DNA of 64,000 nucleotides from positions 4,032,001-4,096,000 of the forward strand of contig NC_087074.1 in NCBI RefSeq assembly GCF_026151205.1. Direction: 5' to 3'. The DNA comes from Bolinopsis microptera. Taxonomy: Eukaryota > Ctenophora > Tentaculata > Lobata > Bolinopsidae. The notes beneath the pieces were generated by a model, which ran no database searches, was not told the origin of the DNA, and saw only the letters and a list, made by a program, of their open reading frames with translations. Below are positions 1 through 64,000 of this stretch, piece after piece. Positions within the stretch are counted from its first letter, which is position 1. Every line of letters starts with the position of its first letter. Made by a program: the position numbers and the translations under genes.

Positions 1-2165
1 ATGTTAACAGTTATATTGTGGCAGCTATTTTACTTGTTCAATGAACATTCTTGAGGATCTGGCAAGTAATCATGTCCCCAAGCTAATACTTGAGGAGGCT
101 CTATGTTTCCTGAGTTTGGACTTACTTGGCATTAAGAGGCACTATTTCTCCTAAGTCGACACCTTTATGTTCACATTTACCAACGTCAGCCACTCTGTAC
201 AGTTCATCGTGTCTTCTCTTCAGTAACTTATTAGCTCGGTGACTCTGTGATTATGATAATATTTATTTAATTGATTATTGTGGGATTATTGTACTTAAAT
301 AATTTAAGAATTTATGGACCTTGTTTCTATGAATGAATTTATAATGTTTTAAAATTCTAAAAAGGAAAACTTTAAGAAAGTGAAACAAAACTTGAGAGCT
401 TTACCGCTGTTTCGTAGTGTTTGTCGATCAGGAACTTTTCAGAAGTTCCAAAATTACACACTTTACATTGATACAAATCTGGGATAACAACCTGGGGAAA
501 TATAATTTGTTAGTGTACTATCACAAAGTTGAGAATCTTCACACAAAATGTAAAGCAAGTTTAAAATCTAGCAAACAAATCTTCAGAACTACATAATTCC
601 ACATAGAAATCTGAGAACAGCAAATATAAAAGTAGGAACATATTATTATGTATAATTATAATATCTATACTATAATTTAAAATTGACGAAATTTCCCCGG
701 CAACGGGGACATAGAAGAAAAAACACCGAAAATCGACCTCAAAATGACCCTCTGGTGAAATCAAACCCAGCTCGCAAATGGAGTTGAAACCTCGCCATTT
801 TTAGCAGGGTTGTAGAAAAAGGATAGGAATAGGCTATAGCATTCTTAGAATTTTGATTTAGGCTTTAGATTTTTTATAATTAACGTCGGAAGTGAGGTAA
901 AATAACCGTTAGAATAATGTCGTTATTTTAGCAAAGGTTTACTGCGCTGTTGCGTAGCAACGTTAAAATGCACGTGCGCGAGCAAGAACATCTTAACTAC
1001 GCGCGTTGTTATGCTGTATGCTACGTCATAATTTCAAAACTAGCTCACATTTACGCTCACGCTATGACTTATATTCATAACTTTGGTTGTGATTGGTATT
1101 TTTTGATGCGGTAAAAAGTATCGTTTTGGGAATCCGAATACTAACAACGCTGTCACCATTGTTAGATAAATTCCATTATGTCTACAGTATAACAGAGCTA
1201 TATGATGAAGAGAAATTAAAACATAACTGATTTTTAAAATTTCCTCGAACAAAGCTTTCGACTAGCGGGTTTCTAGTATATTATATATTATACATGTATA
1301 TAATGTACAATGTATATTATATTGAAACAGGTATCTACAATAGAAATGCAGTTTAAAAAATCCTGCCTACCTCTCTCTCAATCTTGAGAGGTTTAGAACG
1401 GCGCTTGTTGGGGGGAGGTGGTGGTTCCTCTGAAGAGTTCCCCGCCTGATCAGACTGTTGTTCTACTTTCTCCACCTGCTCCAACTGTTTGACTGATTCC
1501 AGCTTCTGGTTGTTGACTTTGTTTGTGTGTTTGGTACTGGCACAGTGGGTATCAAACGTCTGCATTGAGTTACAGGACTTGTTACACGCTGCACAATGCC
1601 ACTGAGACGACTAGAGAAGAGTACTGTTAGCGTTGTTAGATGAACATCAATACTTCTCCATACTATGCATTCATCGCGACAACACATTCCTCAATTTCAA
1701 CTTACACAGTTTAAAAACATAAATTAAGCTATATTTAGACACTGATTTGCGGGTTTCAATGCTGATTATATCACTTTTATATGTTATATATGAAGAAGAA
1801 AAAACACTAACGTCGTCCCTTGAGATCAGGATACAGTTCCTTCAGTATCTTAGCAACCTGGCCCATGTGCGACTTGATGTTAACGTGTCCCTGCAAGTGC
1901 TCTATCGTGTTCATCTGCTCACCACACGGAGCACACTTGATATTGAAGGTCTGGTTTCTGGTCCGATGTTGTTCAGCTGGAAGAATTATTGGGTTATAAT
2001 TTCTATCGTGCTCAGTAAAAGCAAGATTCAACCACTTTTCAGAAAAACAATTTGGTTTTACATACAACATGGAATAAATTTACATTATTGTGTGAGTATC
2101 CACCTTTCTGATGTGTTTGAGACTGGACATGTGGGATAAGAATCCGTTGTAAGACCCAGGTTTTA
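1..2165. repeat. Subtelomere-like duplicated segment, copy A
   Basis: This segment recurs in the same orientation at about 41606-43805, and its first ~1300 bases recur inverted at about 31995-33325. The first ~16 bases (atgttaacagttatat) are the end of a unit of the 43-bp minisatellite that fills 33306-36200 and 38690-41605, so the minisatellite probably continues just outside the window. Bases 1-1350 hold no convincing coding exon; the short ORFs there are not kept between copies. Bases 1353-2165 contain the last exons of the zinc-finger gene. This copy is cleaner than the other two, which differ mostly by single-base indels. Confidence 0.8.
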
Positions 2166-3577
2166 CAGAACACGTATCACACTCCATCTTCATGGTATCC
2201 GGATCAGTCTCAGATATCTCCGCTAGTTTCCTCTCTTCTCTGTCGGGTAGTGCAGAGAGTTCATCTTCTGAGTGGGTCGGATATCATGTCAAGGAAAGAG
2301 AAGAGTGTGGTTAATTACATTTTGTTATGAAACTAGATATTTGATATGTTTTCAATTGAATACGGTGAGAGTTACAAATCCAAAAAGTAATAATGATAAA
2401 ATGTGTCACTTAAACACAAGACTCACTGTTGGTCGAATAAGTATCTGCTGTTCTAAGAGATGTGGTATCGAGAATTTTTTAAACTGGCCGGTTTTTGGCT
2501 CCGGGCAGATGGCGAAACATAAATCTAAATATGCTAAACTAATGGTATGCCCATTAACTGAGTCAACCCATATTCCAATTCGGAATATTTTAAAACTAAA
2601 GGGCTTTATAGCAGTCCGATAGCTATAAAGTCACGGAAGCGTTGAACAAACCTTGCGATGATGTTTAGGACTGTTGAAGTGTATTGAAGCTATGCTGTAG
2701 GCAGGCATTGTGACGTCACAAGTAATACATTGGATAGGCTGCCCATTGTTGGGACAATCGTAGATATGATCTGTTTTGAACGGTGCTACCTGGGGTGATT
2801 TGAGGTGATAACAAGTAAGATAGTAAGTACAACTACTGTTTACCAGAAAACCATAACAATGAAATTTGGAAGAGACCAAATAAGTAAAACGGGCCTTTTA
2901 TAGTTTAGTTTAGTTGATGATCTGTATAATAAAATTACTAACTTTAGTTGACTTAGTTCCGCTTGTATCTCCTCCTCTTGCTCCCCTACTTGCTACCCTA
3001 CTTGGATAATTACTATTTCCTCTCGGCCGATTTCCTGAACCAGAGTAACTGATCCCGCCCTGATGTCCCGCGTATTTTCCACTGTTCTGATAACCTGTAG
3101 TGGAGTGTGAACTACTCGTGGTCGTCTCACTGCTACTCAATTGTGAAGTACGGTCCCAGCCGCGGCCAGGATTAGCAGGGTAAGCAGGACCAGGTACTGA
3201 GTAGTGAGCTGTCTCACCGTACTGTTGGTAAGTACTGGCCCCACCAAACTGGGTGCTCCCATGGCCATACTGATTCTGCGAATTTGTTGTAGAGCTGTAC
3301 TGGTTCTGAGAGCTTGTTGTAGAGCTGTACTGGTTCTGAGAGCTTGTTGTAGAGCTGTACTGGTTCTGCGAACTTGTTGTAGAGCTGTACTGGTTCTGAG
3401 AGCGTGTTGTAGAGCTGTACTGGTTCTGGTTTGTACCGTACTGATAGGGGCTATCGTACTGATTAGAGTTGGACTGGGGCCGTGTTGGGGATAGTTTGGG
3501 TGGTTGGTGGGTGTGGCGGCGTTACTGCTGGTCTGGTTTAGTGTTGAATAGCTTGAGTTTGGATCTGGATAGTACAT
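1353..3577 (-). CDS. U1/matrin-type C2H2 zinc-finger protein with Q/N/S/Y-rich N-terminus
   Basis: Multi-exon gene read from 3577 down. Exon 1 (3577-2943) encodes a low-complexity N-terminus with about five tandem decapeptides of the type NQYSSTTSSQ (around 3272-3430), then a G/R/S-rich stretch, ending at a gttagt donor. Exon 2 (2789-2652) joins in phase and carries a finger CITC...H-x5-H. A third exon (about 2255-2110) has CDTC...HMSSLKH. A fourth (about 2035-1810) has CAPC...HVNIKSH. The last (1601 to 1353, or to a donor at 1370) has CAAC...HCASTKH, then a run of prolines and KRRSK. Four C-x2-C-x12-H-x5-H fingers are typical of dsRNA-binding or matrin-like proteins such as ZFR, ZNF346 or ZNF385; I cannot say which. 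The initial ATG frame and the repeat frame differ near 3478 by one base. Exon 4 joins exon 5 in frame only if one C near 1817 is dropped, as the copy at 43436 shows. Exon 3 edges are uncertain. Confidence 0.7.
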
Positions 3578-4243
3578 TCCTAACGTGAGATTATTCGAGA
3601 TTAGTCAGGACAGAGTTATTCGATATTTTAGTGATAAATTTCCCCTTATTTAATGATTAAAAAAGTTGATAATTATAATTGATGAATAACTTCATCAGGT
3701 TAGAAGAGATTTGTTATTGTAGTCGGAAATAATAATTCAACATATCATGGTAGTTAAGATCAAAACAAGATCAAAATAGGAATGACAGAATAATTTCAAA
3801 CTTTACAGAGTTATCATTACAAGTTTTAAACAGATTATGTTAAATAGCCGTACTCATATGCGTTGACGATAATATCAGATAAATTCCCGATGTGCAACTC
3901 TATTACAGCTTGGCAATAATATTCGCTTCCTCAAGATAATGATTGTTGGTGGATAATGGATATTTAACATGGAAATATCAATAAACAAAGGTATATGAAT
4001 TATTCAAAAAAAGTTAAATATGTTTAAACAAATCCAATATTTCATCCAATGTATACAAAAATAGTCATTCAGACAGAAATAAGCAACAATATCTATATCT
4101 CCGATTCATCTTAAACCCTGACTCGAACTTCTCTGATGGTCAAGTTAATATCGGAGTGATAAAATGCCTGACTTTGGTGAAGAAAGACAAAAATATCAAA
4201 CAAGAAATTGTAAACTTAAAATAAAATGTTGATTGAGTGCGGA
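3578..4243. other. Intergenic: zinc-finger promoter side / PDCL 3' side
   Basis: AT-rich sequence between two minus-strand genes. It should hold the 3' UTR of PDCL and the promoter of the zinc-finger gene. No RNA gene, repeat or recognisable element was seen. Confidence 0.5.
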
Positions 4244-5854
4244 TTAGTTGTACGGTAATACAGAATTGTCCTGCATCCCGTCAACCAGTACATCGTACTC
4301 TGCATCGTCTCCGATAGTATCGCGGATATTTACCCAGGCTTTCTTAACGTCTCCACCCCTGCGATCACAGATTAATTTATTACACGAGTTAGTGCTAAGT
4401 AATTCCAGATCTGTATTTACGTTACAGGATAATATTGTGAACTTTCTGACGCTACTCACTGGATTCAAACAGGTTTTCGTAGGAGAAAATAATTTAACAG
4501 AAATACAACTTTAATGTACATTATATACGTGAGTGAATGTCTGGTTGATTTTATAAATAAAAATAATAAATAAATTCTAACATTTATTACACGCTTCTAC
4601 ATTAAAATATACCCAACAAAGATGTACATTTAAATCATTCAAGCGAGACTTAGTGATGAAATATCAAGATTATGGAATTTTGTTACAAAACTAGTGCATT
4701 ACTTGTAAGCTATGAAGCATGGCAAGCCCCTCTTTATAAAATTAGCGCTCATCTTGGCTCTGCTAGCTCGAATATGACATATCATACACTTGGGGAACTC
4801 TTGAGCTATTCTTGGCAAATATTCCATGTATCTGAAGAAAAACTGTGAGTCAAAAGAGAATTAGATATTGACCAAATGATGATTATTGAGTCAACTATTA
4901 ATCATCAGCATTATGAATTATATGAATTATTTCAATAAACAGAAACGTACGCTCTGCAAGCTGCAATGTGGTCCTCGTAAATGAACACCACAACATCCGT
5001 GCTAGAATGTGCGTTGTCGATTGTATCACAGTAGTCCCTTTCAGTTAGTTCTATGATTCTACCAAATCTAGGAGTGGCTTTCTCTTTCATTTCCATCATT
5101 CTCTTATCTCTGTATGCCGCCATGAACTCTTCGTCTTCATCAAGATCAAATTCATCTGATTTCGCGGGGTCTGAAGCGAATATTATATGTTATAGTGAAG
5201 TCCAGAGTTATTGTACATCTTGTTTTGGTTGGCTCAAACGCTAACAACCGTAATTAAGCTTAATTAAATGTCGTAATATCATGCTAGATAATATTTACAA
5301 GCATCAATTAGGGACAAATTAAGCTAACCATTTAGTACGAAACGTCCAGCTGCCTTCGCTAACTCGTCGAACTTTTCCTGTTCTTTCTCCAAGATGTATC
5401 TTCTATAAGCTCTTGCATCTTCTTTTACACCTTTTATTCCTGTGTTGTGCGCTCTTGGGCCCTGAAACATACAACGATAATATAAAACAACGGTGATAAA
5501 GTTATCAAGGTTAGAATATTGGAATTGAGAGCGATTTACGGTTAAGTTCGTACATTTTATAAATAACACGCGCGACTTCATGCGCGTTTCTTTTCAACTG
5601 ACAGTGATGTGCGCAAAAGGTTTTGTCTTCGCGCCGTACGTAACAAATACATTAAGCCGGGACAAAGAATTGCCACTAACCTCCATATACGCTCTCTCAG
5701 CAATCTTGTCAGCTTGAGTATTCCTGGATTTATCTACATCAAAACCGTCCTCTGCAACCTGAACATCATCTTTATCTTCCTCTTCCTCACCTTCACTGCT
5801 GCTGCAGTAGTAGTGCAGCTTCTCCCCCAATATTCTATCTTCCATCGTAGCCAT
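4244..5854 (-). CDS. PDCL: Phosducin-like protein (PhLP1/PDCL type)
   Basis: Five exons with consistent phases and GT/AG borders: 5854-5681, 5461-5329, 5170-4951, 4831-4703 and 4358-4244, giving 256 aa. The start MATMEDRILGEKLHYY followed by SSSEGEEEEDK matches the conserved N-terminal helix 1 of PDCL. Exon 3 has EEFMAAYRDKRMMEMKE, then FGRIIEL, and begins the thioredoxin-like domain (VVVFIYEDHIAACRA). Exon 4 continues with LPCFIAYK and exon 5 with GGDVKKAWVNIRDTIGDD and an acidic end. PhLP1 is a cytosolic co-chaperone that works with the CCT chaperonin to assemble G-protein beta-gamma dimers. The N-terminus favours PDCL over PDCL2/PDCL3. The protein is shorter than human PDCL (about 300 aa), mainly in the linker after exon 1. 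A possible 3' splice site lies 12 bases before the ATG. Confidence 0.93.
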
Positions 5855-6960
5855 GATTTTAACTTTCTGAGACTTGACTAGGTTTAACTGTCATTTCATT
5901 TTGATGTGGGTAAAAAGTGATACAGAAAAAAAGTAAATCAGTTTTTGTAACAAACAAATTTCTACCAATACTTGATAACCTATTTTTCAATTCATATTTT
6001 TGCTGTAGACAATAATTGACAAATGGTAACCTAAAGACCTAACTGGTCTGATGTATTGAAATAAGTGGTATAACAACCATTTCAAATACATTTTATTTTA
6101 CACGAGATTTAATGCATGATTTAATGTTGATCCTCACAGTTCTATTTAAAACATTTAAAGTTTTGGTCATTGTCAGCTACATATCTACTGAAAAAAGCTT
6201 ACTCGTAAGAACATGACTATATTAAAATTAATCGATACAAAATTACCAATGTGGTAAAAATGCCAAACCACTACAAAAACGTATATTTAGAGCAAAGTAA
6301 AGTAAAGTAAAGTAAAACTGTGACATTATATCATCACATGTCCACAAAATATCATCACACTTTATGGAAAAACATATAATAAATAATTGCCCAACGACAT
6401 TAAAATTTATCAAATTAAATTTTAATATTAAATATTATCAAAAACATTATCATATTTAAACATTTAAAAAACCCATTCTTACTTCCCTAGGGAATAAAGA
6501 TTTATAATTTATAAACCGACCAATTGATAAAGATGCAACTACCAAATCTCATAAAATAGGATTTAGTCAACACTACTCAAAAAAGCTTGTAATATTATTT
6601 TCGAGCTGAATATTCATCTTACTTCATGGGTATCTTACTTCATGGTATCTTGTCGGCACAACACCTTAGAATTAGAATTAGAGTCAAATTTACAAAGCAA
6701 TAAAATAAAAATAGCAAATAATTTAAAGACGCTCTGATCTGCTGTGCAGGACATTAAAAAATTGTTAATAGAGTGCCCTTTTAAGGACTGAGAATGAAAA
6801 CATATAATATTTAAATAATAGTTAATGAGTATAAAGTATGGTATATTTAATTAATTGTTATATTAGTTTAAACAGGGAACTGAGGGCATGAAAGTAACAT
6901 TAAATTATTACGGAAATTACATAGATACCCACTTTGACATTTTGACACCTAGAAATGAAT
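5855..6960. other. Intergenic, AT-rich
   Basis: Promoter side of PDCL and 3' flank of the first BTB copy. It contains a short GTAAA-type microsatellite at about 6295-6316. Nothing else was recognised. Confidence 0.5.
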
Positions 6961-8584
6961 TTATTTATCACTGACAACAGCATTAAATACTATTTTGGCA
7001 TTTTGGTCTAGACGATATCCATAACGACAGAAAGGACCAGAACGAACAACACCTACCCCAGCGAAGGAACGAAACCCCAGTGCCAAAATTCAGACCAAGA
7101 CGGATTGATATTGAATGGAATAGGAAGAACGAATGTCTTTAAATTAGCTGATGATAAACGTAATATAAAACTAACACTCTGTTGTGCTTCCATCACGTCA
7201 TGATAATGAACTTTATCATTATCTTTAACTTCTGTTTTTTGCAGTATGTTGATTGAAAATGGCGTGGGATCTTCTTTGGAATTTATGGGCGTGGTTTGCA
7301 TCATAACGGCACATTTTGTATTCTTGTTACAGCATGATATCTTTTCTTCAGAAACAAGAGTGATCTTCAAATCCTCAGTAAGGACATTTTCGATGGTAAA
7401 CTGCTCATCACTTGACAGATACCAGTGGTTATCTTTCCCCGATAATTTTTCACAGTCAAGGAATACTTCGAGAAGTCTTCTCGTGCCAGACTTAGTGCCA
7501 GCTGCCAAAGATTCAAGATATTGCACAGAGGCTTTATTCCAACATCGATCTTCTCTGATGTTAATAATTTCCTCCAAAACTTCTTCGGGTGCTAATTTTA
7601 CAGCAGTTTTATGATCAGTCTTCTTCCAGAGATGCATCAATGTGTAGTGCATCAAAATGAGCTGAATATTGGTTACTTTTGTTGAAGATGAAGGAAAACT
7701 CATAGGACAGCGTCTATATCATAGCAAAGAAACTCCTCTGCGGAAACAGGAACTACAACAGGGAACCGAATCGTTTCATTTATATAACTTATTTCTGTTA
7801 CCCATTTTGAGATAAATACTATAACAGCACTCTTGAAATCTTCACTGAAATATTCCATAAACATATCACATAATTCGATGGTTATGCCATGAAACCTTCT
7901 ATTTGCAAGACAAAAATCAATATCAATGTTTTCAAATAGAAAAACCCCGAGACGTTTCGATAAAAGAAGTAGCTCAGTATTTTTTCAGATGACGACCGAG
8001 ATATGGCGAGTATAAAACATCCGACCCAGCTAACTAACAACCATTTTAAGCTGCTGATTGAAATGTTACCAAGATCATTGGAATTACTGCTTCATGGAAC
8101 ATACTCTTCCTATTTCTCATGTATTTAGCTTATCTTCAACTAAAGAAGTAAGTGGTTCTTCTTCTGAGTCTCTTCAACATACCTAGCCTCCTCTACCCCA
8201 ACAAAACATCCTCCTAACACCTCCGTCACCATTCAACATGCTCCGTAAAGTACTCCAAACATCTCCTCTGTAAACCGCTCAATTGAAAACATGTCCCATC
8301 CTTATTAGGTCTCTAAAGGTTACCTCTTATCACTTATCTTCTCCAGTTCTCCACTGTACATTAGATCAACAAAACACCCCAACAGCCCCGGCTCCAAAGT
8401 CGCCTGACGTCCGAGATGTAATGTCAGTCTAGAGATCCGATTCATATATAACTGGGCTGTTTAGGAGACAGGATCATTGAATTAGCTCGCTTTATCTCTC
8501 CTCATTACCAACAGTTCCAGGTTACTGTGTGAAGCGAGACTACAGGTGGAGCTCCAAAAATTTGCTGGTACACCATCCTGGAGA
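6961..8584 (-). pseudogene. BTB-family copy 1 (decayed or poorly sequenced)
   Basis: The C-terminal half is open as 216 codons (7703-7053) with the family signatures DRCWNKASVQYLE, LVSEEKISCC, VHYHDV and PIPFNINPSW. It is closest to the intact gene at 47527-49158. The open frame breaks just after the GFWHWGF-type motif, but the usual ending (NAV-V-SDK then taa) can still be read down to 6961. The N-terminal BTB part (about 8580-7740) is recognisable but full of single-base insertions and deletions, and the initiator ATG is lost (position ~8584). It is the first of four head-to-tail minus-strand copies. The indel load resembles unpolished long-read sequence, so real inactivation is not certain. 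Confidence 0.75.
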
Positions 8585-9112
8585 TTTTAGAGAATATTAC
8601 AGACCTAAAAAGAAGTTGATTAATACTATGAACTGCCATCGTGCATTGAAGTATTGATTAGTGAATCGGTGAAAAAAAACCTATATTTGTGATAAATCTT
8701 TTCAAAAACACTGTAAAACCAGTAAATTTTTAAAAGAGCAATTGATGAAAACTTCACCATAGAGCCGACATAACGCCAATGAAGATTTTTGGGACTGGCC
8801 ATTGAGTGCCAGACTTTGTTGAATCATATTCAAAACAACCCAATGTCATAAAAGGAGTTATATAATATATTAGTCAACACTCGTTAAAACGCTTTAAATA
8901 TATTTAGTAATGCCTTTAGCTAGGTGTACCTATTTAGGACAAGTACTTTCAAATAAAGATCTTCACGAAACTACTAAAATCCACCCCCCCCCCCCCCCCC
9001 CCCCCCCAGGAAAACTTTTTTCGTGTGCGTTTTTGACAAATCATAGTTAAAGAAACATAACGAATCCGTCACAAATAAGCTTATTTTGTAGGCACAACCA
9101 CTACTAGTCTCT
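8585..9112. other. Spacer of BTB array with poly-C run
   Basis: It carries the leader upstream of BTB copy 1 (cctaaaaagaagttgat...) and the conserved 3' flank of copy 2 (family sequence before the stop, e.g. cacaaccactacta). A run of 24 C lies at 8984-9007. Matching spacer sequence occurs at 13600-13910 and 47200-47526, which shows that the duplicated unit includes the gene plus about 0.9 kb of flank. Confidence 0.6.
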
Positions 9113-10743
9113 TTAATTATCACTGACAACAGCATTAAATGCTATTTTAGCATTCTGATCTAGACAATAAGCATAACTGCAGGAAGGACCAGAACGAACA
9201 ACGTCTTCCCCAACGAAAGAATTAAAACCCCAGTGCCAAAATCCAGACCAGGACGGATTGATATTAAATGGAATAGGGAGAACATATGGCTCGTTGTTAC
9301 CTGATGATATACGTAATATAAAACTAACACTCTGGTGTGCTTCTATCACGTCATTGATAAAGAACTTTATCATTTCTTTAAACTTCTCTTTCTTGCAGTA
9401 TGTTGAGCGAAAATGATGTGACATCTTCTTTGGAATTTATGGGCGTGGTTTGCATCATAATGGCACATTTTGTTTCTTTTTTGCAAGATGATATTTTCTC
9501 TTCAGAAACAAGTGCTACCTTTAAATCTTCAGTGAGGATATTTTCGAAAGACAGTTCCTCGTCACTTGACAGATACCAGTGGTTCTCATTGCTTGATAAT
9601 TTATTACAGTTAAGGAATACTTGCTCAAGCTTAGAAGTACCCACAGAATCAAATCCGTCTAAAGATTCAAGATATTGCACAGAGGCTTTGTTCCAACATC
9701 GTTCTTCTTTTATATTATAATTTCCTCCAAAACTCCTTCGGGTTCAAATTTTACAGCAGTTCTAGGATCAATATCCTTCCAGAGATGCATCCATGTGTAT
9801 AGGGCATCGAAAATATGATGAATATTGCTTATCTCTTCTGAAGATGAAAGACAAACTCAAGGCAAGCGTCTATATCATAGCACAGGAATTCTTGTACAGG
9901 TAGAGTAGTTAAAATAGGGTACTTTATCGGTTCTTTTTTGTTGCTTATTTCTGATACACGCTTTGAGAAAAAAACTGTAACCGCAGACTTGAAATCATCA
10001 TTAAAACTTTCCATAATGATATCATATAATTCCATGGTTATGCCATGAAACCTTCTCTTGCAAAAACCTGATTCCCAACTCAATGTTTCAAATAGAAAAC
10101 GTGAGGTTTCAACAAAAGAAGTAGCTCCAGTATGTTTCAGGAAGCCGACAAGAATATGAACGAGTAACCAACATCAGATCCAGCTAGATTAACAACCTTT
10201 TTAGCTGGCTTATTTGAAACTGTTACTCAGATCGTTGGAATACTGCTTCCAGAAACATGCTCTTCCTAGTTTCATCGTGTTCGCATGTTTTCAAACTAAA
10301 GAAGTAAAGTTGTCCTTCTTTGACTCTCTTCAACAAACTTAGCCTCCTCTACCACAACAATACCGTCCTCATAGCACCTCCCAGTCAACATATCAAAATG
10401 CTCCGTAAAGTATCCAAACATTCTCTCTGTAAACAGCTCACATTGAAAACATGTCCATCTTATTATGGTCTCTAAAGTTACTCCTTATCACACTTCTCCT
10501 GTTCTCCACTGGCCAATAGATTCAAACAAAACACCCCCCCAGCACCGGCTCCAAAGTCCTGCAGGTCCAGATGAAAGTACTGTCAAAGTCTAGAGATTCA
10601 GATCATTATAACAGAGCTGGATAGAGACAGTATCATGAATTAGCTCGCTTTATCTCTCCCTCCATTAAACACCGTTCCGGTTACTGTGTGAGCGAGACTT
10701 CAGGTGGTGCTTTCCAAAATTGTGGTACCACCCTTTGGGCCAT
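9113..10743 (-). pseudogene. BTB-family copy 2 (frameshifted)
   Basis: Open pieces at 10083-9829, 9680-9378 and 9424-9113 together cover the variable C-terminal region: YLESLDGFD, HWYLSSDEE, LVSEEKISSCKKETKC, PIPFNINPSWSGFWHWGF, and the end AFNAVVSDN. The BTB half (10743-10280) aligns with the family but has many small indels; a degraded ATG sits at 10743. It is very close to the gene at 47527-49158 and to copy 1. Confidence 0.75.
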
Positions 10744-11304
10744 GTTGAGGTATTTTAAACCACCTAAAAGAACTTAACTATAACTAATACCTTTGACTGC
10801 CATCGTGCATTGAAGTATTGATTAGAATTAGAGCCAATTTATTATTATAGCAATTAATATTGTGTAGCCTGGAGTGAGATTGAATACAAGGAATAAAAGA
10901 TACACTATACAGTTTAACCTGAATTACGGAACTTAATTATAGTCAAAGAAGTATAATCTTTGAAATGAAAATTGATGTGATTGTAGAAACACTCAAATTG
11001 GGAGAAGAATAACGAATATTACCCGCCTAAAAAGAACCTCAATTTGATATTGTGAACTGAATTTTAAAATCAAAATAAGAAAAGATTTTAAAGAAAAATA
11101 CACATAATTAATTTCAACATTACATTAATTTCAACATCTTTTTCCTAAAATTGGAGAAAGACAATATTCGTACAATAATTTAGTACCATCAATGATCTGT
11201 TTGTGGTAATTCTTAAATGATTTAAATTGTATTTGCATCCATAATACAAATCAAATCCATGTTATTATGTTAGTAAAACAGTGCATAAGTAAAAAACGTT
11301 TGAT
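10744..11304. other. Spacer with an orphan BTB leader remnant
   Basis: It contains the upstream leader of copy 2 (about 10745-10820). At 11000-11045 there is a second, orphan piece of the same leader (attacccgcctaaaaagaa) with no BTB gene attached, suggesting a lost or recombined copy. The rest is AT-rich and unremarkable. Confidence 0.5.
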
Positions 11305-12959
11305 TCATCTTAAAAGATCGGTAATTACTGTCATAAACACAACTCTTGCATTTTTATTGTGACCATACCCACGTTTACAAGAACTGCCCTTAGAGAGAAT
11401 ATTGTGCTGTTCCAAAGAGAGAAATCCCCAATTCCAAAATCCATCAGAAATATTTAAACTTACGGGTAGACAATTGAAGGGAATAGGGAAAGTTCTTGTG
11501 ACATTCTCAGAACTAACTCTCATCAATAAACTAACGGTCTGATTTGAAGAAGGATTGTGGTAGTGCACATTGTCGCACCCTTCAGCTTCTTCCACATCAT
11601 GTGCTATCATAACAGTTAGAGAGAATGGATTGGTGTCATCATCACCATTTACTTTAGTGCTTTGTAGTATTATCCCACATTTTGTTTCTTCAGTGCAAGC
11701 AGAGATTTTATCGTCCGACACAAGTGTTATTTTCAGGTCTTCTGTAAATATCCTGTCAATGGTGAACTCCTGTTCACTGCTAAACAAAATACCATCATCA
11801 CATGATAGTTCATCAGAGTCAATAAATGATTTCAGCAGTATGTCGAGTACCTATTTTGTTGCAAGTTAATATATCTTGAAGGTACTTCGAAGAGATTCTA
11901 TCCCAACACCGATCCAGCGTGATATCAACGATATCTTTGAACATATCTTCCGTAATCTCAATTCTCGAAAGGTGGTAGTCCCCAAAGAGCCAAGATAAAT
12001 AGCATTCAAAGAATTGATAAAGGTGCAAACTTTATCTGACTGTGTACGGACTTCAATTAAGGAATCCCATTCAAGACATAAGAAATCCTTTATCGGTAAA
12101 TCTACCAAAATTGGATAATGGTAAACAATTGGAGCCCTTCGCTCTGTATTTGATCTTTTTGTAAATTTGGCAATTGATTCCAAAGCAGTTATAAAATTTA
12201 GGTTATCGCTGCAATTCTCAGTGAGTATTTCCAAGAGCCTGTTAGTGATATCGCAGTATCTGTTGTTTGAGAAGCTCATCTCAAAATCGATATTTTTGAA
12301 GAGGTACCTAGAGGTTTCTGATAACATGGCTACACCAATTTTCTGGTGATGAGTTACAAGAATCGATACGAGAATTCCAACATCAGATCCAGCCATTTTG
12401 ATAACCATCTTAAGTTGACCCATAGAAATACTGTACAGATCTTTAGTATAAGCTTCAAGAAAAAATATCTTTTTTATTCTCATTGTGTTCAGCTTATCTT
12501 CAACTAACGAAGTAAGTTGTCCTTCTTTGCTGTCTTACAAACCTAGCCTCCTCTACCACCCAAACAAAAACAATCCTCAGAACCCTCCCAGTCAACATCT
12601 CAACATGCTCGTCAAGTACTCCAAACATCTCTCTGTAAACCAGCGCACATTGAAAACATTTCCCCTCTTATTCACGGTCTCTAAAGTATCTTATTCACAT
12701 TCTCCAGTTCTCCACTGTACTTAGATTCAACACAAAACCCCACAGACACCCGGCTTCCAAAGGTCCTGCACGTCCAGAGAAGTCATGTCAAGTCTAGAGA
12801 TCAATCATCTATCACAGGCTGTTAGAGACTGTATCATGGCGTAGTCTTCGGGCATTATCTCTCCTTCAATACCACAAACCAGTTCCAGGTTGTACTGTGT
12901 GAGCGAGACTTCGGAGGTGCTTCCCACAATTTGCTGGTTACCACCACTTCTGGAGCCAT
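11305..12959 (-). pseudogene. BTB-family copy 3 (frameshifted)
   Basis: Three overlapping open pieces: 12483-11866 (BACK-like middle part with KMAGSDVGILVSILVTHHQK), 12028-11819 and 11787-11305 (SSEQEFTIDRIFTEDLKITLVSDDKIS, PIPFNCLP, FWNWGF). The BTB half (12959-12490) is present but indel-rich. Frame breaks near 12030 and 11820 interrupt an otherwise good reading frame. The variable part resembles the genes at 24806 and 52881 more than its array neighbours. ATG at 12959. Confidence 0.75.
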
Positions 12960-13909
12960 TTTGGAGAATTTTAACAACCTAAAAAGAAGTTGATCAATAC
13001 TATGAACTAAAATATTATTTTGAAGTTTGATTATATCAAGAGTCTGTTTACCTGTTTAGTATATCAATGAAATTATTTTGATAGTGTTGGGCTTGGCTAC
13101 AGGAATAACAATACAGTTCAGACAGGTTCAGCAGATCGATCACAATGCAGTTACAACGAATAATGGAACAGGAAAACAATTATTTGTAAAAAGTTGGTAA
13201 AGGATGATATTCAAACTTGAGTAATACAACTCGTTTCTGAAAGGTTTTAAGTGCTCAGTGCTTCTTATGTATTTCAAAACATATGAACAACTTATAAAAT
13301 AAAACCTGAGATCTAATGGTCGCCAATTCAAAAAAATATAAAATTTGATCTTTGCTTATTAAACTATCATTCTACGTAATAATTCTCTTTGACCTGAAAT
13401 TTAACATGAAAAAGATAAACGCCCCATCAATGTGGGAACTTCATCTAAGACCGATCATAAAAAAATTGCCATAAAGAAATGACATTTGTGTTTTATTCTC
13501 TAATTAATTGATTAAAAAGTCCCAATTTGGAAAAAAATAAAGTACATTTTTGATAGATCTTTTCAAAAACCTACGAAACATATTTAAACAGGGGATCTTA
13601 AGAGCCTTGTGACCATTTACCACGGGCGAAATAAATGCGATGATAAATGTTTGGGGCTGGCCGCTTAAGTGCCAGACCAATTTGGTTACTCATATTTAAG
13701 ACGACCCAATATATAAAGGAGATAGTCATTCCTAGTCAACAAATGTCCAAATCATAATTTGGAGCTGACAATAACCCTGTATGGGACAATTCGTATTTTT
13801 AGCTGTGAGTTTCGACCCACTGTAGACTGTAGAGTGAAGTTAAAGAAACATAAGAAATCCGTCGAAACTGAAAATAATTTGAGTTCGGCACAAACTACAA
13901 CTGGTCTCT
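12960..13909. other. Spacer of BTB array
   Basis: Nearly collinear with 45149-45769 plus 47191-47526, so it is the empty version of the site that carries a LINE insertion in the right-hand array (junction near 13575). It contains the BTB leader near 12960-13010 and the conserved BTB 3' flank near 13610-13909. No gene was seen. Confidence 0.65.
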
Positions 13910-14658
13910 TTATTTATCACTGACAACAGCCTTAAATAATATTTTGGCATTCTTGTCGTGACAATAAGCATAACGGCAGGAAGGACCACTATCACAAATA
14001 CCGTATCTATTAAAGGAAACGAAACCCCAGTGCCAAAATCCAGACCAAGATGGATTAATATTAAATGGAACAGGGTAAACTGATGTCTGGTTATTTCCTG
14101 ACGTTATACGTAATATAAAACTAACACTCTGGTGTGCTTTATCACGTCATGATAATCGAATTTCTACATTATCTTATTTAACTCTCTTTCTTGCACTACT
14201 TTGAGCGAAAATGATGTGAACATCTTCTTGAGAATTTATGGGTGTGGTTTGCATTCATAATGGCTCATTTGTTTCTTTTTTGCAAGAAGATATCTTTTCG
14301 TCAGAAACAAGTGCTACCTTTAAATCTTCAGTCAGGACATTTCCGAAGGACAGTTCCTCGTCATTGACAGATACCAGTGGTTCTCATTTGCATTGCTTGA
14401 TAATTTATCACAATTAAGGAATACTTGTAGAAGCTTAGAAGTACCCACAGAATCATCTTCGCTTTAAAAGCTTTCAGATATTGTTACAGTGGCTTTGTTC
14501 CAAACATCGTTCTTCTTTGATGTTAATGATTTCCTCAAAACTTCTTCGGTTCCATTTGACAGCAGTTTTATGATCAGTATCCTTCCAGAGATGCAACCAT
14601 GTGTATTGTGCATCAAAAGATGATGGAATATTGGTTTACTGTGTCTGAAGATGAAAAT
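13910..14658 (-). pseudogene. BTB-family copy 4, C-terminal fragment
   Basis: Only the variable C-terminal half is present, from the usual stop (13910) up to about 14658, where homology ends abruptly beside unrelated sequence. It is recognisable by family segments (EKISS, PINSQ, WSG-W-GF), but frameshifts prevent any long reading frame. It is closest to copies 1 and 2 and to the 47527 gene. It marks one edge of the left BTB array. Confidence 0.65.
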
Positions 14659-14876
14659 AGATCGTGCGTGGTTTAACTACGGCCAATTTCTCGTTTTTAT
14701 GCTCAATATTTCAACAACTTTATTAACTGGTTAAATTAACTATCTGAACCGATATTTTGTGCAGGAAAAAAGAAGAGAAGAAGCCGGAAGTAAGTAACTA
14801 TAGAAAGTTGGTGGTTTCAATTTAGTAAGCCGGCTTCACTTAATCTCCAGTTTGGGCTGTGGAAAGAAATCAAGAC

Positions 14877-15236
14877 ATGTTAACCACATTCCTGACTGCC
14901 ACAAACAATTTGACTATCGAGGTTATGATCTGGAAACACATGATTGAAGGAAACTGGACGAACGTTCCATCATATGGCTACCGTACTCTTTACTATAGTG
15001 TGGCAAATCCAGAGAACGATGTCATGTTTACAAGTCTTGTCGTCCAGCGTGTAAAAGAATCAGATGTAACACAGCACCGTGCAGTGATAGTCATTGATGA
15101 TAAGCAGCAAACTTCCGACATGATACCAGTGACATTATCTCCAACTGATATTTTTAAATTATTCAGTTTAACTGTGATAAAAGCCTTTTCATTTTCAAAC
15201 AAAAAAGAATATGAAACACTAATGCAAAGTTACTGA
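14877..15236 (+). CDS. Orphan ORF, 119 aa, unknown function
   Basis: Open frame from ATG 14877 (MLTTFLTATNNLTIEVMIW...) to TGA at 15234. The frame extends upstream to a possible 3' splice site at 14849 (tctccag), and a good 5' splice motif (gtaagt) lies at 14789 after a short K/E/R-rich stretch, so this may be the last exon of a spliced gene. The protein has no signal peptide and no obvious membrane segment. A middle part rich in beta-type residues (VMFTSLVVQRV, HRAVIVIDD) ends in a short FSLTVIKAFSF helix. I do not recognise a family. It lies between the BTB array and the shared segment and is not duplicated elsewhere in the window. Confidence 0.4.
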   Translation: MLTTFLTATNNLTIEVMIWKHMIEGNWTNVPSYGYRTLYYSVANPENDVMFTSLVVQRVKESDVTQHRAVIVIDDKQQTSDMIPVTLSPTDIFKLFSLTVIKAFSFSNKKEYETLMQSY

Positions 15237-15275
15237 GTATAAATCAGCCGACAGGTGCTGAAAATTAAATATATA

Positions 15276-15333
15276 ATGCCTACTGGTGAGACCAGCAGGC
15301 ATAATGTCGATCTGAGGGGCTAACCCTCACCAG
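15276..15333. other. Hairpin cluster with two alternative pairings
   Basis: atgcct-a-ctggt pairs with accag-c-aggcat across a gag loop (15276-15302). gaggg pairs with ccctc (15314-15328). Alternatively, CTGGTGAG (15283-15290) can pair with CTCACCAG (15326-15333), which excludes both. It sits about 40 bases after the stop of the 119-aa ORF. It could be an RNA 3' structure or a repeat terminus. Confidence 0.45.
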
Positions 15334-15340
15334 GTCGTGA

Positions 15341-15476
15341 TTAACTCCAGAAAATCCGCGGCTCAATTCCCCAACTCCATAATTGCGCGGCTTTTATGTT
15401 ACTTATATATGTAAATATACGTTTCAGCACTGTGTTACGAGGCAGTAGACCCCCCAGCGCATTTTCTGGAGTTGAT
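15341..15476. repeat. Short inverted-repeat element (~136 bp)
   Basis: ttaactccagaaaatccg at 15341-15358 is matched in reverse complement by cgcattttctggagttga at 15459-15476 with few mismatches. A small MITE-like or hairpin element is possible. No coding content and no obvious target-site duplication. Confidence 0.45.
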
Positions 15477-15749
15477 TGTCGCGCGCATTTTTTTGAGTTG
15501 GGTTACATCTTGGTGACAGGTACAAAAAATTTTAAAATCTGAGCAAATTTATTTTACATTTTATCGTGCACCCCCTAATATTGCATTATATCAAAGCGCG
15601 CGCCGAACTTTGCTTTGCTTAGCTTAAATATCATTGAGGAGAAATTATAATTGCAAAATATTTGTTCCTAGAAATCGCGATCCGACGAATTAATTTAATA
15701 GTTAAATTCGGCAGGCGTAACTAATTTTGGTAGATTATAAACTTGTAGC

Positions 15750-16750
15750 GCGATGTGTTACTGGACCGCGCCGCGCACCCAATTATGCTATGCTTCTCGC
15801 AAGCAATCGTTAAATCGGAAAAATGCGCTACTGGGCCTCGCCGAGCTGCGAAGAACTGACATCGTCAATTAAATTATAAAAATATCGATATTTTGGTCAA
15901 GGATCCTTGACGATGTTGATATTTCAAATGTAAGGCGTTTAATTTACAATGTCAATCCTTCACAGCTTGGATGATGATTAATCACTCTACACTTTGTAGC
16001 GCGATGCGTTACTGTGCCGCGCCGCGCACTCAATAAGGCTTCTCACAGCTTCTCACTTCTCCTGGCTAGATCGGCGAGATGCGCTACTGTGCCGCGCCGA
16101 GCTGCCATGAATTGACATCGTCAATTAATCTACACTCGACTGTCACGTGACTTTTTAAACACGTTCTCTTGGTGGCCCTGAATGACTATTCGAAATCATA
16201 GCCCTCTAATCTGATGCCAACCTTAACCCTAACCCAATCCCTAACAAAAGCATATGCTGAAACCCTAACCCTAACGAGAAATTCGACCAACTTCCTTATA
16301 CGGTCATATCACGTGATCAAGACAGTTTTTTGCAAATATCTCGGCAGGGGAGCATTTTAACCCTATGTCATGGGGGGTGATTCGGAATCAGCAGCCGAAA
16401 ATACATCGATTCAAGCTGGTTTCAACTGTCGGGGGCCCTTTTAGAATAATCTCGAAGATCGACTGTTGAGTGATTTAGCACGCTCGTCACAGCTTGGCGA
16501 GGCCCAGTTAAGGTGCATTGTGCATCTTTGATACATGTTTCGTATCCAAATATCATTACCTGAGGACCCCAGGCTATTATGTTCATTAACATAAAGAATA
16601 AAGATTTGGCGGAATGACAGGCTGAGCGCGGCCCAGTAAAAATATCAGAAATATTATGGATACGCTTCGCGCGCGAAAAGTGGCATGCAACGTATGTCAA
16701 GTGCATCTTACTGATTTTATTATTGGATGCGCGGCGCAGTCCAGTAATTT
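15750..16750. repeat. GC-rich repeat modules (ACTGgrCCGCGCC motif)
   Basis: The motif recurs as tactggaccgcgccgcgc (15764), ctactgggcctcgccgagc (15829), ttactgtgccgcgccgcgc (16009) and ctactgtgccgcgccgagc (16085), and inverted at about 16495, 16635 and 16728. Two direct modules (15750-15870 and 15998-16130) both end in gacatcgtcaatta. A further module (16563-16650, ggctattatgttcat...ggcggaatgacaggctgag) recurs at 63905-63967. A dispersed non-coding repeat (SINE or MITE-like) is likely. Confidence 0.55.
16216..16276. repeat. Short interstitial telomere-like tract
   Basis: Degenerate CCCTAA units (accctaaccc, ccctaaccctaac) around 16216-16276, mirrored near 62640-62700. It is too short to be an active telomere; probably an old interstitial insertion. 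Confidence 0.55.
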
Positions 16751-17730
16751 GTAATGTAAAGGGTCACCTCGTTGCTAAATTTTGTTTTGTAGTTGTTATA
16801 GTGATTAGTTTTATTTTCCATTGTTTATTAATAATATTATAATAACATTATATGGACTGAAAGCCCGGCACGAGAAATTTGTTAAATCTTTGCCGAAAGT
16901 TATTTTTAAAAAAGGGTCACTGGTCACGCTGCTTCGAAAAAATGTCAGATTTTCATTGAGTATATTCAGTTTATAACAGAAAATCTCAAAATTTCACATT
17001 GCGAAATTATAAACAACTTTGCTGGTTATAATTTGCATTGTTGTTTGTTTCATTGTCGTTGTTGATTGTTCTCCTTAGTGATATGCCTAGTAGTATAGTG
17101 TCTCACCAACACATTTGCTCATTAAGTATAAATACTTTATATGTATGTTTCGTGTTGTTCTGCGATGAAATACATCATGGTGCTCCATCGCCACCAATTA
17201 CAATTGCAATGTCAAATGTAAGCTCTGATGAATCAAATTTCTTACACGAAAATGAATTGATTAAAATGCTAATGTTTAGGGAAAGGCATTTTGAAGAAAG
17301 GTTTCGCTTTACCTCAGTTAAGTTTGTCTCCAGGAACTGTCTGTCATCTTTGCAGACAGTCAGTCACGATTTCATTGGTTCTCAAAATACTCTTTTGCTT
17401 GTTTTGCAACCTTTCTGAAGTTGCAGCCCTTCTAGTATTTGGTTTTCTCAAAAACTGCAGAATATTATCCTCTCAAGCATCAAGCAAAAAAAATGTGTCT
17501 TTCTTTCTTTCTTTCACAATTAAACACATACCCTCATTTAACGCAAAACCCTGACTTATTTTCCTTCCCTAAACTCTGCAGTAAGTCAAGGTTTTACTGT
17601 AGTATGTCACTGTAACTGTTTACTTTGTTAAGTGGCTCTGAACACTTTGTTTATGCTCGGCCATGATATCAAGTTTTTACAATTATTTGACCATATTTAT
17701 TTACTTTGACTTTGGTTCAGGTAGAAGATT
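16751..17730. other. Intergenic region upstream of PCID2
   Basis: It holds an open frame of 126 codons (17038-17418, starting MLFVSLSLL) and an overlapping one, but neither is preserved in the mirror copy (61300-61860) and neither shows a known motif, so I do not call a gene. The region probably contains the PCID2 promoter and 5' UTR; a 3' splice site (ttggttcag) ends at 17720. Confidence 0.45.
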
Positions 17731-18927
17731 ATGAATTTTGGAGGGCCTAATCCTCTTAAACAGCTGCTCTCAACTGCAAAAGCTGCATTAGAAAACGATG
17801 ATGGAAAAGAATTTGCTGATTTGATGTCTTTAAATCATCCATTTTCGTTGAGAAATTGGAACCTTAACAATATAAATCTGGATCCACCATTCGATCAGAT
17901 GATGTTAGAACATTTCCAATGTTCCGATGCAGTAATTGCAAATGATTTTGCCACAGCATTTAATCATCAGTGCAATGTTATTCAGATTTTTGCCAGAATG
18001 TTTAAAACTCAGAAGGAAGACAACTGGGGCCTGCCAATGATGAACATCATGATAAAGGATATGTTTTCTTTGGCTGTAAAAGCTGATATTGTTGCTGTCG
18101 CAAATGGTGAAATGGTAGGATCAAAAATTGATGCATGTGCTGATATGCTCATGACAGTTTTCAGAGTTTGTGCTAGTGATTCTAGAACAAGTATTGAGTA
18201 TACAAAGCGATGGGGACTGATGCCTATCATCAATCTGTTATTCAAATGCTACTTCAAAACAAATAAGCTTCACTTGTGTAAACCATTGATTATTGCAATT
18301 GAGACCAACGCTGCAAACAAAGACATCAAAGACCTGTTTTCTATCGCTGACAGGGTAACATACAATTACTTTGTTGGTATGAAGCATATGTTCGAGAATG
18401 AATTCAAGGGTGCTGACAAATGTCTTTCATTTTCCTTTGAGAACTGTTTGAAAAGTTGCACCAGTAATAAGAGAAAGATTCTTATATGCCTAATCCCGGT
18501 AAAGATGACTCTTGGCTTCATGCCTAAGGTATCAATATTGAAGAAATACAACCTGTGTGAGTTTGAAGACGTTGTTGAAGCTGTTAAAACAGGTAATATC
18601 AAACTTCTTAATGAAGCTATCGAAAAGAATGCTGCTTTCTTTACAAGAGCTGGAATATACCTCATTCTAGAAAAACTCAAAGTCATAACTCTCAGGAATC
18701 TCTTTAAAAAGATTTACCTCATCACTGGTTCTTTTCAAATTGATGTGGCAAGATTCAAAACAGCATTGAATTGGCTTGGACTTGAAGATGTTGATTCAGA
18801 TGAAACTGAGTGCATCCTTGCTAATATGATCAATGATGGTTACATTAAGGGTTACATATCAGAGCAGCACAAGAAAATTGTAGTGAGCAAAGTTAATGCA
18901 TTTCCTAAGCTTAATACATTTTTATAG
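17731..18927 (+). CDS. PCID2: PCI domain-containing protein 2 (TREX-2 subunit, Thp1 homologue)
   Basis: Single open exon of 398 aa, almost the length of human PCID2 (399). Family blocks run in order: EFADLMSLNHP near residue 30, LDPPFDQMMLEHFQC near 50, KEDNWGLPMM near 100, FRVCASDSRTSIEYTKRWG near 145-165, NKLHLCKPLI near 180, RVTYNYFVGMKHMFENEF near 210, ILICLIPVKMTLGFMP near 250, and the PCI winged-helix end ECILANMI / GYIKGYISEQHKKIVVSK. PCID2 sits with GANP, DSS1 and centrin in the TREX-2 complex, which couples transcription to mRNA export at nuclear pores. The ATG follows a 3' splice site by 10 bases, so the 5' UTR is spliced or trans-spliced. It is followed on the same strand by the coiled-coil gene 489 bp on. 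An inverted broken copy is at 59898-61118. Confidence 0.95.
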   Translation: MNFGGPNPLKQLLSTAKAALENDDGKEFADLMSLNHPFSLRNWNLNNINLDPPFDQMMLEHFQCSDAVIANDFATAFNHQCNVIQIFARMFKTQKEDNWGLPMMNIMIKDMFSLAVKADIVAVANGEMVGSKIDACADMLMTVFRVCASDSRTSIEYTKRWGLMPIINLLFKCYFKTNKLHLCKPLIIAIETNAANKDIKDLFSIADRVTYNYFVGMKHMFENEFKGADKCLSFSFENCLKSCTSNKRKILICLIPVKMTLGFMPKVSILKKYNLCEFEDVVEAVKTGNIKLLNEAIEKNAAFFTRAGIYLILEKLKVITLRNLFKKIYLITGSFQIDVARFKTALNWLGLEDVDSDETECILANMINDGYIKGYISEQHKKIVVSKVNAFPKLNTFL

Positions 18928-19415
18928 GCAGTGACAAAGCTATTTTATGAAGTTGTGCATTTTACATTTTGTCATCATTTTATTATAGAAATAAGAACTT
19001 TGCTGAGCTTTATTCCTGCATAAGTGATTAAGTCTTGATTAATTAATGATATTTCAATGATATTTATCAGCACTTAATGCATCATTTAATAAGAAAATGT
19101 TCCTGGTATTTGAAATTATCAAGTTTTGTCACAAGATTTTAATATTTTAAGCATTTTATCTCAGATTACCGCAAGTCTCTTTGGCTGAACTATGATAAAC
19201 TTATAGATGTGTCATTTATACATGTGGCACATGCCATTTATATGTAATTTACTGTAAATTATCCTCAAGATAATATGATAATTTGTTTTCGAAAAACGTC
19301 AAAACTTTTCCTAAAAATGTTGGTAACTCTCCAATGATTTTTCTAGTAGATCTAAACATTATTTCAATTATTTTCAGGATGTAGATTTCAACAGACATTT
19401 CATAGCAGAAATAAT
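18928..19415. promoter_or_regulatory. PCID2-coiled-coil intergenic with 3' splice site before next ATG
   Basis: AT-rich, no gene. A strong pyrimidine-rich 3' splice site (attattttcag) ends at 19377, 38 bases before the ATG of the coiled-coil gene. No obvious upstream exon was identified. Confidence 0.5.
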
Positions 19416-21833
19416 ATGTCTAAAGACCTAAAGATCTTACAGCTTCAAGATGATCTTGAGCAGGCTGGAAAAGAGATAAAACATCTTCAAAAGATAACTG
19501 AAAACTTGATGAATGATCAGAATGCACAAAATGCTACCATGAGTCGGATGTCGCTTGAAAATAGTTCTCTCAGATTAGAACGAGATGAGTTAAGGAATGT
19601 GATCCAGTTAGCTGATGATGGCATTGCTGATATTAACACTCATTGGAAGCAGAAGTTTTTTATGTGGAGAGAAACTGAATCCCATCTTATGAAGGAACTT
19701 TCTCAGAGTAAAGAAAAGATTCATGAGCTTTCCTCTGAGTTCGAGACTAAGACTGAGAAGCAATTGAAAGAATATGAGAAGTTCAAGTTAGTTGTTGAAA
19801 ATACAAAGGAAGAAAATGAGAAGTTACTCCAATCTTTAGCTATAGCAGATGATGAAATGAAAGCTGTGAATAGAAAGCTTACAGACGAATCTCGGAAAAA
19901 TATTAAAAACATGTTCTTGTCTCGGGAGAATGAGGTTTTGAGTGAGAAGGTCAGTGTTCTTGAAGAAAAAGTTAATTCATTTTATGAGGAATCAATTCAG
20001 CACAGTCGTGAATTGAACCAGCTTGGAGTCAGACAGGAAGCTGAAAGAGACTTCAATGTTGTAAACCAGCAAGGTGAAGTGTTGCAGCTCAATGTTCATG
20101 TTACCTCTTTGAAGAAAGATCTTGATTCTAGGGAAAATGAAATAAAGCACTGTCAAGATGAAATAAGCAGGCTTTCTTGCTTATGTGAATCACAAGCTTC
20201 AAAAATAAAGCAGATACGGAAACAGTACGAATCATCCAATACTTCAAATGCTGAATCTTCTTTGATTATCAAGAAAGAAAGAGAAAACCTTAAGAAAGCT
20301 AGCAAAGTTATTGATGACTTGGATCAAAAACTGAACGCATTTCAAAAGATTAACGATGAATTAAAAGCTGAAAACGATCTTAAGTTTGAACTGGTAAGAG
20401 AAAAAGATGCTCAAATTCAGCATTACAAAACATGTTATATAGAAATAGAATCAAAGTTCAATGATCTCATAACTGAGGTGGATAATTACAAACACACACT
20501 CAATCTTGCTGAAAATGAGAAAATTGTTGTAAATAGAGACCTGAGTTCTTGGATTTCGAAGCATGATTCTATCAAGGATTGCCTGACCAAAGTATCAGCA
20601 GAGAATATGAATCTTGTCGAGGAGCTAGAAAAATGTAATTCTAGCCTAGCTGTGCTCAGCAGTCAATGTAAAGATGTTGAGATGGAATACAGCTGCACTA
20701 ATCAAGAGTTGGAGGATTGCCATCAAAAATTGGCTGCTTTTGAAATAGAATTAGCTGATAAAAACCTTCAGATTGAGGAATTGACGAAAGAAAATTCGTT
20801 TATAAATAGAAAAGTTATGGATATGATTGAGGAGAAAACGATGGATTCAAAAGTAATGAATAACAAAGAGATTGAATATCAGGAACTTGCCAAAGCCATG
20901 GAATCATTAAAGAGAAGAGGTTCCTCAGAGATAGCTGCCCTCAAGGATGAACTGTTATCTAAAGAAGCTTTGCATCATGAGTACAAAAGAGAGATGGAGG
21001 AGAAGGTGGACAATCTGATCAATATGGCTGAATTCTCTGATAAGTCGACATCAAATGTCTCCTTATGTTCGTCAATATTGGTTAATTGTGGGACCATGAC
21101 TGAACCTGAAGTGAATTCTACATCTAATTCACATAACCTAAGAAAGCAAATTTCTGTTCTGAAAAAAGCTGTTGCCAATAAAGAAAGAAAACTGTGTCAT
21201 GCTGAGACGAAGCTTGCCAAGCAGGCCTCTACTATTGTTCAAAAACAGTGCCAAATTGATCAGCTCAGTACGAAATTTGCCTCAAGATTCAACCAAAGTG
21301 AACAGGCAAGAGAAAGTGATCACAATATAGCAATAACTGTGAAAAACTTGAACGAAAAAGTAAACTCATTAAACAAAGTAATAAATGGTAAAAATGAAGA
21401 GCTGGATGAATTAAAGGCTGCTGAATCTGAGCTAAAGAAAAGAGAGAAAACCTTCTGGGAGCTGTCCGAGCTTGTGAATATTTTACAAAACGAACTGGAC
21501 AGTAAACACACCAACACTCTCAGGGAAGTTAACTTTTACAAGGACAGATTGATGGACTATGAAAGACGGACTCCGTCTGTAAATAAAAGTGTTAATACCT
21601 CTTTGCAAGAAGTAGATGACGGTTTTGAAGGTGAGTGTGATGTTATTTCCTGTAAGTCGGGAGAAGAAAGGTCTTTTGATCTGAAAGGTTTAGAGACTGT
21701 TATGAACAATTTGAAAAGCGATTACAAAAATGACCTTGATGCCATTCATGCATCATTCAGGGAGAAATTATCTGATATTGGAGATTATTCTGATTATAAT
21801 GAACTGAAATGGATTGACCTTATGAATAAGTAG
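19416..21833 (+). CDS. Long coiled-coil protein, 805 aa
   Basis: Uninterrupted frame from ATG 19416 (MSKDLKILQLQDDLEQAGKE) to TAG. Nearly the whole chain is predicted coiled coil: heptad-like L/I spacing and very high E, K, Q, N, S content from residue 1 to about 700, with breaks around residues 555-575 (SSILVNCGTMTEPEV) and an acidic, less helical tail after about 715. There is no signal peptide, membrane segment or catalytic motif. Proteins of this kind are often centrosomal, ciliary, kinetochore or vesicle-tethering scaffolds; I cannot assign a family. It lies in a same-strand row with PCID2 and Asterix. The mirror copy (56933-59421) is frameshifted. Confidence 0.8.
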   Translation: MSKDLKILQLQDDLEQAGKEIKHLQKITENLMNDQNAQNATMSRMSLENSSLRLERDELRNVIQLADDGIADINTHWKQKFFMWRETESHLMKELSQSKEKIHELSSEFETKTEKQLKEYEKFKLVVENTKEENEKLLQSLAIADDEMKAVNRKLTDESRKNIKNMFLSRENEVLSEKVSVLEEKVNSFYEESIQHSRELNQLGVRQEAERDFNVVNQQGEVLQLNVHVTSLKKDLDSRENEIKHCQDEISRLSCLCESQASKIKQIRKQYESSNTSNAESSLIIKKERENLKKASKVIDDLDQKLNAFQKINDELKAENDLKFELVREKDAQIQHYKTCYIEIESKFNDLITEVDNYKHTLNLAENEKIVVNRDLSSWISKHDSIKDCLTKVSAENMNLVEELEKCNSSLAVLSSQCKDVEMEYSCTNQELEDCHQKLAAFEIELADKNLQIEELTKENSFINRKVMDMIEEKTMDSKVMNNKEIEYQELAKAMESLKRRGSSEIAALKDELLSKEALHHEYKREMEEKVDNLINMAEFSDKSTSNVSLCSSILVNCGTMTEPEVNSTSNSHNLRKQISVLKKAVANKERKLCHAETKLAKQASTIVQKQCQIDQLSTKFASRFNQSEQARESDHNIAITVKNLNEKVNSLNKVINGKNEELDELKAAESELKKREKTFWELSELVNILQNELDSKHTNTLREVNFYKDRLMDYERRTPSVNKSVNTSLQEVDDGFEGECDVISCKSGEERSFDLKGLETVMNNLKSDYKNDLDAIHASFREKLSDIGDYSDYNELKWIDLMNK

Positions 21834-22156
21834 ATAACTAGCTAGAAGTAAACATTATGTTTCGATTCAGGTTCTGTTTTAATTTAATACCTTAATATTG
21901 GGCGACCTCACCATCAACATGCAATTTGATAAACAAATATGCTACTGGAGAATTTTGTCATACTTTTGAGACTTTTATAAGTTGCACCTAAGCTTATCTC
22001 CAAGTACATGTTAAATAACATGTTAGCGTATATAATACTTTTACCAGCTGAGGCCTCAGCGGTTTGTAATTTTGCCATTTTGCAGTCACAGTTTATACCT
22101 ATTACAGTTTATTATACATATATTATTTATTTCTTTGAGACAGTTTAATATGGCTA
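21834..22156. other. 3' flank of coiled-coil gene
   Basis: AT-rich, no features apart from the TA insertion site of the MITE at 22155-22156. Confidence 0.5.
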
Positions 22157-22818
22157 CCTTACTCGGGAATATTATAGCGGGTTAATTTATGACTGGGAAA
22201 ATTAATGACCGGGAAAAATATGGCGGACTTTCCCAAAACCCGCCAAATTATCCCGGTCATGTATTTACCGGTGGCCGACCTTTCAAGTTTTTTTCAGAGA
22301 TCAACAAATTTTCAACCGAAATTTCTGTTTTTGTTACTTGTTAAAAAGTTATTTCAATTTACAGTTACTGATATTACTCAGAAATAGAAAAAAAGACACG
22401 TCTATTTAAAGGAAAATAAATCTATAGCAATAATAAGTCAAATCTTCATTAAAGCGTATTCTCATTCTCATTATCGCTAATGTCCCCTCTCTTCTCTACG
22501 ATTCACTGATTCATGGGCAAGAGAAGTGAGAATCACGGTCCACCCTGAAATCTGATTTCTATAACCAAATTGTGATTTTTATAACGAAATTATGGTAGCA
22601 ACCGCCAATAAAGTTACAGCCCTCTATCCACTGCTTCAAAAGTCTTCTCTAGCACATATGAGACTTCAGGTAAAATATGATGATCACCACCCCCTTGGAA
22701 CCCCATAATCTGAGTCGGCGGGTTTTTTTATGACTGGTAAAATTTTTGACCGGGAAAAATATGGCGGAATCTTCCAAAACCCACCACTTTATCCCGGTTA
22801 TAATAATCCCGAGTAAGG
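22157..22818. mobile_element. TA-flanked MITE (662 bp)
   Basis: It begins CCTTACTCGGGAATATTATA and ends in the reverse complement TATAATAATCCCGAGTAAGG, about 20-bp terminal inverted repeats with a single mismatch. TA dinucleotides flank it on both sides (22155-22156, 22819-22820). Inside each end lies a related direct repeat (tgaccgggaaaaatatggcgga at 22207 and 22748). The mirror copy near 56580-56590 shows the intact empty site with a single TA. Terminal repeats plus a TA target point to the Tc1/mariner superfamily or a similar TA-targeting transposon. There is no transposase, so it is non-autonomous. Confidence 0.88.
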
Positions 22819-22820
22819 TA

Positions 22821-23677
22821 CATAACAAGTGCCAACCATCCATTACCCTTTGCATCGTGGTTTCTAAATTTCCATATTCTACCAATTAATTGTTTTTTAT
22901 CGTCATTAACTTATTTTTTAGTATAATATTATTTTAGTTCTTATGAATATTTGGAGTAAATATTATGGATCAACCAGAGCAGACCCCGATTCTGACATGT
23001 TTATTTATTTCCTTGTCGGAAGCAGACGACTATTTTTGGAGCATGATAAGAATTGTCTGGTTTTGTTTGGAATTTTGTAATGGAATTTATACCCGGTTTA
23101 TCCTGACTTAAGCTACTGACGACACTTTATTGGAATTGTGGACTTGATGACAGCTTCATAGTGCTTTAAACTTTTACAAGAATGTTTTTATAATTCTATT
23201 ATTCATTTTTGTACACTTAAATAGTATATGAATAGTGTTTCCAATATATTTTATTTTATATTTTTGTACAGCTAATTTATTATTGTGACATGATCATATT
23301 GTTATATTATGATATCAATTGTAAAGTTAAATATCAATTGTAGAGTTAAATGATAGATATTTATGAGATATCACAGCTCATGTAACACTAGCATTATCTA
23401 TTTAACTACATATTTTGTTACAATTTGAATAATAAGATATATAATATTATACAAAACTTGCAAAAATCTTTAAAAATGTCTGGATTTTTATTGTTTCAAG
23501 AAATGTGTTAGTACTGACATGGAACTCACGATAAAGTTATAACTTTGCATATTATAATATAATGCAAATTTCATTTACTCCACTAACTAGCAGCTAATAC
23601 TCACGTGCTCTAAAATCTGTGAAATTAACAATGTTGGTTTATGAGTAACAATTAACGAGTGGTAATAATCAGGTATC
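22821..23677. other. Intergenic upstream of Asterix
   Basis: AT-rich sequence with repeated 'atatcaattgta(a/g)agttaaat' units near 23310-23350. No gene was recognised. A weak 3' splice site (ataatcag) ends at 23672, five bases before the Asterix ATG. Confidence 0.45.
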
Positions 23678-24202
23678 ATGGTTCCAGCTCCTTCTTGTAA
23701 CGATCTCAGGAGACGAGACAGGATTGTTAGATACAAGCCGTATGTCCCTAAGGAGGGTGAGGATCCAATGGCAGAGTACATGAACCTACTGGCAATGCTG
23801 TTCAGTATGTGTGGTCTTATGATGCGCTTTAAGTGGGCTGCTTGGGCTGCTGTAAGTTACTCGAATTATCATACTCGAATTTGCCGTTTGATGATTCAAT
23901 TAAGAGTTAATTAAGACGAAACTAAGTTTTTGTCGTTCTTTAAAATATCTTTGAAAGTTTCTCAAAGTTTCTCTAATTATCAAGACTACCAGAAGTTGCA
24001 AATTGTTTACAACATAATATAATGTATTTAATATTAATAACTAAATCCGTTTCAGGTGTACTGTGCATTTATTGGATTTTCCAACTCCCGAAGCTCAGAG
24101 GACACAAAGCAGATATTTAGCAGTTTCATGTTGTCCATATCAAGTGTGGTTATGAGTTACTTGCAGTCCCCTACCCCCATGGCTATCAGTTACTTCTCTT
24201 AG
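23678..24202 (+). CDS. WDR83OS: Asterix, PAT-complex subunit (WDR83OS)
   Basis: Two exons, 23678-23851 and 24056-24202, separated by a gtaagt/ttcag intron of 204 bp, giving 106 aa, the same length as the human protein. Exon 1 encodes [14 protein letters not shown] and [17 protein letters not shown]. Exon 2 encodes [35 protein letters not shown] and a short P-T-P-M end. Asterix is a small ER membrane protein that, with CCDC47, forms the PAT complex, a chaperone for multipass membrane proteins. Two or three hydrophobic helices are visible. The mirror copy is at 55177-55703. Confidence 0.95.
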
Positions 24203-24805
24203 GAATCGGAACTTTATGAGTTTTAAATTTGTGTGTATTGTTTTCGGTTTAACTTCACTTTATTATAGTTCTGTATAGTTTCTGTGCTGAGTTGTTGTAT
24301 TGTCAAGATTGAAAGCTTGACTAAAGTTTACTTTTAATACTCAAGTGTACAGTTCATGTGGGTAGTACAGTGTCTTGGAGGGTGCTCGATAAAACACAAT
24401 TTCTTAAACTGCGAATTTTCTGACAGTGTAATTTAACCAGAGTTAAATATTCATTTAAGTATATAAATTTCAGCGTGATGAGTATATAATTATATATGTT
24501 ATATAATATTCTATACATAATCTTGCAATATAATATGGTACATGTGTTGAAAAATGCCAGTTAAATTTACAAATTGACTTAATACATTAAATGTTGCATT
24601 TGAGATGTTAATTGAATGTGTTTTACTCTATTTTGCGTGATCATTAAAATGCTGAACATGGTTGAACAAGATCTTCATTTCCAGTATTCAATTAAAAAAC
24701 GATCAAAATGATGGAATTTGATGATATATCAAGTTTAGTCTGTTGTTCTAATGAATATTCTATACAAATTGCAGTCATAATATTGATGAACTTTATTTTA
24801 AGAAA
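24203..24805. other. Intergenic between Asterix and BTB gene 5
   Basis: AT-rich, without a recognised gene. It is collinear, inverted, with 54549-55170. It should hold the Asterix 3' UTR and the promoter of the BTB gene. Confidence 0.5.
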
Positions 24806-26423
24806 ATGGCTCCAGAAGTGGTGGTACCAGCAAATTTTGGGAAGCACCACCTGAAGTCTCGCTCACACAGTAACCTGGAACTGTTGTGTGATGAAGGAGA
24901 GATAAAGCGAGCTAATTCAATGATACTGTCTCTAAACAGCCCTGTTATAGATGATCTGATCTCTAGACTGGACATTACTTCTCTGGACGTGCAGGACTTT
25001 GGAGCCCCTGCTGTGGGGTGTTTTGTTGAATCTATGTACAGTGGAGAACTGGAGAAGTGTGATAAGAGTAACTTTAGAGACCTGAATAAGATGGGACATG
25101 TTTTCAATGTGAGCTGGTTTACAGAGAGATGTTTGGAGTACTTTACGGAGCATGTTGATATGTTGACTGGGAGGTGTTATGAGGATGTTTTGTTTGTGGT
25201 AGAGGAGGCTAGGTTTGTTGAGAGAGTCAGAAGAAGAACAACTTTACTTCTTTAGTTGAAGATAAGCTGAACACAATGAGAAATAGGAAGAGTATGTTCT
25301 TGAAGCAGTATGCTAATGACTTGGACAACTTGTCTATAAATCAACTCAAGATGGTCATCAAAATAGCTGGAACAGATGTTGGAATTCTTGTGTCAATTCT
25401 TGTAACTCATCACCAGAAAGTTGGTGCAACTATGTTAACGGAGACGTCTGGGTACCTCTTCAAAAATATTGATTTTGAGAAGTGCTTTTCAAACAACAGA
25501 TACTTTGATATTACCAATAAGCTCTTTGAAATACTTACTGATAATTCCGGTGACAACTTTAGTTTTAAAACTGCTTTGGAATCAATCACCAGATTTGCAA
25601 AAAAATCGATTACAGAGCGAAGGGCTGCAGTTGTTCATCAATATCCAATTATGGTAGATTTATCGATAAAGGATTTCTTATGTCTTGACTGGGATTCCTT
25701 AATTGAATTCCTATCACAGTCAGATAAAGTTTGTAACCTTTATCAATTTTTTGATGCAATTTATCTTTGGCTCTTTATTGCGAAGCATGAAAAGACTACC
25801 ACCTTTCCGAGAATGATTTTTACTGAAGATCATGTCAAAGATATCGTTGATATCAAAGTTGATCGATGTTGGAATCGAATATCATCAAAGTACCTTGAAG
25901 ATATAACAACGGACAGCAATTCAGGTACTGACATGCTGCTTACATCATTTATTGACTCCGATGAACTAATATGTGGTGATAATGGTATTTTGTTTAGCAG
26001 TAAAGATGAGTACACTATTGACAGGATATTTACAGAAGATCTGAAAATAATACTTGTGTCGGACGATAAAATATCTTTTTGCTCCAAGGAAACAAAATGC
26101 GCGATAATGTTGCAAAGTAGTAGGACTAATGATACAAAACCATTCTCCCTTACTATTGCACACGATTTACAGATGGGATGTGAAACTGTTCATTTCCATT
26201 ATCCTTCAGAGGCAGCACAGATCATCAGTCTATTGCTAACATTACATTCGGGAGGTCATAACATACATATACCAATTCCCTTCAATTGCCTCCCTTGTCA
26301 GATTAGGTCTGATAGATTTTGGACTTGGGGATTCAATTCATTTCAGAAAGACGGTAATTCCTCATCTGATCAATTTAGACTTGTATATGGACACGAGAAA
26401 AACATAAAAGTATCGTTTACAGG
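24806..26423 (+). pseudogene. BTB-family copy 5: one frameshift, C-terminus replaced by retroelement
   Basis: ATG 24806 opens MAPEVVVPANFGKHHLK and the BTB domain (LELLCDEGE, NSPVIDDLI, FVESMYSGELEKC, WFTERCLEYF). A net one-base loss near 25220 (gttgagagagtc against gttgaagacagtc in sister copies) causes a stop at 25253. The next frame is then open from 25276 through the whole variable region (AGTDVGILVSILVTHHQK, DRCWNRISSKYLED, LVSDDKISFCSKETKC, VHFHYP, PIPFNCLP, FWTWGF). Near 26421 the family end is replaced by retroelement sequence, and the frame runs on to 26649. With the single frameshift corrected the gene would be nearly complete, so a sequencing error is possible. The mirror partner is 52881-54548, whose variable part is only about 70% identical. 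Confidence 0.8.
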
Positions 26424-28377
26424 GTCACGAAATCCTCTCCGAACCTCCACGTGGTGTGGCCTGGTTGGCACTAACGGGTGGTGTGCTCTCTTGTTGAGTA
26501 CAAAGGTTGGGACTTGCCAACTCAAAGTTCCCATAGGAACCAGGAAGTCAACACTAACAGCTACCAAGCACCAGGAAATTTCTCTTTCAGATATCAGGTT
26601 ACAAGATAGTACACACACAAACGACGATACGTTAGACACAGATACATAGCTCTAAGAGCTATTAAATCACCAGGAAATTCTCTTTCAGCTTTCAGGTCCC
26701 ATCGAAGTCACCCACCACAGAGCTAGGGATCCCAATTCGCTCATCCTGACTACAAGGACACACTGATAATGAGTAGTCTTGGCACTTCTCCCTCCAGTAA
26801 CCACTTTTCAGGTCTTTTCAGTTAAGACAGCTAATGCGTTAGGGCTGACACACGCTAGACACAGGCTCGTGATAAGACAGTGTTAGGGATGTCAACTCTG
26901 ACTACAAGGACACACTGATAGCGAGAATTCCTGGCACTTCTTCCTCCAGTAACCACTTTTCAGGGGACCGGGTTAGCTTTGCCACACTCTTTATTGAAGT
27001 GTGACTGGACGCTCTACAATCATCTAGTAGCCAGCAGTGTTTGACTGACACCCCTACTGCAACTGGTTCTATTCAGTTCTACAGCGGAAGTTCTCAAACA
27101 CTCGAAAACAGTTCATCTCGGACATCCTGCAGAGATGCTTTTTCACAGCCTGCGCCATTACACGGGGAACCCTTAGATCTACAGTACCCTGGTGGACAGC
27201 ATAGCTCACTAAAGCATAGTGGACTTCTTTAGTACTGTGACGCAAAGCTAACCGGACCAGGAATAAACATCATTGCAATGCTTAGGGGATGCAAATAGGA
27301 CATACAACGTTTAACGATTTACTCAAAACTTTTGATTTATTTTTAAGCTCGACGATACATGGTATCATTTCAGGACAGATATTCCTTCTTCAGGTTCATT
27401 GAGGAAATTGTACCCGCTATTTGCGTTATACATGGCAAGTATCTGGACTAATGATAACTTAGGATCTCAGATTCCCAGGCTGCATTTAAAGCGCTTAACA
27501 GCACCAGTTTTAACTCCAGGTTTGTTCTGAACATCTCAGACCAACTCAACTCACTAGGTATTCTCATCGAGTAGAACTCCAGGACATGAAGGAGTATACG
27601 GTAAAGAACTAGCGGACGAATTCGCAAGGGACGATCAATCCAACAACATCCCCATAGGACCAGAACCCTTCCTCCCAATTAGGCCACACTCAGTGACAAA
27701 GGAACATTCCACTTGAGATGTTCCTCCACAAATATAAATACAGGAACTTTAATTTTTCTGGAACTCACATCAGATGGCTTACATGGTCGCTTTCAGGATA
27801 GGTCACAGCCCACTAGTTTATTTTCAGAACGTGGCAAACAACGTCAACTTCGAGATGCAAGATTGTGAACACTTTTCAGGAGAAGCAGAAACATCCCAGC
27901 ACCTCCTCTGCAAGTGCATCCAGATCATGACGTTCAGAATGAGGATAATTGGTAAACTCTACCTTAAAAACAGTAAACTACAATCATATCTTCAAATTTG
28001 TGGAACAGTCGACAAGACTGGATAGGGAAAACCCTTTTGGGTAACCTCCTAGGATTCTTCGCCAGGAACTTTCGCTAAATCCCATACTAGGAACTCAACC
28101 TAGGCCCATCTCTGCATAGAGACATATCTCCCAGGCTTTGACCTTGCTCGGAAGTCCCTTGTCTGCCCGCAGAAGTACTACAACGGAAGTGGGTTTGCTC
28201 TGAGACAGGTAGTGACAGCTTCAAGACTCCAGGGGTCTGTTGCATTGATATTTATTATTTTATGATTTCGTATATACTTTGGGAGTCCTGGCGTGCAGCT
28301 AGCAGGAGTTGCATTCTGTGGGCACGGTGAGAAGGCCTCCATCTTTTAGTAAGAGGCCAGAAACCGTTGACCAGAAC
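26421..28377 (+). mobile_element. Non-LTR retroelement remnant (RNase H and C-terminal tail)
   Basis: Inserted at the end of BTB copy 5; the right boundary is unsure. In broken frames, 27457-27560 reads SDSQAAFKALNSTSFNSRFV and a following SDQLNSLG, and 27601-27713 reads YGKELADEFARDDQSNN, the usual RNase H end block (GxxGNExAD type) of R1/Jockey-like ORF2. 27774-28025 encodes VAFRIGHSPL followed by C-x-H...CEHFSGEAETSQHLLCKC, the zinc-knuckle-like tail that follows RNase H in these elements. Stops and frameshifts make it inactive. 26640-27300 contains repeated stretches (actacaaggacacactgata at 26749 and 26909) of unknown type. Confidence 0.65.
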
Positions 28378-28396
28378 AGAGAGAGAGAGAGAGAGA
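28378..28396. repeat. GA microsatellite
   Basis: AG dinucleotides repeated about nine times. It may mark the right edge of the retroelement-derived region. Confidence 0.7.
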
Positions 28397-28853
28397 TCGT
28401 TTACAGCAATTTTTACAGGATCTAGGTGATAGGTTTTAGATCAATTTTCCCCACTTTGCATGGGTGTGTATCTATAATCACTTTAATTTTCATATCGAAG
28501 ATTATTATAGGATATTTTAATAAGCAAACATATTTCGATTTCATTATAAATTTTGAATTGTGGTCAACTTTGTATCATGTGAGTTATTGGATCAAGAGAT
28601 CGGAGGTTTGAATTAATTATAGGTGTTCTATGTTGAAGCCCTTTTTGTTCCATTTATTCACTGTAACTGATTATGCTCGTTCTGCTGAATCTGTCTGAAC
28701 TGTATCTTAATGACCAGTATCCAATCTCATGCTATACAAATAATTCAATTGTATTATGTACTAAACAGACTCTTTACTCTTAATCTAATCAAACTTCAAA
28801 TTTCAGTTCATAGTATTAACCGACTTCTTTTTAGGTGGGTAATATTCTGTAAA
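28397..28853 (+). promoter_or_regulatory. Upstream region of BTB gene 6 with 3' splice site
   Basis: AT-rich sequence. Its last 150 bases match the upstream region of other BTB copies (12960-13060, 45149-45240). It ends in a pyrimidine-rich 3' splice site, cttctttttag, at 28834, then a 19-base leader before the ATG. The same splice site and leader recur before the copies at 45148 and 49158, so a spliced 5' leader is a family property. Confidence 0.6.
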
Positions 28854-30395
28854 ATGGCTCCAGAAGTGGTGGTACCAGCAAATTTTGGGAAGCACCACCT
28901 GAAGTCTCGCTCACACAGTAACCTGGAACTGTTGTGTAATGAAGGAGAGATAAAGCGAGCTAACTCCATGATACTGTCTCTAAACAGCAGTGTTATAGAT
29001 GATCTGATCTCTAGACTGGACATTACTTCTCTGGACGTGCAGGACTTTGGAGCCCCTGCTGTGGGGTGTTTTGTTGAATCTATGTACAGTGGAGAACTGG
29101 AGAAGTGTGATAAGAGTAACTTTAGAGACCTGAATAAGATGGGACATGTTTTCAATGTGAGCTGGTTTACAGAGAGATGTTTGGAGTACTTTACGGAGCA
29201 TGTTGATATGTTGACTGGGAGGTGTTATGAGGATGTTTTGTTTGTGGTAGAGGAGGCTAGGTTTGTTGAAGACAGTCAGAAGAAGGACAACTTTACTTCT
29301 TTAGTTGAAGTTAAGCTGAACACGATGAGAAATAGAAAGAGCATGTTCCTAAAGCGATACTCTAGTGATTTAAATAGTATGTCAATCAACCAATTGAAGT
29401 TAGTTATAAAGCTAGCAGGATCTGATGTTGTTATTCTTGTTCACATACTTATGTCACACTTGCAAGCCACTGGAGCTAGTTCTTTTACAGATCTTTCGAG
29501 GTATCTGTTCAAAAATATCGATTTTAACGAATGCTTCTCGAAGAGAAGGTGGCATAGGGCCACTAATTTGCTGAATGAAATATTTATGGATCGTTTTAGT
29601 GAAGACTTCAATGCTGTTATATCTATTCTGTTCTCAAAAAGGGTTTTTGAAAAGAGTGAAATTTCTAGAAACAAGTATCCTGTCTTGGTAGACATTGAAC
29701 TTGAGAAGTATCTTCAATTGGACATCAATTCCTGTCTTGACTATTTAAGGTCTTCAGATTATGTAGATAATATTCATCAATTGTTTGATGCATTAATTAT
29801 GTGGAGGCATTTGCCGGCGAATTCCAAGGATGCGAATATTTCTGAAGCAGAAGGTATCAGTTGTGATGAAATTATCGAAGAAATTATTAATATTCAGCTA
29901 GACAGATGTTGGGGAAAGTTGTCAAGACAGTACCTTACGGCTATGTTCTGTGCAGAAAATCTTGGAATCGACACCTTCGTCAAAAGAGTACTTGTTTCCG
30001 ATCAACTATCAAGTATTGAAGGGAATGTTTTCCTCTCAACAGGGGAGACTTTTGTTTTTGATGTACTTATGACCAATAAAGTCAAATTAGTGTTGACGTC
30101 TGAAGAGAAGATTAGCAACTGTACCAAAGATTCGTTGTGTGCAATTGCCGTGCGTAATTCACCGATCATGAAATCAACTCAACACGGTGCTTATTCTGCT
30201 GAATTCTTCTTCGAGACGTGTACTGGAGAAGATGACGAAAACCGCCATTACCACGATTTCTCTGATTCACCTACAGAAGTTCATTTATTAATCGGAGTAC
30301 ACAAAGAGAAAACGGATAGCTGGGTGTATCGTCCTTTACCTTTTAATGCAAAGCCTGTATATGGGCATTTTTTTCTAAAACTTCCACTTTGGTGA
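28854..30395 (+). CDS. BTB/POZ-domain family protein, intact ORF of 513 aa
   Basis: The ATG is set by the family start MAPEVVVP and the 19-base spliced leader; the frame runs on upstream to 28710, but that part is intronic. Residues 1-120 form a BTB fold (SNLELLCNEGE, RANSMILSLNSS, GCFVESMYSGELEKC, WFTERCLEYF). Residues 120-260 are helical, BACK-like (LNTMRNRKSMFLKRY, INQLKLVIKLAGSDVV). The C-terminal half carries the family marks DRCWGKLSRQYL, LTSEEKISNCTKDSLC, RHYHDF and PLPFNAKP. It ends about 30-40 residues earlier than relatives, after GHFFLKLPLW beside a run of seven T, where a one-base slip may have occurred. BTB-BACK proteins usually act as Cullin-3 adaptors, but no Kelch repeats are present, so the substrate part is unknown. 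Confidence 0.82.
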   Translation: MAPEVVVPANFGKHHLKSRSHSNLELLCNEGEIKRANSMILSLNSSVIDDLISRLDITSLDVQDFGAPAVGCFVESMYSGELEKCDKSNFRDLNKMGHVFNVSWFTERCLEYFTEHVDMLTGRCYEDVLFVVEEARFVEDSQKKDNFTSLVEVKLNTMRNRKSMFLKRYSSDLNSMSINQLKLVIKLAGSDVVILVHILMSHLQATGASSFTDLSRYLFKNIDFNECFSKRRWHRATNLLNEIFMDRFSEDFNAVISILFSKRVFEKSEISRNKYPVLVDIELEKYLQLDINSCLDYLRSSDYVDNIHQLFDALIMWRHLPANSKDANISEAEGISCDEIIEEIINIQLDRCWGKLSRQYLTAMFCAENLGIDTFVKRVLVSDQLSSIEGNVFLSTGETFVFDVLMTNKVKLVLTSEEKISNCTKDSLCAIAVRNSPIMKSTQHGAYSAEFFFETCTGEDDENRHYHDFSDSPTEVHLLIGVHKEKTDSWVYRPLPFNAKPVYGHFFLKLPLW

Positions 30396-30704
30396 AAATT
30401 TTAAATCAATAGAAAGCATCAAAAAATGATTGTTTGTTGTTTAAAAAGGTCTCAAATGCCAGACTCGATAAGGGTTTACCGTTAAATGCAAATTTTAGTT
30501 CATGAAAAGTGCAGCTGAAGTCTGCTGTAAATTTTGCTCCAATTATTTACCTTTTTCTCAAGTCTTACTTCGACAAGTAGGAATAATACTATCGATTTAA
30601 ATTTACCGCAATTTGGTTTGTACTTTTAGTGTATAAGTATTGATCAAGTGATAAACTTGTGACAAGTATTACTTCATAGAAAAAAATCTACCTTCAAAAG
30701 TATG
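30396..30704. other. 3' flank of BTB gene 6
   Basis: AT-rich, with no recognised element before the first TAATGTAAGTCACA motif at 30705. Confidence 0.4.
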
Positions 30705-31983
30705 TAATGTAAGTCACAATATTGCCACAAAAGTTTTTTTCCCGACAAATAATCGAATCTAGCCACAATCGAATTCTCAGACCTATCTCTACTACCTTCA
30801 AGGACGATAGATCAATTACTGCATGATTGCTAGTGGGTTAAATGTGCCTGTAATTAAGTGTATAAAGTAGTAATGTAAGTCACAGTGTAATGTAAGTCAC
30901 AATGTAATGTATGTCACACATACCAAAACGACACCTTAAAATCCCTGCTGAGCAACAATACAGTTCAGACTTAATGTAGTTCGACTGTTCTGTTTCATAC
31001 AAATTCACATGTAAAAGAACGCAAACTAGGAAGTTGAAAAAACTTCCTATTTGTGAACTGTCTTTGCTGTGTTGTGTTGCTGTCTAAGATTGTCGATTAG
31101 GCTGTATCAAAAAACACAAACATGGTCCAATAATTGATGCAGCACCTTCAAAAAAGTTGCATTAGGTCATTGTGAGTTTGGAAAAAAAAATTTAGAGTTC
31201 AACTCCAACCTTATATCGTGGTATTTTTCGTTTCCATGGTAACCACTCTGTCGCGGTTGGGTTTACTGTTCAATTAAATTCATATCTGGAGAACCATACC
31301 ACTTAGAGAACTGTGTTATAGCTTAAAAGAACCGGAATAGCCAAGTTTATAATCAACTTATCAATCAACTATATGCCTAGAACCTTTATTTTTTGAGTTA
31401 AAGGCAATAATGTATTTCGTCGATATTATTAAAATATGATTTCAAGTTATTGGGGATTATTACATTTAAGTGTTTAAATGTTATTACCAAATGAGCATGT
31501 AGAATCAAAAAAATTTTGTATTCCAAGTTAATATCACACGAAAATGAATTTTTATCTTGGTTTCAGGAGATAAAGTAATGTAAGTCACAAATGTCTGTAA
31601 TGTAAGTCACAAATGTATGAGGGTGATGTACGTAATAAACGAATGAACGAATCTTAAACTTAGCATTTTTTAGCAGCTTAAGGCCTCAAATTTGCAGAAA
31701 TTTTAGATGAAAGCTGCTATCTGACATATTCGAGATAGAATTGCAGTTTGAATACACCTAAGTCCGAAAATCAAAGTCTATCCTGTAATGTAAGTCACAC
31801 TTTTTTGGCAGGCGATTGTGTAAAATTTCCTTAAGACACATACTAAATTATACCTGCATTGTTCTGAACATGAAGAGATTCCGGATACGGAAATAAATAC
31901 CAAAATATCATCTCATCATGCATGGTTACGGAGTCATGACTCCTCAAAGGTAAAAATTTGCTATCTCGGTAATGTAAGTCACA
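30705..31983 (+). repeat. Cluster of eight TAATGTAAGTCACA motifs
   Basis: Exact copies start at 30705, 30871, 30888, 31576, 31598, 31786 and 31970, plus one with a single mismatch (taatgtatgtcaca) at 30905. All are on the same strand, with irregular spacing (17 bp in the tight cluster, up to 671 bp). The sequence between copies is not obviously repeated. No coding potential. It could be a binding-site cluster or short repeat seeds. Confidence 0.8.
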
Positions 31984-31994
31984 AAAAAAATGCC

Positions 31995-33325
31995 CATATA
32001 CTGCTTTAAATAACACATTATATACATGTATAATTAAATATACTGAAACCCGCTAGTCGAATGCTTTGTTCGAGGAAATTTTAAAAAAATCAGATATGTT
32101 TTATTTCTCTGTCATCATATAGCTCTGTTTACTGTAGAAATAATGGAATTTATTAAACAAGGTGACAGCGTTGTTAGTATTCGGATTCCCAAAACGATTA
32201 CTTTTTACCGCATCAAAAAATACCAATCACAACCACAAGTTATGATTATAAGTCATTGGTGAGCGTAAATGTGAGCTTGTTTTGAAATTTATGACGTAGC
32301 ATACGCATAACAACCGCGACGTTGTTAAGATGTTCTTGCTCCCGCACGTGCATTTTACGTTGCTACGCAACAGCGCCAGTAAACCTTTGCTAAAATAACG
32401 AACATTATTCGATCGGTTATTTTGACCTCACTTCCGACGTATAATTATTAAAAATCTAAAGCCTAAATCAAAGTTCTAAGATGGCTATAGCCTATTTCCT
32501 ATCCTTTTTCTACAACCCTGCTATAAATGGCGAGTTTCAATCCATTTGCGAGCTGGGTTTGTTTCACGAGGGTCATTTTGAGGTCGATTTTCGGTGTTTT
32601 TTCTTCCTATGTCCCCGTTGCCGGGGCAATTTCGTCAATTTTAAATTATAGTATAGATATTTTAATTATACATAATAATATGTCTATCTTTTATATTTGC
32701 TGTTCTCGATTTCTATGTGGAATTATGTAGTTCTGAAGATTTGTTTGCTAGATTTAAAATTGCTTTACATTTTGTGTGAAGATTTCTCAACTTTGTGATA
32801 GGTCACTAACAAATTTTATTTCCCCAGGTTGTTATCCCTGATTTGTATAATGTAAGTGTGTAATTTTGGAACTTCTGAAAAGTTACCTGATCGACATATA
32901 CACTACGAAACAGCGGGTAAAGCCTCTCAAGTTTTTGTTTCACTTTCTTAAAGTTTTCCTTTTTAGAATTTAAAACATTATAAATTCATTCATAGAAAAA
33001 CAAGGTTCATAAATTCTTAAAATTATTTAAGTACACTAATCCAAATAATCAATTAAAATAATATTATCCATAATCACAGAGTCACGAGCTAAATAAGTTC
33101 TGAAGAGAAGACCGATGAACTGTACAGAGTAGCTGACGTTGGTAAATGTGAACATAAAGGTGTCGACTTAGGAGAAAATAGTGCTCTTAATGCCTAGTAA
33201 GTCAAAACTCAGGAAAATTGTGCTCTCAAGTATTAGTTGGGGGACATGATTACTTGGCCAGATCCTACAAGAATGTTCATTGACAAGTAAAATAGCTGCC
33301 ACATTATAACTGTTAAACATCTACC
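31995..33325 (-). repeat. Palindrome left arm: inverted copy of 1-1300
   Basis: Reverse complement of bases 1-1300 and of 41606-42930 with many one-base differences, e.g. acccgctagtcgaatgcttt near 32047 against aaagctttcgactagcgggt near 1251. It contains no gene. It joins the minisatellite at 33306-33325. Confidence 0.82.
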
Positions 33326-36200
33326 GGAGTGCGTTTGTTGTGAGGTATATAACTGTAAACTTCTACAGAGGTGCAGTATGTTGTGAGGTATTATAACTGT
33401 TAAACTTTCTACAGAGGTACAGTATGTTGTGAGGTATATAACTGTTAACTTTACTACCAGAGGTGTGTATGTATGTGAGGTATTTAACTGTTAACATCTA
33501 CAGAGGTACAGAATGTTGTGAGTATATAATGTTAAATCTACAGAGGTCAGTATGTTGTGAGGTATATAAACTGATAACTTCTACAGTGGTACAGTATGGT
33601 GTGAGGTATATAACTGTTTAACTTCTACAGGGTACAGTATGTTGGGAGGTATATAACTGTTAACTTCTACCGTGGTACAGTATGTTGTGGGTATTATAAC
33701 TGTTAACTTTCTCACGAGGTACAGTATGTTGTGAGGGATATAACTGTTTACTTTAAGAGTCAGTATGTTGTGAGTATATAACTGTTAACTTCTACAGAGG
33801 TACAGTATGTTGTGGAGGGATATAACTGTTAACTTTACAGAGGTACAGTATGTGTGAGGTATATACTGCAACTTTACAGAGGTACAGGTATGTTGTCGTG
33901 GTATATAACTGTAATTCTACAGGGATGCAGTATATGTTGGGAGGTATATAAACTTATTAACTTCTACAGCGGACAGTATGTTGTGAGGTATATAACTGTT
34001 AACTTCCACAGAGGCTACAGTATGTTGTGAGGTATATAACTGTTAACTTCTACAGAGGGCAGTAGGTTGAGAGGTATATAACTGTTAACATTACAAGAGG
34101 TACAGTATTTGTGGGTATATAAAACTGTTAACTTTCTTTCAGAGGTACGTATGTTGTGAGGTATATAACTGTTAACTTTACAGAGGTACAGTATGTTGTG
34201 AGGTATATATCTGTTAACTTCTACAGAGGTGCAGTATGTGTGAGGTATATAAACTGTTAACATCTACAGAGGTACGTATGTTGTGAGGTATATAACTGTT
34301 AACATCTACAGAGGTACAGTATGTTGTGATGGTATATAAACTGTTAACTTTACAGAGGTTCAGTATGTTGTGAGGTATAGAACTGTTAACTTCTACAAGA
34401 GGTCAGTATGTTTGTGAGGTATATAACTGTTAAATTCTACAGAGGATACTAGTTTGTTGTGAGGTATATAACTGTTAACTTCTAAGAGGGTTCAGTTGGG
34501 TTGTGAGGTATATAACTGCTAACTTCTACTGAGGACGTATGTTGTGAGGTATATAACTGTTAACTTCTACAGAGGTGCGTATGTTGTGAGGTAATATAAC
34601 TGTTAATTCTACAGATGTACAGTATGTGTGAGGTATATAACTGTTAACATCCACAGAGGTACAGTATGTTTGAGGGTATTATAAACTGTACAATCTTTAC
34701 AGAGGTACAGTATGTTGTGAGGGTATTTATCTGGTTAAACTTCTACAGTGGTATGTATGTTTGTGAGGTATATAACTGTTAACTTCTACAGAGGGGACAG
34801 TATGTTGTGAGGTATATAAACTGTTAACTTCTACAGAGGTACAGTAGGTTGTGAGGTATATAATGTTAACTTTCACAGAGGTACTGTATGTTGTGAGGTA
34901 TATAATCTGTTAACATCTACAGAGTAAAGTATGTGTGGGTATATAACTGTTAAATTCTACAGAGGTACAGTATGTTGTGAGGTAATAACTGCTAACTTCT
35001 AATACAGAGGTTACAGTATGTTGTGAGGTATAATAACTTGTTAATTCTCCAGAGGTACAGTATGTTGTGAGGTATATAGCTGTTTAACTTCTACAGAGGG
35101 TACAGTATGTTGTGGAGGTATATTAATGTTAACTCTACGAGGTACTGATTGTTGTGAGGTTTATAACTGTTAACATCTACAGAGGTTATCAGTTGTTGTG
35201 AGGTATATAATCTCTAACTTCTACATGAGGTACAGTATGTTGTGAGGTATATAAACTGTTAACTTCTTCAGGGTACAGTTGTTGTGAGGTATATAATGTT
35301 AACTTCTACAGAGGTACAGTATGTGTGAGGTATATAAATGTTTACTTTCACTGATGTACAGTATGTTGATGAGGTATATAATGTTAAATCTACAGAGGTA
35401 CAGTATGTTGTGAGGTTTTAACTGTTTAACTTCTACAGAGGTACAGTATGTTGTGCGGTTATATAACTGCTAACTTTACAGAGGTACTGTATGTTGTGAG
35501 GTTATAACTGTGAACTTCTACAGAGGTACAGTATGTGGTGATGGTATAGTTAAAACTGTTAAACTTCTACCGAGGTACAGTATGTTGTGAGGTATATAAA
35601 CTGTTAACTTCTACAGAGGTACAGTATGTTGTGAGGTATATAACTGTTATCTTTTACAGTGGTTCAGTTTGTTGTGAGGTATATAACTGTGAACTTCTAC
35701 TGAGGTGCAGTATGTTGTGAAGGTATATAACTGTTAAAATCTACAGAGGTACATGTATGTTGTGAGGTATCTAATGTTAAACATTCTAAAGAGGTTACAG
35801 TATGTTGTGAGGTATATATACTGTTAACATCTACAGAGTAGTATCCGTATGGTTGTGAGGTATAATAAACTGTTATCTTCTTCAGAGGTACAGTAGTTGT
35901 GAGGGTATATAACTGGTAACTTCTACAGAGGGTACAGTATGTTGAGAGGTTGAACTGTAACGTCTACAGAGGTACAGTATGTTGTTGAGGTTATTAACCT
36001 GCTAACTTCTACAGAGGTGCAGTATGTTGTGAGGTAATAACTATTAATTCTACAGAGTGCAGGATGGTTATTGTGAGGTATTAACGGTTAACTTCTACAG
36101 AGGTACAGTATGTTGTGAGGATATATGTTACTTCTACAGAGGTACAGTATGTTGTGTGGTATTTTATGTGAACTTCTACAGAGGTATACAGTATGTTGTG
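33306..36200 (+). repeat. 43-bp minisatellite, left array (~67 units)
   Basis: Tandem units containing gttgtgaggtatataactgt followed by taacttctacagaggtacag and tat. Single-base indels occur in most units. It is the exact inverse of the array at 38690-41605. ORFs across it are repeat translations. This is not a CRISPR array because there are no unique spacers. Confidence 0.92.
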
Positions 36201-36754
36201 AGGTAGGTGAGCTTAGTTTTTGCACACACGCCTTCTCCTGGAGTTACTCAAGCGAGCAAGCTTCACAAGGAGTTACATTAGAACTGCAGGGTGCACTCGA
36301 CAGGTGTCAAAGGTATTACTTACTCGCTAATTCTCGAACGGTGATATGTTTGTTTCTTTGTCGAAACCTATATTACTGAGCTAGTTTACCTACACTACTG
36401 TATACCTAATACCTACAGCCCCCTCTCTTGTTTACTTATTATATAGATCCTTTAGTCCTTGCTTTTCAGTCCCATCTATCTGATACAGGAGAAAGCAGAT
36501 ACCACGACCTATAAAGGGAGGTCACCACTGTGCAGTTGTAATTTTCACACTAGCTGTCTGACTCGTTATCTAGCCACGTCTTAGTGAGTCGTTTTTACCT
36601 TGTAATTCAGCTGGTTATGCTGACAATGTTATATATATATTGTGATTGTCTAGTGCCAAAATGTTGGTAGGGTTTCGGTTTGATCGTAAATTTTTCAAAA
36701 TCAGTCCTAAGTAAATTTTGATGATAATCTGTGAACCATTCCTTTAAGTTACCG
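36201..36754. other. Unique part of palindrome left arm
   Basis: Non-repetitive sequence with its inverse at 38120-38690 (for example gcacacacgccttctcctgg near 36220 against ggagaagggcg near 38651). No gene was recognised. Confidence 0.6.
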
Positions 36755-36900
36755 CGACAATTGACCCCGATACAATGACCCCCGGACAATTGACCCCCCG
36801 GACAATTGACCCTATGTTATTACACGTGGGTCAATTGTCGCGTAAATCTAGGGGTGAGATCGACAATTGACCCCCCCGGGACAATTGGACCCCCCATGTA
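36755..36900. repeat. GACAATTGACCCC repeats, left outer block
   Basis: Repeated gacaattgaccccccg units of 15-17 bp, in both orientations, each centred on the palindrome CAATTG. Further blocks lie at 37295-37390, 37496-37585 and 37975-38115. Confidence 0.75.
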
Positions 36901-36972
36901 ATTAAACTGGGGTCATCTACGGGAATAGGGTCAGGGTCTTGGTTCAGGAATCTGGGTCAGGGTCCTGGGGTC

Positions 36973-36988
36973 AGGGTTAGGGTTAGGG

Positions 36989-37019
<31 letters not shown>

Positions 37020-37098
37020 GTAGGGTTAGGGTTAGGGTTAGGGTTAGAGGTTAGGGTTAGGGTTAGGGTTAGGGTTAGAGGTTAGGGTTAGGGTTAGG
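36973..37098 (+). repeat. Telomeric GGGTTA array, left
   Basis: About 20 near-perfect GGGTTA units in the G-rich orientation, running towards the palindrome centre. TTAGGG is the common animal telomere repeat. Together with 37790-37905 it forms the head-to-head geometry of two joined chromosome ends. Confidence 0.88.
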
Positions 37099-37278
37099 TC
37101 CTGGGTCAGGGGTCAGGGTGAGGGTTAGGGTCGGGTCAGGGTCAGGATCAGGGTCAGGGTCAGGGTCAGGGTCAGGGTCAGGGTTCAGGGTTCAGGGTAG
37201 GGTCAGGAGTAGGGTCTGGGTGCAGGGTCAGGGTCAGGGTCAGCTGGTCAGGGTCAGGGTCAGGGTCCAGGGTCAGGG
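37099..37278 (+). repeat. Variant telomere-like GGGTCA array, left
   Basis: Repeats of GGGTCA with few variants, directly following GGGTTA. It looks like a telomere-variant block, as often seen in proximal telomere regions. Confidence 0.8.
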
Positions 37279-37294
37279 TTAATTGTAATAAATT

Positions 37295-37390
37295 ATATTG
37301 TCGGGGGGTCAATTGTCGGGGGGTCAATTGTCGGGGGGTCAGTTGTCGGGGGGTCCAAATTGTCGGAGGGGTCAAATGGTCGGGGGGTCT
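37295..37390 (+). repeat. GTCAATTGTCGGGGG repeats, left inner block
   Basis: About five units of tcggggggtcaattg. It is the inverse of 37496-37585 across the centre. Confidence 0.78.
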
Positions 37391-37495
37391 ATTTGTTGTT
37401 GAACCAGCTGTTACACCTCTTTTAGGTAGCTGGTGTCATCATCTTTCTGTATCTTTACCTGATAAGTGATGGTAGGAGCATTAAGAGGGGGTGGT
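37391..37495. other. Palindrome spacer
   Basis: About 105 bases of non-repeated, non-mirrored sequence (gttgaaccagctgttacacc...) at the axis of the palindrome. It is the only asymmetric part, so it is the best target for a junction test. Confidence 0.6.
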
Positions 37496-37600
37496 GCGAC
37501 AATTGACCCCCCGACAAATGTCCCCCGACAATTGACCCCCACGACTATTGACCCCCCGGACAATTGACCCCCCGACTTTGACCCCCGACAATATAATTTA
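37496..37600 (-). repeat. GACAATTGACCCCC repeats, right inner block
   Basis: Inverse of the left inner block; several gacaattgacccccc units with small indels. Confidence 0.75.
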
Positions 37601-37610
37601 TTACAATTAA

Positions 37611-37760
37611 CCCTGACCCGACCCTGACCCTGACCGCACCCTGACCCTGACCTGACCCTGACCCTGACCCTGACCCTGTCCCTGACCCTGTCCCTGACCC
37701 TGACCCTGACCCTGACCCTGACCCTGACCCTGATCTGACCATGACCCTGACCCTAACCCC
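37611..37760 (-). repeat. CCCTGA array, right
   Basis: Inverse of the GGGTCA array at 37099-37278. A run of more than 20 CCCTGA units with variants. Confidence 0.8.
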
Positions 37761-37789
37761 TATCCTGACCAATGATCCCAGGACCCTAT

Positions 37790-37905
37790 CCCTAAACCCT
37801 AACACTAACCCTTACCCTAACCCTACCCTTACCCTAACCCTAACCCTACCCTAACCCTAACCCTAACCCTAACCTAACCCTAACCCTAAACCTAACCCTA
37901 ACCCT
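37790..37905 (-). repeat. Telomeric CCCTAA array, right
   Basis: Near-perfect CCCTAA units with a few deletions. The C-rich strand reads left to right, so the G-rich strand points at the left array. Confidence 0.88.
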
Positions 37906-37974
37906 GACCGAGACCCTGACCAGGATCTGACCAAGGACCCTGAACCTAACCCGATCGATTGACCCCAGTTTAAT

Positions 37975-38115
37975 TACATGGGGGGCAATTGTGGGGGGGT
38001 CAATTGTCGTACTCGAACCCTCGATTTCGCGTCAATTGACCCTAGTGTTATAACATAGGGGTCAATTGTTCGGGGGGTCAATTGTCGGGGGGTCAATTGT
38101 CGGGGGGTCATATTG
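37975..38115. repeat. CAATTG-centred repeats, right outer block
   Basis: Mirror of 36755-36900: repeated gtcaattgtcggggg and relatives. Confidence 0.7.
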
Positions 38116-38689
38116 TCGCGGTACCTTAAGAAGGAATGGTTACCAGTTTATCATCAAAATTTTTTAACCTTTATGACTGATTTGAAAAAATTTACGATCT
38201 ATCCGAAACCCGACAACATTTTGGCACTGGACAATCACAATATATATATAACATTTCGCATAACCAGTGATTACAAGGTAAAAACTACTACTAGAGACGT
38301 GGGCTAGATACGAGTCGACAGCTTGTGTGGATATTACAAAGAGTCACAGTGGTGCCTCCCCGCTTTTAGGCGGGGTATCTGCTTTCTCCTGTATCTATAG
38401 AGTGGGAGCTGTAAAGCAAGGACTAAAGGTATTAGTATAATATGTAAACTAGAGGGGGAGCTGTAGGTATTAGGTATACTGTAGTGTAGGTAAACTAGCT
38501 CCATATTAATAGGTTCTGACAAATGAAACAAACAATATCACGTTCGAGGAATTAGCGCGTAAGTAAAATACCTTGGACAGCCTGTTCGAGTGCACCCTGC
38601 AGTCTAGATGTGACTCCTTGTGAAGCTTATGCCTCGATTGTGTATCTCCAGGAGAAGGGCGTAGTGCAAAACTAAGCTCACTTACCTCA
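38116..38689. other. Unique part of palindrome right arm
   Basis: Inverse of 36201-36754. Nothing coding was recognised. Confidence 0.6.
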
Positions 38690-41605
38690 ACAACATACTG
38701 TACCTCTGTAGAAGTTAAAACAGTTATATACCTCACAACATACTGTACCTCTGTTTAGAAGTTAACAGTTTATATACTCACAACATACTGTACTCTGTAG
38801 AAGTCTAACAGTTATATTACTCACAACATTACTGACTCTGTAGAAGTTAATTAAGTTATATACCCTCAAACATGACTGCACCTCTGTTGATTTAGCAGTT
38901 ATATACCTCACAACATACTGTACCTCTGTAGAAGTTAACAGTTTATACATCAAAAACATTCTGTACTCTGTAGAAGTTAACTGTGATATCCTCACAAATA
39001 CTGTACCTCTGTAGAAGTTAAACCGTTATATAACCTCACACAACATACTGTACCTCTGTAGATGTTAACCAGTTATATACCTCACAACATACTGTACCTC
39101 TGTAGAAGTTAACAGTTATTTCACCTCACAACATTACTGTACCTCTGTAGATGTTAACAGTTATATACTCACAACATACTGCACTCTGTAGAAGTGTTAA
39201 CAGTTATATACCTCCACAACATACTGAACCTCTGTAGAAAGATAACAGTTTTATACCTCACAATTACTGTACCTCTGTAGAAGGTTAAACAGTTATATAC
39301 CTCACAACATTCTGTACCTCTGTAGGAAGTAACCAGTTATTTACCCAAACATTACTGTCCCTCTGTAGAAGTAACAGTATATACTAAACATTCTGTACCT
39401 CTGTTAGAAGTTAGCAGTTATAAACTCACAACTTACTGTATACCTTGTAGAAGTTACAGGTATATACCTTCACAACATACTGTACCTCGTAGATGTTAAC
39501 AGTTTATACCTCACAAACTTACTGTACCTATGTGAAAGTTAACAGTAATATACCTCACAACATACTGTTACCTCGGTAGAATGACTAACAGTTATTTATA
39601 CCTCACAAACATTACTGTACCTCTGTATGAAGTTAACAGTATATACCTCACAACATACTGTACACTCTGTAGATGTTAGCAGTTATATACTCACATACAT
39701 ACTGTACCTCTGTAGATGTTAACAGTTATATACCTCACAACATTTTAAAACTGTACCTCCTGTAGAAGTTAACAGTTATAACTCCAACATACTGTACCTC
39801 TGTAGAAGTTAAACAGGTTTTACTCACAATACTGTACTCTGTAGAAGATAACAGTTTTATACCTCACAACTACTGTACCTCTGGATGAAGTTAGCAGTTA
39901 TATACCTCCACTACTATATTACCTCTGTAGAAGTTAACAGTTATATACTCACAACATACTTGTACCTCTGTAGATGTTAACAGTTATTTACCTCACAACT
40001 ATACTGTACCTTGTGAAAGTTAACAGTTACTATACCTCAAACATACTGTACCTTGTAGAGTTAACAGTGGATACCTCACAACTACTGTTACTCTGTTAGA
40101 AGTTAACAGTTATATACCTCACACTGACTGTACCTCTGTAGATGTTAACAGTTTATATAACTCACAAACCGCTGTACCTCTGTAGAAGTGGACTGTTTTA
40201 TACCTCACAACATTTCTGTACTTTGTGGATGTTATCAGTTTATATACCTCTACAACATACTGTACCTCTGTAGAAGTGAAACAGTTATATAACCTCACCA
40301 TCATACTGCACCTCTGTAGAAGTTAACAGTTATTATACCTCACAACTTACTGTACCTCTGTGAAGTTAGCAGTTATATACCTCAACAACCTCTGTACCTT
40401 GTAGAAGTTATCAGATTATATTACCTCATCAACATACTGTACCTCGTAGAAGTTAAACAGTTATATACCTCACAACATACTGTACCTCTGTAGAAGGTAA
40501 CTGTTTTATACCTCATCTAACATACTGTACCTCTGTAGAAGTTAACAGTTATATACCTCACAACATTCTGTACCTCTGTAGATGTTATAGTATTATACCT
40601 CACAACATATTACCGCTGTAGATGTTAACTGTATATATCCTCACAACATTACTGCACCTCTGTTAGAGTTAACTGTTATATACCTCACAACATGACTGTA
40701 CCTCTGTAGAAGTTATAGTTATATACCTCACAACATCTGTACCTCTGAGTAGTTTTACAGTTATATACCTCACAACCATACTGTACCTTGTAGATGTTAA
40801 CAGTTATATTCCTCACAACATATCTGGCACCATCTGTAGGAAGTAACAGTATTACCTCACTACATACTGTACTTCTGTGGAAGTAACAGTTTATATACCT
40901 CACTAACATACTGTACTCTGTAGAAGTTAAATGTTATATACCTCACAACATACGGCACCTCTGTAGAAGTTACAGTTTTATACTCAAAACATACTGTACC
41001 TCTGAGAAGTTAGCAGTTATATACCTCACAACTTACTGTCTCTGTTGAAGTTAACAGTTATATACCTCACTAAATGACTGACCTATGTAGAAGTTAACAG
41101 TTATATACCCCACCCCCCCCCCCTCACTAATACTGTTACCTCTGTAGATGTTACAGTTATTATACCTCACAACATACTGTACCTCTGTGAAAGTTAACAG
41201 TTATATACCTCACAACATACTGTACCTCTGTAGAAGTTAACAGTTTCATATACCTCACAACATACTGTACCTCTGTAGAAGTTAACAGGGTATAAACCGC
41301 ACAACATACTGTTCCTCGGTTAGAAGTTAACATTTTTATACCCACAAACATACTGTACCTCTGTAGATGTTTAACAGTTATATTCCTCACAATCATACTG
41401 TACTATGTAGATGTTAAACAGTTATATACTCACAACATACTTGCCACCTCTGTAGAAGTTAAAAACGTTATATACTCACAACCATACTGTTATACCTCTG
41501 TAGAAGTTAACAGTTATTTCACTCTCAACATACTGCACCTTGTAGAAGTTAAACAGTTATTTACCTCACACCATATGCACCTCTGTAGATGTTACCAGTC
41601 TATTT
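38690..41605 (-). repeat. 43-bp minisatellite, right array (~68 units)
   Basis: Reverse complement of the left array (acagttatatacctcacaac and relatives), with similar length and indel noise. A short poly-C interruption lies at about 41107-41122. Confidence 0.92.
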
Positions 41606-43805
41606 TGTGGGCAGCTATTTTACTTGTTCATTGACATTTCTTGAGGATCTGGCAAGTAATCATGTCCCCATGCTACTTCTTGAGGAGGCCTTTGTTTCCT
41701 GAGTTTGGACTTACTTGGCATTAGGGCCTATTTCTCCTAAGTCGGACACTTTATGTTCCAATTTACCAACGTCAGGCCACTCTGTACAGTTCTTCCGTGT
41801 CTTCTCTTCATGTAACTTATTGCTCGGTGGGACTCTGGTTTATGATTAAATATTTATTTAATTGATTATTGGTGGATATTGTTACTTATATAATTTTAAG
41901 AATTTATGAACTTGTTTTATGAATGAAAATATATAAGGTTTTTAAATTTCTTAAAAGGAAAACTTTAAGAAAGTGAAACAAACTTGAGAGCTTTACCGCT
42001 GTTTCGTAGAGTGTTTGTCGATCAGGAACTTTTTCAGAAGTTCCAAAAATTACACACTTTACATTGATACAAATATGGATAAAACCTTGGGAATTATAAT
42101 TTGTTAGGTGTTCTATCACAGTTGAGAATCTTCACAAAAAATGTAAAGAAGTTTAAAAAAGCTAGCAAACATTTCTCAGAACTACATAAAATTTCCACAT
42201 AGAAATCTGAGAACAGCATTATAAAAAGTTAAGGAAACATATTATTATGTATAATTATAATATCTATACTATATTTTAAAATTGACGAAATTTCCCCGGC
42301 AAACGGGGACATAGAAGAAAAAACACGAAAATCGACCTCAAAATGACCCTCTGGTGAAATCAAACCCAGGCTCGCAAATGGAGTTGAAACCTCGCCATTT
42401 TAGCAGGGTTGTAGAAAAAAGGATAGCGAATAGGCTATAGCTATTCTTAGAATTTTGATTTTAGGCTTTAGATTTTTTATAATTAAGTCGGAAGTGAGGT
42501 AAATAACCGTTAGAATAATGTCGTGATTTTAGGCGAAGTTTACTTGCGCTGTTGAGTAGCAACGTTTAAAATGCACGTTGCGCGAGCAAGAACATCTTAA
42601 TACGCGCGTTGTTATGCTGTATGCTACGTCATAATTTCATAAACTGTCAAATTTACGCTTCACGTATGTACTTATATTCATAACTTTGGTTGTGATTGGT
42701 ATTTGTGATGCGGTAAAAAGTATCGTTTTGGGAATCCGAAATACTAACAACGTGTCACCATTGTTAGATAAATTCCATTAAGGTCTAAAGTAGAAACAGA
42801 GCTATATGATGAAGAGAAATTAAAAAACATAACTGATTTTTTTTAAAATTTCCTCCGAAAATGCTTTCGACTAGCGGGTTTCTAGTATATTATATAATAT
42901 ACATGTATTAATGTACAAAGTATATGATATTGAAAAGGTTATCTATAATAGAAAAGCTGTTTAAAAAATCTGCCTAACCTCTCTCTCAATCTTGTGAGGT
43001 TTAGAACGGCGCTTGTTGGGGGGAGGTGGTGGTCCTCTGAAGAGTTCCCGCTGAATCAGATGTTTGTTCTACTTTCTCTCCACCTGCTCCAAATGTTTGA
43101 TGTTTCCAGCTTCTGGTTGTGGACTTTGTTTGTGTGTTTGTTACTGCACAGTGGGTATCAAACGTCTGCATTGAGGGTTACATGACTTGTTACACGCTTG
43201 CACAATGCCACTGAGACGATAGAGAAGAGTACTGTTAGCGTAGTTGGATGAACTTTCAATACTTTCTCCATACTTTGCATTCATCGCTGACAACACATTA
43301 TCAATTTCAACTTACACAGTTTTAAAATACATATTAATTATGCTAATATTTAAACAATGATTTGAGGTTTTCAATGCTGATTATTCACTTTTTTATGTTA
43401 TATTATTGAAGAAGAAAAAAACACTAAAACGTCGTCCTTGAGATCAGGATACAGTTCCTTCAGTTTCTTTGCAACCTGGCCCAGGGCGATCTTGATGTTA
43501 ACGGGTCCTGAAAGTGCTCGATCGTGTTCATCTGCTCACCACACGGATGCACACTTGATATTGGAAGGGTCCTGGTTTACTGGTCCGATGTGTTCAGCTG
43601 GAAGTATTATTGGGTTATAATTCCATCGGTTTGGCTTTTTCAAGTTTTTTTTAAAAAGCAAGGAGTCAACCACTTTTTAGAAAAACAATTTGGTTTGATC
43701 ATATCATCATGGAATAATATTGAACTACACGATAGGAGTATCCGCCTTTATATGTGTTTGAGACTGACATGTGGGTTAAGAATCGTTGTAAGACCAAGGT
43801 TTTAC
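41606..43805. repeat. Palindrome right arm: copy of 1-2165 with broken zinc-finger exons
   Basis: Collinear with bases 1-2165 in the same orientation. 42978-43200 matches the last zinc-finger exon and 43425-43620 the exon before it, both with small indels. Near 43805 the homology ends within sequence downstream of the third zinc-finger exon, and BTB-gene sequence begins. The zinc-finger gene is thus a truncated, frame-broken 3' fragment here. Confidence 0.82.
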
Positions 43806-45148
43806 AGAACATTATCTAGACTCTTTGTGAACGTACTCTGTAACATTAACGCGCATTTTCCATCCTTTACACAAGAAGGGATTTTATTATCCGACACAAG
43901 TGTTATCTTCATATAATCTTCCGAAAAGATTCTCTCAATGGTAAGGTTTTGCTCACTACTCCCACTACTAAATAAAATACCATCAGTACATGATAGATCA
44001 TCAGAGTCAACAAGCAAGTCAACGAGCGTGATAGTACCTACAGTGGTTTTCCATGAAATAGCCTCTAGGTACTTTTTTGACATTCTATCCCAACACCGAT
44101 CCTGTTTAATATCAAGAATTTCCTTCACATGATCAATGGAAAAGTCCACCCTGGGAACGCTGATGCGGTCCCCGTTTAAAATATGTAACCACAAGAATAT
44201 TGCATCAAAGCACTGATAAAGGTTGCAAATGTTCTTTGACAATGACAAGAAATGGACTAAAGAATCCCAGTCAAGCTGAAGGAAGTCTTCTATGGGCAGA
44301 TCTACCATAATTGGATATTGATAAACAACTAAATCATTTTTATTTTCATTGGTTTTTTTGGCAAAGCAAGATATCCAACTCACTGCAGACTTAAAATCAT
44401 CATTGCAATTATCGGCTAGGATTTCAAAGAGCTTGTTGGTAATATTAAAGTACCTTTCGCTGGTAAAACTCTGCATAAAATCTATATTTCTGAACAGGTA
44501 CCTCGATGATTCAGATAAAGAGCAGGCACCAACATTCTGAAGGTGTGTTACAAGAATTGGCACAAGAATTCCAACATCAGATCCAGCTAATTTGATAACC
44601 ATCTTAAGTTGACTCATAGAAATTCTGTCCAAATCATTAGCATACTGTTTCAAGAAGATACTCTTCCTATTTCTCATCGTGTTCAGCTTATCTTCAACTA
44701 AACAAGTAAAGTTGTCCTTCTTCTGACTGTCTTCAACAAACCTAGCCTCCTCTACCACAAACAAAACATCCTCATAACACCTCCCAGTCAACATATCAAC
44801 ATGCTCCGTAAAGTACTCCAAACATCTCTCTGTAAACCAGCTCACATTGAAAACATGTCCCATCTTATTCAGGTCTCTAAAGTTACTCTTATCACACTTC
44901 TCCAGTTCTCCACTGTACATAGATTCAACAAAACACCCCACAGCAGGGGCTCCAAAGTCCTGCACGTCCAGAGAAGTAATGTCAAGTCTAGAGATCAGAT
45001 CATCTATAACAGGGCTGTTTAGAGACAGTATCATGGAGTTAGCTCGCTTTATCTCTCCTTCATCACACAACAGTTCCAGGTTACTGTGTGAGCGAGACTT
45101 CAGGTGGTGCTTCCCAAAATTTGCTGGTACCACCACTTCTGGAGCCAT
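43802..45148 (-). pseudogene. BTB-family copy 7, C-terminally truncated
   Basis: Open from ATG 45148 for 448 codons: BTB domain, BACK-like part (ISMSQLKMVIKLAGSDVGILVP) and DRCWDRMSKKYLEAI, up to VKDGKCALMLQS. It is then cut at about 43810 by the junction with the copied zinc-finger locus, so the last ~90 residues (HYHN, PIPFN, WYWGF) are missing. Otherwise it is nearly identical to the copy at 49408-50893. It carries an in-frame insertion reading DYMKI where that copy reads DMKI, shared with the noisy copy at 50898-52494. The spliced-leader-like 3' splice site lies before the ATG as in other copies. Confidence 0.8.
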
Positions 45149-45769
45149 TTTACAGAATATTACCCACCTAAAAAGAAGTTGATCAATACTATGAACTGAC
45201 ATATTATTTTGAAGTTTGATTATATCAAGAGTCTGTTTAGTATAACAATGAAATTATTTTGATAGTGTTGGGATTGGATACCAGGAATAACAATACAGTT
45301 CAGACAGGTTCAGCAGATCGATCACAATGCAATTATTACAACAAATAATTGAATAATGGAACAGGAAAACAATTTTTTGTACAAAGTTGGTAAATGATGA
45401 TATTCAAACTTGAGTATTACAACTGGTTTCTGGAAGGTTTTAAGTGCTCTGTGCTTCTTAGGTATTCAACATAGAACACTTATAACAAATTAAAACTTGA
45501 GGTCTAATGGTCCCCAATGCAAAAAATATAAATTTGATCTTTGCTTATTAAAATATCATATATAATAATAATAATCTTTGAAATGAAAATTAAAATGATT
45601 ATAGATAAACACCCATACAATCATACAATATGGGGTTATTGATCAAAGAACTATTCAGTAAAAATTGCCATAAATAATACATTTGTGTTTTACTCTCTGA
45701 TTAATTGATTAAAAAGTCCCAATTTTTTAAAAACGTACATTTGTGATAATCTTTTCAAAAACTACGAAT
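45149..45769. other. BTB spacer, left part
   Basis: Matches 12960-13570: BTB leader, then AT-rich sequence. It ends at the LINE insertion point (caaaaactacgaa). Confidence 0.6.
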
Positions 45770-47190
45770 CAGGGTACACAAAAAATATCAAACAATAAAT
45801 GATTTTGATTTGAAACTTTTACAAAATAGCAAGTATACAAATGTACAGCAATTCGAACAAACATATAAAATGGGCCGAAATGTATAAATGCTAAAAAGCG
45901 TGGGTCAGTGAAACAAGTACAGAGGACAACTTTCAGAACAAGAGTTTTTTGGCCGCCCAAAGTCTCAATAACATCACCTCCACCTAGTAATAAAATTATG
46001 AAATGTGAAAAGTGTGAAACAATCAAATAATAATGTATGTATATAATATAATTGTCTCTCAAATACAGATAACGTCCGTTAACTCTTAAAATACCCCTAC
46101 AAGTACATATTATACTGATCGGTGGTGTCCGAGAAACATGAATTACGTCATCATGGTGCCTTCTTAACCCGGCTACAGACCTTCCCGTTACGGATGTAGT
46201 GGTCGAGATGAGTCTGTTCAGCCCTCTTCTTCTTCAGGTCAGTTACCACGTTCTTCCTTGCTGCACGCTCTTCACTGGATCTATCAGGACAGATCCATAC
46301 ATTTCTGTGTACATCAGCCATCTTCAGTCTCCCTGTTTTCATCAGAATCTGATGAACTGCTGTTGAGCTTGGGACGGTGATCTTGACTGGTCGGATAGCC
46401 GTACCTGGCCTCTTCCAGCCGACTCTAGTTGCTTCAAAATGAGGTTTCTCCCCGATCTCCTCCAATAGTGCGGTTACCAGAGCTGGTAGCTGTTCTTCAT
46501 CCTCTTCTTTCAGACCAAACACTATCAGATTCTTGCTCCTGTCCTCCTCTGCAGCCACACTCTTCATTACATTCTTCAGAATTTTACTGTTGCAGACCGC
46601 GCCACTTGTGCTGTTCTTTTGTACAGCTGCACTGTAGCTCTTAATCCCTGTCTCCACCGTTGTTTGTACTGTCTCTTCAACTGACGTCTTAAACAACTGT
46701 AGTTGTTCGTCCTTCTGCACTAGCAACTGGTCCTGCAACCTGACCATCTTTTCCTTGTCTGCTAGTGCTTCCGTCTTGAGGCACTCAACGATTTCCATCA
46801 TAGCGCTCATCTGACTACTCTGCCGTCGTACGAGGTCTGCTGCTTGCATAACCCAGTTTGCCATATACCTTTTATAGATAGACGGAGACATGAGTATTTC
46901 CTGGTCCATATTTCCACGAATTTCGAAGTTTTCTAATTTCAGTTCTCTTGCCATCGAAGTGAACCATCTTTCAGTACAGCCCTCTACATCTTCCTTTTCT
47001 TCGTAGTTGAAATCCTTGATTTTCTTCTGAGATCGGGTCAAATTCAGATCATCCTCCATGGTGTACTTGTATAATAATGTACAATTACACACGCAAAGGC
47101 TAACTACGCGGTAGCAGCAAACTGAACTTATCGCTAAGTTACAAAAGATAAGGGAGCTCGATAATTGCAACGTAAGCTACACACACTACA
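45770..47190 (-). mobile_element. LINE-derived insertion carrying ORF1 only (~1.4 kb)
   Basis: Compared with the empty site near 13575 (aaaacctacgaaacatattt), ~1.4 kb is inserted between tacgaa (45769) and ttcgaaacattttt (47188). cgaa on both sides may be a short target duplication. The element holds one intact ORF, a 5' leader of about 130 bases and a 3' UTR of about 380 bases. No reverse transcriptase is present, so it would need help from a full element, or it is an internally deleted copy. Confidence 0.7.
46151..47059 (-). CDS. Non-LTR retrotransposon ORF1-like RNA-binding protein (302 aa)
   Basis: The start is taken at ATG 47059 (MEDDLNLTRSQKKIK); an upstream ATG at 47170 adds a Cys-rich, unlikely stretch. 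Residues ~75-155 look coiled-coil (SSQMSAMMEIVECLKTEALA, DQLLVQKDEQLQLFK). Residues ~180-270 form an RRM-like domain of LINE ORF1 type: SKNLIVFGLKEEDEEQ, ATRVGWKRPGTAIRPVKI, then WICPDRSSEERAARK and HYIRNGKVCSR. ORF1 proteins bind the element's RNA in the retrotransposition particle. The frame is fully intact, suggesting recent arrival or selection. Domestication cannot be excluded. Confidence 0.8.
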   Translation of the reverse strand: MEDDLNLTRSQKKIKDFNYEEKEDVEGCTERWFTSMARELKLENFEIRGNMDQEILMSPSIYKRYMANWVMQAADLVRRQSSQMSAMMEIVECLKTEALADKEKMVRLQDQLLVQKDEQLQLFKTSVEETVQTTVETGIKSYSAAVQKNSTSGAVCNSKILKNVMKSVAAEEDRSKNLIVFGLKEEDEEQLPALVTALLEEIGEKPHFEATRVGWKRPGTAIRPVKITVPSSTAVHQILMKTGRLKMADVHRNVWICPDRSSEERAARKNVVTDLKKKRAEQTHLDHYIRNGKVCSRVKKAP

Positions 47191-47526
47191 ATTCGAAACA
47201 TTTTTAAACAGGAAATCTTAAGAGCAATTGATGAACATTTGACCACGGAGCCGACATGATGCCAATGATGATTTTTGGGACTGGCCGCTAAGTACCAGAC
47301 AATGGTTACTCATATTTAAGACGACCCAATGTCATAAAGGAGTTAGTCAACACTAGTCGAAAATGCTCCAAATCATATTTTGGAGCTGACACTAACAATG
47401 TATGGACAATTCATACTATTAGCTGTGAGTTTTCGACCTACTGTAGACTGTAGAGTGTAGTTAAAGAAACATAAGGACTCCGTCGAAAATGAAATCATTT
47501 TGTTGGCACAACCACTACTGGTCTCT
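47191..47526. other. BTB spacer, right part
   Basis: Continues the spacer after the LINE. It contains the conserved BTB 3' flank (gatttttgggactggccgct, caaatcatattttggagctg) that also occurs at 8750-8900 and 13610-13780. Confidence 0.6.
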
Positions 47527-49158
47527 TTATTTATCACTGACAACAGCATTAAATACTATCTTAGCATTCTTGTCTTGACAATAAACATAATGGCAGATAG
47601 GACCAAGACCACAAATACCGTATTTATTAAAGGAAAAGAAACCCCAGTGCCAAAATCCAGACCAAGACGGATTGATATTAAATGGAATAGGAAGAACATG
47701 TGTCTTTTTATTTTCTGATGATAAACGTATTATAAAACTAACACTTTGGTGTGCTTCTATCACGTCATGATAATGAACTTCATCATTATCTTTAACTTCT
47801 CTTTCTTGCAACACTTTGAGCGAAAATGATGTGACATCATCTTGGGAATTTATGGGTGTGGTTTGCATCATAATGGCACATTTTGTTTCTTTCTTGCAAG
47901 ATGATATCTTTTCTTCAGAAACTAGGGTTATCTTCAAATTCTCAGTCAGGACATTTTCGAATGGAAATTGCTCATTACTTGACAGATACCAGTGGTTATC
48001 ATTGCCCGATAATTCTTGACAGTCAAGGAATACTTGCCGAAGCTTAGAAGTACTCACCGAATTATCTGCTGTTAAAGCTTTAAGATATTGTACAGAGGCT
48101 TTGTTCCAACATCGATCTTCTTTAATGTTGATAATTTCCTCCAAAACTTCTTCGGGTTCAAATTTTACAGCAGTTTTAGGATCATTATCCTTCCAGAGAT
48201 GCATCCATGTGTATAGTGCATCAAAAAGGTGATGAGTGTTGGTTACTTTATCTGAAGATGAAAGAAACTCAAGACAAGTGTCTATATCATAGCAAAGGAA
48301 TTCCTTTACAGGTACATCATCTAAAACAGGGTAGTGAATCTTATCATCGTTACTGTTTACCTCTGCTAATGGTTTTGAGATAAATAGTGTTATTGCAGAC
48401 TTGAAATCTTCATTAAATTTTTCCATAAGGATATCACACAATTCAATGGTTATGCCATGAAACCTTCTTTTTGCAAAACAACATTCAAAATCAATGTTTT
48501 CAAATAGAAAACGTGACGTTTCAACAAAGGAAGTAGAACCAGTAATTTTCAGATGACGAACGAGAATATGGACGAGTATACCAACATCAGACCCAGCTAA
48601 CTTAACAACCATTTTAAGCTGGCTGATTGAAATGTTACTCAGATCATTGGAATACTGCTTCAAGAACATACTCTTCCTATTTCTCATCGTGTTCAGCTTA
48701 TCTTCAACTAAAGAAGTAAAGTTGTTCTTCTTCTGACTCTCTTCAACAAACCTAGCCTCCTCTACCACAAACAAAACATCCTCATAACACCTCCCAGTCA
48801 ACATATCAACATGCTCCGTAAAGTACTCCAAACATCTCTCTGTAAACCAGCTCACATTGAAAACATGTCCCATCTTATTCAGGTCTCTAAAGTTACTCTT
48901 ATCACACTTCTCCAGTTCTCCACTGTACATAGATTCAACAAAACACCCCACAGCACCGGCTCCAAAGTCCTGCACGTCCAGAGAAGTAATGTCAAGTCTA
49001 GAGATCAGATCATCTATAACAGAGCTGTTTAGAGACAGTATCATTGAATTAGCTCGCTTTATCTCTCCTTCATTACACAACAGTTCCAGGTTACTGTGTG
49101 AGCGAGACTTCAGGTGGTGCTTCCCAAAATTTGCTGGTACCACCACTTCTGGAGCCAT
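47527..49158 (-). CDS. BTB/POZ-domain family protein, intact full length (543 aa)
   Basis: The best family reference here: ATG 49158, stop 47527. Residues 1-120 BTB (LELLCNEGEIKRANSM, FVESMYSGELEKC, WFTERCLEYF). 120-260 BACK-like helices (ISQLKMVVKLAGSDVGILVH, RFLFENIDFECCF). 260-360 helical (VKEFLCYDIDTCLEFLSS, DRCWNKASVQYLKAL). 385-543 likely beta-rich end (HWYLSSNEQ, LVSEEKISSCKKETKCAIMM, VHYHDVIEAHQSVSF, PIPFNINPSWSGFWHWGF, DKNAKIVFNAVVSDK). It is probably a Cullin-3 adaptor-like protein; the C-terminal domain is unrecognised. A 3' splice site (ccttttag) lies about 20 bases before the ATG. Closest relatives are copies 1, 2 and 4 in the left array. Confidence 0.87.
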   Translation of the reverse strand: MAPEVVVPANFGKHHLKSRSHSNLELLCNEGEIKRANSMILSLNSSVIDDLISRLDITSLDVQDFGAGAVGCFVESMYSGELEKCDKSNFRDLNKMGHVFNVSWFTERCLEYFTEHVDMLTGRCYEDVLFVVEEARFVEESQKKNNFTSLVEDKLNTMRNRKSMFLKQYSNDLSNISISQLKMVVKLAGSDVGILVHILVRHLKITGSTSFVETSRFLFENIDFECCFAKRRFHGITIELCDILMEKFNEDFKSAITLFISKPLAEVNSNDDKIHYPVLDDVPVKEFLCYDIDTCLEFLSSSDKVTNTHHLFDALYTWMHLWKDNDPKTAVKFEPEEVLEEIINIKEDRCWNKASVQYLKALTADNSVSTSKLRQVFLDCQELSGNDNHWYLSSNEQFPFENVLTENLKITLVSEEKISSCKKETKCAIMMQTTPINSQDDVTSFSLKVLQEREVKDNDEVHYHDVIEAHQSVSFIIRLSSENKKTHVLPIPFNINPSWSGFWHWGFFSFNKYGICGLGPICHYVYCQDKNAKIVFNAVVSDK

Positions 49159-49407
49159 TTTAGAGAATTCTTTCAACCTAAAAAGGATATTATCAATATT
49201 ATTCACTACAATGTTCAACATTTAAGATATATTAAATATATAATATATAATATTAAACTATCGAAAATACCATTAATTTGATTGCATTTAAATAGAGACA
49301 TGGGCAGGCCATGTCACATACGTGTCAATTGACGTGCATAATGAAACGATTAATAAGGTACAACATAATAGGTATGTAAAATCATCAATTATTATCTTCT
49401 AACATTA
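49159..49407. promoter_or_regulatory. Short BTB spacer / promoter
   Basis: Only ~250 bp separate two BTB copies. It contains the 5' leader with its 3' splice site next to 49158, then AT-rich sequence shared with 52500-52700. Confidence 0.5.
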
Positions 49408-50893
49408 TTAGTAATTTAAACATACAATGAAGGTGATTTCAGTATTTTTCTTGTACGAATAACAAAATCTGCATGTAGGTTGATCTTCACTTTGATGTCT
49501 GTGAAATCCCCAATACCATAATCCACTAGACATAGTGCAACAAGGAGCAACATTGAATGGAATCGGAGTAACTTTCGATTCATCATCAGAATTCATTCCC
49601 ATTAATAAACCAACGATTTCTGTTCCCCCTAGAACATTATGATAATGAACATCGTCACCTGCCTCATTTTCATCCTTCACATCTTCTATTTTCAGGGAAA
49701 AATTAACAAAACCATTATCTAGACTCTTTGTAAACTTACTCTGTAACATTAACGCACATTTTCCATCCTTTACACAAGAAGGGATTTTATTATCCGACAC
49801 AAGTGTTATCTTCATATCTTCCGAAAAGATTCTCTCAATGGTAAGTTTTTGCTCACTACTCCCACTTCTAAATAAAATACCGTCAGTACATGATAGATCA
49901 TCAGAGTCAACAAGCAAGTCAACAAACGTGATAGTTCCTGTAGTGGTTTTCCATGAAATAGCCTCTAGGTACTTCTTTGACATTCTATCCCAACACCGAT
50001 CCTGTTTAATATCAAGGATTTCCTTCACATGATCAATGGAAAAGTCCACCCTGGGAACGCTGATGCGGTCCCCGTTTAAAATATGTAACCACAAGAATAT
50101 TGCATCAAAGCACTGATAAAGGTTGCAAATGTTCTCTGACAATGACAAGAAATGGACTAAAGAATCCCAGTCAAGCTGAAGGAAGTCTTCTATGGGCAGA
50201 TCTACCATAATTGGATATTGATAAACAACTAAATCATTTTTATTTTCATTGGTTTTTTTGGCAAAGCAAGATATCCAACTCACTGCAGACTTAAAATCAT
50301 CATTGCAATTATCGGCTAGAATTTCAAAGAGCTTGTTGGTAATATTAAAGTACCTTTCGCTGGTAAAACTCTGCATAAAATCTATATTTCTGAACAGGTA
50401 CCTAGATGATTCAGATAAAGAGCTGGCACCAACATTCTGAAGGTGGGTTACAAGAATTGGCACAAGAATTCCAACATCAGATCCAGCTAATTTGATAACC
50501 ATCTTGAGTTGACTCATAGAAATACTGTCCAACTCTTTAGCATAATGCTTCAGGAAAATACTCTTTTTACTTCTCATAGTATTTAGCTTATCTTCAACTA
50601 AAGAAGTAAAGTTGTCCTTCTTCTGACTCTCTTCAACAAACCTAGCCTCCTCTACCACAAACAAAACATCCTCATAACACCTCCCAGTCAACATATCAAC
50701 ATGCTCCGTAAAGTACTCCAAACATCTCTCTGTAAACCAGCTCACATTGAAAACATGTCCCATCTTATTCAGGTCTCTAAAGTTACTCTTATCACACTTC
50801 TCCAGTTCTCCACTGTACATAGATTCAACAAAACACCCCACAGCAGGGGCTCCAAAGTCCTGCACGTCCAGAGAAGTAATGTCCAGTCTAGAT
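49408..50893 (-). pseudogene. BTB-family copy 9, 5'-truncated
   Basis: Open for 485 codons from MQDFGAPAVGCFVE down to the stop at 49408, with all variable-region signatures (VHYHNVLGGTE, PIPFNVAPC, WYWGF, EITFIVCLNY). The first ~60 codons are missing: at about 50893 the BTB coding sequence switches abruptly to the 3' part of another copy, with an in-frame TGA at the join. It is nearly identical to 43802-45148 where they overlap. It could be a deletion between tandem copies or an assembly join. Confidence 0.78.
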
Positions 50894-50897
50894 CAGA

Positions 50898-52494
50898 TCC
50901 TCACTTTGATGTCTGTGAAATCCCCAATACCATAATCCACTAGACATAGTGCAACAAGGAGCAACATGAATGGAATCGGAGTAACTTTCGATCATCATCA
51001 GAATTCATTCCCTTTTAATAAACAACGATTTCTGTTCCCCCTAGAAACATTATGATAATGAACATCTTCACCTCCCTCATTTCATCCTTCACATCTCTAT
51101 TTTCCAGGGAAAAATTTAACAACAACCATTATCTAGACTCTGGGAACGGTACCTGTAACATAACGCGCATTTTCCCATCCTTTACACCAAGAAGGGATTT
51201 TATAATCCGACACAAGTGTATCTTCATATAATCTTCCGAAAAGATTCTCTCCAATGGTCAGGTTTTGCTCACTCCTACTTTCCCACTCCTAAATAAAAAT
51301 ACCACAGTACATGATAGATCATCAGAGTCAACAAGCAAGTCACGAGCGTGAATAGTAACCTACCAGTGGTATTCCATGATATAGCCTCTAGGTTACTTTT
51401 TTGAATTCTATCCCAACACGATCCTGTTTAATATCAAGAATTTCCTCACATGATCAATGGAAAAGATCCACGCCTGGGAATCGCTGATGCGGTCCCCGTT
51501 AAATATGTAACCACAAGAATATGCATCAAAGCACTGATAATGGTTGCAAATGTTCTTTGACAATGACAAGAAATTGCTAAAGAATCCCAGTCAAGCTGAA
51601 GGAAGTCTTCTATGGGCAGATCTACATAATTGGATATTGATAAACTACGAAATCATTTTTATTTTCCATGGTTTTTTTTGGCAAAGCAAGTATATCAAAC
51701 TCACTGCAGACTTAAAATCATCAATGCAATTATCGGCTAGGAATTTCAAAGAGCCTTGTTGGAATATTAAAGGTAACCTTTCGCTGGTTAAAACGCTGCA
51801 TAAAAAATCTATATTTCTGAACAGGTAACCTCGATGATTCAGATAAGAGCAGGCAAACCAACCATTCTGAAGTGTGTTACAAGAATGGGCCACAAGAATT
51901 CCAACAATCAGATCCAGCTAATTTATAACCATCTAAGTTGAAGACTCATAGAAATTCTGTCCAAAATCATTAGCATACTGTTTCAAGAAGATACTCTTCC
52001 TATTTCTCATCGGGTGTTCAGCTTATCATTCAAACTAAACAAAGTAAAGTTGTCCTTCTTCTGACTGTCATTTAACAAACCTAGCCCTCTCTACCACAAA
52101 ACAAAAACCATCCTCATAACACCTCCCATCAACATATTCCAACATGCTCCGTAAAGTACTCCCAAGCATCCCTCCTGTAAACCAGCTCACATTGAAAACA
52201 ATGTCCCATCTATTAGGACTCTAAATTTACTCTTATCACTCTTCTCCAGTTCCTCCACTGTAACATAGATTCATCAAACACCCCACAGCAGGGGCTCAAA
52301 TCCTCACGTCCAGAGAAGTAATGTCAAGTCTAGAGATCAGATCATCTATAACCGGGCTGTTTAGAGACAGTAACATGGAGTTAGCTCGCTTTATTCTCCT
52401 TCATCAACAACTGTTTCCAGTTACTGTGTGAGCGGAGACTTCAGGTGGTGCTTCCCAAAATAAATTTGCTTGGTACAACCACTTCTGGAGCCAT
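50898..52494 (-). pseudogene. BTB-family copy 10, indel-riddled
   Basis: Aligns along its length with 49487-50893 plus the N-terminal part of 43802-45148, including the latter's specific DYMKI insertion, but has a one-base indel every ~20-30 bases and no long frame. The last ~26 codons are missing at the 50895 junction. The ATG would be at 52494. The error style (dropped or doubled bases, few substitutions) looks like unpolished read sequence of the same locus as copy 7, so treat it as uncertain, not as a separate dead gene. Confidence 0.7.
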
Positions 52495-52880
52495 TCTACA
52501 GAATATTATCGACCTTAAAAGAATATCATCAATAGAATTCATTACAATGTTCAACTGTTAAGATAAATGTTAAATTATCGAAAATTTCATTAATTTTAAC
52601 CGCATTGATATGGTCAGGTCATGTTCAACATACTTTGCCCAATCAACCGACATGCATAATGAAAAGATTAATAAGGTACTAAATATGTGAAATCATCAAA
52701 TTATCTTTCTAACATTATAAATCAAATCCATAACACCAAATTGTTAACATCAAATTCGTAACATCAAATTCATAAATTCATTCATTTGAACTTACTCTAG
52801 CAATATTTTTTTTTGACATTAAGAATCTAGATACAAGAAACTAAAACCAGAATCATATGCGGAGAGGCTTCATGTAAGAC
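52495..52880. other. BTB spacer
   Basis: Similar to 49159-49400 next to the leader, then AT-rich with three short 'atcaaattc(g/a)taac' type repeats near 52730-52785. No gene. Confidence 0.5.
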
Positions 52881-54548
52881 CTATTCAGCAAAAAATGCTA
52901 GAAACTTCACTTTTGTATTTTTTGAGCGTCCATATCCAAATGCAAATTTTTCTATACCAGATTTGAATTTATTGTGTTTAATAAATGATAGAAACCCCCA
53001 ACCCCAAAATTCCTCAGAACTAACCCAATGAGGAGGGCAGTTGAAAGGAACTGGCAAAAGTATGTTAACATCTTCAGAATTAAATCTTACCAATAGACTA
53101 ATAATCTGAGTTGCTGCTGAAGGATAGTGGAAATGAACATTTTCACCTTCACATCCTATCTGTACATCGTGTGCAATCGTAAGAGAGAATGGTTTTGTTT
53201 CGTTTACCCTTGTGCTTTGTAGCATTATTGCACATTTTGTTTCTTCAGTACAAGCAGATATTTTAACGTCTGACACAAGTGTTATTTTCAGATCTTCTGT
53301 AAAAATGTTGTCAATAGTATACTCATCTTCACTGCTAAACAAGATACCATCATCACATATTAGTTCATCAGAGTCAATAAATGATTTTTGCAGTATGTCA
53401 GTACCTATTTTGGAGCAATTTAATATATCTTCAAGGTACTTAGAGGAGATTCTATCCCAACATCGATCATCTTTGATATCAACGATATCTTTGATATGAT
53501 CTTCAGTAAACTCTAATCTAGGGACACTAGAAGTATTAATATCATTCCTTGCAATATGAAGCCAAAGAAAAATTGCATCAAAGAATTGATAAAGGTTGCA
53601 AACTTTTTCTGACTGTGCTAAAAGCATAATTAATGGATCCCAGTCAAGATGAAGTAAATCTTTTACGGACAGGTCTATCATAATCGGGTAACGATTGTAC
53701 AACTGGATCCTTCTGTTCTTTATTTGATTTGTTAGCAAATCTGGAAATCCATTCCAAAGCATTTTTAAAATAAAAATGATCACCGCAATTCTCAGTAAGT
53801 ATCTCAAAGAGCTTGTGGTGATATCGCAGTAGCCCGTGTTTTGTTAAAAGCACTTCTCAAAATCTATATTTTTAAAGAGGTACCAGGTGTCCCTCTGTTA
53901 CAAGGCTGGCACCAACTTTCTGGTGATGAGTATACCAAGAAATTGGAACACAAGAATGATTCAACATCAACTCCAGCCATTTGATAACCGCCTTAAGTTG
54001 ACTCATAGAAATACTGTCCAAATCATTAGCATATTGCTTCAAGAAAATACTCTTTTTACTTCTCATTGTGTTCAGCTTATCTTCAACTAAAGAAGTAAAG
54101 TGTCCTTCTTCTGACGCTCTTCACAAATCTCTAGCCTGCCTCCTCTACCACAAACAAAACATCCTCATAACACCTCCCAGGCAACATATCAACATGCTCA
54201 GTAAAAGTACTCCAAACATCTCTCTGTAAACCAGCTCACATTGAAAACATGTCCCCACTTATTCAGGTCTCTACAGTTACTCTTATCACACTTCTCCAGT
54301 TCCTCACTGTACATAGATTCAACAAAACACCCCACAGCAGGGCCTCCAAATCCTGCCACGTCCAGAGAAGTAAAAATGTCTAGAAGTCTAGAGATCAATC
54401 ATCTATAACAGGGCTGTTTAGAGACAGATCCATGGGAATAGCTCGCTTTATCTCTCCTTCATTACACAACAGTTCCAGTTTACTGTGTGGAGCGAGACTT
54501 CAGGTGGTGCCTCCCAAAATTTGCTGGTACCACCACTTCTGGAGCCAT
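52881..54548 (-). pseudogene. BTB-family copy 11, frameshifted in N-terminal half
   Basis: The C-terminal 300 codons (53807-52881) are open: YPIMIDLSVKDLLHLDWD, DRCWDRISSKYLEDIL, LVSDVKISACTEETKC, VHFHYPS, PVPFNCPPHW, FWGWGF, NTKVKFLAFFAE. The N-terminal BTB and BACK part (54548-53700) is present with many indels. The position beside the Asterix copy makes it the partner of the gene at 24806. The change from clean to noisy sequence near 53700 coincides with the loss of frame. Confidence 0.75.
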
Positions 54549-55176
54549 TTTCTAAAAATAAAGTTTATCAACATTATGACTGCAACTTGTACAGAAAATT
54601 CATTATCTAATAACAGACTAAACTTGATATATAATCATCAAACTCCACCATTTTCATCGTTTTTTTAAGGGTATACTGGGAAATGAAGATCTTTGCTCAA
54701 CCAGGTTTCCAGCATTTAATGATCACGCAAAATATATTAAAACACTAAGATTCAATAAGCATCTCAAATGCAACATTTAATGTATTAAGTCAATTTGTAA
54801 ACTTAACTGGCATTTTTCAACACATGTACCATATTATATCGCATGAAGTATTTAGATTATGTATAGAAAATTATATAACATATAATATAATCATATACTC
54901 ATCACGCTGAAAATTATATACTTAAATGAATAATTAACTCTGGTTAAATTACACTGTCAGAAATTTCGCAGTTTAAGAAATTGTGTTTTAGGGAGCACCC
55001 TTGAAGACACTGCACACATGAACTGCAGTACACTTGAGTATTTAAAAGTAAACTTTAGTAAAGCTTTCAATCTTGACAATACAACAAATCAGCACAGAAA
55101 CTATATATATACAGACCTGTAAAGTGAAGTTAAACCAAAAACAATACACACAAATTTGAACTCATAACGTTGGATC

Positions 55177-55703
55177 CTAAAGAAGTAACTGATAGCCATG
55201 GGTAGGGGACCTGCAAGTACTCATAACCCACACTTGATATGGAGCAACAATGAAAACTGGCTAAATATCTGCTTTGTGTTCCTCTGAGCTTTCGGGAGTT
55301 GGAAAATATCCAATAAATGCACAGTACACCTGAAACGGATTTAGTTATTATGCAAACAATTTGCAATTCTGGTAGTGGTGATAATTAAATTGAATAAATT
55401 TTCACTAGGTGACAAGAGAAACTTTCAAAGATTTTTTACAGAACGACGAAAATTAAGTGTTGTCTTAATTGACTCTACAGTTTTCATCAAACGGCAAATT
55501 CGAGTATGATAATTTCAATAACTTACAGCAGCCCAACAGCCCTAACTTGAAGCGCATCAGAAGACCAACACATGCGAACAACATTGCCAGTAGTTCATGT
55601 ACTCTGGCCATTGGATCCTCACCCTCCTTAGGACATAAGGCTTGTATCTAACGATTCCTGTCTTCGTCTCCTGAGAATCGTTACAAGAAGGAGCTGAACC
55701 CAT
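55177..55703 (-). pseudogene. WDR83OS: Asterix (WDR83OS) mirror copy, broken
   Basis: Both exons of the gene at 23678 are recognisable: exon 1 from ATG 55703 to about 55527 (GT donor kept), exon 2 from 55329 to 55177 (ttcag acceptor kept). Small indels shift the frame in both exons; for example the stop context reads ttctttagg instead of ttctcttag. Either a real pseudogene or a poorly polished second haplotype. Confidence 0.75.
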
Positions 55704-56932
55704 GATACCTGATTTTATCAGTCCGTTAATTGTTACTCATAAACCAACATAGTTAATTTCACAGATAACGATTATTTTAGAGCAGGTGAGTATTAGCTGC
55801 TAGTTAGTGGAGTAGATGAAATTTGTATCATATTTATAATATGGCAAATGTATAACTTTATCGTTGAGTTTCATGTCTACTAGCACATTTCTTGAAACAA
55901 TAAAAATCCCGACATTTTTGAAGATTTTTGCAAGTTGGTATATTATATTATATCTTATTTTAGTCAAGGTGTAACAAAATATGTTAGTTAAATAGATAAG
56001 CTAGTGTTACATGAAGCTGCGGTTATATCATCAATATCTATATATCTAACTGATATCAATTGATATTTAACCTTTACAATTTGATATCAATATAACAATA
56101 TGATCATGTCACAATTAATAAATTAAGCTGTATACAAAAATATAAAAAAAAATATATTAAAACATTATTCCATATACTAATTTAAGTGTACAAAAGTGAA
56201 TAATAGAATTTATAAAACATTCTTTGTAAAAAGTTTAAAGCATCTATGAAGCTGTCATCAAGTCCACAAGTCCAATAAAGTGTCGTCAGTAGCTTAAGTC
56301 AGGATAAACCGGGTATAAATTCCATTACAAAATTCCAAACAAAAACCGGACAAATCTATCAAGCTCAAAAATATCGTCTGCTTCCGACCAAGGAAAACAA
56401 ATAAACATAACATGTCAGAATGCTGGGTCTGGTGATCCATAATATTTACTCAAAATATACATTATGAACTAAAATAATATTATACTAAAAATAATTTTAT
56501 GACGATAAATAAACAATAATTGGAATATGGAAATTTAGAAAACCCACGATGCAAAGGGTAATGGATGGTTGGCACTTGGTATATAGCCATATTAGACTGT
56601 CTCAAAAACATAAATAATATATGTATAATAAACTGTAATAGGTATAAACTGTGGAACTGCAAAATGGCAAATTACAAACCGCTAAAGGCATGAGCTGGTA
56701 TAAAGTATATATATATATACGTTAACATTTTATTTAACGCACATACTTGGAGATAAGCTTAGGTGCAACTTATAAAAGCTCAAAAGTAAGAAAAAATTCT
56801 CCAGTAGCATATTTTGTTAGTATCAAATTGCTTGTCAATGGTAAGTCGCCCAATATTAAGGTATTAAATTAAAAAAAACAGAACCGGAATCGAACATAAT
56901 GTTCACCTTTAGCTTTTTTTATCTACTTATTC

Positions 56933-59421
56933 ATAAGACAATCCATTCAGTCATTAAAATCAGAATAATCCCAATATCAGATAATTCTCCCTGAATGAAT
57001 TGCATGAATGGCATCAAGAGTCATTTTGTAATCGCTTTTTCACATTATTCATGACAGTCTCCTCACCTTTCAGAATCAAAGACCTTTCTCTCCCGACTTA
57101 CAGGAAATAACATCACACTCACCTTCAAAACCGTCATCTACTTCATGCAAAGAGGGATTGACACTTTTATTACAGTACGGAGTGCCCGTCTTTCATAGTC
57201 CATCAATCGGTCCTTGTAAAAGTTAACTTCCCTGAGAGTGTTGGTGTGTTTACTTTCCCAGGTTCGTTTTGTAAGATATTTACAAAGCTCGGACAGCTCC
57301 AGAAGGTTTTCTATCTCTCTTTTCTTTAGCCAGATTCAGCAGCCTTTAATCATCCAGCTCTTCATTTTACCATTTATTACTTTGTTTAATGAGTTTACTT
57401 TTTCGTTCAAGTTTTTTACAGTTATTGCCTATATTGAGATCACTTTCTCTTGCCTGTTCCTTGGTTTGAATCTTGAGGGCAAATTTCGTACTGAGCTGAT
57501 CAATTGCACTGTTTTTGAACAATAGTAGAGGCCTGCTGGCAAGCTTCGGCCTCAGCAATGACACAGTTTTCTTTTTCTTTCTTTAATGGCAACACTTTTT
57601 TTTCAAACAAAATTTGATTTCTTAGGTTATGTGAAATAAATGTAAATTCACTTCAGGTTCAGTCATGGTCCCACAATTAACCATAATTTGACGAACATAA
57701 GGAGACATTTGATGTCGCCTTATCAGAGAATTCAGCCATATTGATCATATTGTCCACCTTCTCCTCCATCTCTCTTTTGTACTCATGATGCAAAGCTCCA
57801 TTAGATGAAAGTTCATCCTTGAGGGCAGCTATCTCTGAGGAACCTCTTCTCATTAATGATTCCAGGCTTTGGCAATAGTTCCTGATAAATTCAACCTCTT
57901 TGTTATTCATTACTTTTGAATCCATCGTTTTCTCCCTCAATCATATCCATAACTTTTTCTATTTATAAACGAATTTTCTTTCGTCACTTCCTCAATCTTG
58001 AAGGTTTTTATCAAGCAAATCTATGTCAAAAGCAGCCAATTTTTGAGATGGCAAAATCCTCCCAACTCTTGATTAGTACAGCTGTTTTCCATTCTCAGCC
58101 ATCTTTACATTGACTACTTTGAGCACAACTATTCTAGAATTTACACGTTTTTATTTTTCCTAGCTCCTCGACCAGAATTTCTATTGTCCGCTGATACTTT
58201 GTTCAGGCAATCCCTTGATAGAATCATATCTTCCGAAATCCAAGAACTCAGGTCTCTATTTACAAACAATTTTCTCTCATTTCAGCAAGATTGAATGTGT
58301 GTTTTGTAATTAGTCCACCTCTTGTCTATGAGATCATTGAACTTTGCAATTCTATTTCCTATATAACATGTTTTGTAATGCTGAATTTGAGCATCTTTTT
58401 TCTCTACCAGTTCAAACTTAAAGATCTTTTCCAGCTTTTAATTCATCGTTAATCTTTTGAAATGCGTTTCAGTTTTTTGATCCAAGTCATCGAATAAACA
58501 TTTGCGAGCTTTCTAAAATGTTTTTCCTCTTTCTTTCTTGATAATTCAAAGAAGATTCAGCATTTCTGAAGTATTGGAAGATTCGTACTGTTTCCTTCCG
58601 TATCTTCTTTATTTTTTGAAGCTTGTGATTCACATAAGCAAGAAAGTCTGCTTATTTCATCTTGACAGTGCTTTATGTCATTTCCCTAGAATCAAGATCT
58701 TTCTTCAAAGAGGTAACAGAACATTGAGCTGCACACTTCACTGCTGTTTACACATTGGAAGTCCTGTCTCTTTCTTCAGCTTCTGTCTGACTCCAAGCTG
58801 GTTCAATTCACGACTGCTGAATTGATTCCTCATAAAATAATTAACTTTTTCTTCAAGAACACGAATTCTCACTCAAAACCTCATGTCTCCCGGGACAAGA
58901 AACATGTTTTAATATTTTTTCCGAGAATTCGCTGTCACTTTCATTCACACTTTCATTTCATCATCTGCTATAGCTAAAGATGGAGTAACTTCTCATTTTC
59001 TTCCTTTGTATTTTCAACAACTAAACTTGAACTTCTCATATTCTTTTCAATTGCCCCCCATTTATTTTTTTTTATTCTCAGTCTTAGTCTCGAACTCAGA
59101 GGAAAGCTCATGAATCTTTCTTTACTCTGAGAAAGTTTCCTTCATAAGATGGATTCAAGTTTCTCTCCACATAAAAAAAACTTCTGCTTCCAATGATGTT
59201 AATATCAGCAAATGCCATACATCACTAACTGGATCACATCCTTAACTCATCCCGTTCTAATCTGAGAGAACTATTTTCAAGCGACATCCGACTCATTTGG
59301 TAGCATTTTGTGCATTCTGATCATCATCAAGTTTTCAGTATCTTTGAAGATGCTTTTATCTCTTTTCTCCCAGCCTGCTCAAGACATCTTGTAGCTGTAA
59401 GATCTTTAGGTCTTTAGACAT
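56933..59421 (-). pseudogene. Coiled-coil gene mirror copy, broken
   Basis: Covers the whole 805-codon gene from ATG 59421 to the stop near 56933, but with frequent one-base indels; the longest open piece is 87 codons (57940-57677, EKTMDSKVMNNKEVEF). Intron-exon context upstream (tcctgaaaataattg, the acceptor) is kept. Confidence 0.78.
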
Positions 59422-59897
59422 AATTAGTTCTGCAGGATATGTGTTTTGAAATCTACATCCTGAAAATAATTGAAATAATGTTCAGATGGAGAGTTACCAA
59501 CATTTGAGGAAAAGTTTTGACGTTTTTCGAAAACAAATCATCATATATCTTGGGGATTACCTTGAAGATAAATTTACAGTAAATTACTTATCAATGGCAT
59601 GTGCCATGTATTAATGACACATTTATAAGTTAATCATAGTTCAACCAAAGAGACTTGCAGTAATCTGAGATAAAATGCTTAAAATATTAAAATCTTGTGA
59701 CAGAACTTGATAATTTCAAATACCAGGAACATTTCTTAACTAAATGAAGCATTAAGTGCTGAACAAATATCATTGAAATATCATTAATTAATCAAGACGT
59801 AATCACTTGAGTAAAGCTCAGCAAAGTTCTTATTTCTATAATAAAATGATGTCAAAATGTAAAATGTATAATTTTGATAAAATAGCTTTGTCACTGC

Positions 59898-61118
59898 CTA
59901 TAAAAATGTATTAAGCTTTAGGAAAAGCATTAACTTTGCTCACTCTACAAATTTCTTGTGCTGCTCTGAATATGTTAACCCTTATGTAACCATCATTGAA
60001 TCATGTTAGCAAGGATGCACTCAGTTTCATCTGAATCAAACATCATCATGTTCCAAAGCCAATTCAATGCTGTTTTGCAATCTTGCCACTCAATTTTTGA
60101 AAAGACCAGTAATGAGGTAAATCTATTAAAAGAGATTCCTGAGAGTTTATGACTTTGGAGGTTTTTTCTAGAATGAGTATATTCCAGCTCTTGTAAAGAA
60201 AGCAGCATTCTTTTTCGATAGCTTCATTATGAAGTTTGATATTACCTGTTTTTAACAGCTTTCACAACGTCTTCAAACTCAACAGGTTGTAATTCTTCAA
60301 TATTGATACTAAGGCATGAAGCCAAGAGTCATCTTTACCGGATTAGGCATATAAAAATCGTTCTCTTAGTACTGGGTTGCCACTTTTCAAACAGTTCTCA
60401 AAGGAAAATAAAACATTTGTCAGCACCCCCTGAATTCATTCTCGAACATAATGCATCATATCCAACAAAAGTAATTGGGTAATGTTACCCGGACAGCTGG
60501 ATAGAAAACAGGTCTTATGAAATGTCTTTGTTTGCAGCGTTGGTCCAAATGTGCCATAAACAATGGTTACACAAGTGAAGCTGTTTGTTTGAAGTAGCAT
60601 TTGAATAACAGATTGATGAATAGGCATCAGTCCCCATCGCTTTGATCACAATACTTGTTCCTAGAATCACTAGCACGAAACTCTGAAAAACTGTCATGAG
60701 CATAATCACACAATGCATCTATTTTTGATCCTATTAACCATTTCCACTCATTTGCGACAGCAACAATATCAGCTTATACAGCCAAAGAAAACATATCCCT
60801 TTATCATAGGTTCATCATTGGCAGGCCCCATTGTCCTTCCTTTCCTGATTTTTAAACATTCTGGCAAATCTAATAACTTTGCACTGATGATTAAATGCTG
60901 TGGCAAAATCATTTGCAATTAACTGCAATCGGACACTGGAAATTTCCTAACATCCCTGATCGAATGGTGGATCCAGATTTATATTGTTAAGTTCCAATTT
61001 TCTCAAACGAAAAGGATGATTTAAAGACATCAAATCAGCAAATTCTTTCCATCATCGTTTTATAATGCAGCTTTGCAGTGAGAGCAGCTTTAAAGGGATT
61101 AGGCCCTCCAAAAAGTCA
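59898..61118 (-). pseudogene. PCID2: PCID2 mirror copy, broken
   Basis: Covers the whole gene from ATG 61118 to the stop at 59898, with indels in most codon blocks. Recognisable fragments include KTALNWLW...DSDETECILANMI (60080-59998) and TNSFTCVTIVYGTFG in a shifted frame. It is not functional as written. Whether it is a pseudogene or sequence error needs reads. Confidence 0.78.
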
Positions 61119-63225
61119 TAATCCTTCTACCTGAACCCCCCCCAAAGTCAAAAGTAAATAAATATGGTCAAATAATTGTAAAAACTTTGATATCATGCCG
61201 AGCATAAACAAAGTGTTCAGAGCCACTTAAACAAAGTAAAACAGAACAGTGACATACTATACAGTAAAAAACCTTGACTTACAGCAGAGTTTAGGGAAGG
61301 AAAATAAGTCCAGCGGTTTTTGCGTTAAAATGAGGGTATGTGTTTAATTGTGAAAGAAAGAAAGAGAAGACACATTATTTTTGCTTATGCTTGAGAGGAT
61401 AAGATTCTGCAGTTTTTGAGAAAACCAATACTAAGGGCAGCAACTTCAGAATGGTTGGCAAGAACAAGCAAAAGAGTTATTTTGCGAACCAATGAAATCG
61501 ACTGACTGTCTGCAAAAGATGACAGACAGTTCCTGGAGACAAACTAAACTGATGGTAAAAGCGAAACCTTTTCTTCAAAATGCCTTTCCCTAAACATTAG
61601 CATTTTTAATTCAAATCATTTCGTGGTAGAAAATTTATTCATCGAGCTTACATTTGACATTGTCAGATTGTAATTGGTGGCGATGGAGCACCAGTGATGT
61701 ATTTCATCGGAGACCACCACGAAACATACCTATAAAGTATTTATACTTAATGAGGCAAATGTGTTGGTGAGACACTATACTATACTAGGCCATATCACCT
61801 AAGGAGAACAATCCACCAACGACAATGAAAACAAACAACAATGCAAATTATAACCAAGCAACATATTGTTTATAATTTCGCAAATGTGAAATTTTGAGAT
61901 TTTCTGTTATAAACTGAATAATACCAATGAAAAACTGACATTTTTTGAAGCAGACGTGCCCAGTGACCCTTTTTTTAAATGACTTTCGGCAAAGATTTAA
62001 CAAATTTCTCGTTGCCGGGCTTTTCAGTCCCATATAATGTTATTATAATATTATTACTAAACAATGGAAAATAAAACTAATCACTATAACAACTACAAAA
62101 CAAAATTTTAGCAACGAGTGGACCCTTTACATACAAATTACCTGGACTGCGCCGCGCAATCAATAATAAAATCAGTAAGAATCACTTTGACATACGTTTG
62201 CATGCCACTTTTTCGCCGCTCGAAGCGTAAATCCACAATATTTTCTGAATTTTTACTGGCCGCGCTCACAGCCTGTCATTTCCGCCAAATCTTTATTCTT
62301 TATGTTAATGAACATAATACCCTGGGTCCCTCAGGTAATGATATTTGGATACGAAACATGTATCAAAAGATGCACAATTGCCACCTTAAACTGGCATCGC
62401 CCAAGCTGTGAACGAGCGTGCTAAATCCAATCAACAGTCATCTCGAGATTTATTTCTAAAAGGGCCCCCGACAGTTGAAACCAGCTTGAATCGATGTATT
62501 TTCGGCTGCTGATTCCGAAACACCCCCCCATGACATAGGGGTTAAAATGAGCACCTCAACTGGGGCCGGGAGATATTTGCAAAAAACTTGTCTTGATCAC
62601 GTGATAATGGACCGATAACGAAGTTGGTCCGAATTTCTCGTTTAGTGTTTAGGGTTCAGCATATGCTTTAGTTAGGATTTGGGTTAGGGTTAAGGTTGGC
62701 ATCAGATTAGAGGCTATGATTTCGAATAAGTCATTTCAGGGCCACCAAAGAGAAACGTGTTTAAAAAGTCACGTGACAGTCCGAGTGTAGATTACTTGAT
62801 TGACGATGTCAATTCATGGCAGCTCGCGCGGCAAACAGTAGCGAGCATCTCGCCGATCTAGCCTGGAGAATGAAGAAGCTTGTGAGAAAGCCTTATTGAG
62901 TGCGCGGCGCGGCACAGTAAACGCATGCGCTACAAAGTGTAGAGTGATTAATCATCATCCAAGCTGTGAAGGATTGACATTGTAAATTTAAACGCCTTAC
63001 ATTTGAAATATCAACAATCGTCAAGGATCCTTGGACCAAAATATCGATATTTTTATAATTATAATTGACGATGTTCAGTTCTTCGCAGCTCGGCGAGGGC
63101 CCAGTACGCATTTTTTCCGTATTAAAACGATTGCTTGCGAGAAGCATAGCCAATAATTGGTGCGCGCGCCGGTCCCGTAACACCATCGCGCTAACAAGTT
63201 TATAATCTACCAAAATTAGTTTACC

Positions 63226-63337
63226 GGGTGGGGGGCGGAATTGGGGGGTGAGGGAGGGACTATGAGTAGGGGGGGGGGAATTGGAATGGGTGGCGGGGGG
63301 GGTGCGTGTGATGCGGGGGGGGCGAATTGGGGTACTA

Positions 63338-63373
<36 letters not shown>

Positions 63374-63520
63374 AGCAAGGAATATTGGGTGGGGGATTTT
63401 AGTGGGATTGGGGGTCGGGGGGGGGTGGACGGGGGTGCAATGTGGTATTTTGAGGGGGGGGGGGGAGCGGGGTGGGAGGGGGGGGGGGGGGGGGGGGGGG
63501 GGTGGGGGGGGGGGGGGGGG
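63226..63520. repeat. Poly-G low-complexity block
   Basis: About 295 bases, mostly G with scattered other bases, in place of the ~94 bases 15625-15718 of the left copy. Frames across it encode only poly-Gly or poly-Pro. Probably a sequencing or consensus artefact. Confidence 0.85.
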
Positions 63521-63625
63521 AGCTAAGCAAAGTTCAGGCGCGCGCTTTGATATAATGCAATATAGGGGTGCACGATAAAAGTAAAATAAATTTGCTCAGA
63601 TTTTAAAATTTTTTGTACCTTTTTT

Positions 63626-64000
63626 TAGAGACTGTGAGAATTTTCACAATACCAAAGTTGGTCTACTTTTGTGGACAGATCAGTCAGTTTCGCCCTAGAT
63701 GCCATATTTGAGGTGCGTGGCTTTTTTGAGCCAAAATTAGCTGTAAAAGTTGCGTAGTTGACCAAATTGCCGTTGATTTTTTGTCGTATTATTTTGTATC
63801 ACTTCGCTGACTCCCACGTCGTTTCACTAGTGAATTACTGACGATACAGGGGGAGCCGCGCACTTCGTGCGCGGCGGGTCATACAGCGTATGACAAGGGA
63901 TCTCAGGCTATTATGTTCATGAACATAGAGCCTTGGCGGAATGACAGGCTGAGCGCCGCCCAGTAAATCTTAGGGATGATCATTTATCAATCTAGCTGTC
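63626..64000. other. Sequence beyond the inverted copy, with strong hairpins
   Basis: Unlike anything at 15100-15510. It contains two adjacent perfect hairpins with three-base loops: GCCGCGCAC-ttc-GTGCGCGGC (63855-63875) and TCATAC-agc-GTATGA (63879-63893). The perfect palindrome tatgttcatgaacata (63912-63927) follows. 63905-63967 repeats the module at 16563-16650. A dispersed structured repeat is likely; no gene was seen. Confidence 0.6.

What the first reader, a model, noticed from the sequence alone, without database searches (positions are those of the whole stretch)
24806..54548. Constant-variable BTB gene family in a subtelomere-like array
At least 11 copies share an almost identical first ~485 bases (BTB domain up to the MRNRKS block; a handful of differences between 24806 and 28854, synonymous sites included). 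The following ~350 codons diverge to roughly 50-70% amino-acid identity between groups while keeping fixed marks (DRCW, LVS-KIS-C, HYH, PIPFN, W-WGF). A homogenised constant 5' part joined to diversified 3' parts, in tandem arrays beside telomere-like repeats, resembles the design of diversifying systems (allorecognition, pathogen sensing, antigenic families). Gene conversion limited to the 5' part, or purifying selection on a common partner such as Cullin-3, could produce it.
Basis: partly seen in the sequence, partly recalled or inferred. Interest (0 to 1): 0.82.

Follow-up and report, generated by a model that had tools for sequence, protein, structure and literature searches.

The report
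Shared-front, variable-tail BTB genes
A marine animal, probably a comb jelly, carries well over a hundred related genes and gene fragments, mostly in clusters, and in many clusters the front parts are kept nearly identical, apparently by copying between neighbours, while the tails drift far apart or are exchanged, as one would expect if one shared handle served many recognition ends.

Summary
Ten window copies carry the 5' part, not 11. Four (E, F, G, H) are 95-100% identical per bin over it, and the undeleted part of I is 92-100%; the other five are decayed (73-98% against E-H). One more copy lacks the 5' part; only H is intact. Synonymous sites are included, while 3' synonymous sites are saturated between tail classes.

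The pattern recurs: 131 related loci (fragments included) on nine contigs. In same-array pairs with 3' pS>0.5, 5' pS has median 0.106 (19 pairs), against 0.744 between arrays (1659 pairs). So the BTB part is homogenised mainly within arrays. It is not universal: 5' dS is at least 3' dS in 19 of 58 same-array pairs. 5' and 3' trees conflict in one array. Upstream DNA, BTB part and tail are partly uncoupled; one array has unrelated tails (KH, FG repeats, proline-rich). In chosen young pairs omega is 0.22 in the BTB part and about 1.0 in two tail patches; two young arrays left out have constrained tails.

Best reading: domain-limited gene conversion in an expanded, probably ctenophore, BTB family, likely Cullin-3 substrate adaptors. 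Function is untested. 'Subtelomeric' is not supported.

The parts
47527..49221 (-). Copy H: the only full-length open copy in the window (564 aa from the first ATG; the family-like start MAPEVVVP is at 49158). BTB and following stretch, then variable tail.
   Evidence: (PF00651 29.3 bits)
48663..49161 (-). Constant block of H against F (changepoint -3 to +495)
28710..30395 (+). Copy F: open to 30395, ends about 40 residues before H; tail class of its own; start codon 28854
43802..45202 (-). Copy G: 5' part 99% like F and upstream homologous to F (77% over 191 nt), but tail of the G/I/J class, ending early
24776..26424 (+). Copy E: start 24806; constant block near-identical to H/F/G although the frame breaks near 25222
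49429..50902 (-). Copy I: start region deleted; remaining 5' part 98-100% like E-H in two bins, 92-93% in the next; tail 92-100% like G to nt ~1350
51522..52555 (-). Copy J: decayed, tail class G/I/J, cut short
52881..54557 (-). Copy K: decayed; counterpart of E in the large inverted duplication; start 54548
6961..8629 (-). Copy A: decayed, tail class H
9113..10746 (-). Copy B: decayed, tail class H
11317..13016 (-). Copy C: decayed, tail class E/K; upstream 87% like G over 244 nt
13910..14656 (-). Copy D: 3' half only, tail class H
15719..26411 (.). Left arm of an old inverted duplication (two main pieces 84-89% identical to 52909-63221), including copy E
52909..63221 (.). Right arm of the inverted duplication, including copy K
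36927..37921 (.). Two opposed degenerate telomere-like arrays (TTAGGG/AGGGTC to 37281, CCCTAA/GACCCT from 37610) inside opposed minisatellites (33305-36205 / 38683-41599); not part of the gene family

Best explanation
This is one decaying cluster of a large family of single-coding-exon BTB genes (131 loci found, fragments included) in an animal that is probably a ctenophore. SHOWN: in many arrays the N-terminal module (BTB domain and what follows; about 85-270 codons by array and pair, further in some young pairs) has been homogenised between copies, while upstream regions and C-terminal parts often follow other histories, so genes are mosaics. INFERRED mechanism: ectopic gene conversion and unequal recombination act where copies still match, which is the part kept alike by purifying selection on the protein (omega about 0.2). 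Upstream DNA and tails have often diverged too far to be converted, so the process reinforces itself. INFERRED function: the constant module binds a common partner (most likely Cullin-3, as in many BTB adaptors) and the tail recognises diverse targets. The family would then be a germline repertoire of E3 substrate adaptors, plausibly in defence against intracellular parasites or mobile elements.
For: Same-array 5' pS median 0.106 (0.010-0.342) in 19 pairs whose 3' pS exceeds 0.5, against between-array 5' pS median 0.744 in 1659 pairs. 5' tree: 14 of 14 arrays each one clade; 3' tree: 13 of 14 (46 of 61 sequences used). Tree conflict: array C8, AU p 0.0016 (5' data against the 3' grouping) and 0.0058 (3' data against the 5' grouping); array C3_19.2, p 0.012 (5') and 0.023 (3' DNA). 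Block edges: 5' edge within 40 nt of the start codon in 63 of 78 analysed pairs of 13 arrays. Mosaics: L017/L018 tails 94% alike with no upstream match; L021/L023, L006/L007, L076/L077 and window F/G upstream alike with mostly different tails. Unrelated tails on one N-terminal module in array C10: KH (PF00013, 2.9e-6), FG repeats (PF13634, 3.8e-23), proline-rich repeats seen by eye. Omega by region in 12 disjoint young pairs: 0.22 (22-178), 0.54 (179-379), 1.02 (380-409), 0.33 (410-499), 1.00 (500-end). PF00651 over its cut-off in 19 of 20 family proteins scanned. 131 loci from four capped searches.
Against: 5' dS equals or exceeds 3' dS in 19 of 58 same-array pairs: C2_8.5 6 of 6, C2_4.85 3 of 3, C3_1.6 7 of 10, C8_15.2 2 of 3, C8_4.0 1 of 6. 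Some recent copies lie in different places: 41 of 1700 between-array pairs have 3' pS of 0.5 or less, and between-array 5' pS goes down to 0.05, so likeness is not strictly per array. The edge at the start codon is not general: array C3_1.6 was not given, and upstream of it and of its dispersed copies is 76-97% alike. The AU groups were chosen after the tree was seen, which makes those p values too favourable; the C3_19.2 conflict is not significant with 3' proteins (p 0.115). Omega near 1 is not positive selection (Fisher p 0.52, 0.54), and the pairs were picked by me: young arrays C2_4.85 and C8_15 with tail omega 0.18 and 0.13 were left out. Some upstream mismatches could be insertions. No binding, expression or polymorphism data. 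Tail fold unknown (pLDDT about 40).
Confidence: 0.55

Rival explanations
1. Same gene conversion, but no recognition repertoire: ordinary birth-and-death of a tandem family. The BTB part is homogenised passively because it is conserved, and tails drift under relaxed constraint.
For: Tail omega near 1 without excess over 1; tails constrained in two young arrays; many decayed copies (9 of 10 5'-bearing window copies are not full open genes by comparison with H); 19 of 58 same-array pairs show no 5'/3' contrast.
Against: Constraint in the tail is patterned (0.33 between two patches near 1.0). Most listed loci outside the window are open over 500 codons. Tails are whole different domains in array C10.
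Confidence: 0.3
2. The family works as BTB scaffolds or regulators (oligomerising chromatin or RNA-binding proteins) rather than as ubiquitin adaptors; the tails bind nucleic acid or nuclear pores.
For: KH and FG-repeat tails in array C10; BTB domains also serve non-Cullin roles (established knowledge).
Against: Among the 20 family proteins scanned, KH and FG tails were seen only in that one array; other tails match no Pfam model over its cut-off.
Confidence: 0.15
3. Nucleotide-level purifying selection (overlapping code, RNA element) keeps the 5' part identical without conversion.
For: None beyond the near-identity itself.
Against: Between arrays 5' synonymous sites are as diverged as 3' ones (median pS 0.741 against 0.720, 1700 pairs); trees conflict; broken copies E and I are nearly as alike as open ones.
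Confidence: 0.02
4. Assembly artefact: haplotypes or collapsed repeats joined wrongly.
For: The window contains a large inverted duplication and opposed telomere-like arrays, a shape that misjoins can produce.
Against: Near-identical 5' parts sit between distinct upstream and 3' sequence, and the pattern recurs in arrays on other contigs. Reads were not available, so re-assembly was not tested.
Confidence: 0.03

Closest known systems
MATH-BTB substrate adaptors of Cullin-3 (grass and nematode expansions)
   Same: Lineage-expanded BTB family in which BTB binds CUL3 and a less conserved domain takes varied substrates (starts of the abstracts of PMC6883508 and PMC3519589 in the search listing; not opened). 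The nematode expansion and its adaptive evolution (Thomas 2006) are recalled, not read.
   Different: Here BTB is N-terminal, no MATH domain is detected, and the BTB part is homogenised within arrays.
Domain-restricted concerted evolution of mammalian MHC class I genes (European badger, PMC3434948, abstract and outline read)
   Same: One domain pair homogenised by recombination while another keeps diversity under selection; domains have separate histories.
   Different: Different proteins. There the evidence includes positive selection and cross-species groups; here only one genome was available.
PEX1 BTB-LRR family of Protochlamydia (PMC4209131, passages read)
   Same: 73 paralogues, nearly all with N-terminal BTB and a C-terminal interaction part, in the ubiquitin theme.
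   Different: Bacterial; LRR tails; its authors found no convincing evidence that recombination played a major role.
KLHL (BTB-BACK-Kelch) proteins
   Same: N-terminal BTB and a C-terminal domain, similar length (architecture recalled).
   Different: No BACK or Kelch match at the thresholds used; tail beta-rich only in models of very low confidence.

Membership tests
BTB/POZ domain proteins (PF00651) | Match over Pfam's gathering score | tested here: met
   19 of 20 family proteins scanned (2 of 3 window, 10 of 10, 7 of 7); the miss is I, whose 5' part is deleted
MATH-BTB adaptors | MATH domain present, N-terminal to BTB | tested here: not met
   No MATH match in 20 proteins at E up to 0.5, 1 and 0.1
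KLHL proteins | BACK and Kelch repeats after BTB | tested here: not met
   No BACK or Kelch match in 20 proteins
Chlamydial PEX1-type BTB-LRR | C-terminal leucine-rich repeats | tested here: not met
   No LRR match in 20 proteins
Cullin-3 substrate adaptors | BTB binds Cullin-3; tail binds a substrate that is ubiquitinated | not testable with these tools
   Needs binding assays; nearest solved chain by sequence to the N-terminal part of L003 is SLX4 at E 0.2
Domain-restricted concerted evolution | Low synonymous divergence in one domain within arrays, saturated in another, with conflicting trees | tested here: met
   not in every array (19 of 58 pairs without the contrast)
Allorecognition or antigen-variation systems | Extreme polymorphism between individuals or expression switching | not testable with these tools
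   One genome only; no reads or expression
Subtelomeric array | Lies next to a chromosome end | tested here: not met
   4.03-4.10 Mb inside a 21.28-Mb contig; 6 contig ends read (C3 and C1 both ends, C2 and C8 starts) show no TTAGGG arrays, so true ends may be missing

The most novel reading that the evidence does not exclude
The homogenised BTB module is itself the recombination hub of the family: because copies in an array keep the same ~250-800 bases, exchanges inside it join different upstream control regions to different tails, including unrelated domains such as KH or FG repeats. The animal would thus generate new pairings of expression and recognition in the germline, a modular degradation-adaptor repertoire in an early-branching animal lineage.
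Probability: 0.25. Interest if true: 0.8.

Novelty: new variant of a known kind. Interest (0 to 1): 0.6.

Why it matters
Expanded ubiquitin-adaptor families are known from plants and nematodes, and domain-limited homogenisation from MHC class I. Finding both features together in a family of some 131 loci in a probable ctenophore, with upstream regions and tails re-paired around a constant front, would make intracellular recognition in an early-branching animal lineage directly testable. It would also offer a natural system for how conversion tracts come to be confined to one domain. I found no report of this family: the search for ctenophore papers with BTB expansion returned none, the listing of 10 of 16 papers for Mnemiopsis, BTB and gene families showed none by title and abstract start (of these only PMC4209131 and PMC4327156 were looked into, by passages), and the word BTB does not occur in the main text of three ctenophore papers (PMC11797021, PMC11184263, PMC12221973). 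Most subscription papers are not in that library.

Tried and rejected
Structure: AlphaFold2 of H with 7 window sequences (pLDDT 41) and of its tail with 11 window sequences (pLDDT 40) are too weak to search by fold, so no fold search was run. A profile of 42 family members found no relative among solved structures (best E 0.49, Mediator 29); the N-terminal 180 residues of L003 gave SLX4 at E 0.2.

Organism: no COX1 match (this does not show absence); the rRNA search failed. The ctenophore reading rests on size and karyotype: 264.65 Mb and 232 contigs here against 265 Mb, 13 chromosomes and 346 scaffolds for Bolinopsis microptera (table passage of PMC11797021; passages of PMC10232365); homeobox matches on contigs C1-C13 plus C27; no zf-C4 match. 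The tool warns that the zf-C4 result does not show absence, and the lack of classic nuclear receptors in ctenophores is recalled. It is an inference.

Rejected: nucleotide constraint; a 3' block edge fixed at one codon (it varies from +254 to about +810 and beyond); positive selection as proven; subtelomeric place; telomere motif confirmed at contig ends (not found at 6 ends). cDNA-templated conversion was considered for the edge at the start codon; it is not excluded, but divergence of upstream DNA explains the edge without it.

Dropped before counts: L005, L016 and L031 (no frame of 400 codons); 15 of 61 sequences not in the trees; arrays C2_5.5, C11_13.4, C8_15 and C3_1.6 not given to the changepoint script and 12 of 15 C10 pairs not parsed by it; arrays C2_4.85 and C8_15 not pooled in the omega windows. 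The two clusters C8:3.88 and C8:4.0 Mb were taken as one array and as two. In one search the start anchors of the window copies A, B, C, G and J were off by a few to some tens of bases, and L031 gave no result.

Literature searches with nothing directly on point.
Full report
WHAT IS THERE. A blastn/tblastn search with the intact copy H (47527-49221, minus strand) finds ten places in the window with the 5' part and one (D) with the 3' half only. In a multiple alignment E, F, G and H are 95-100% identical in the 100-nt bins over nt 50-550 from the first ATG of H. The remaining part of I is 98-100% alike in two bins, 92-93% in the next, and 82-85% in the bin at its deletion edge. The other five copies (A, B, C, J, K) carry many small insertions and deletions and are 73-98% alike to E-H in these bins, lower among themselves. 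After nt ~550 identity falls, mostly to 45-75%, between tail classes H/A/B/D, G/I/J, C/E/K and F, but stays high within the cleanest class (G and I 92-100% up to nt ~1350).

HOMOGENISED, NOT MERELY CONSERVED. Between H, F, G and I the 5' part has pS 0.010-0.052 while the 3' part is saturated (0.73-0.76) in the five pairs with different tail classes. From the first genome search I fetched 59 of 65 non-window loci (60 stretches, one a duplicate). 57 gave reading frames of at least 400 codons, and with four window copies this makes 61 sequences. For same-array pairs with 3' pS above 0.5 (19 pairs) the 5' pS has median 0.106, range 0.010-0.342. For different places (1659 pairs with 3' pS above 0.5) it has median 0.744, range 0.337-0.976. 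So synonymous sites of the BTB part are free to vary and do vary between arrays; they are alike mainly inside an array: concerted evolution.

AGAINST A UNIVERSAL RULE. In 19 of 58 same-array pairs the 5' dS equals or exceeds the 3' dS (C2_8.5 6 of 6, C2_4.85 3 of 3, C3_1.6 7 of 10, C8_15.2 2 of 3, C8_4.0 1 of 6), so the contrast belongs to arrays with old or exchanged tails. In 41 of 1700 pairs from different places 3' pS is 0.5 or less, and between-place 5' pS goes down to 0.05: some recent copies have moved. At low tail divergence (3' pN under 0.1) the 5' pS medians are close, 0.097 within (30 pairs) and 0.153 between (12 pairs).

TREES AND MOSAICS. In a 5' tree of 46 sequences 14 of 14 arrays are single clades; in the 3' tree 13 of 14 are (the C8 clusters at 3.88 and 4.0 Mb are taken as one array). 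In that C8 array the 3' grouping L019/L020/L023 is rejected by the 5' part (AU p 0.0016) and the 5' grouping L020/L021/L023 is rejected by the 3' part (p 0.0058). In array C3_19.2 the tail of L001 goes with another contig's array (3' DNA p 0.023, 5' p 0.012), though 3' proteins do not reject a single clade (p 0.115). These groups were chosen after seeing the trees, so the p values are somewhat too favourable. Upstream ~200-250 nt, 5' part and tail can be uncoupled. L017/L018 have tails 94% alike over 821 nt but no upstream match. L021/L023 (88% over 210 nt), L006/L007 (95% over 197 nt), L076/L077 (90% over 250 nt) and window F/G (77% over 191 nt) share upstream DNA but not most of the tail. 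F and G lie at roughly mirrored places, so a tail may have been exchanged in one of them after the inverted duplication. E lies in the left arm and K in the right; the arms' main pieces are 84-89% identical. E is 91% like its counterpart K in the 5' part but 99% like G and H over 419 nt: the homogenisation is younger than the duplication.

BLOCK EDGES. A two-state changepoint fit from -200 to +900 puts the 5' edge of the high-identity block within 40 nt of the start codon in 63 of 78 analysed pairs of 13 arrays (12 further pairs of array C10 were not parsed; four arrays were not given to the script). The 3' edge varies from +254 (L077) through +482 to +523 (window) to about +810 (C10), and reaches the end of the analysed stretch in some young pairs. 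Several upstream comparisons are no better than shuffled sequence where the coding part is over 90% alike (for example L017/L018), but in array C3_1.6 and its dispersed copies, not, upstream DNA is 76-97% alike. I read the edge as conversion confined to what still matches, the coding module under protein constraint. Copying through a cDNA is not excluded.

THE FAMILY. Four protein searches of the genome, each limited to about 80 scored places, give 332 matches that merge into 131 loci on nine contigs (C1-C6, C8, C10, C11); 103 loci lie in 28 clusters of two or more, and 28 are single (coordinates). The searches are capped, so more may exist; some entries are fragments or decayed copies. Most listed matches outside the window have open frames of over 500 codons. 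In array C10 (12.56-12.58 Mb) the N-terminal ~270-290 residues are shared (pS 0.00-0.31 in the first six 40-codon windows) and the tails are unrelated: KH domain in L062 (PF00013, E 2.9e-6; below cut-off in L064), FG repeats in L065 (PF13634, E 3.8e-23), proline-rich repeats in L061 and L063 by eye.

SELECTION. In 12 disjoint young pairs omega is 0.22 (bootstrap 0.16-0.30) for residues 22-178, 0.54 for 179-379, 1.02 (0.71-1.57) for 380-409, 0.33 (0.24-0.44) for 410-499 and 1.00 (0.84-1.19) for 500-end. Pooling more pairs, from eight groups, gave 1.19 for 380-409 and 0.97-1.53 from residue 500 on. Two tail patches thus evolve about as fast as silent sites around a constrained segment, which fits loops on a kept fold that are diversified or free. 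Excess over 1 is not shown (Fisher p 0.52 and 0.54). I left out two young arrays, C2_4.85 and C8_15, whose tails are constrained (omega 0.18 and 0.13), so fast tails are not general.

DOMAINS. Apart from array C10, only BTB (PF00651) passes its cut-off in the family proteins scanned; BTB does so in 19 of 20. No MATH, BACK, Kelch or LRR model matched. Structure predictions from window sequences alone failed (pLDDT about 40), so the tail fold is unknown. Profile and single-sequence searches of solved structures found nothing firm.

ORGANISM. Size and contigs (264.65 Mb, 232 contigs), homeobox matches on C1-C13 plus C27 and no zf-C4 match (weak) fit a ctenophore with n = 13. Bolinopsis microptera is given as 265 Mb and 13 chromosomes (table passage of PMC11797021; passages of PMC10232365). 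This is inferred; no marker gene was read.

HOW IT MOST LIKELY WORKS. Shown: an N-terminal module homogenised within many arrays, diverged or unrelated tails, uncoupled upstream regions. Inferred: conversion and unequal exchange in the matching module. Inferred from knowledge of BTB proteins: the module docks on Cullin-3 and perhaps dimerises, and the tail picks the target. Defence is the likeliest pressure by analogy with nematode MATH-BTB and F-box families (recalled), but gamete recognition or plain birth-and-death are open. The nearest evolutionary precedent is MHC class I, where one part is homogenised and another kept diverse (PMC3434948, abstract). The nearest architectural ones are MATH-BTB (abstract starts) and chlamydial PEX1 (passages). 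It is not a member of either family by the tests made here.

Noticed in passing
window 33305-41599, centre near 37450: Palindromic structure: two opposed minisatellites (about 43-nt unit) around two opposed degenerate TTAGGG-like arrays with a GACAATTGACCCCC-type spacer, 4 Mb inside a contig. It could be an old telomere-to-telomere fusion, a fold-back element or a misjoin. Six contig ends read carry no telomere array to compare with.
   Followed up: partly
window 15719-26411 and 52909-63221: Large inverted duplication, main pieces 84-89% identical. The left arm has open frames for a PCI-domain protein (17731-18927, PF01399) and an 805-aa coiled-coil-like protein (19416-21833). The right arm has no open frame of 150 aa or more between 53.8 and 62.9 kb, so its copies look decayed.
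   Followed up: partly
C10:12560730-12584600 (L061-L066): BTB module joined to KH, FG-repeat or proline-rich tails in one array: domain replacement behind a shared front.
   Followed up: yes
window 32040-32660: Dispersed repeat, about 92% identical in at least 40 places over the genome.
   Followed up: partly
window 46151-47170: 339-aa open frame that looks like a non-LTR retrotransposon ORF1 (recalled resemblance; no Pfam match), between copies G and H.
   Followed up: no
C9:1549413-1563968 and C4:15747925-15955173: Runs of homeobox matches with equal scores (five on C9, four on C4), suggesting recent homeobox gene copies.
   Followed up: no
C3:4016300-4020300 (L080): Two more BTB matches 12-15 kb left of the window, closer to another branch of the family; one open frame of 301 aa with a short tail was read.
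   Followed up: partly
window copies A, B, C, J, K: The decayed copies carry many short insertions, some of which look like tiny tandem duplications (alignment), an unusual style of decay.
   Followed up: no
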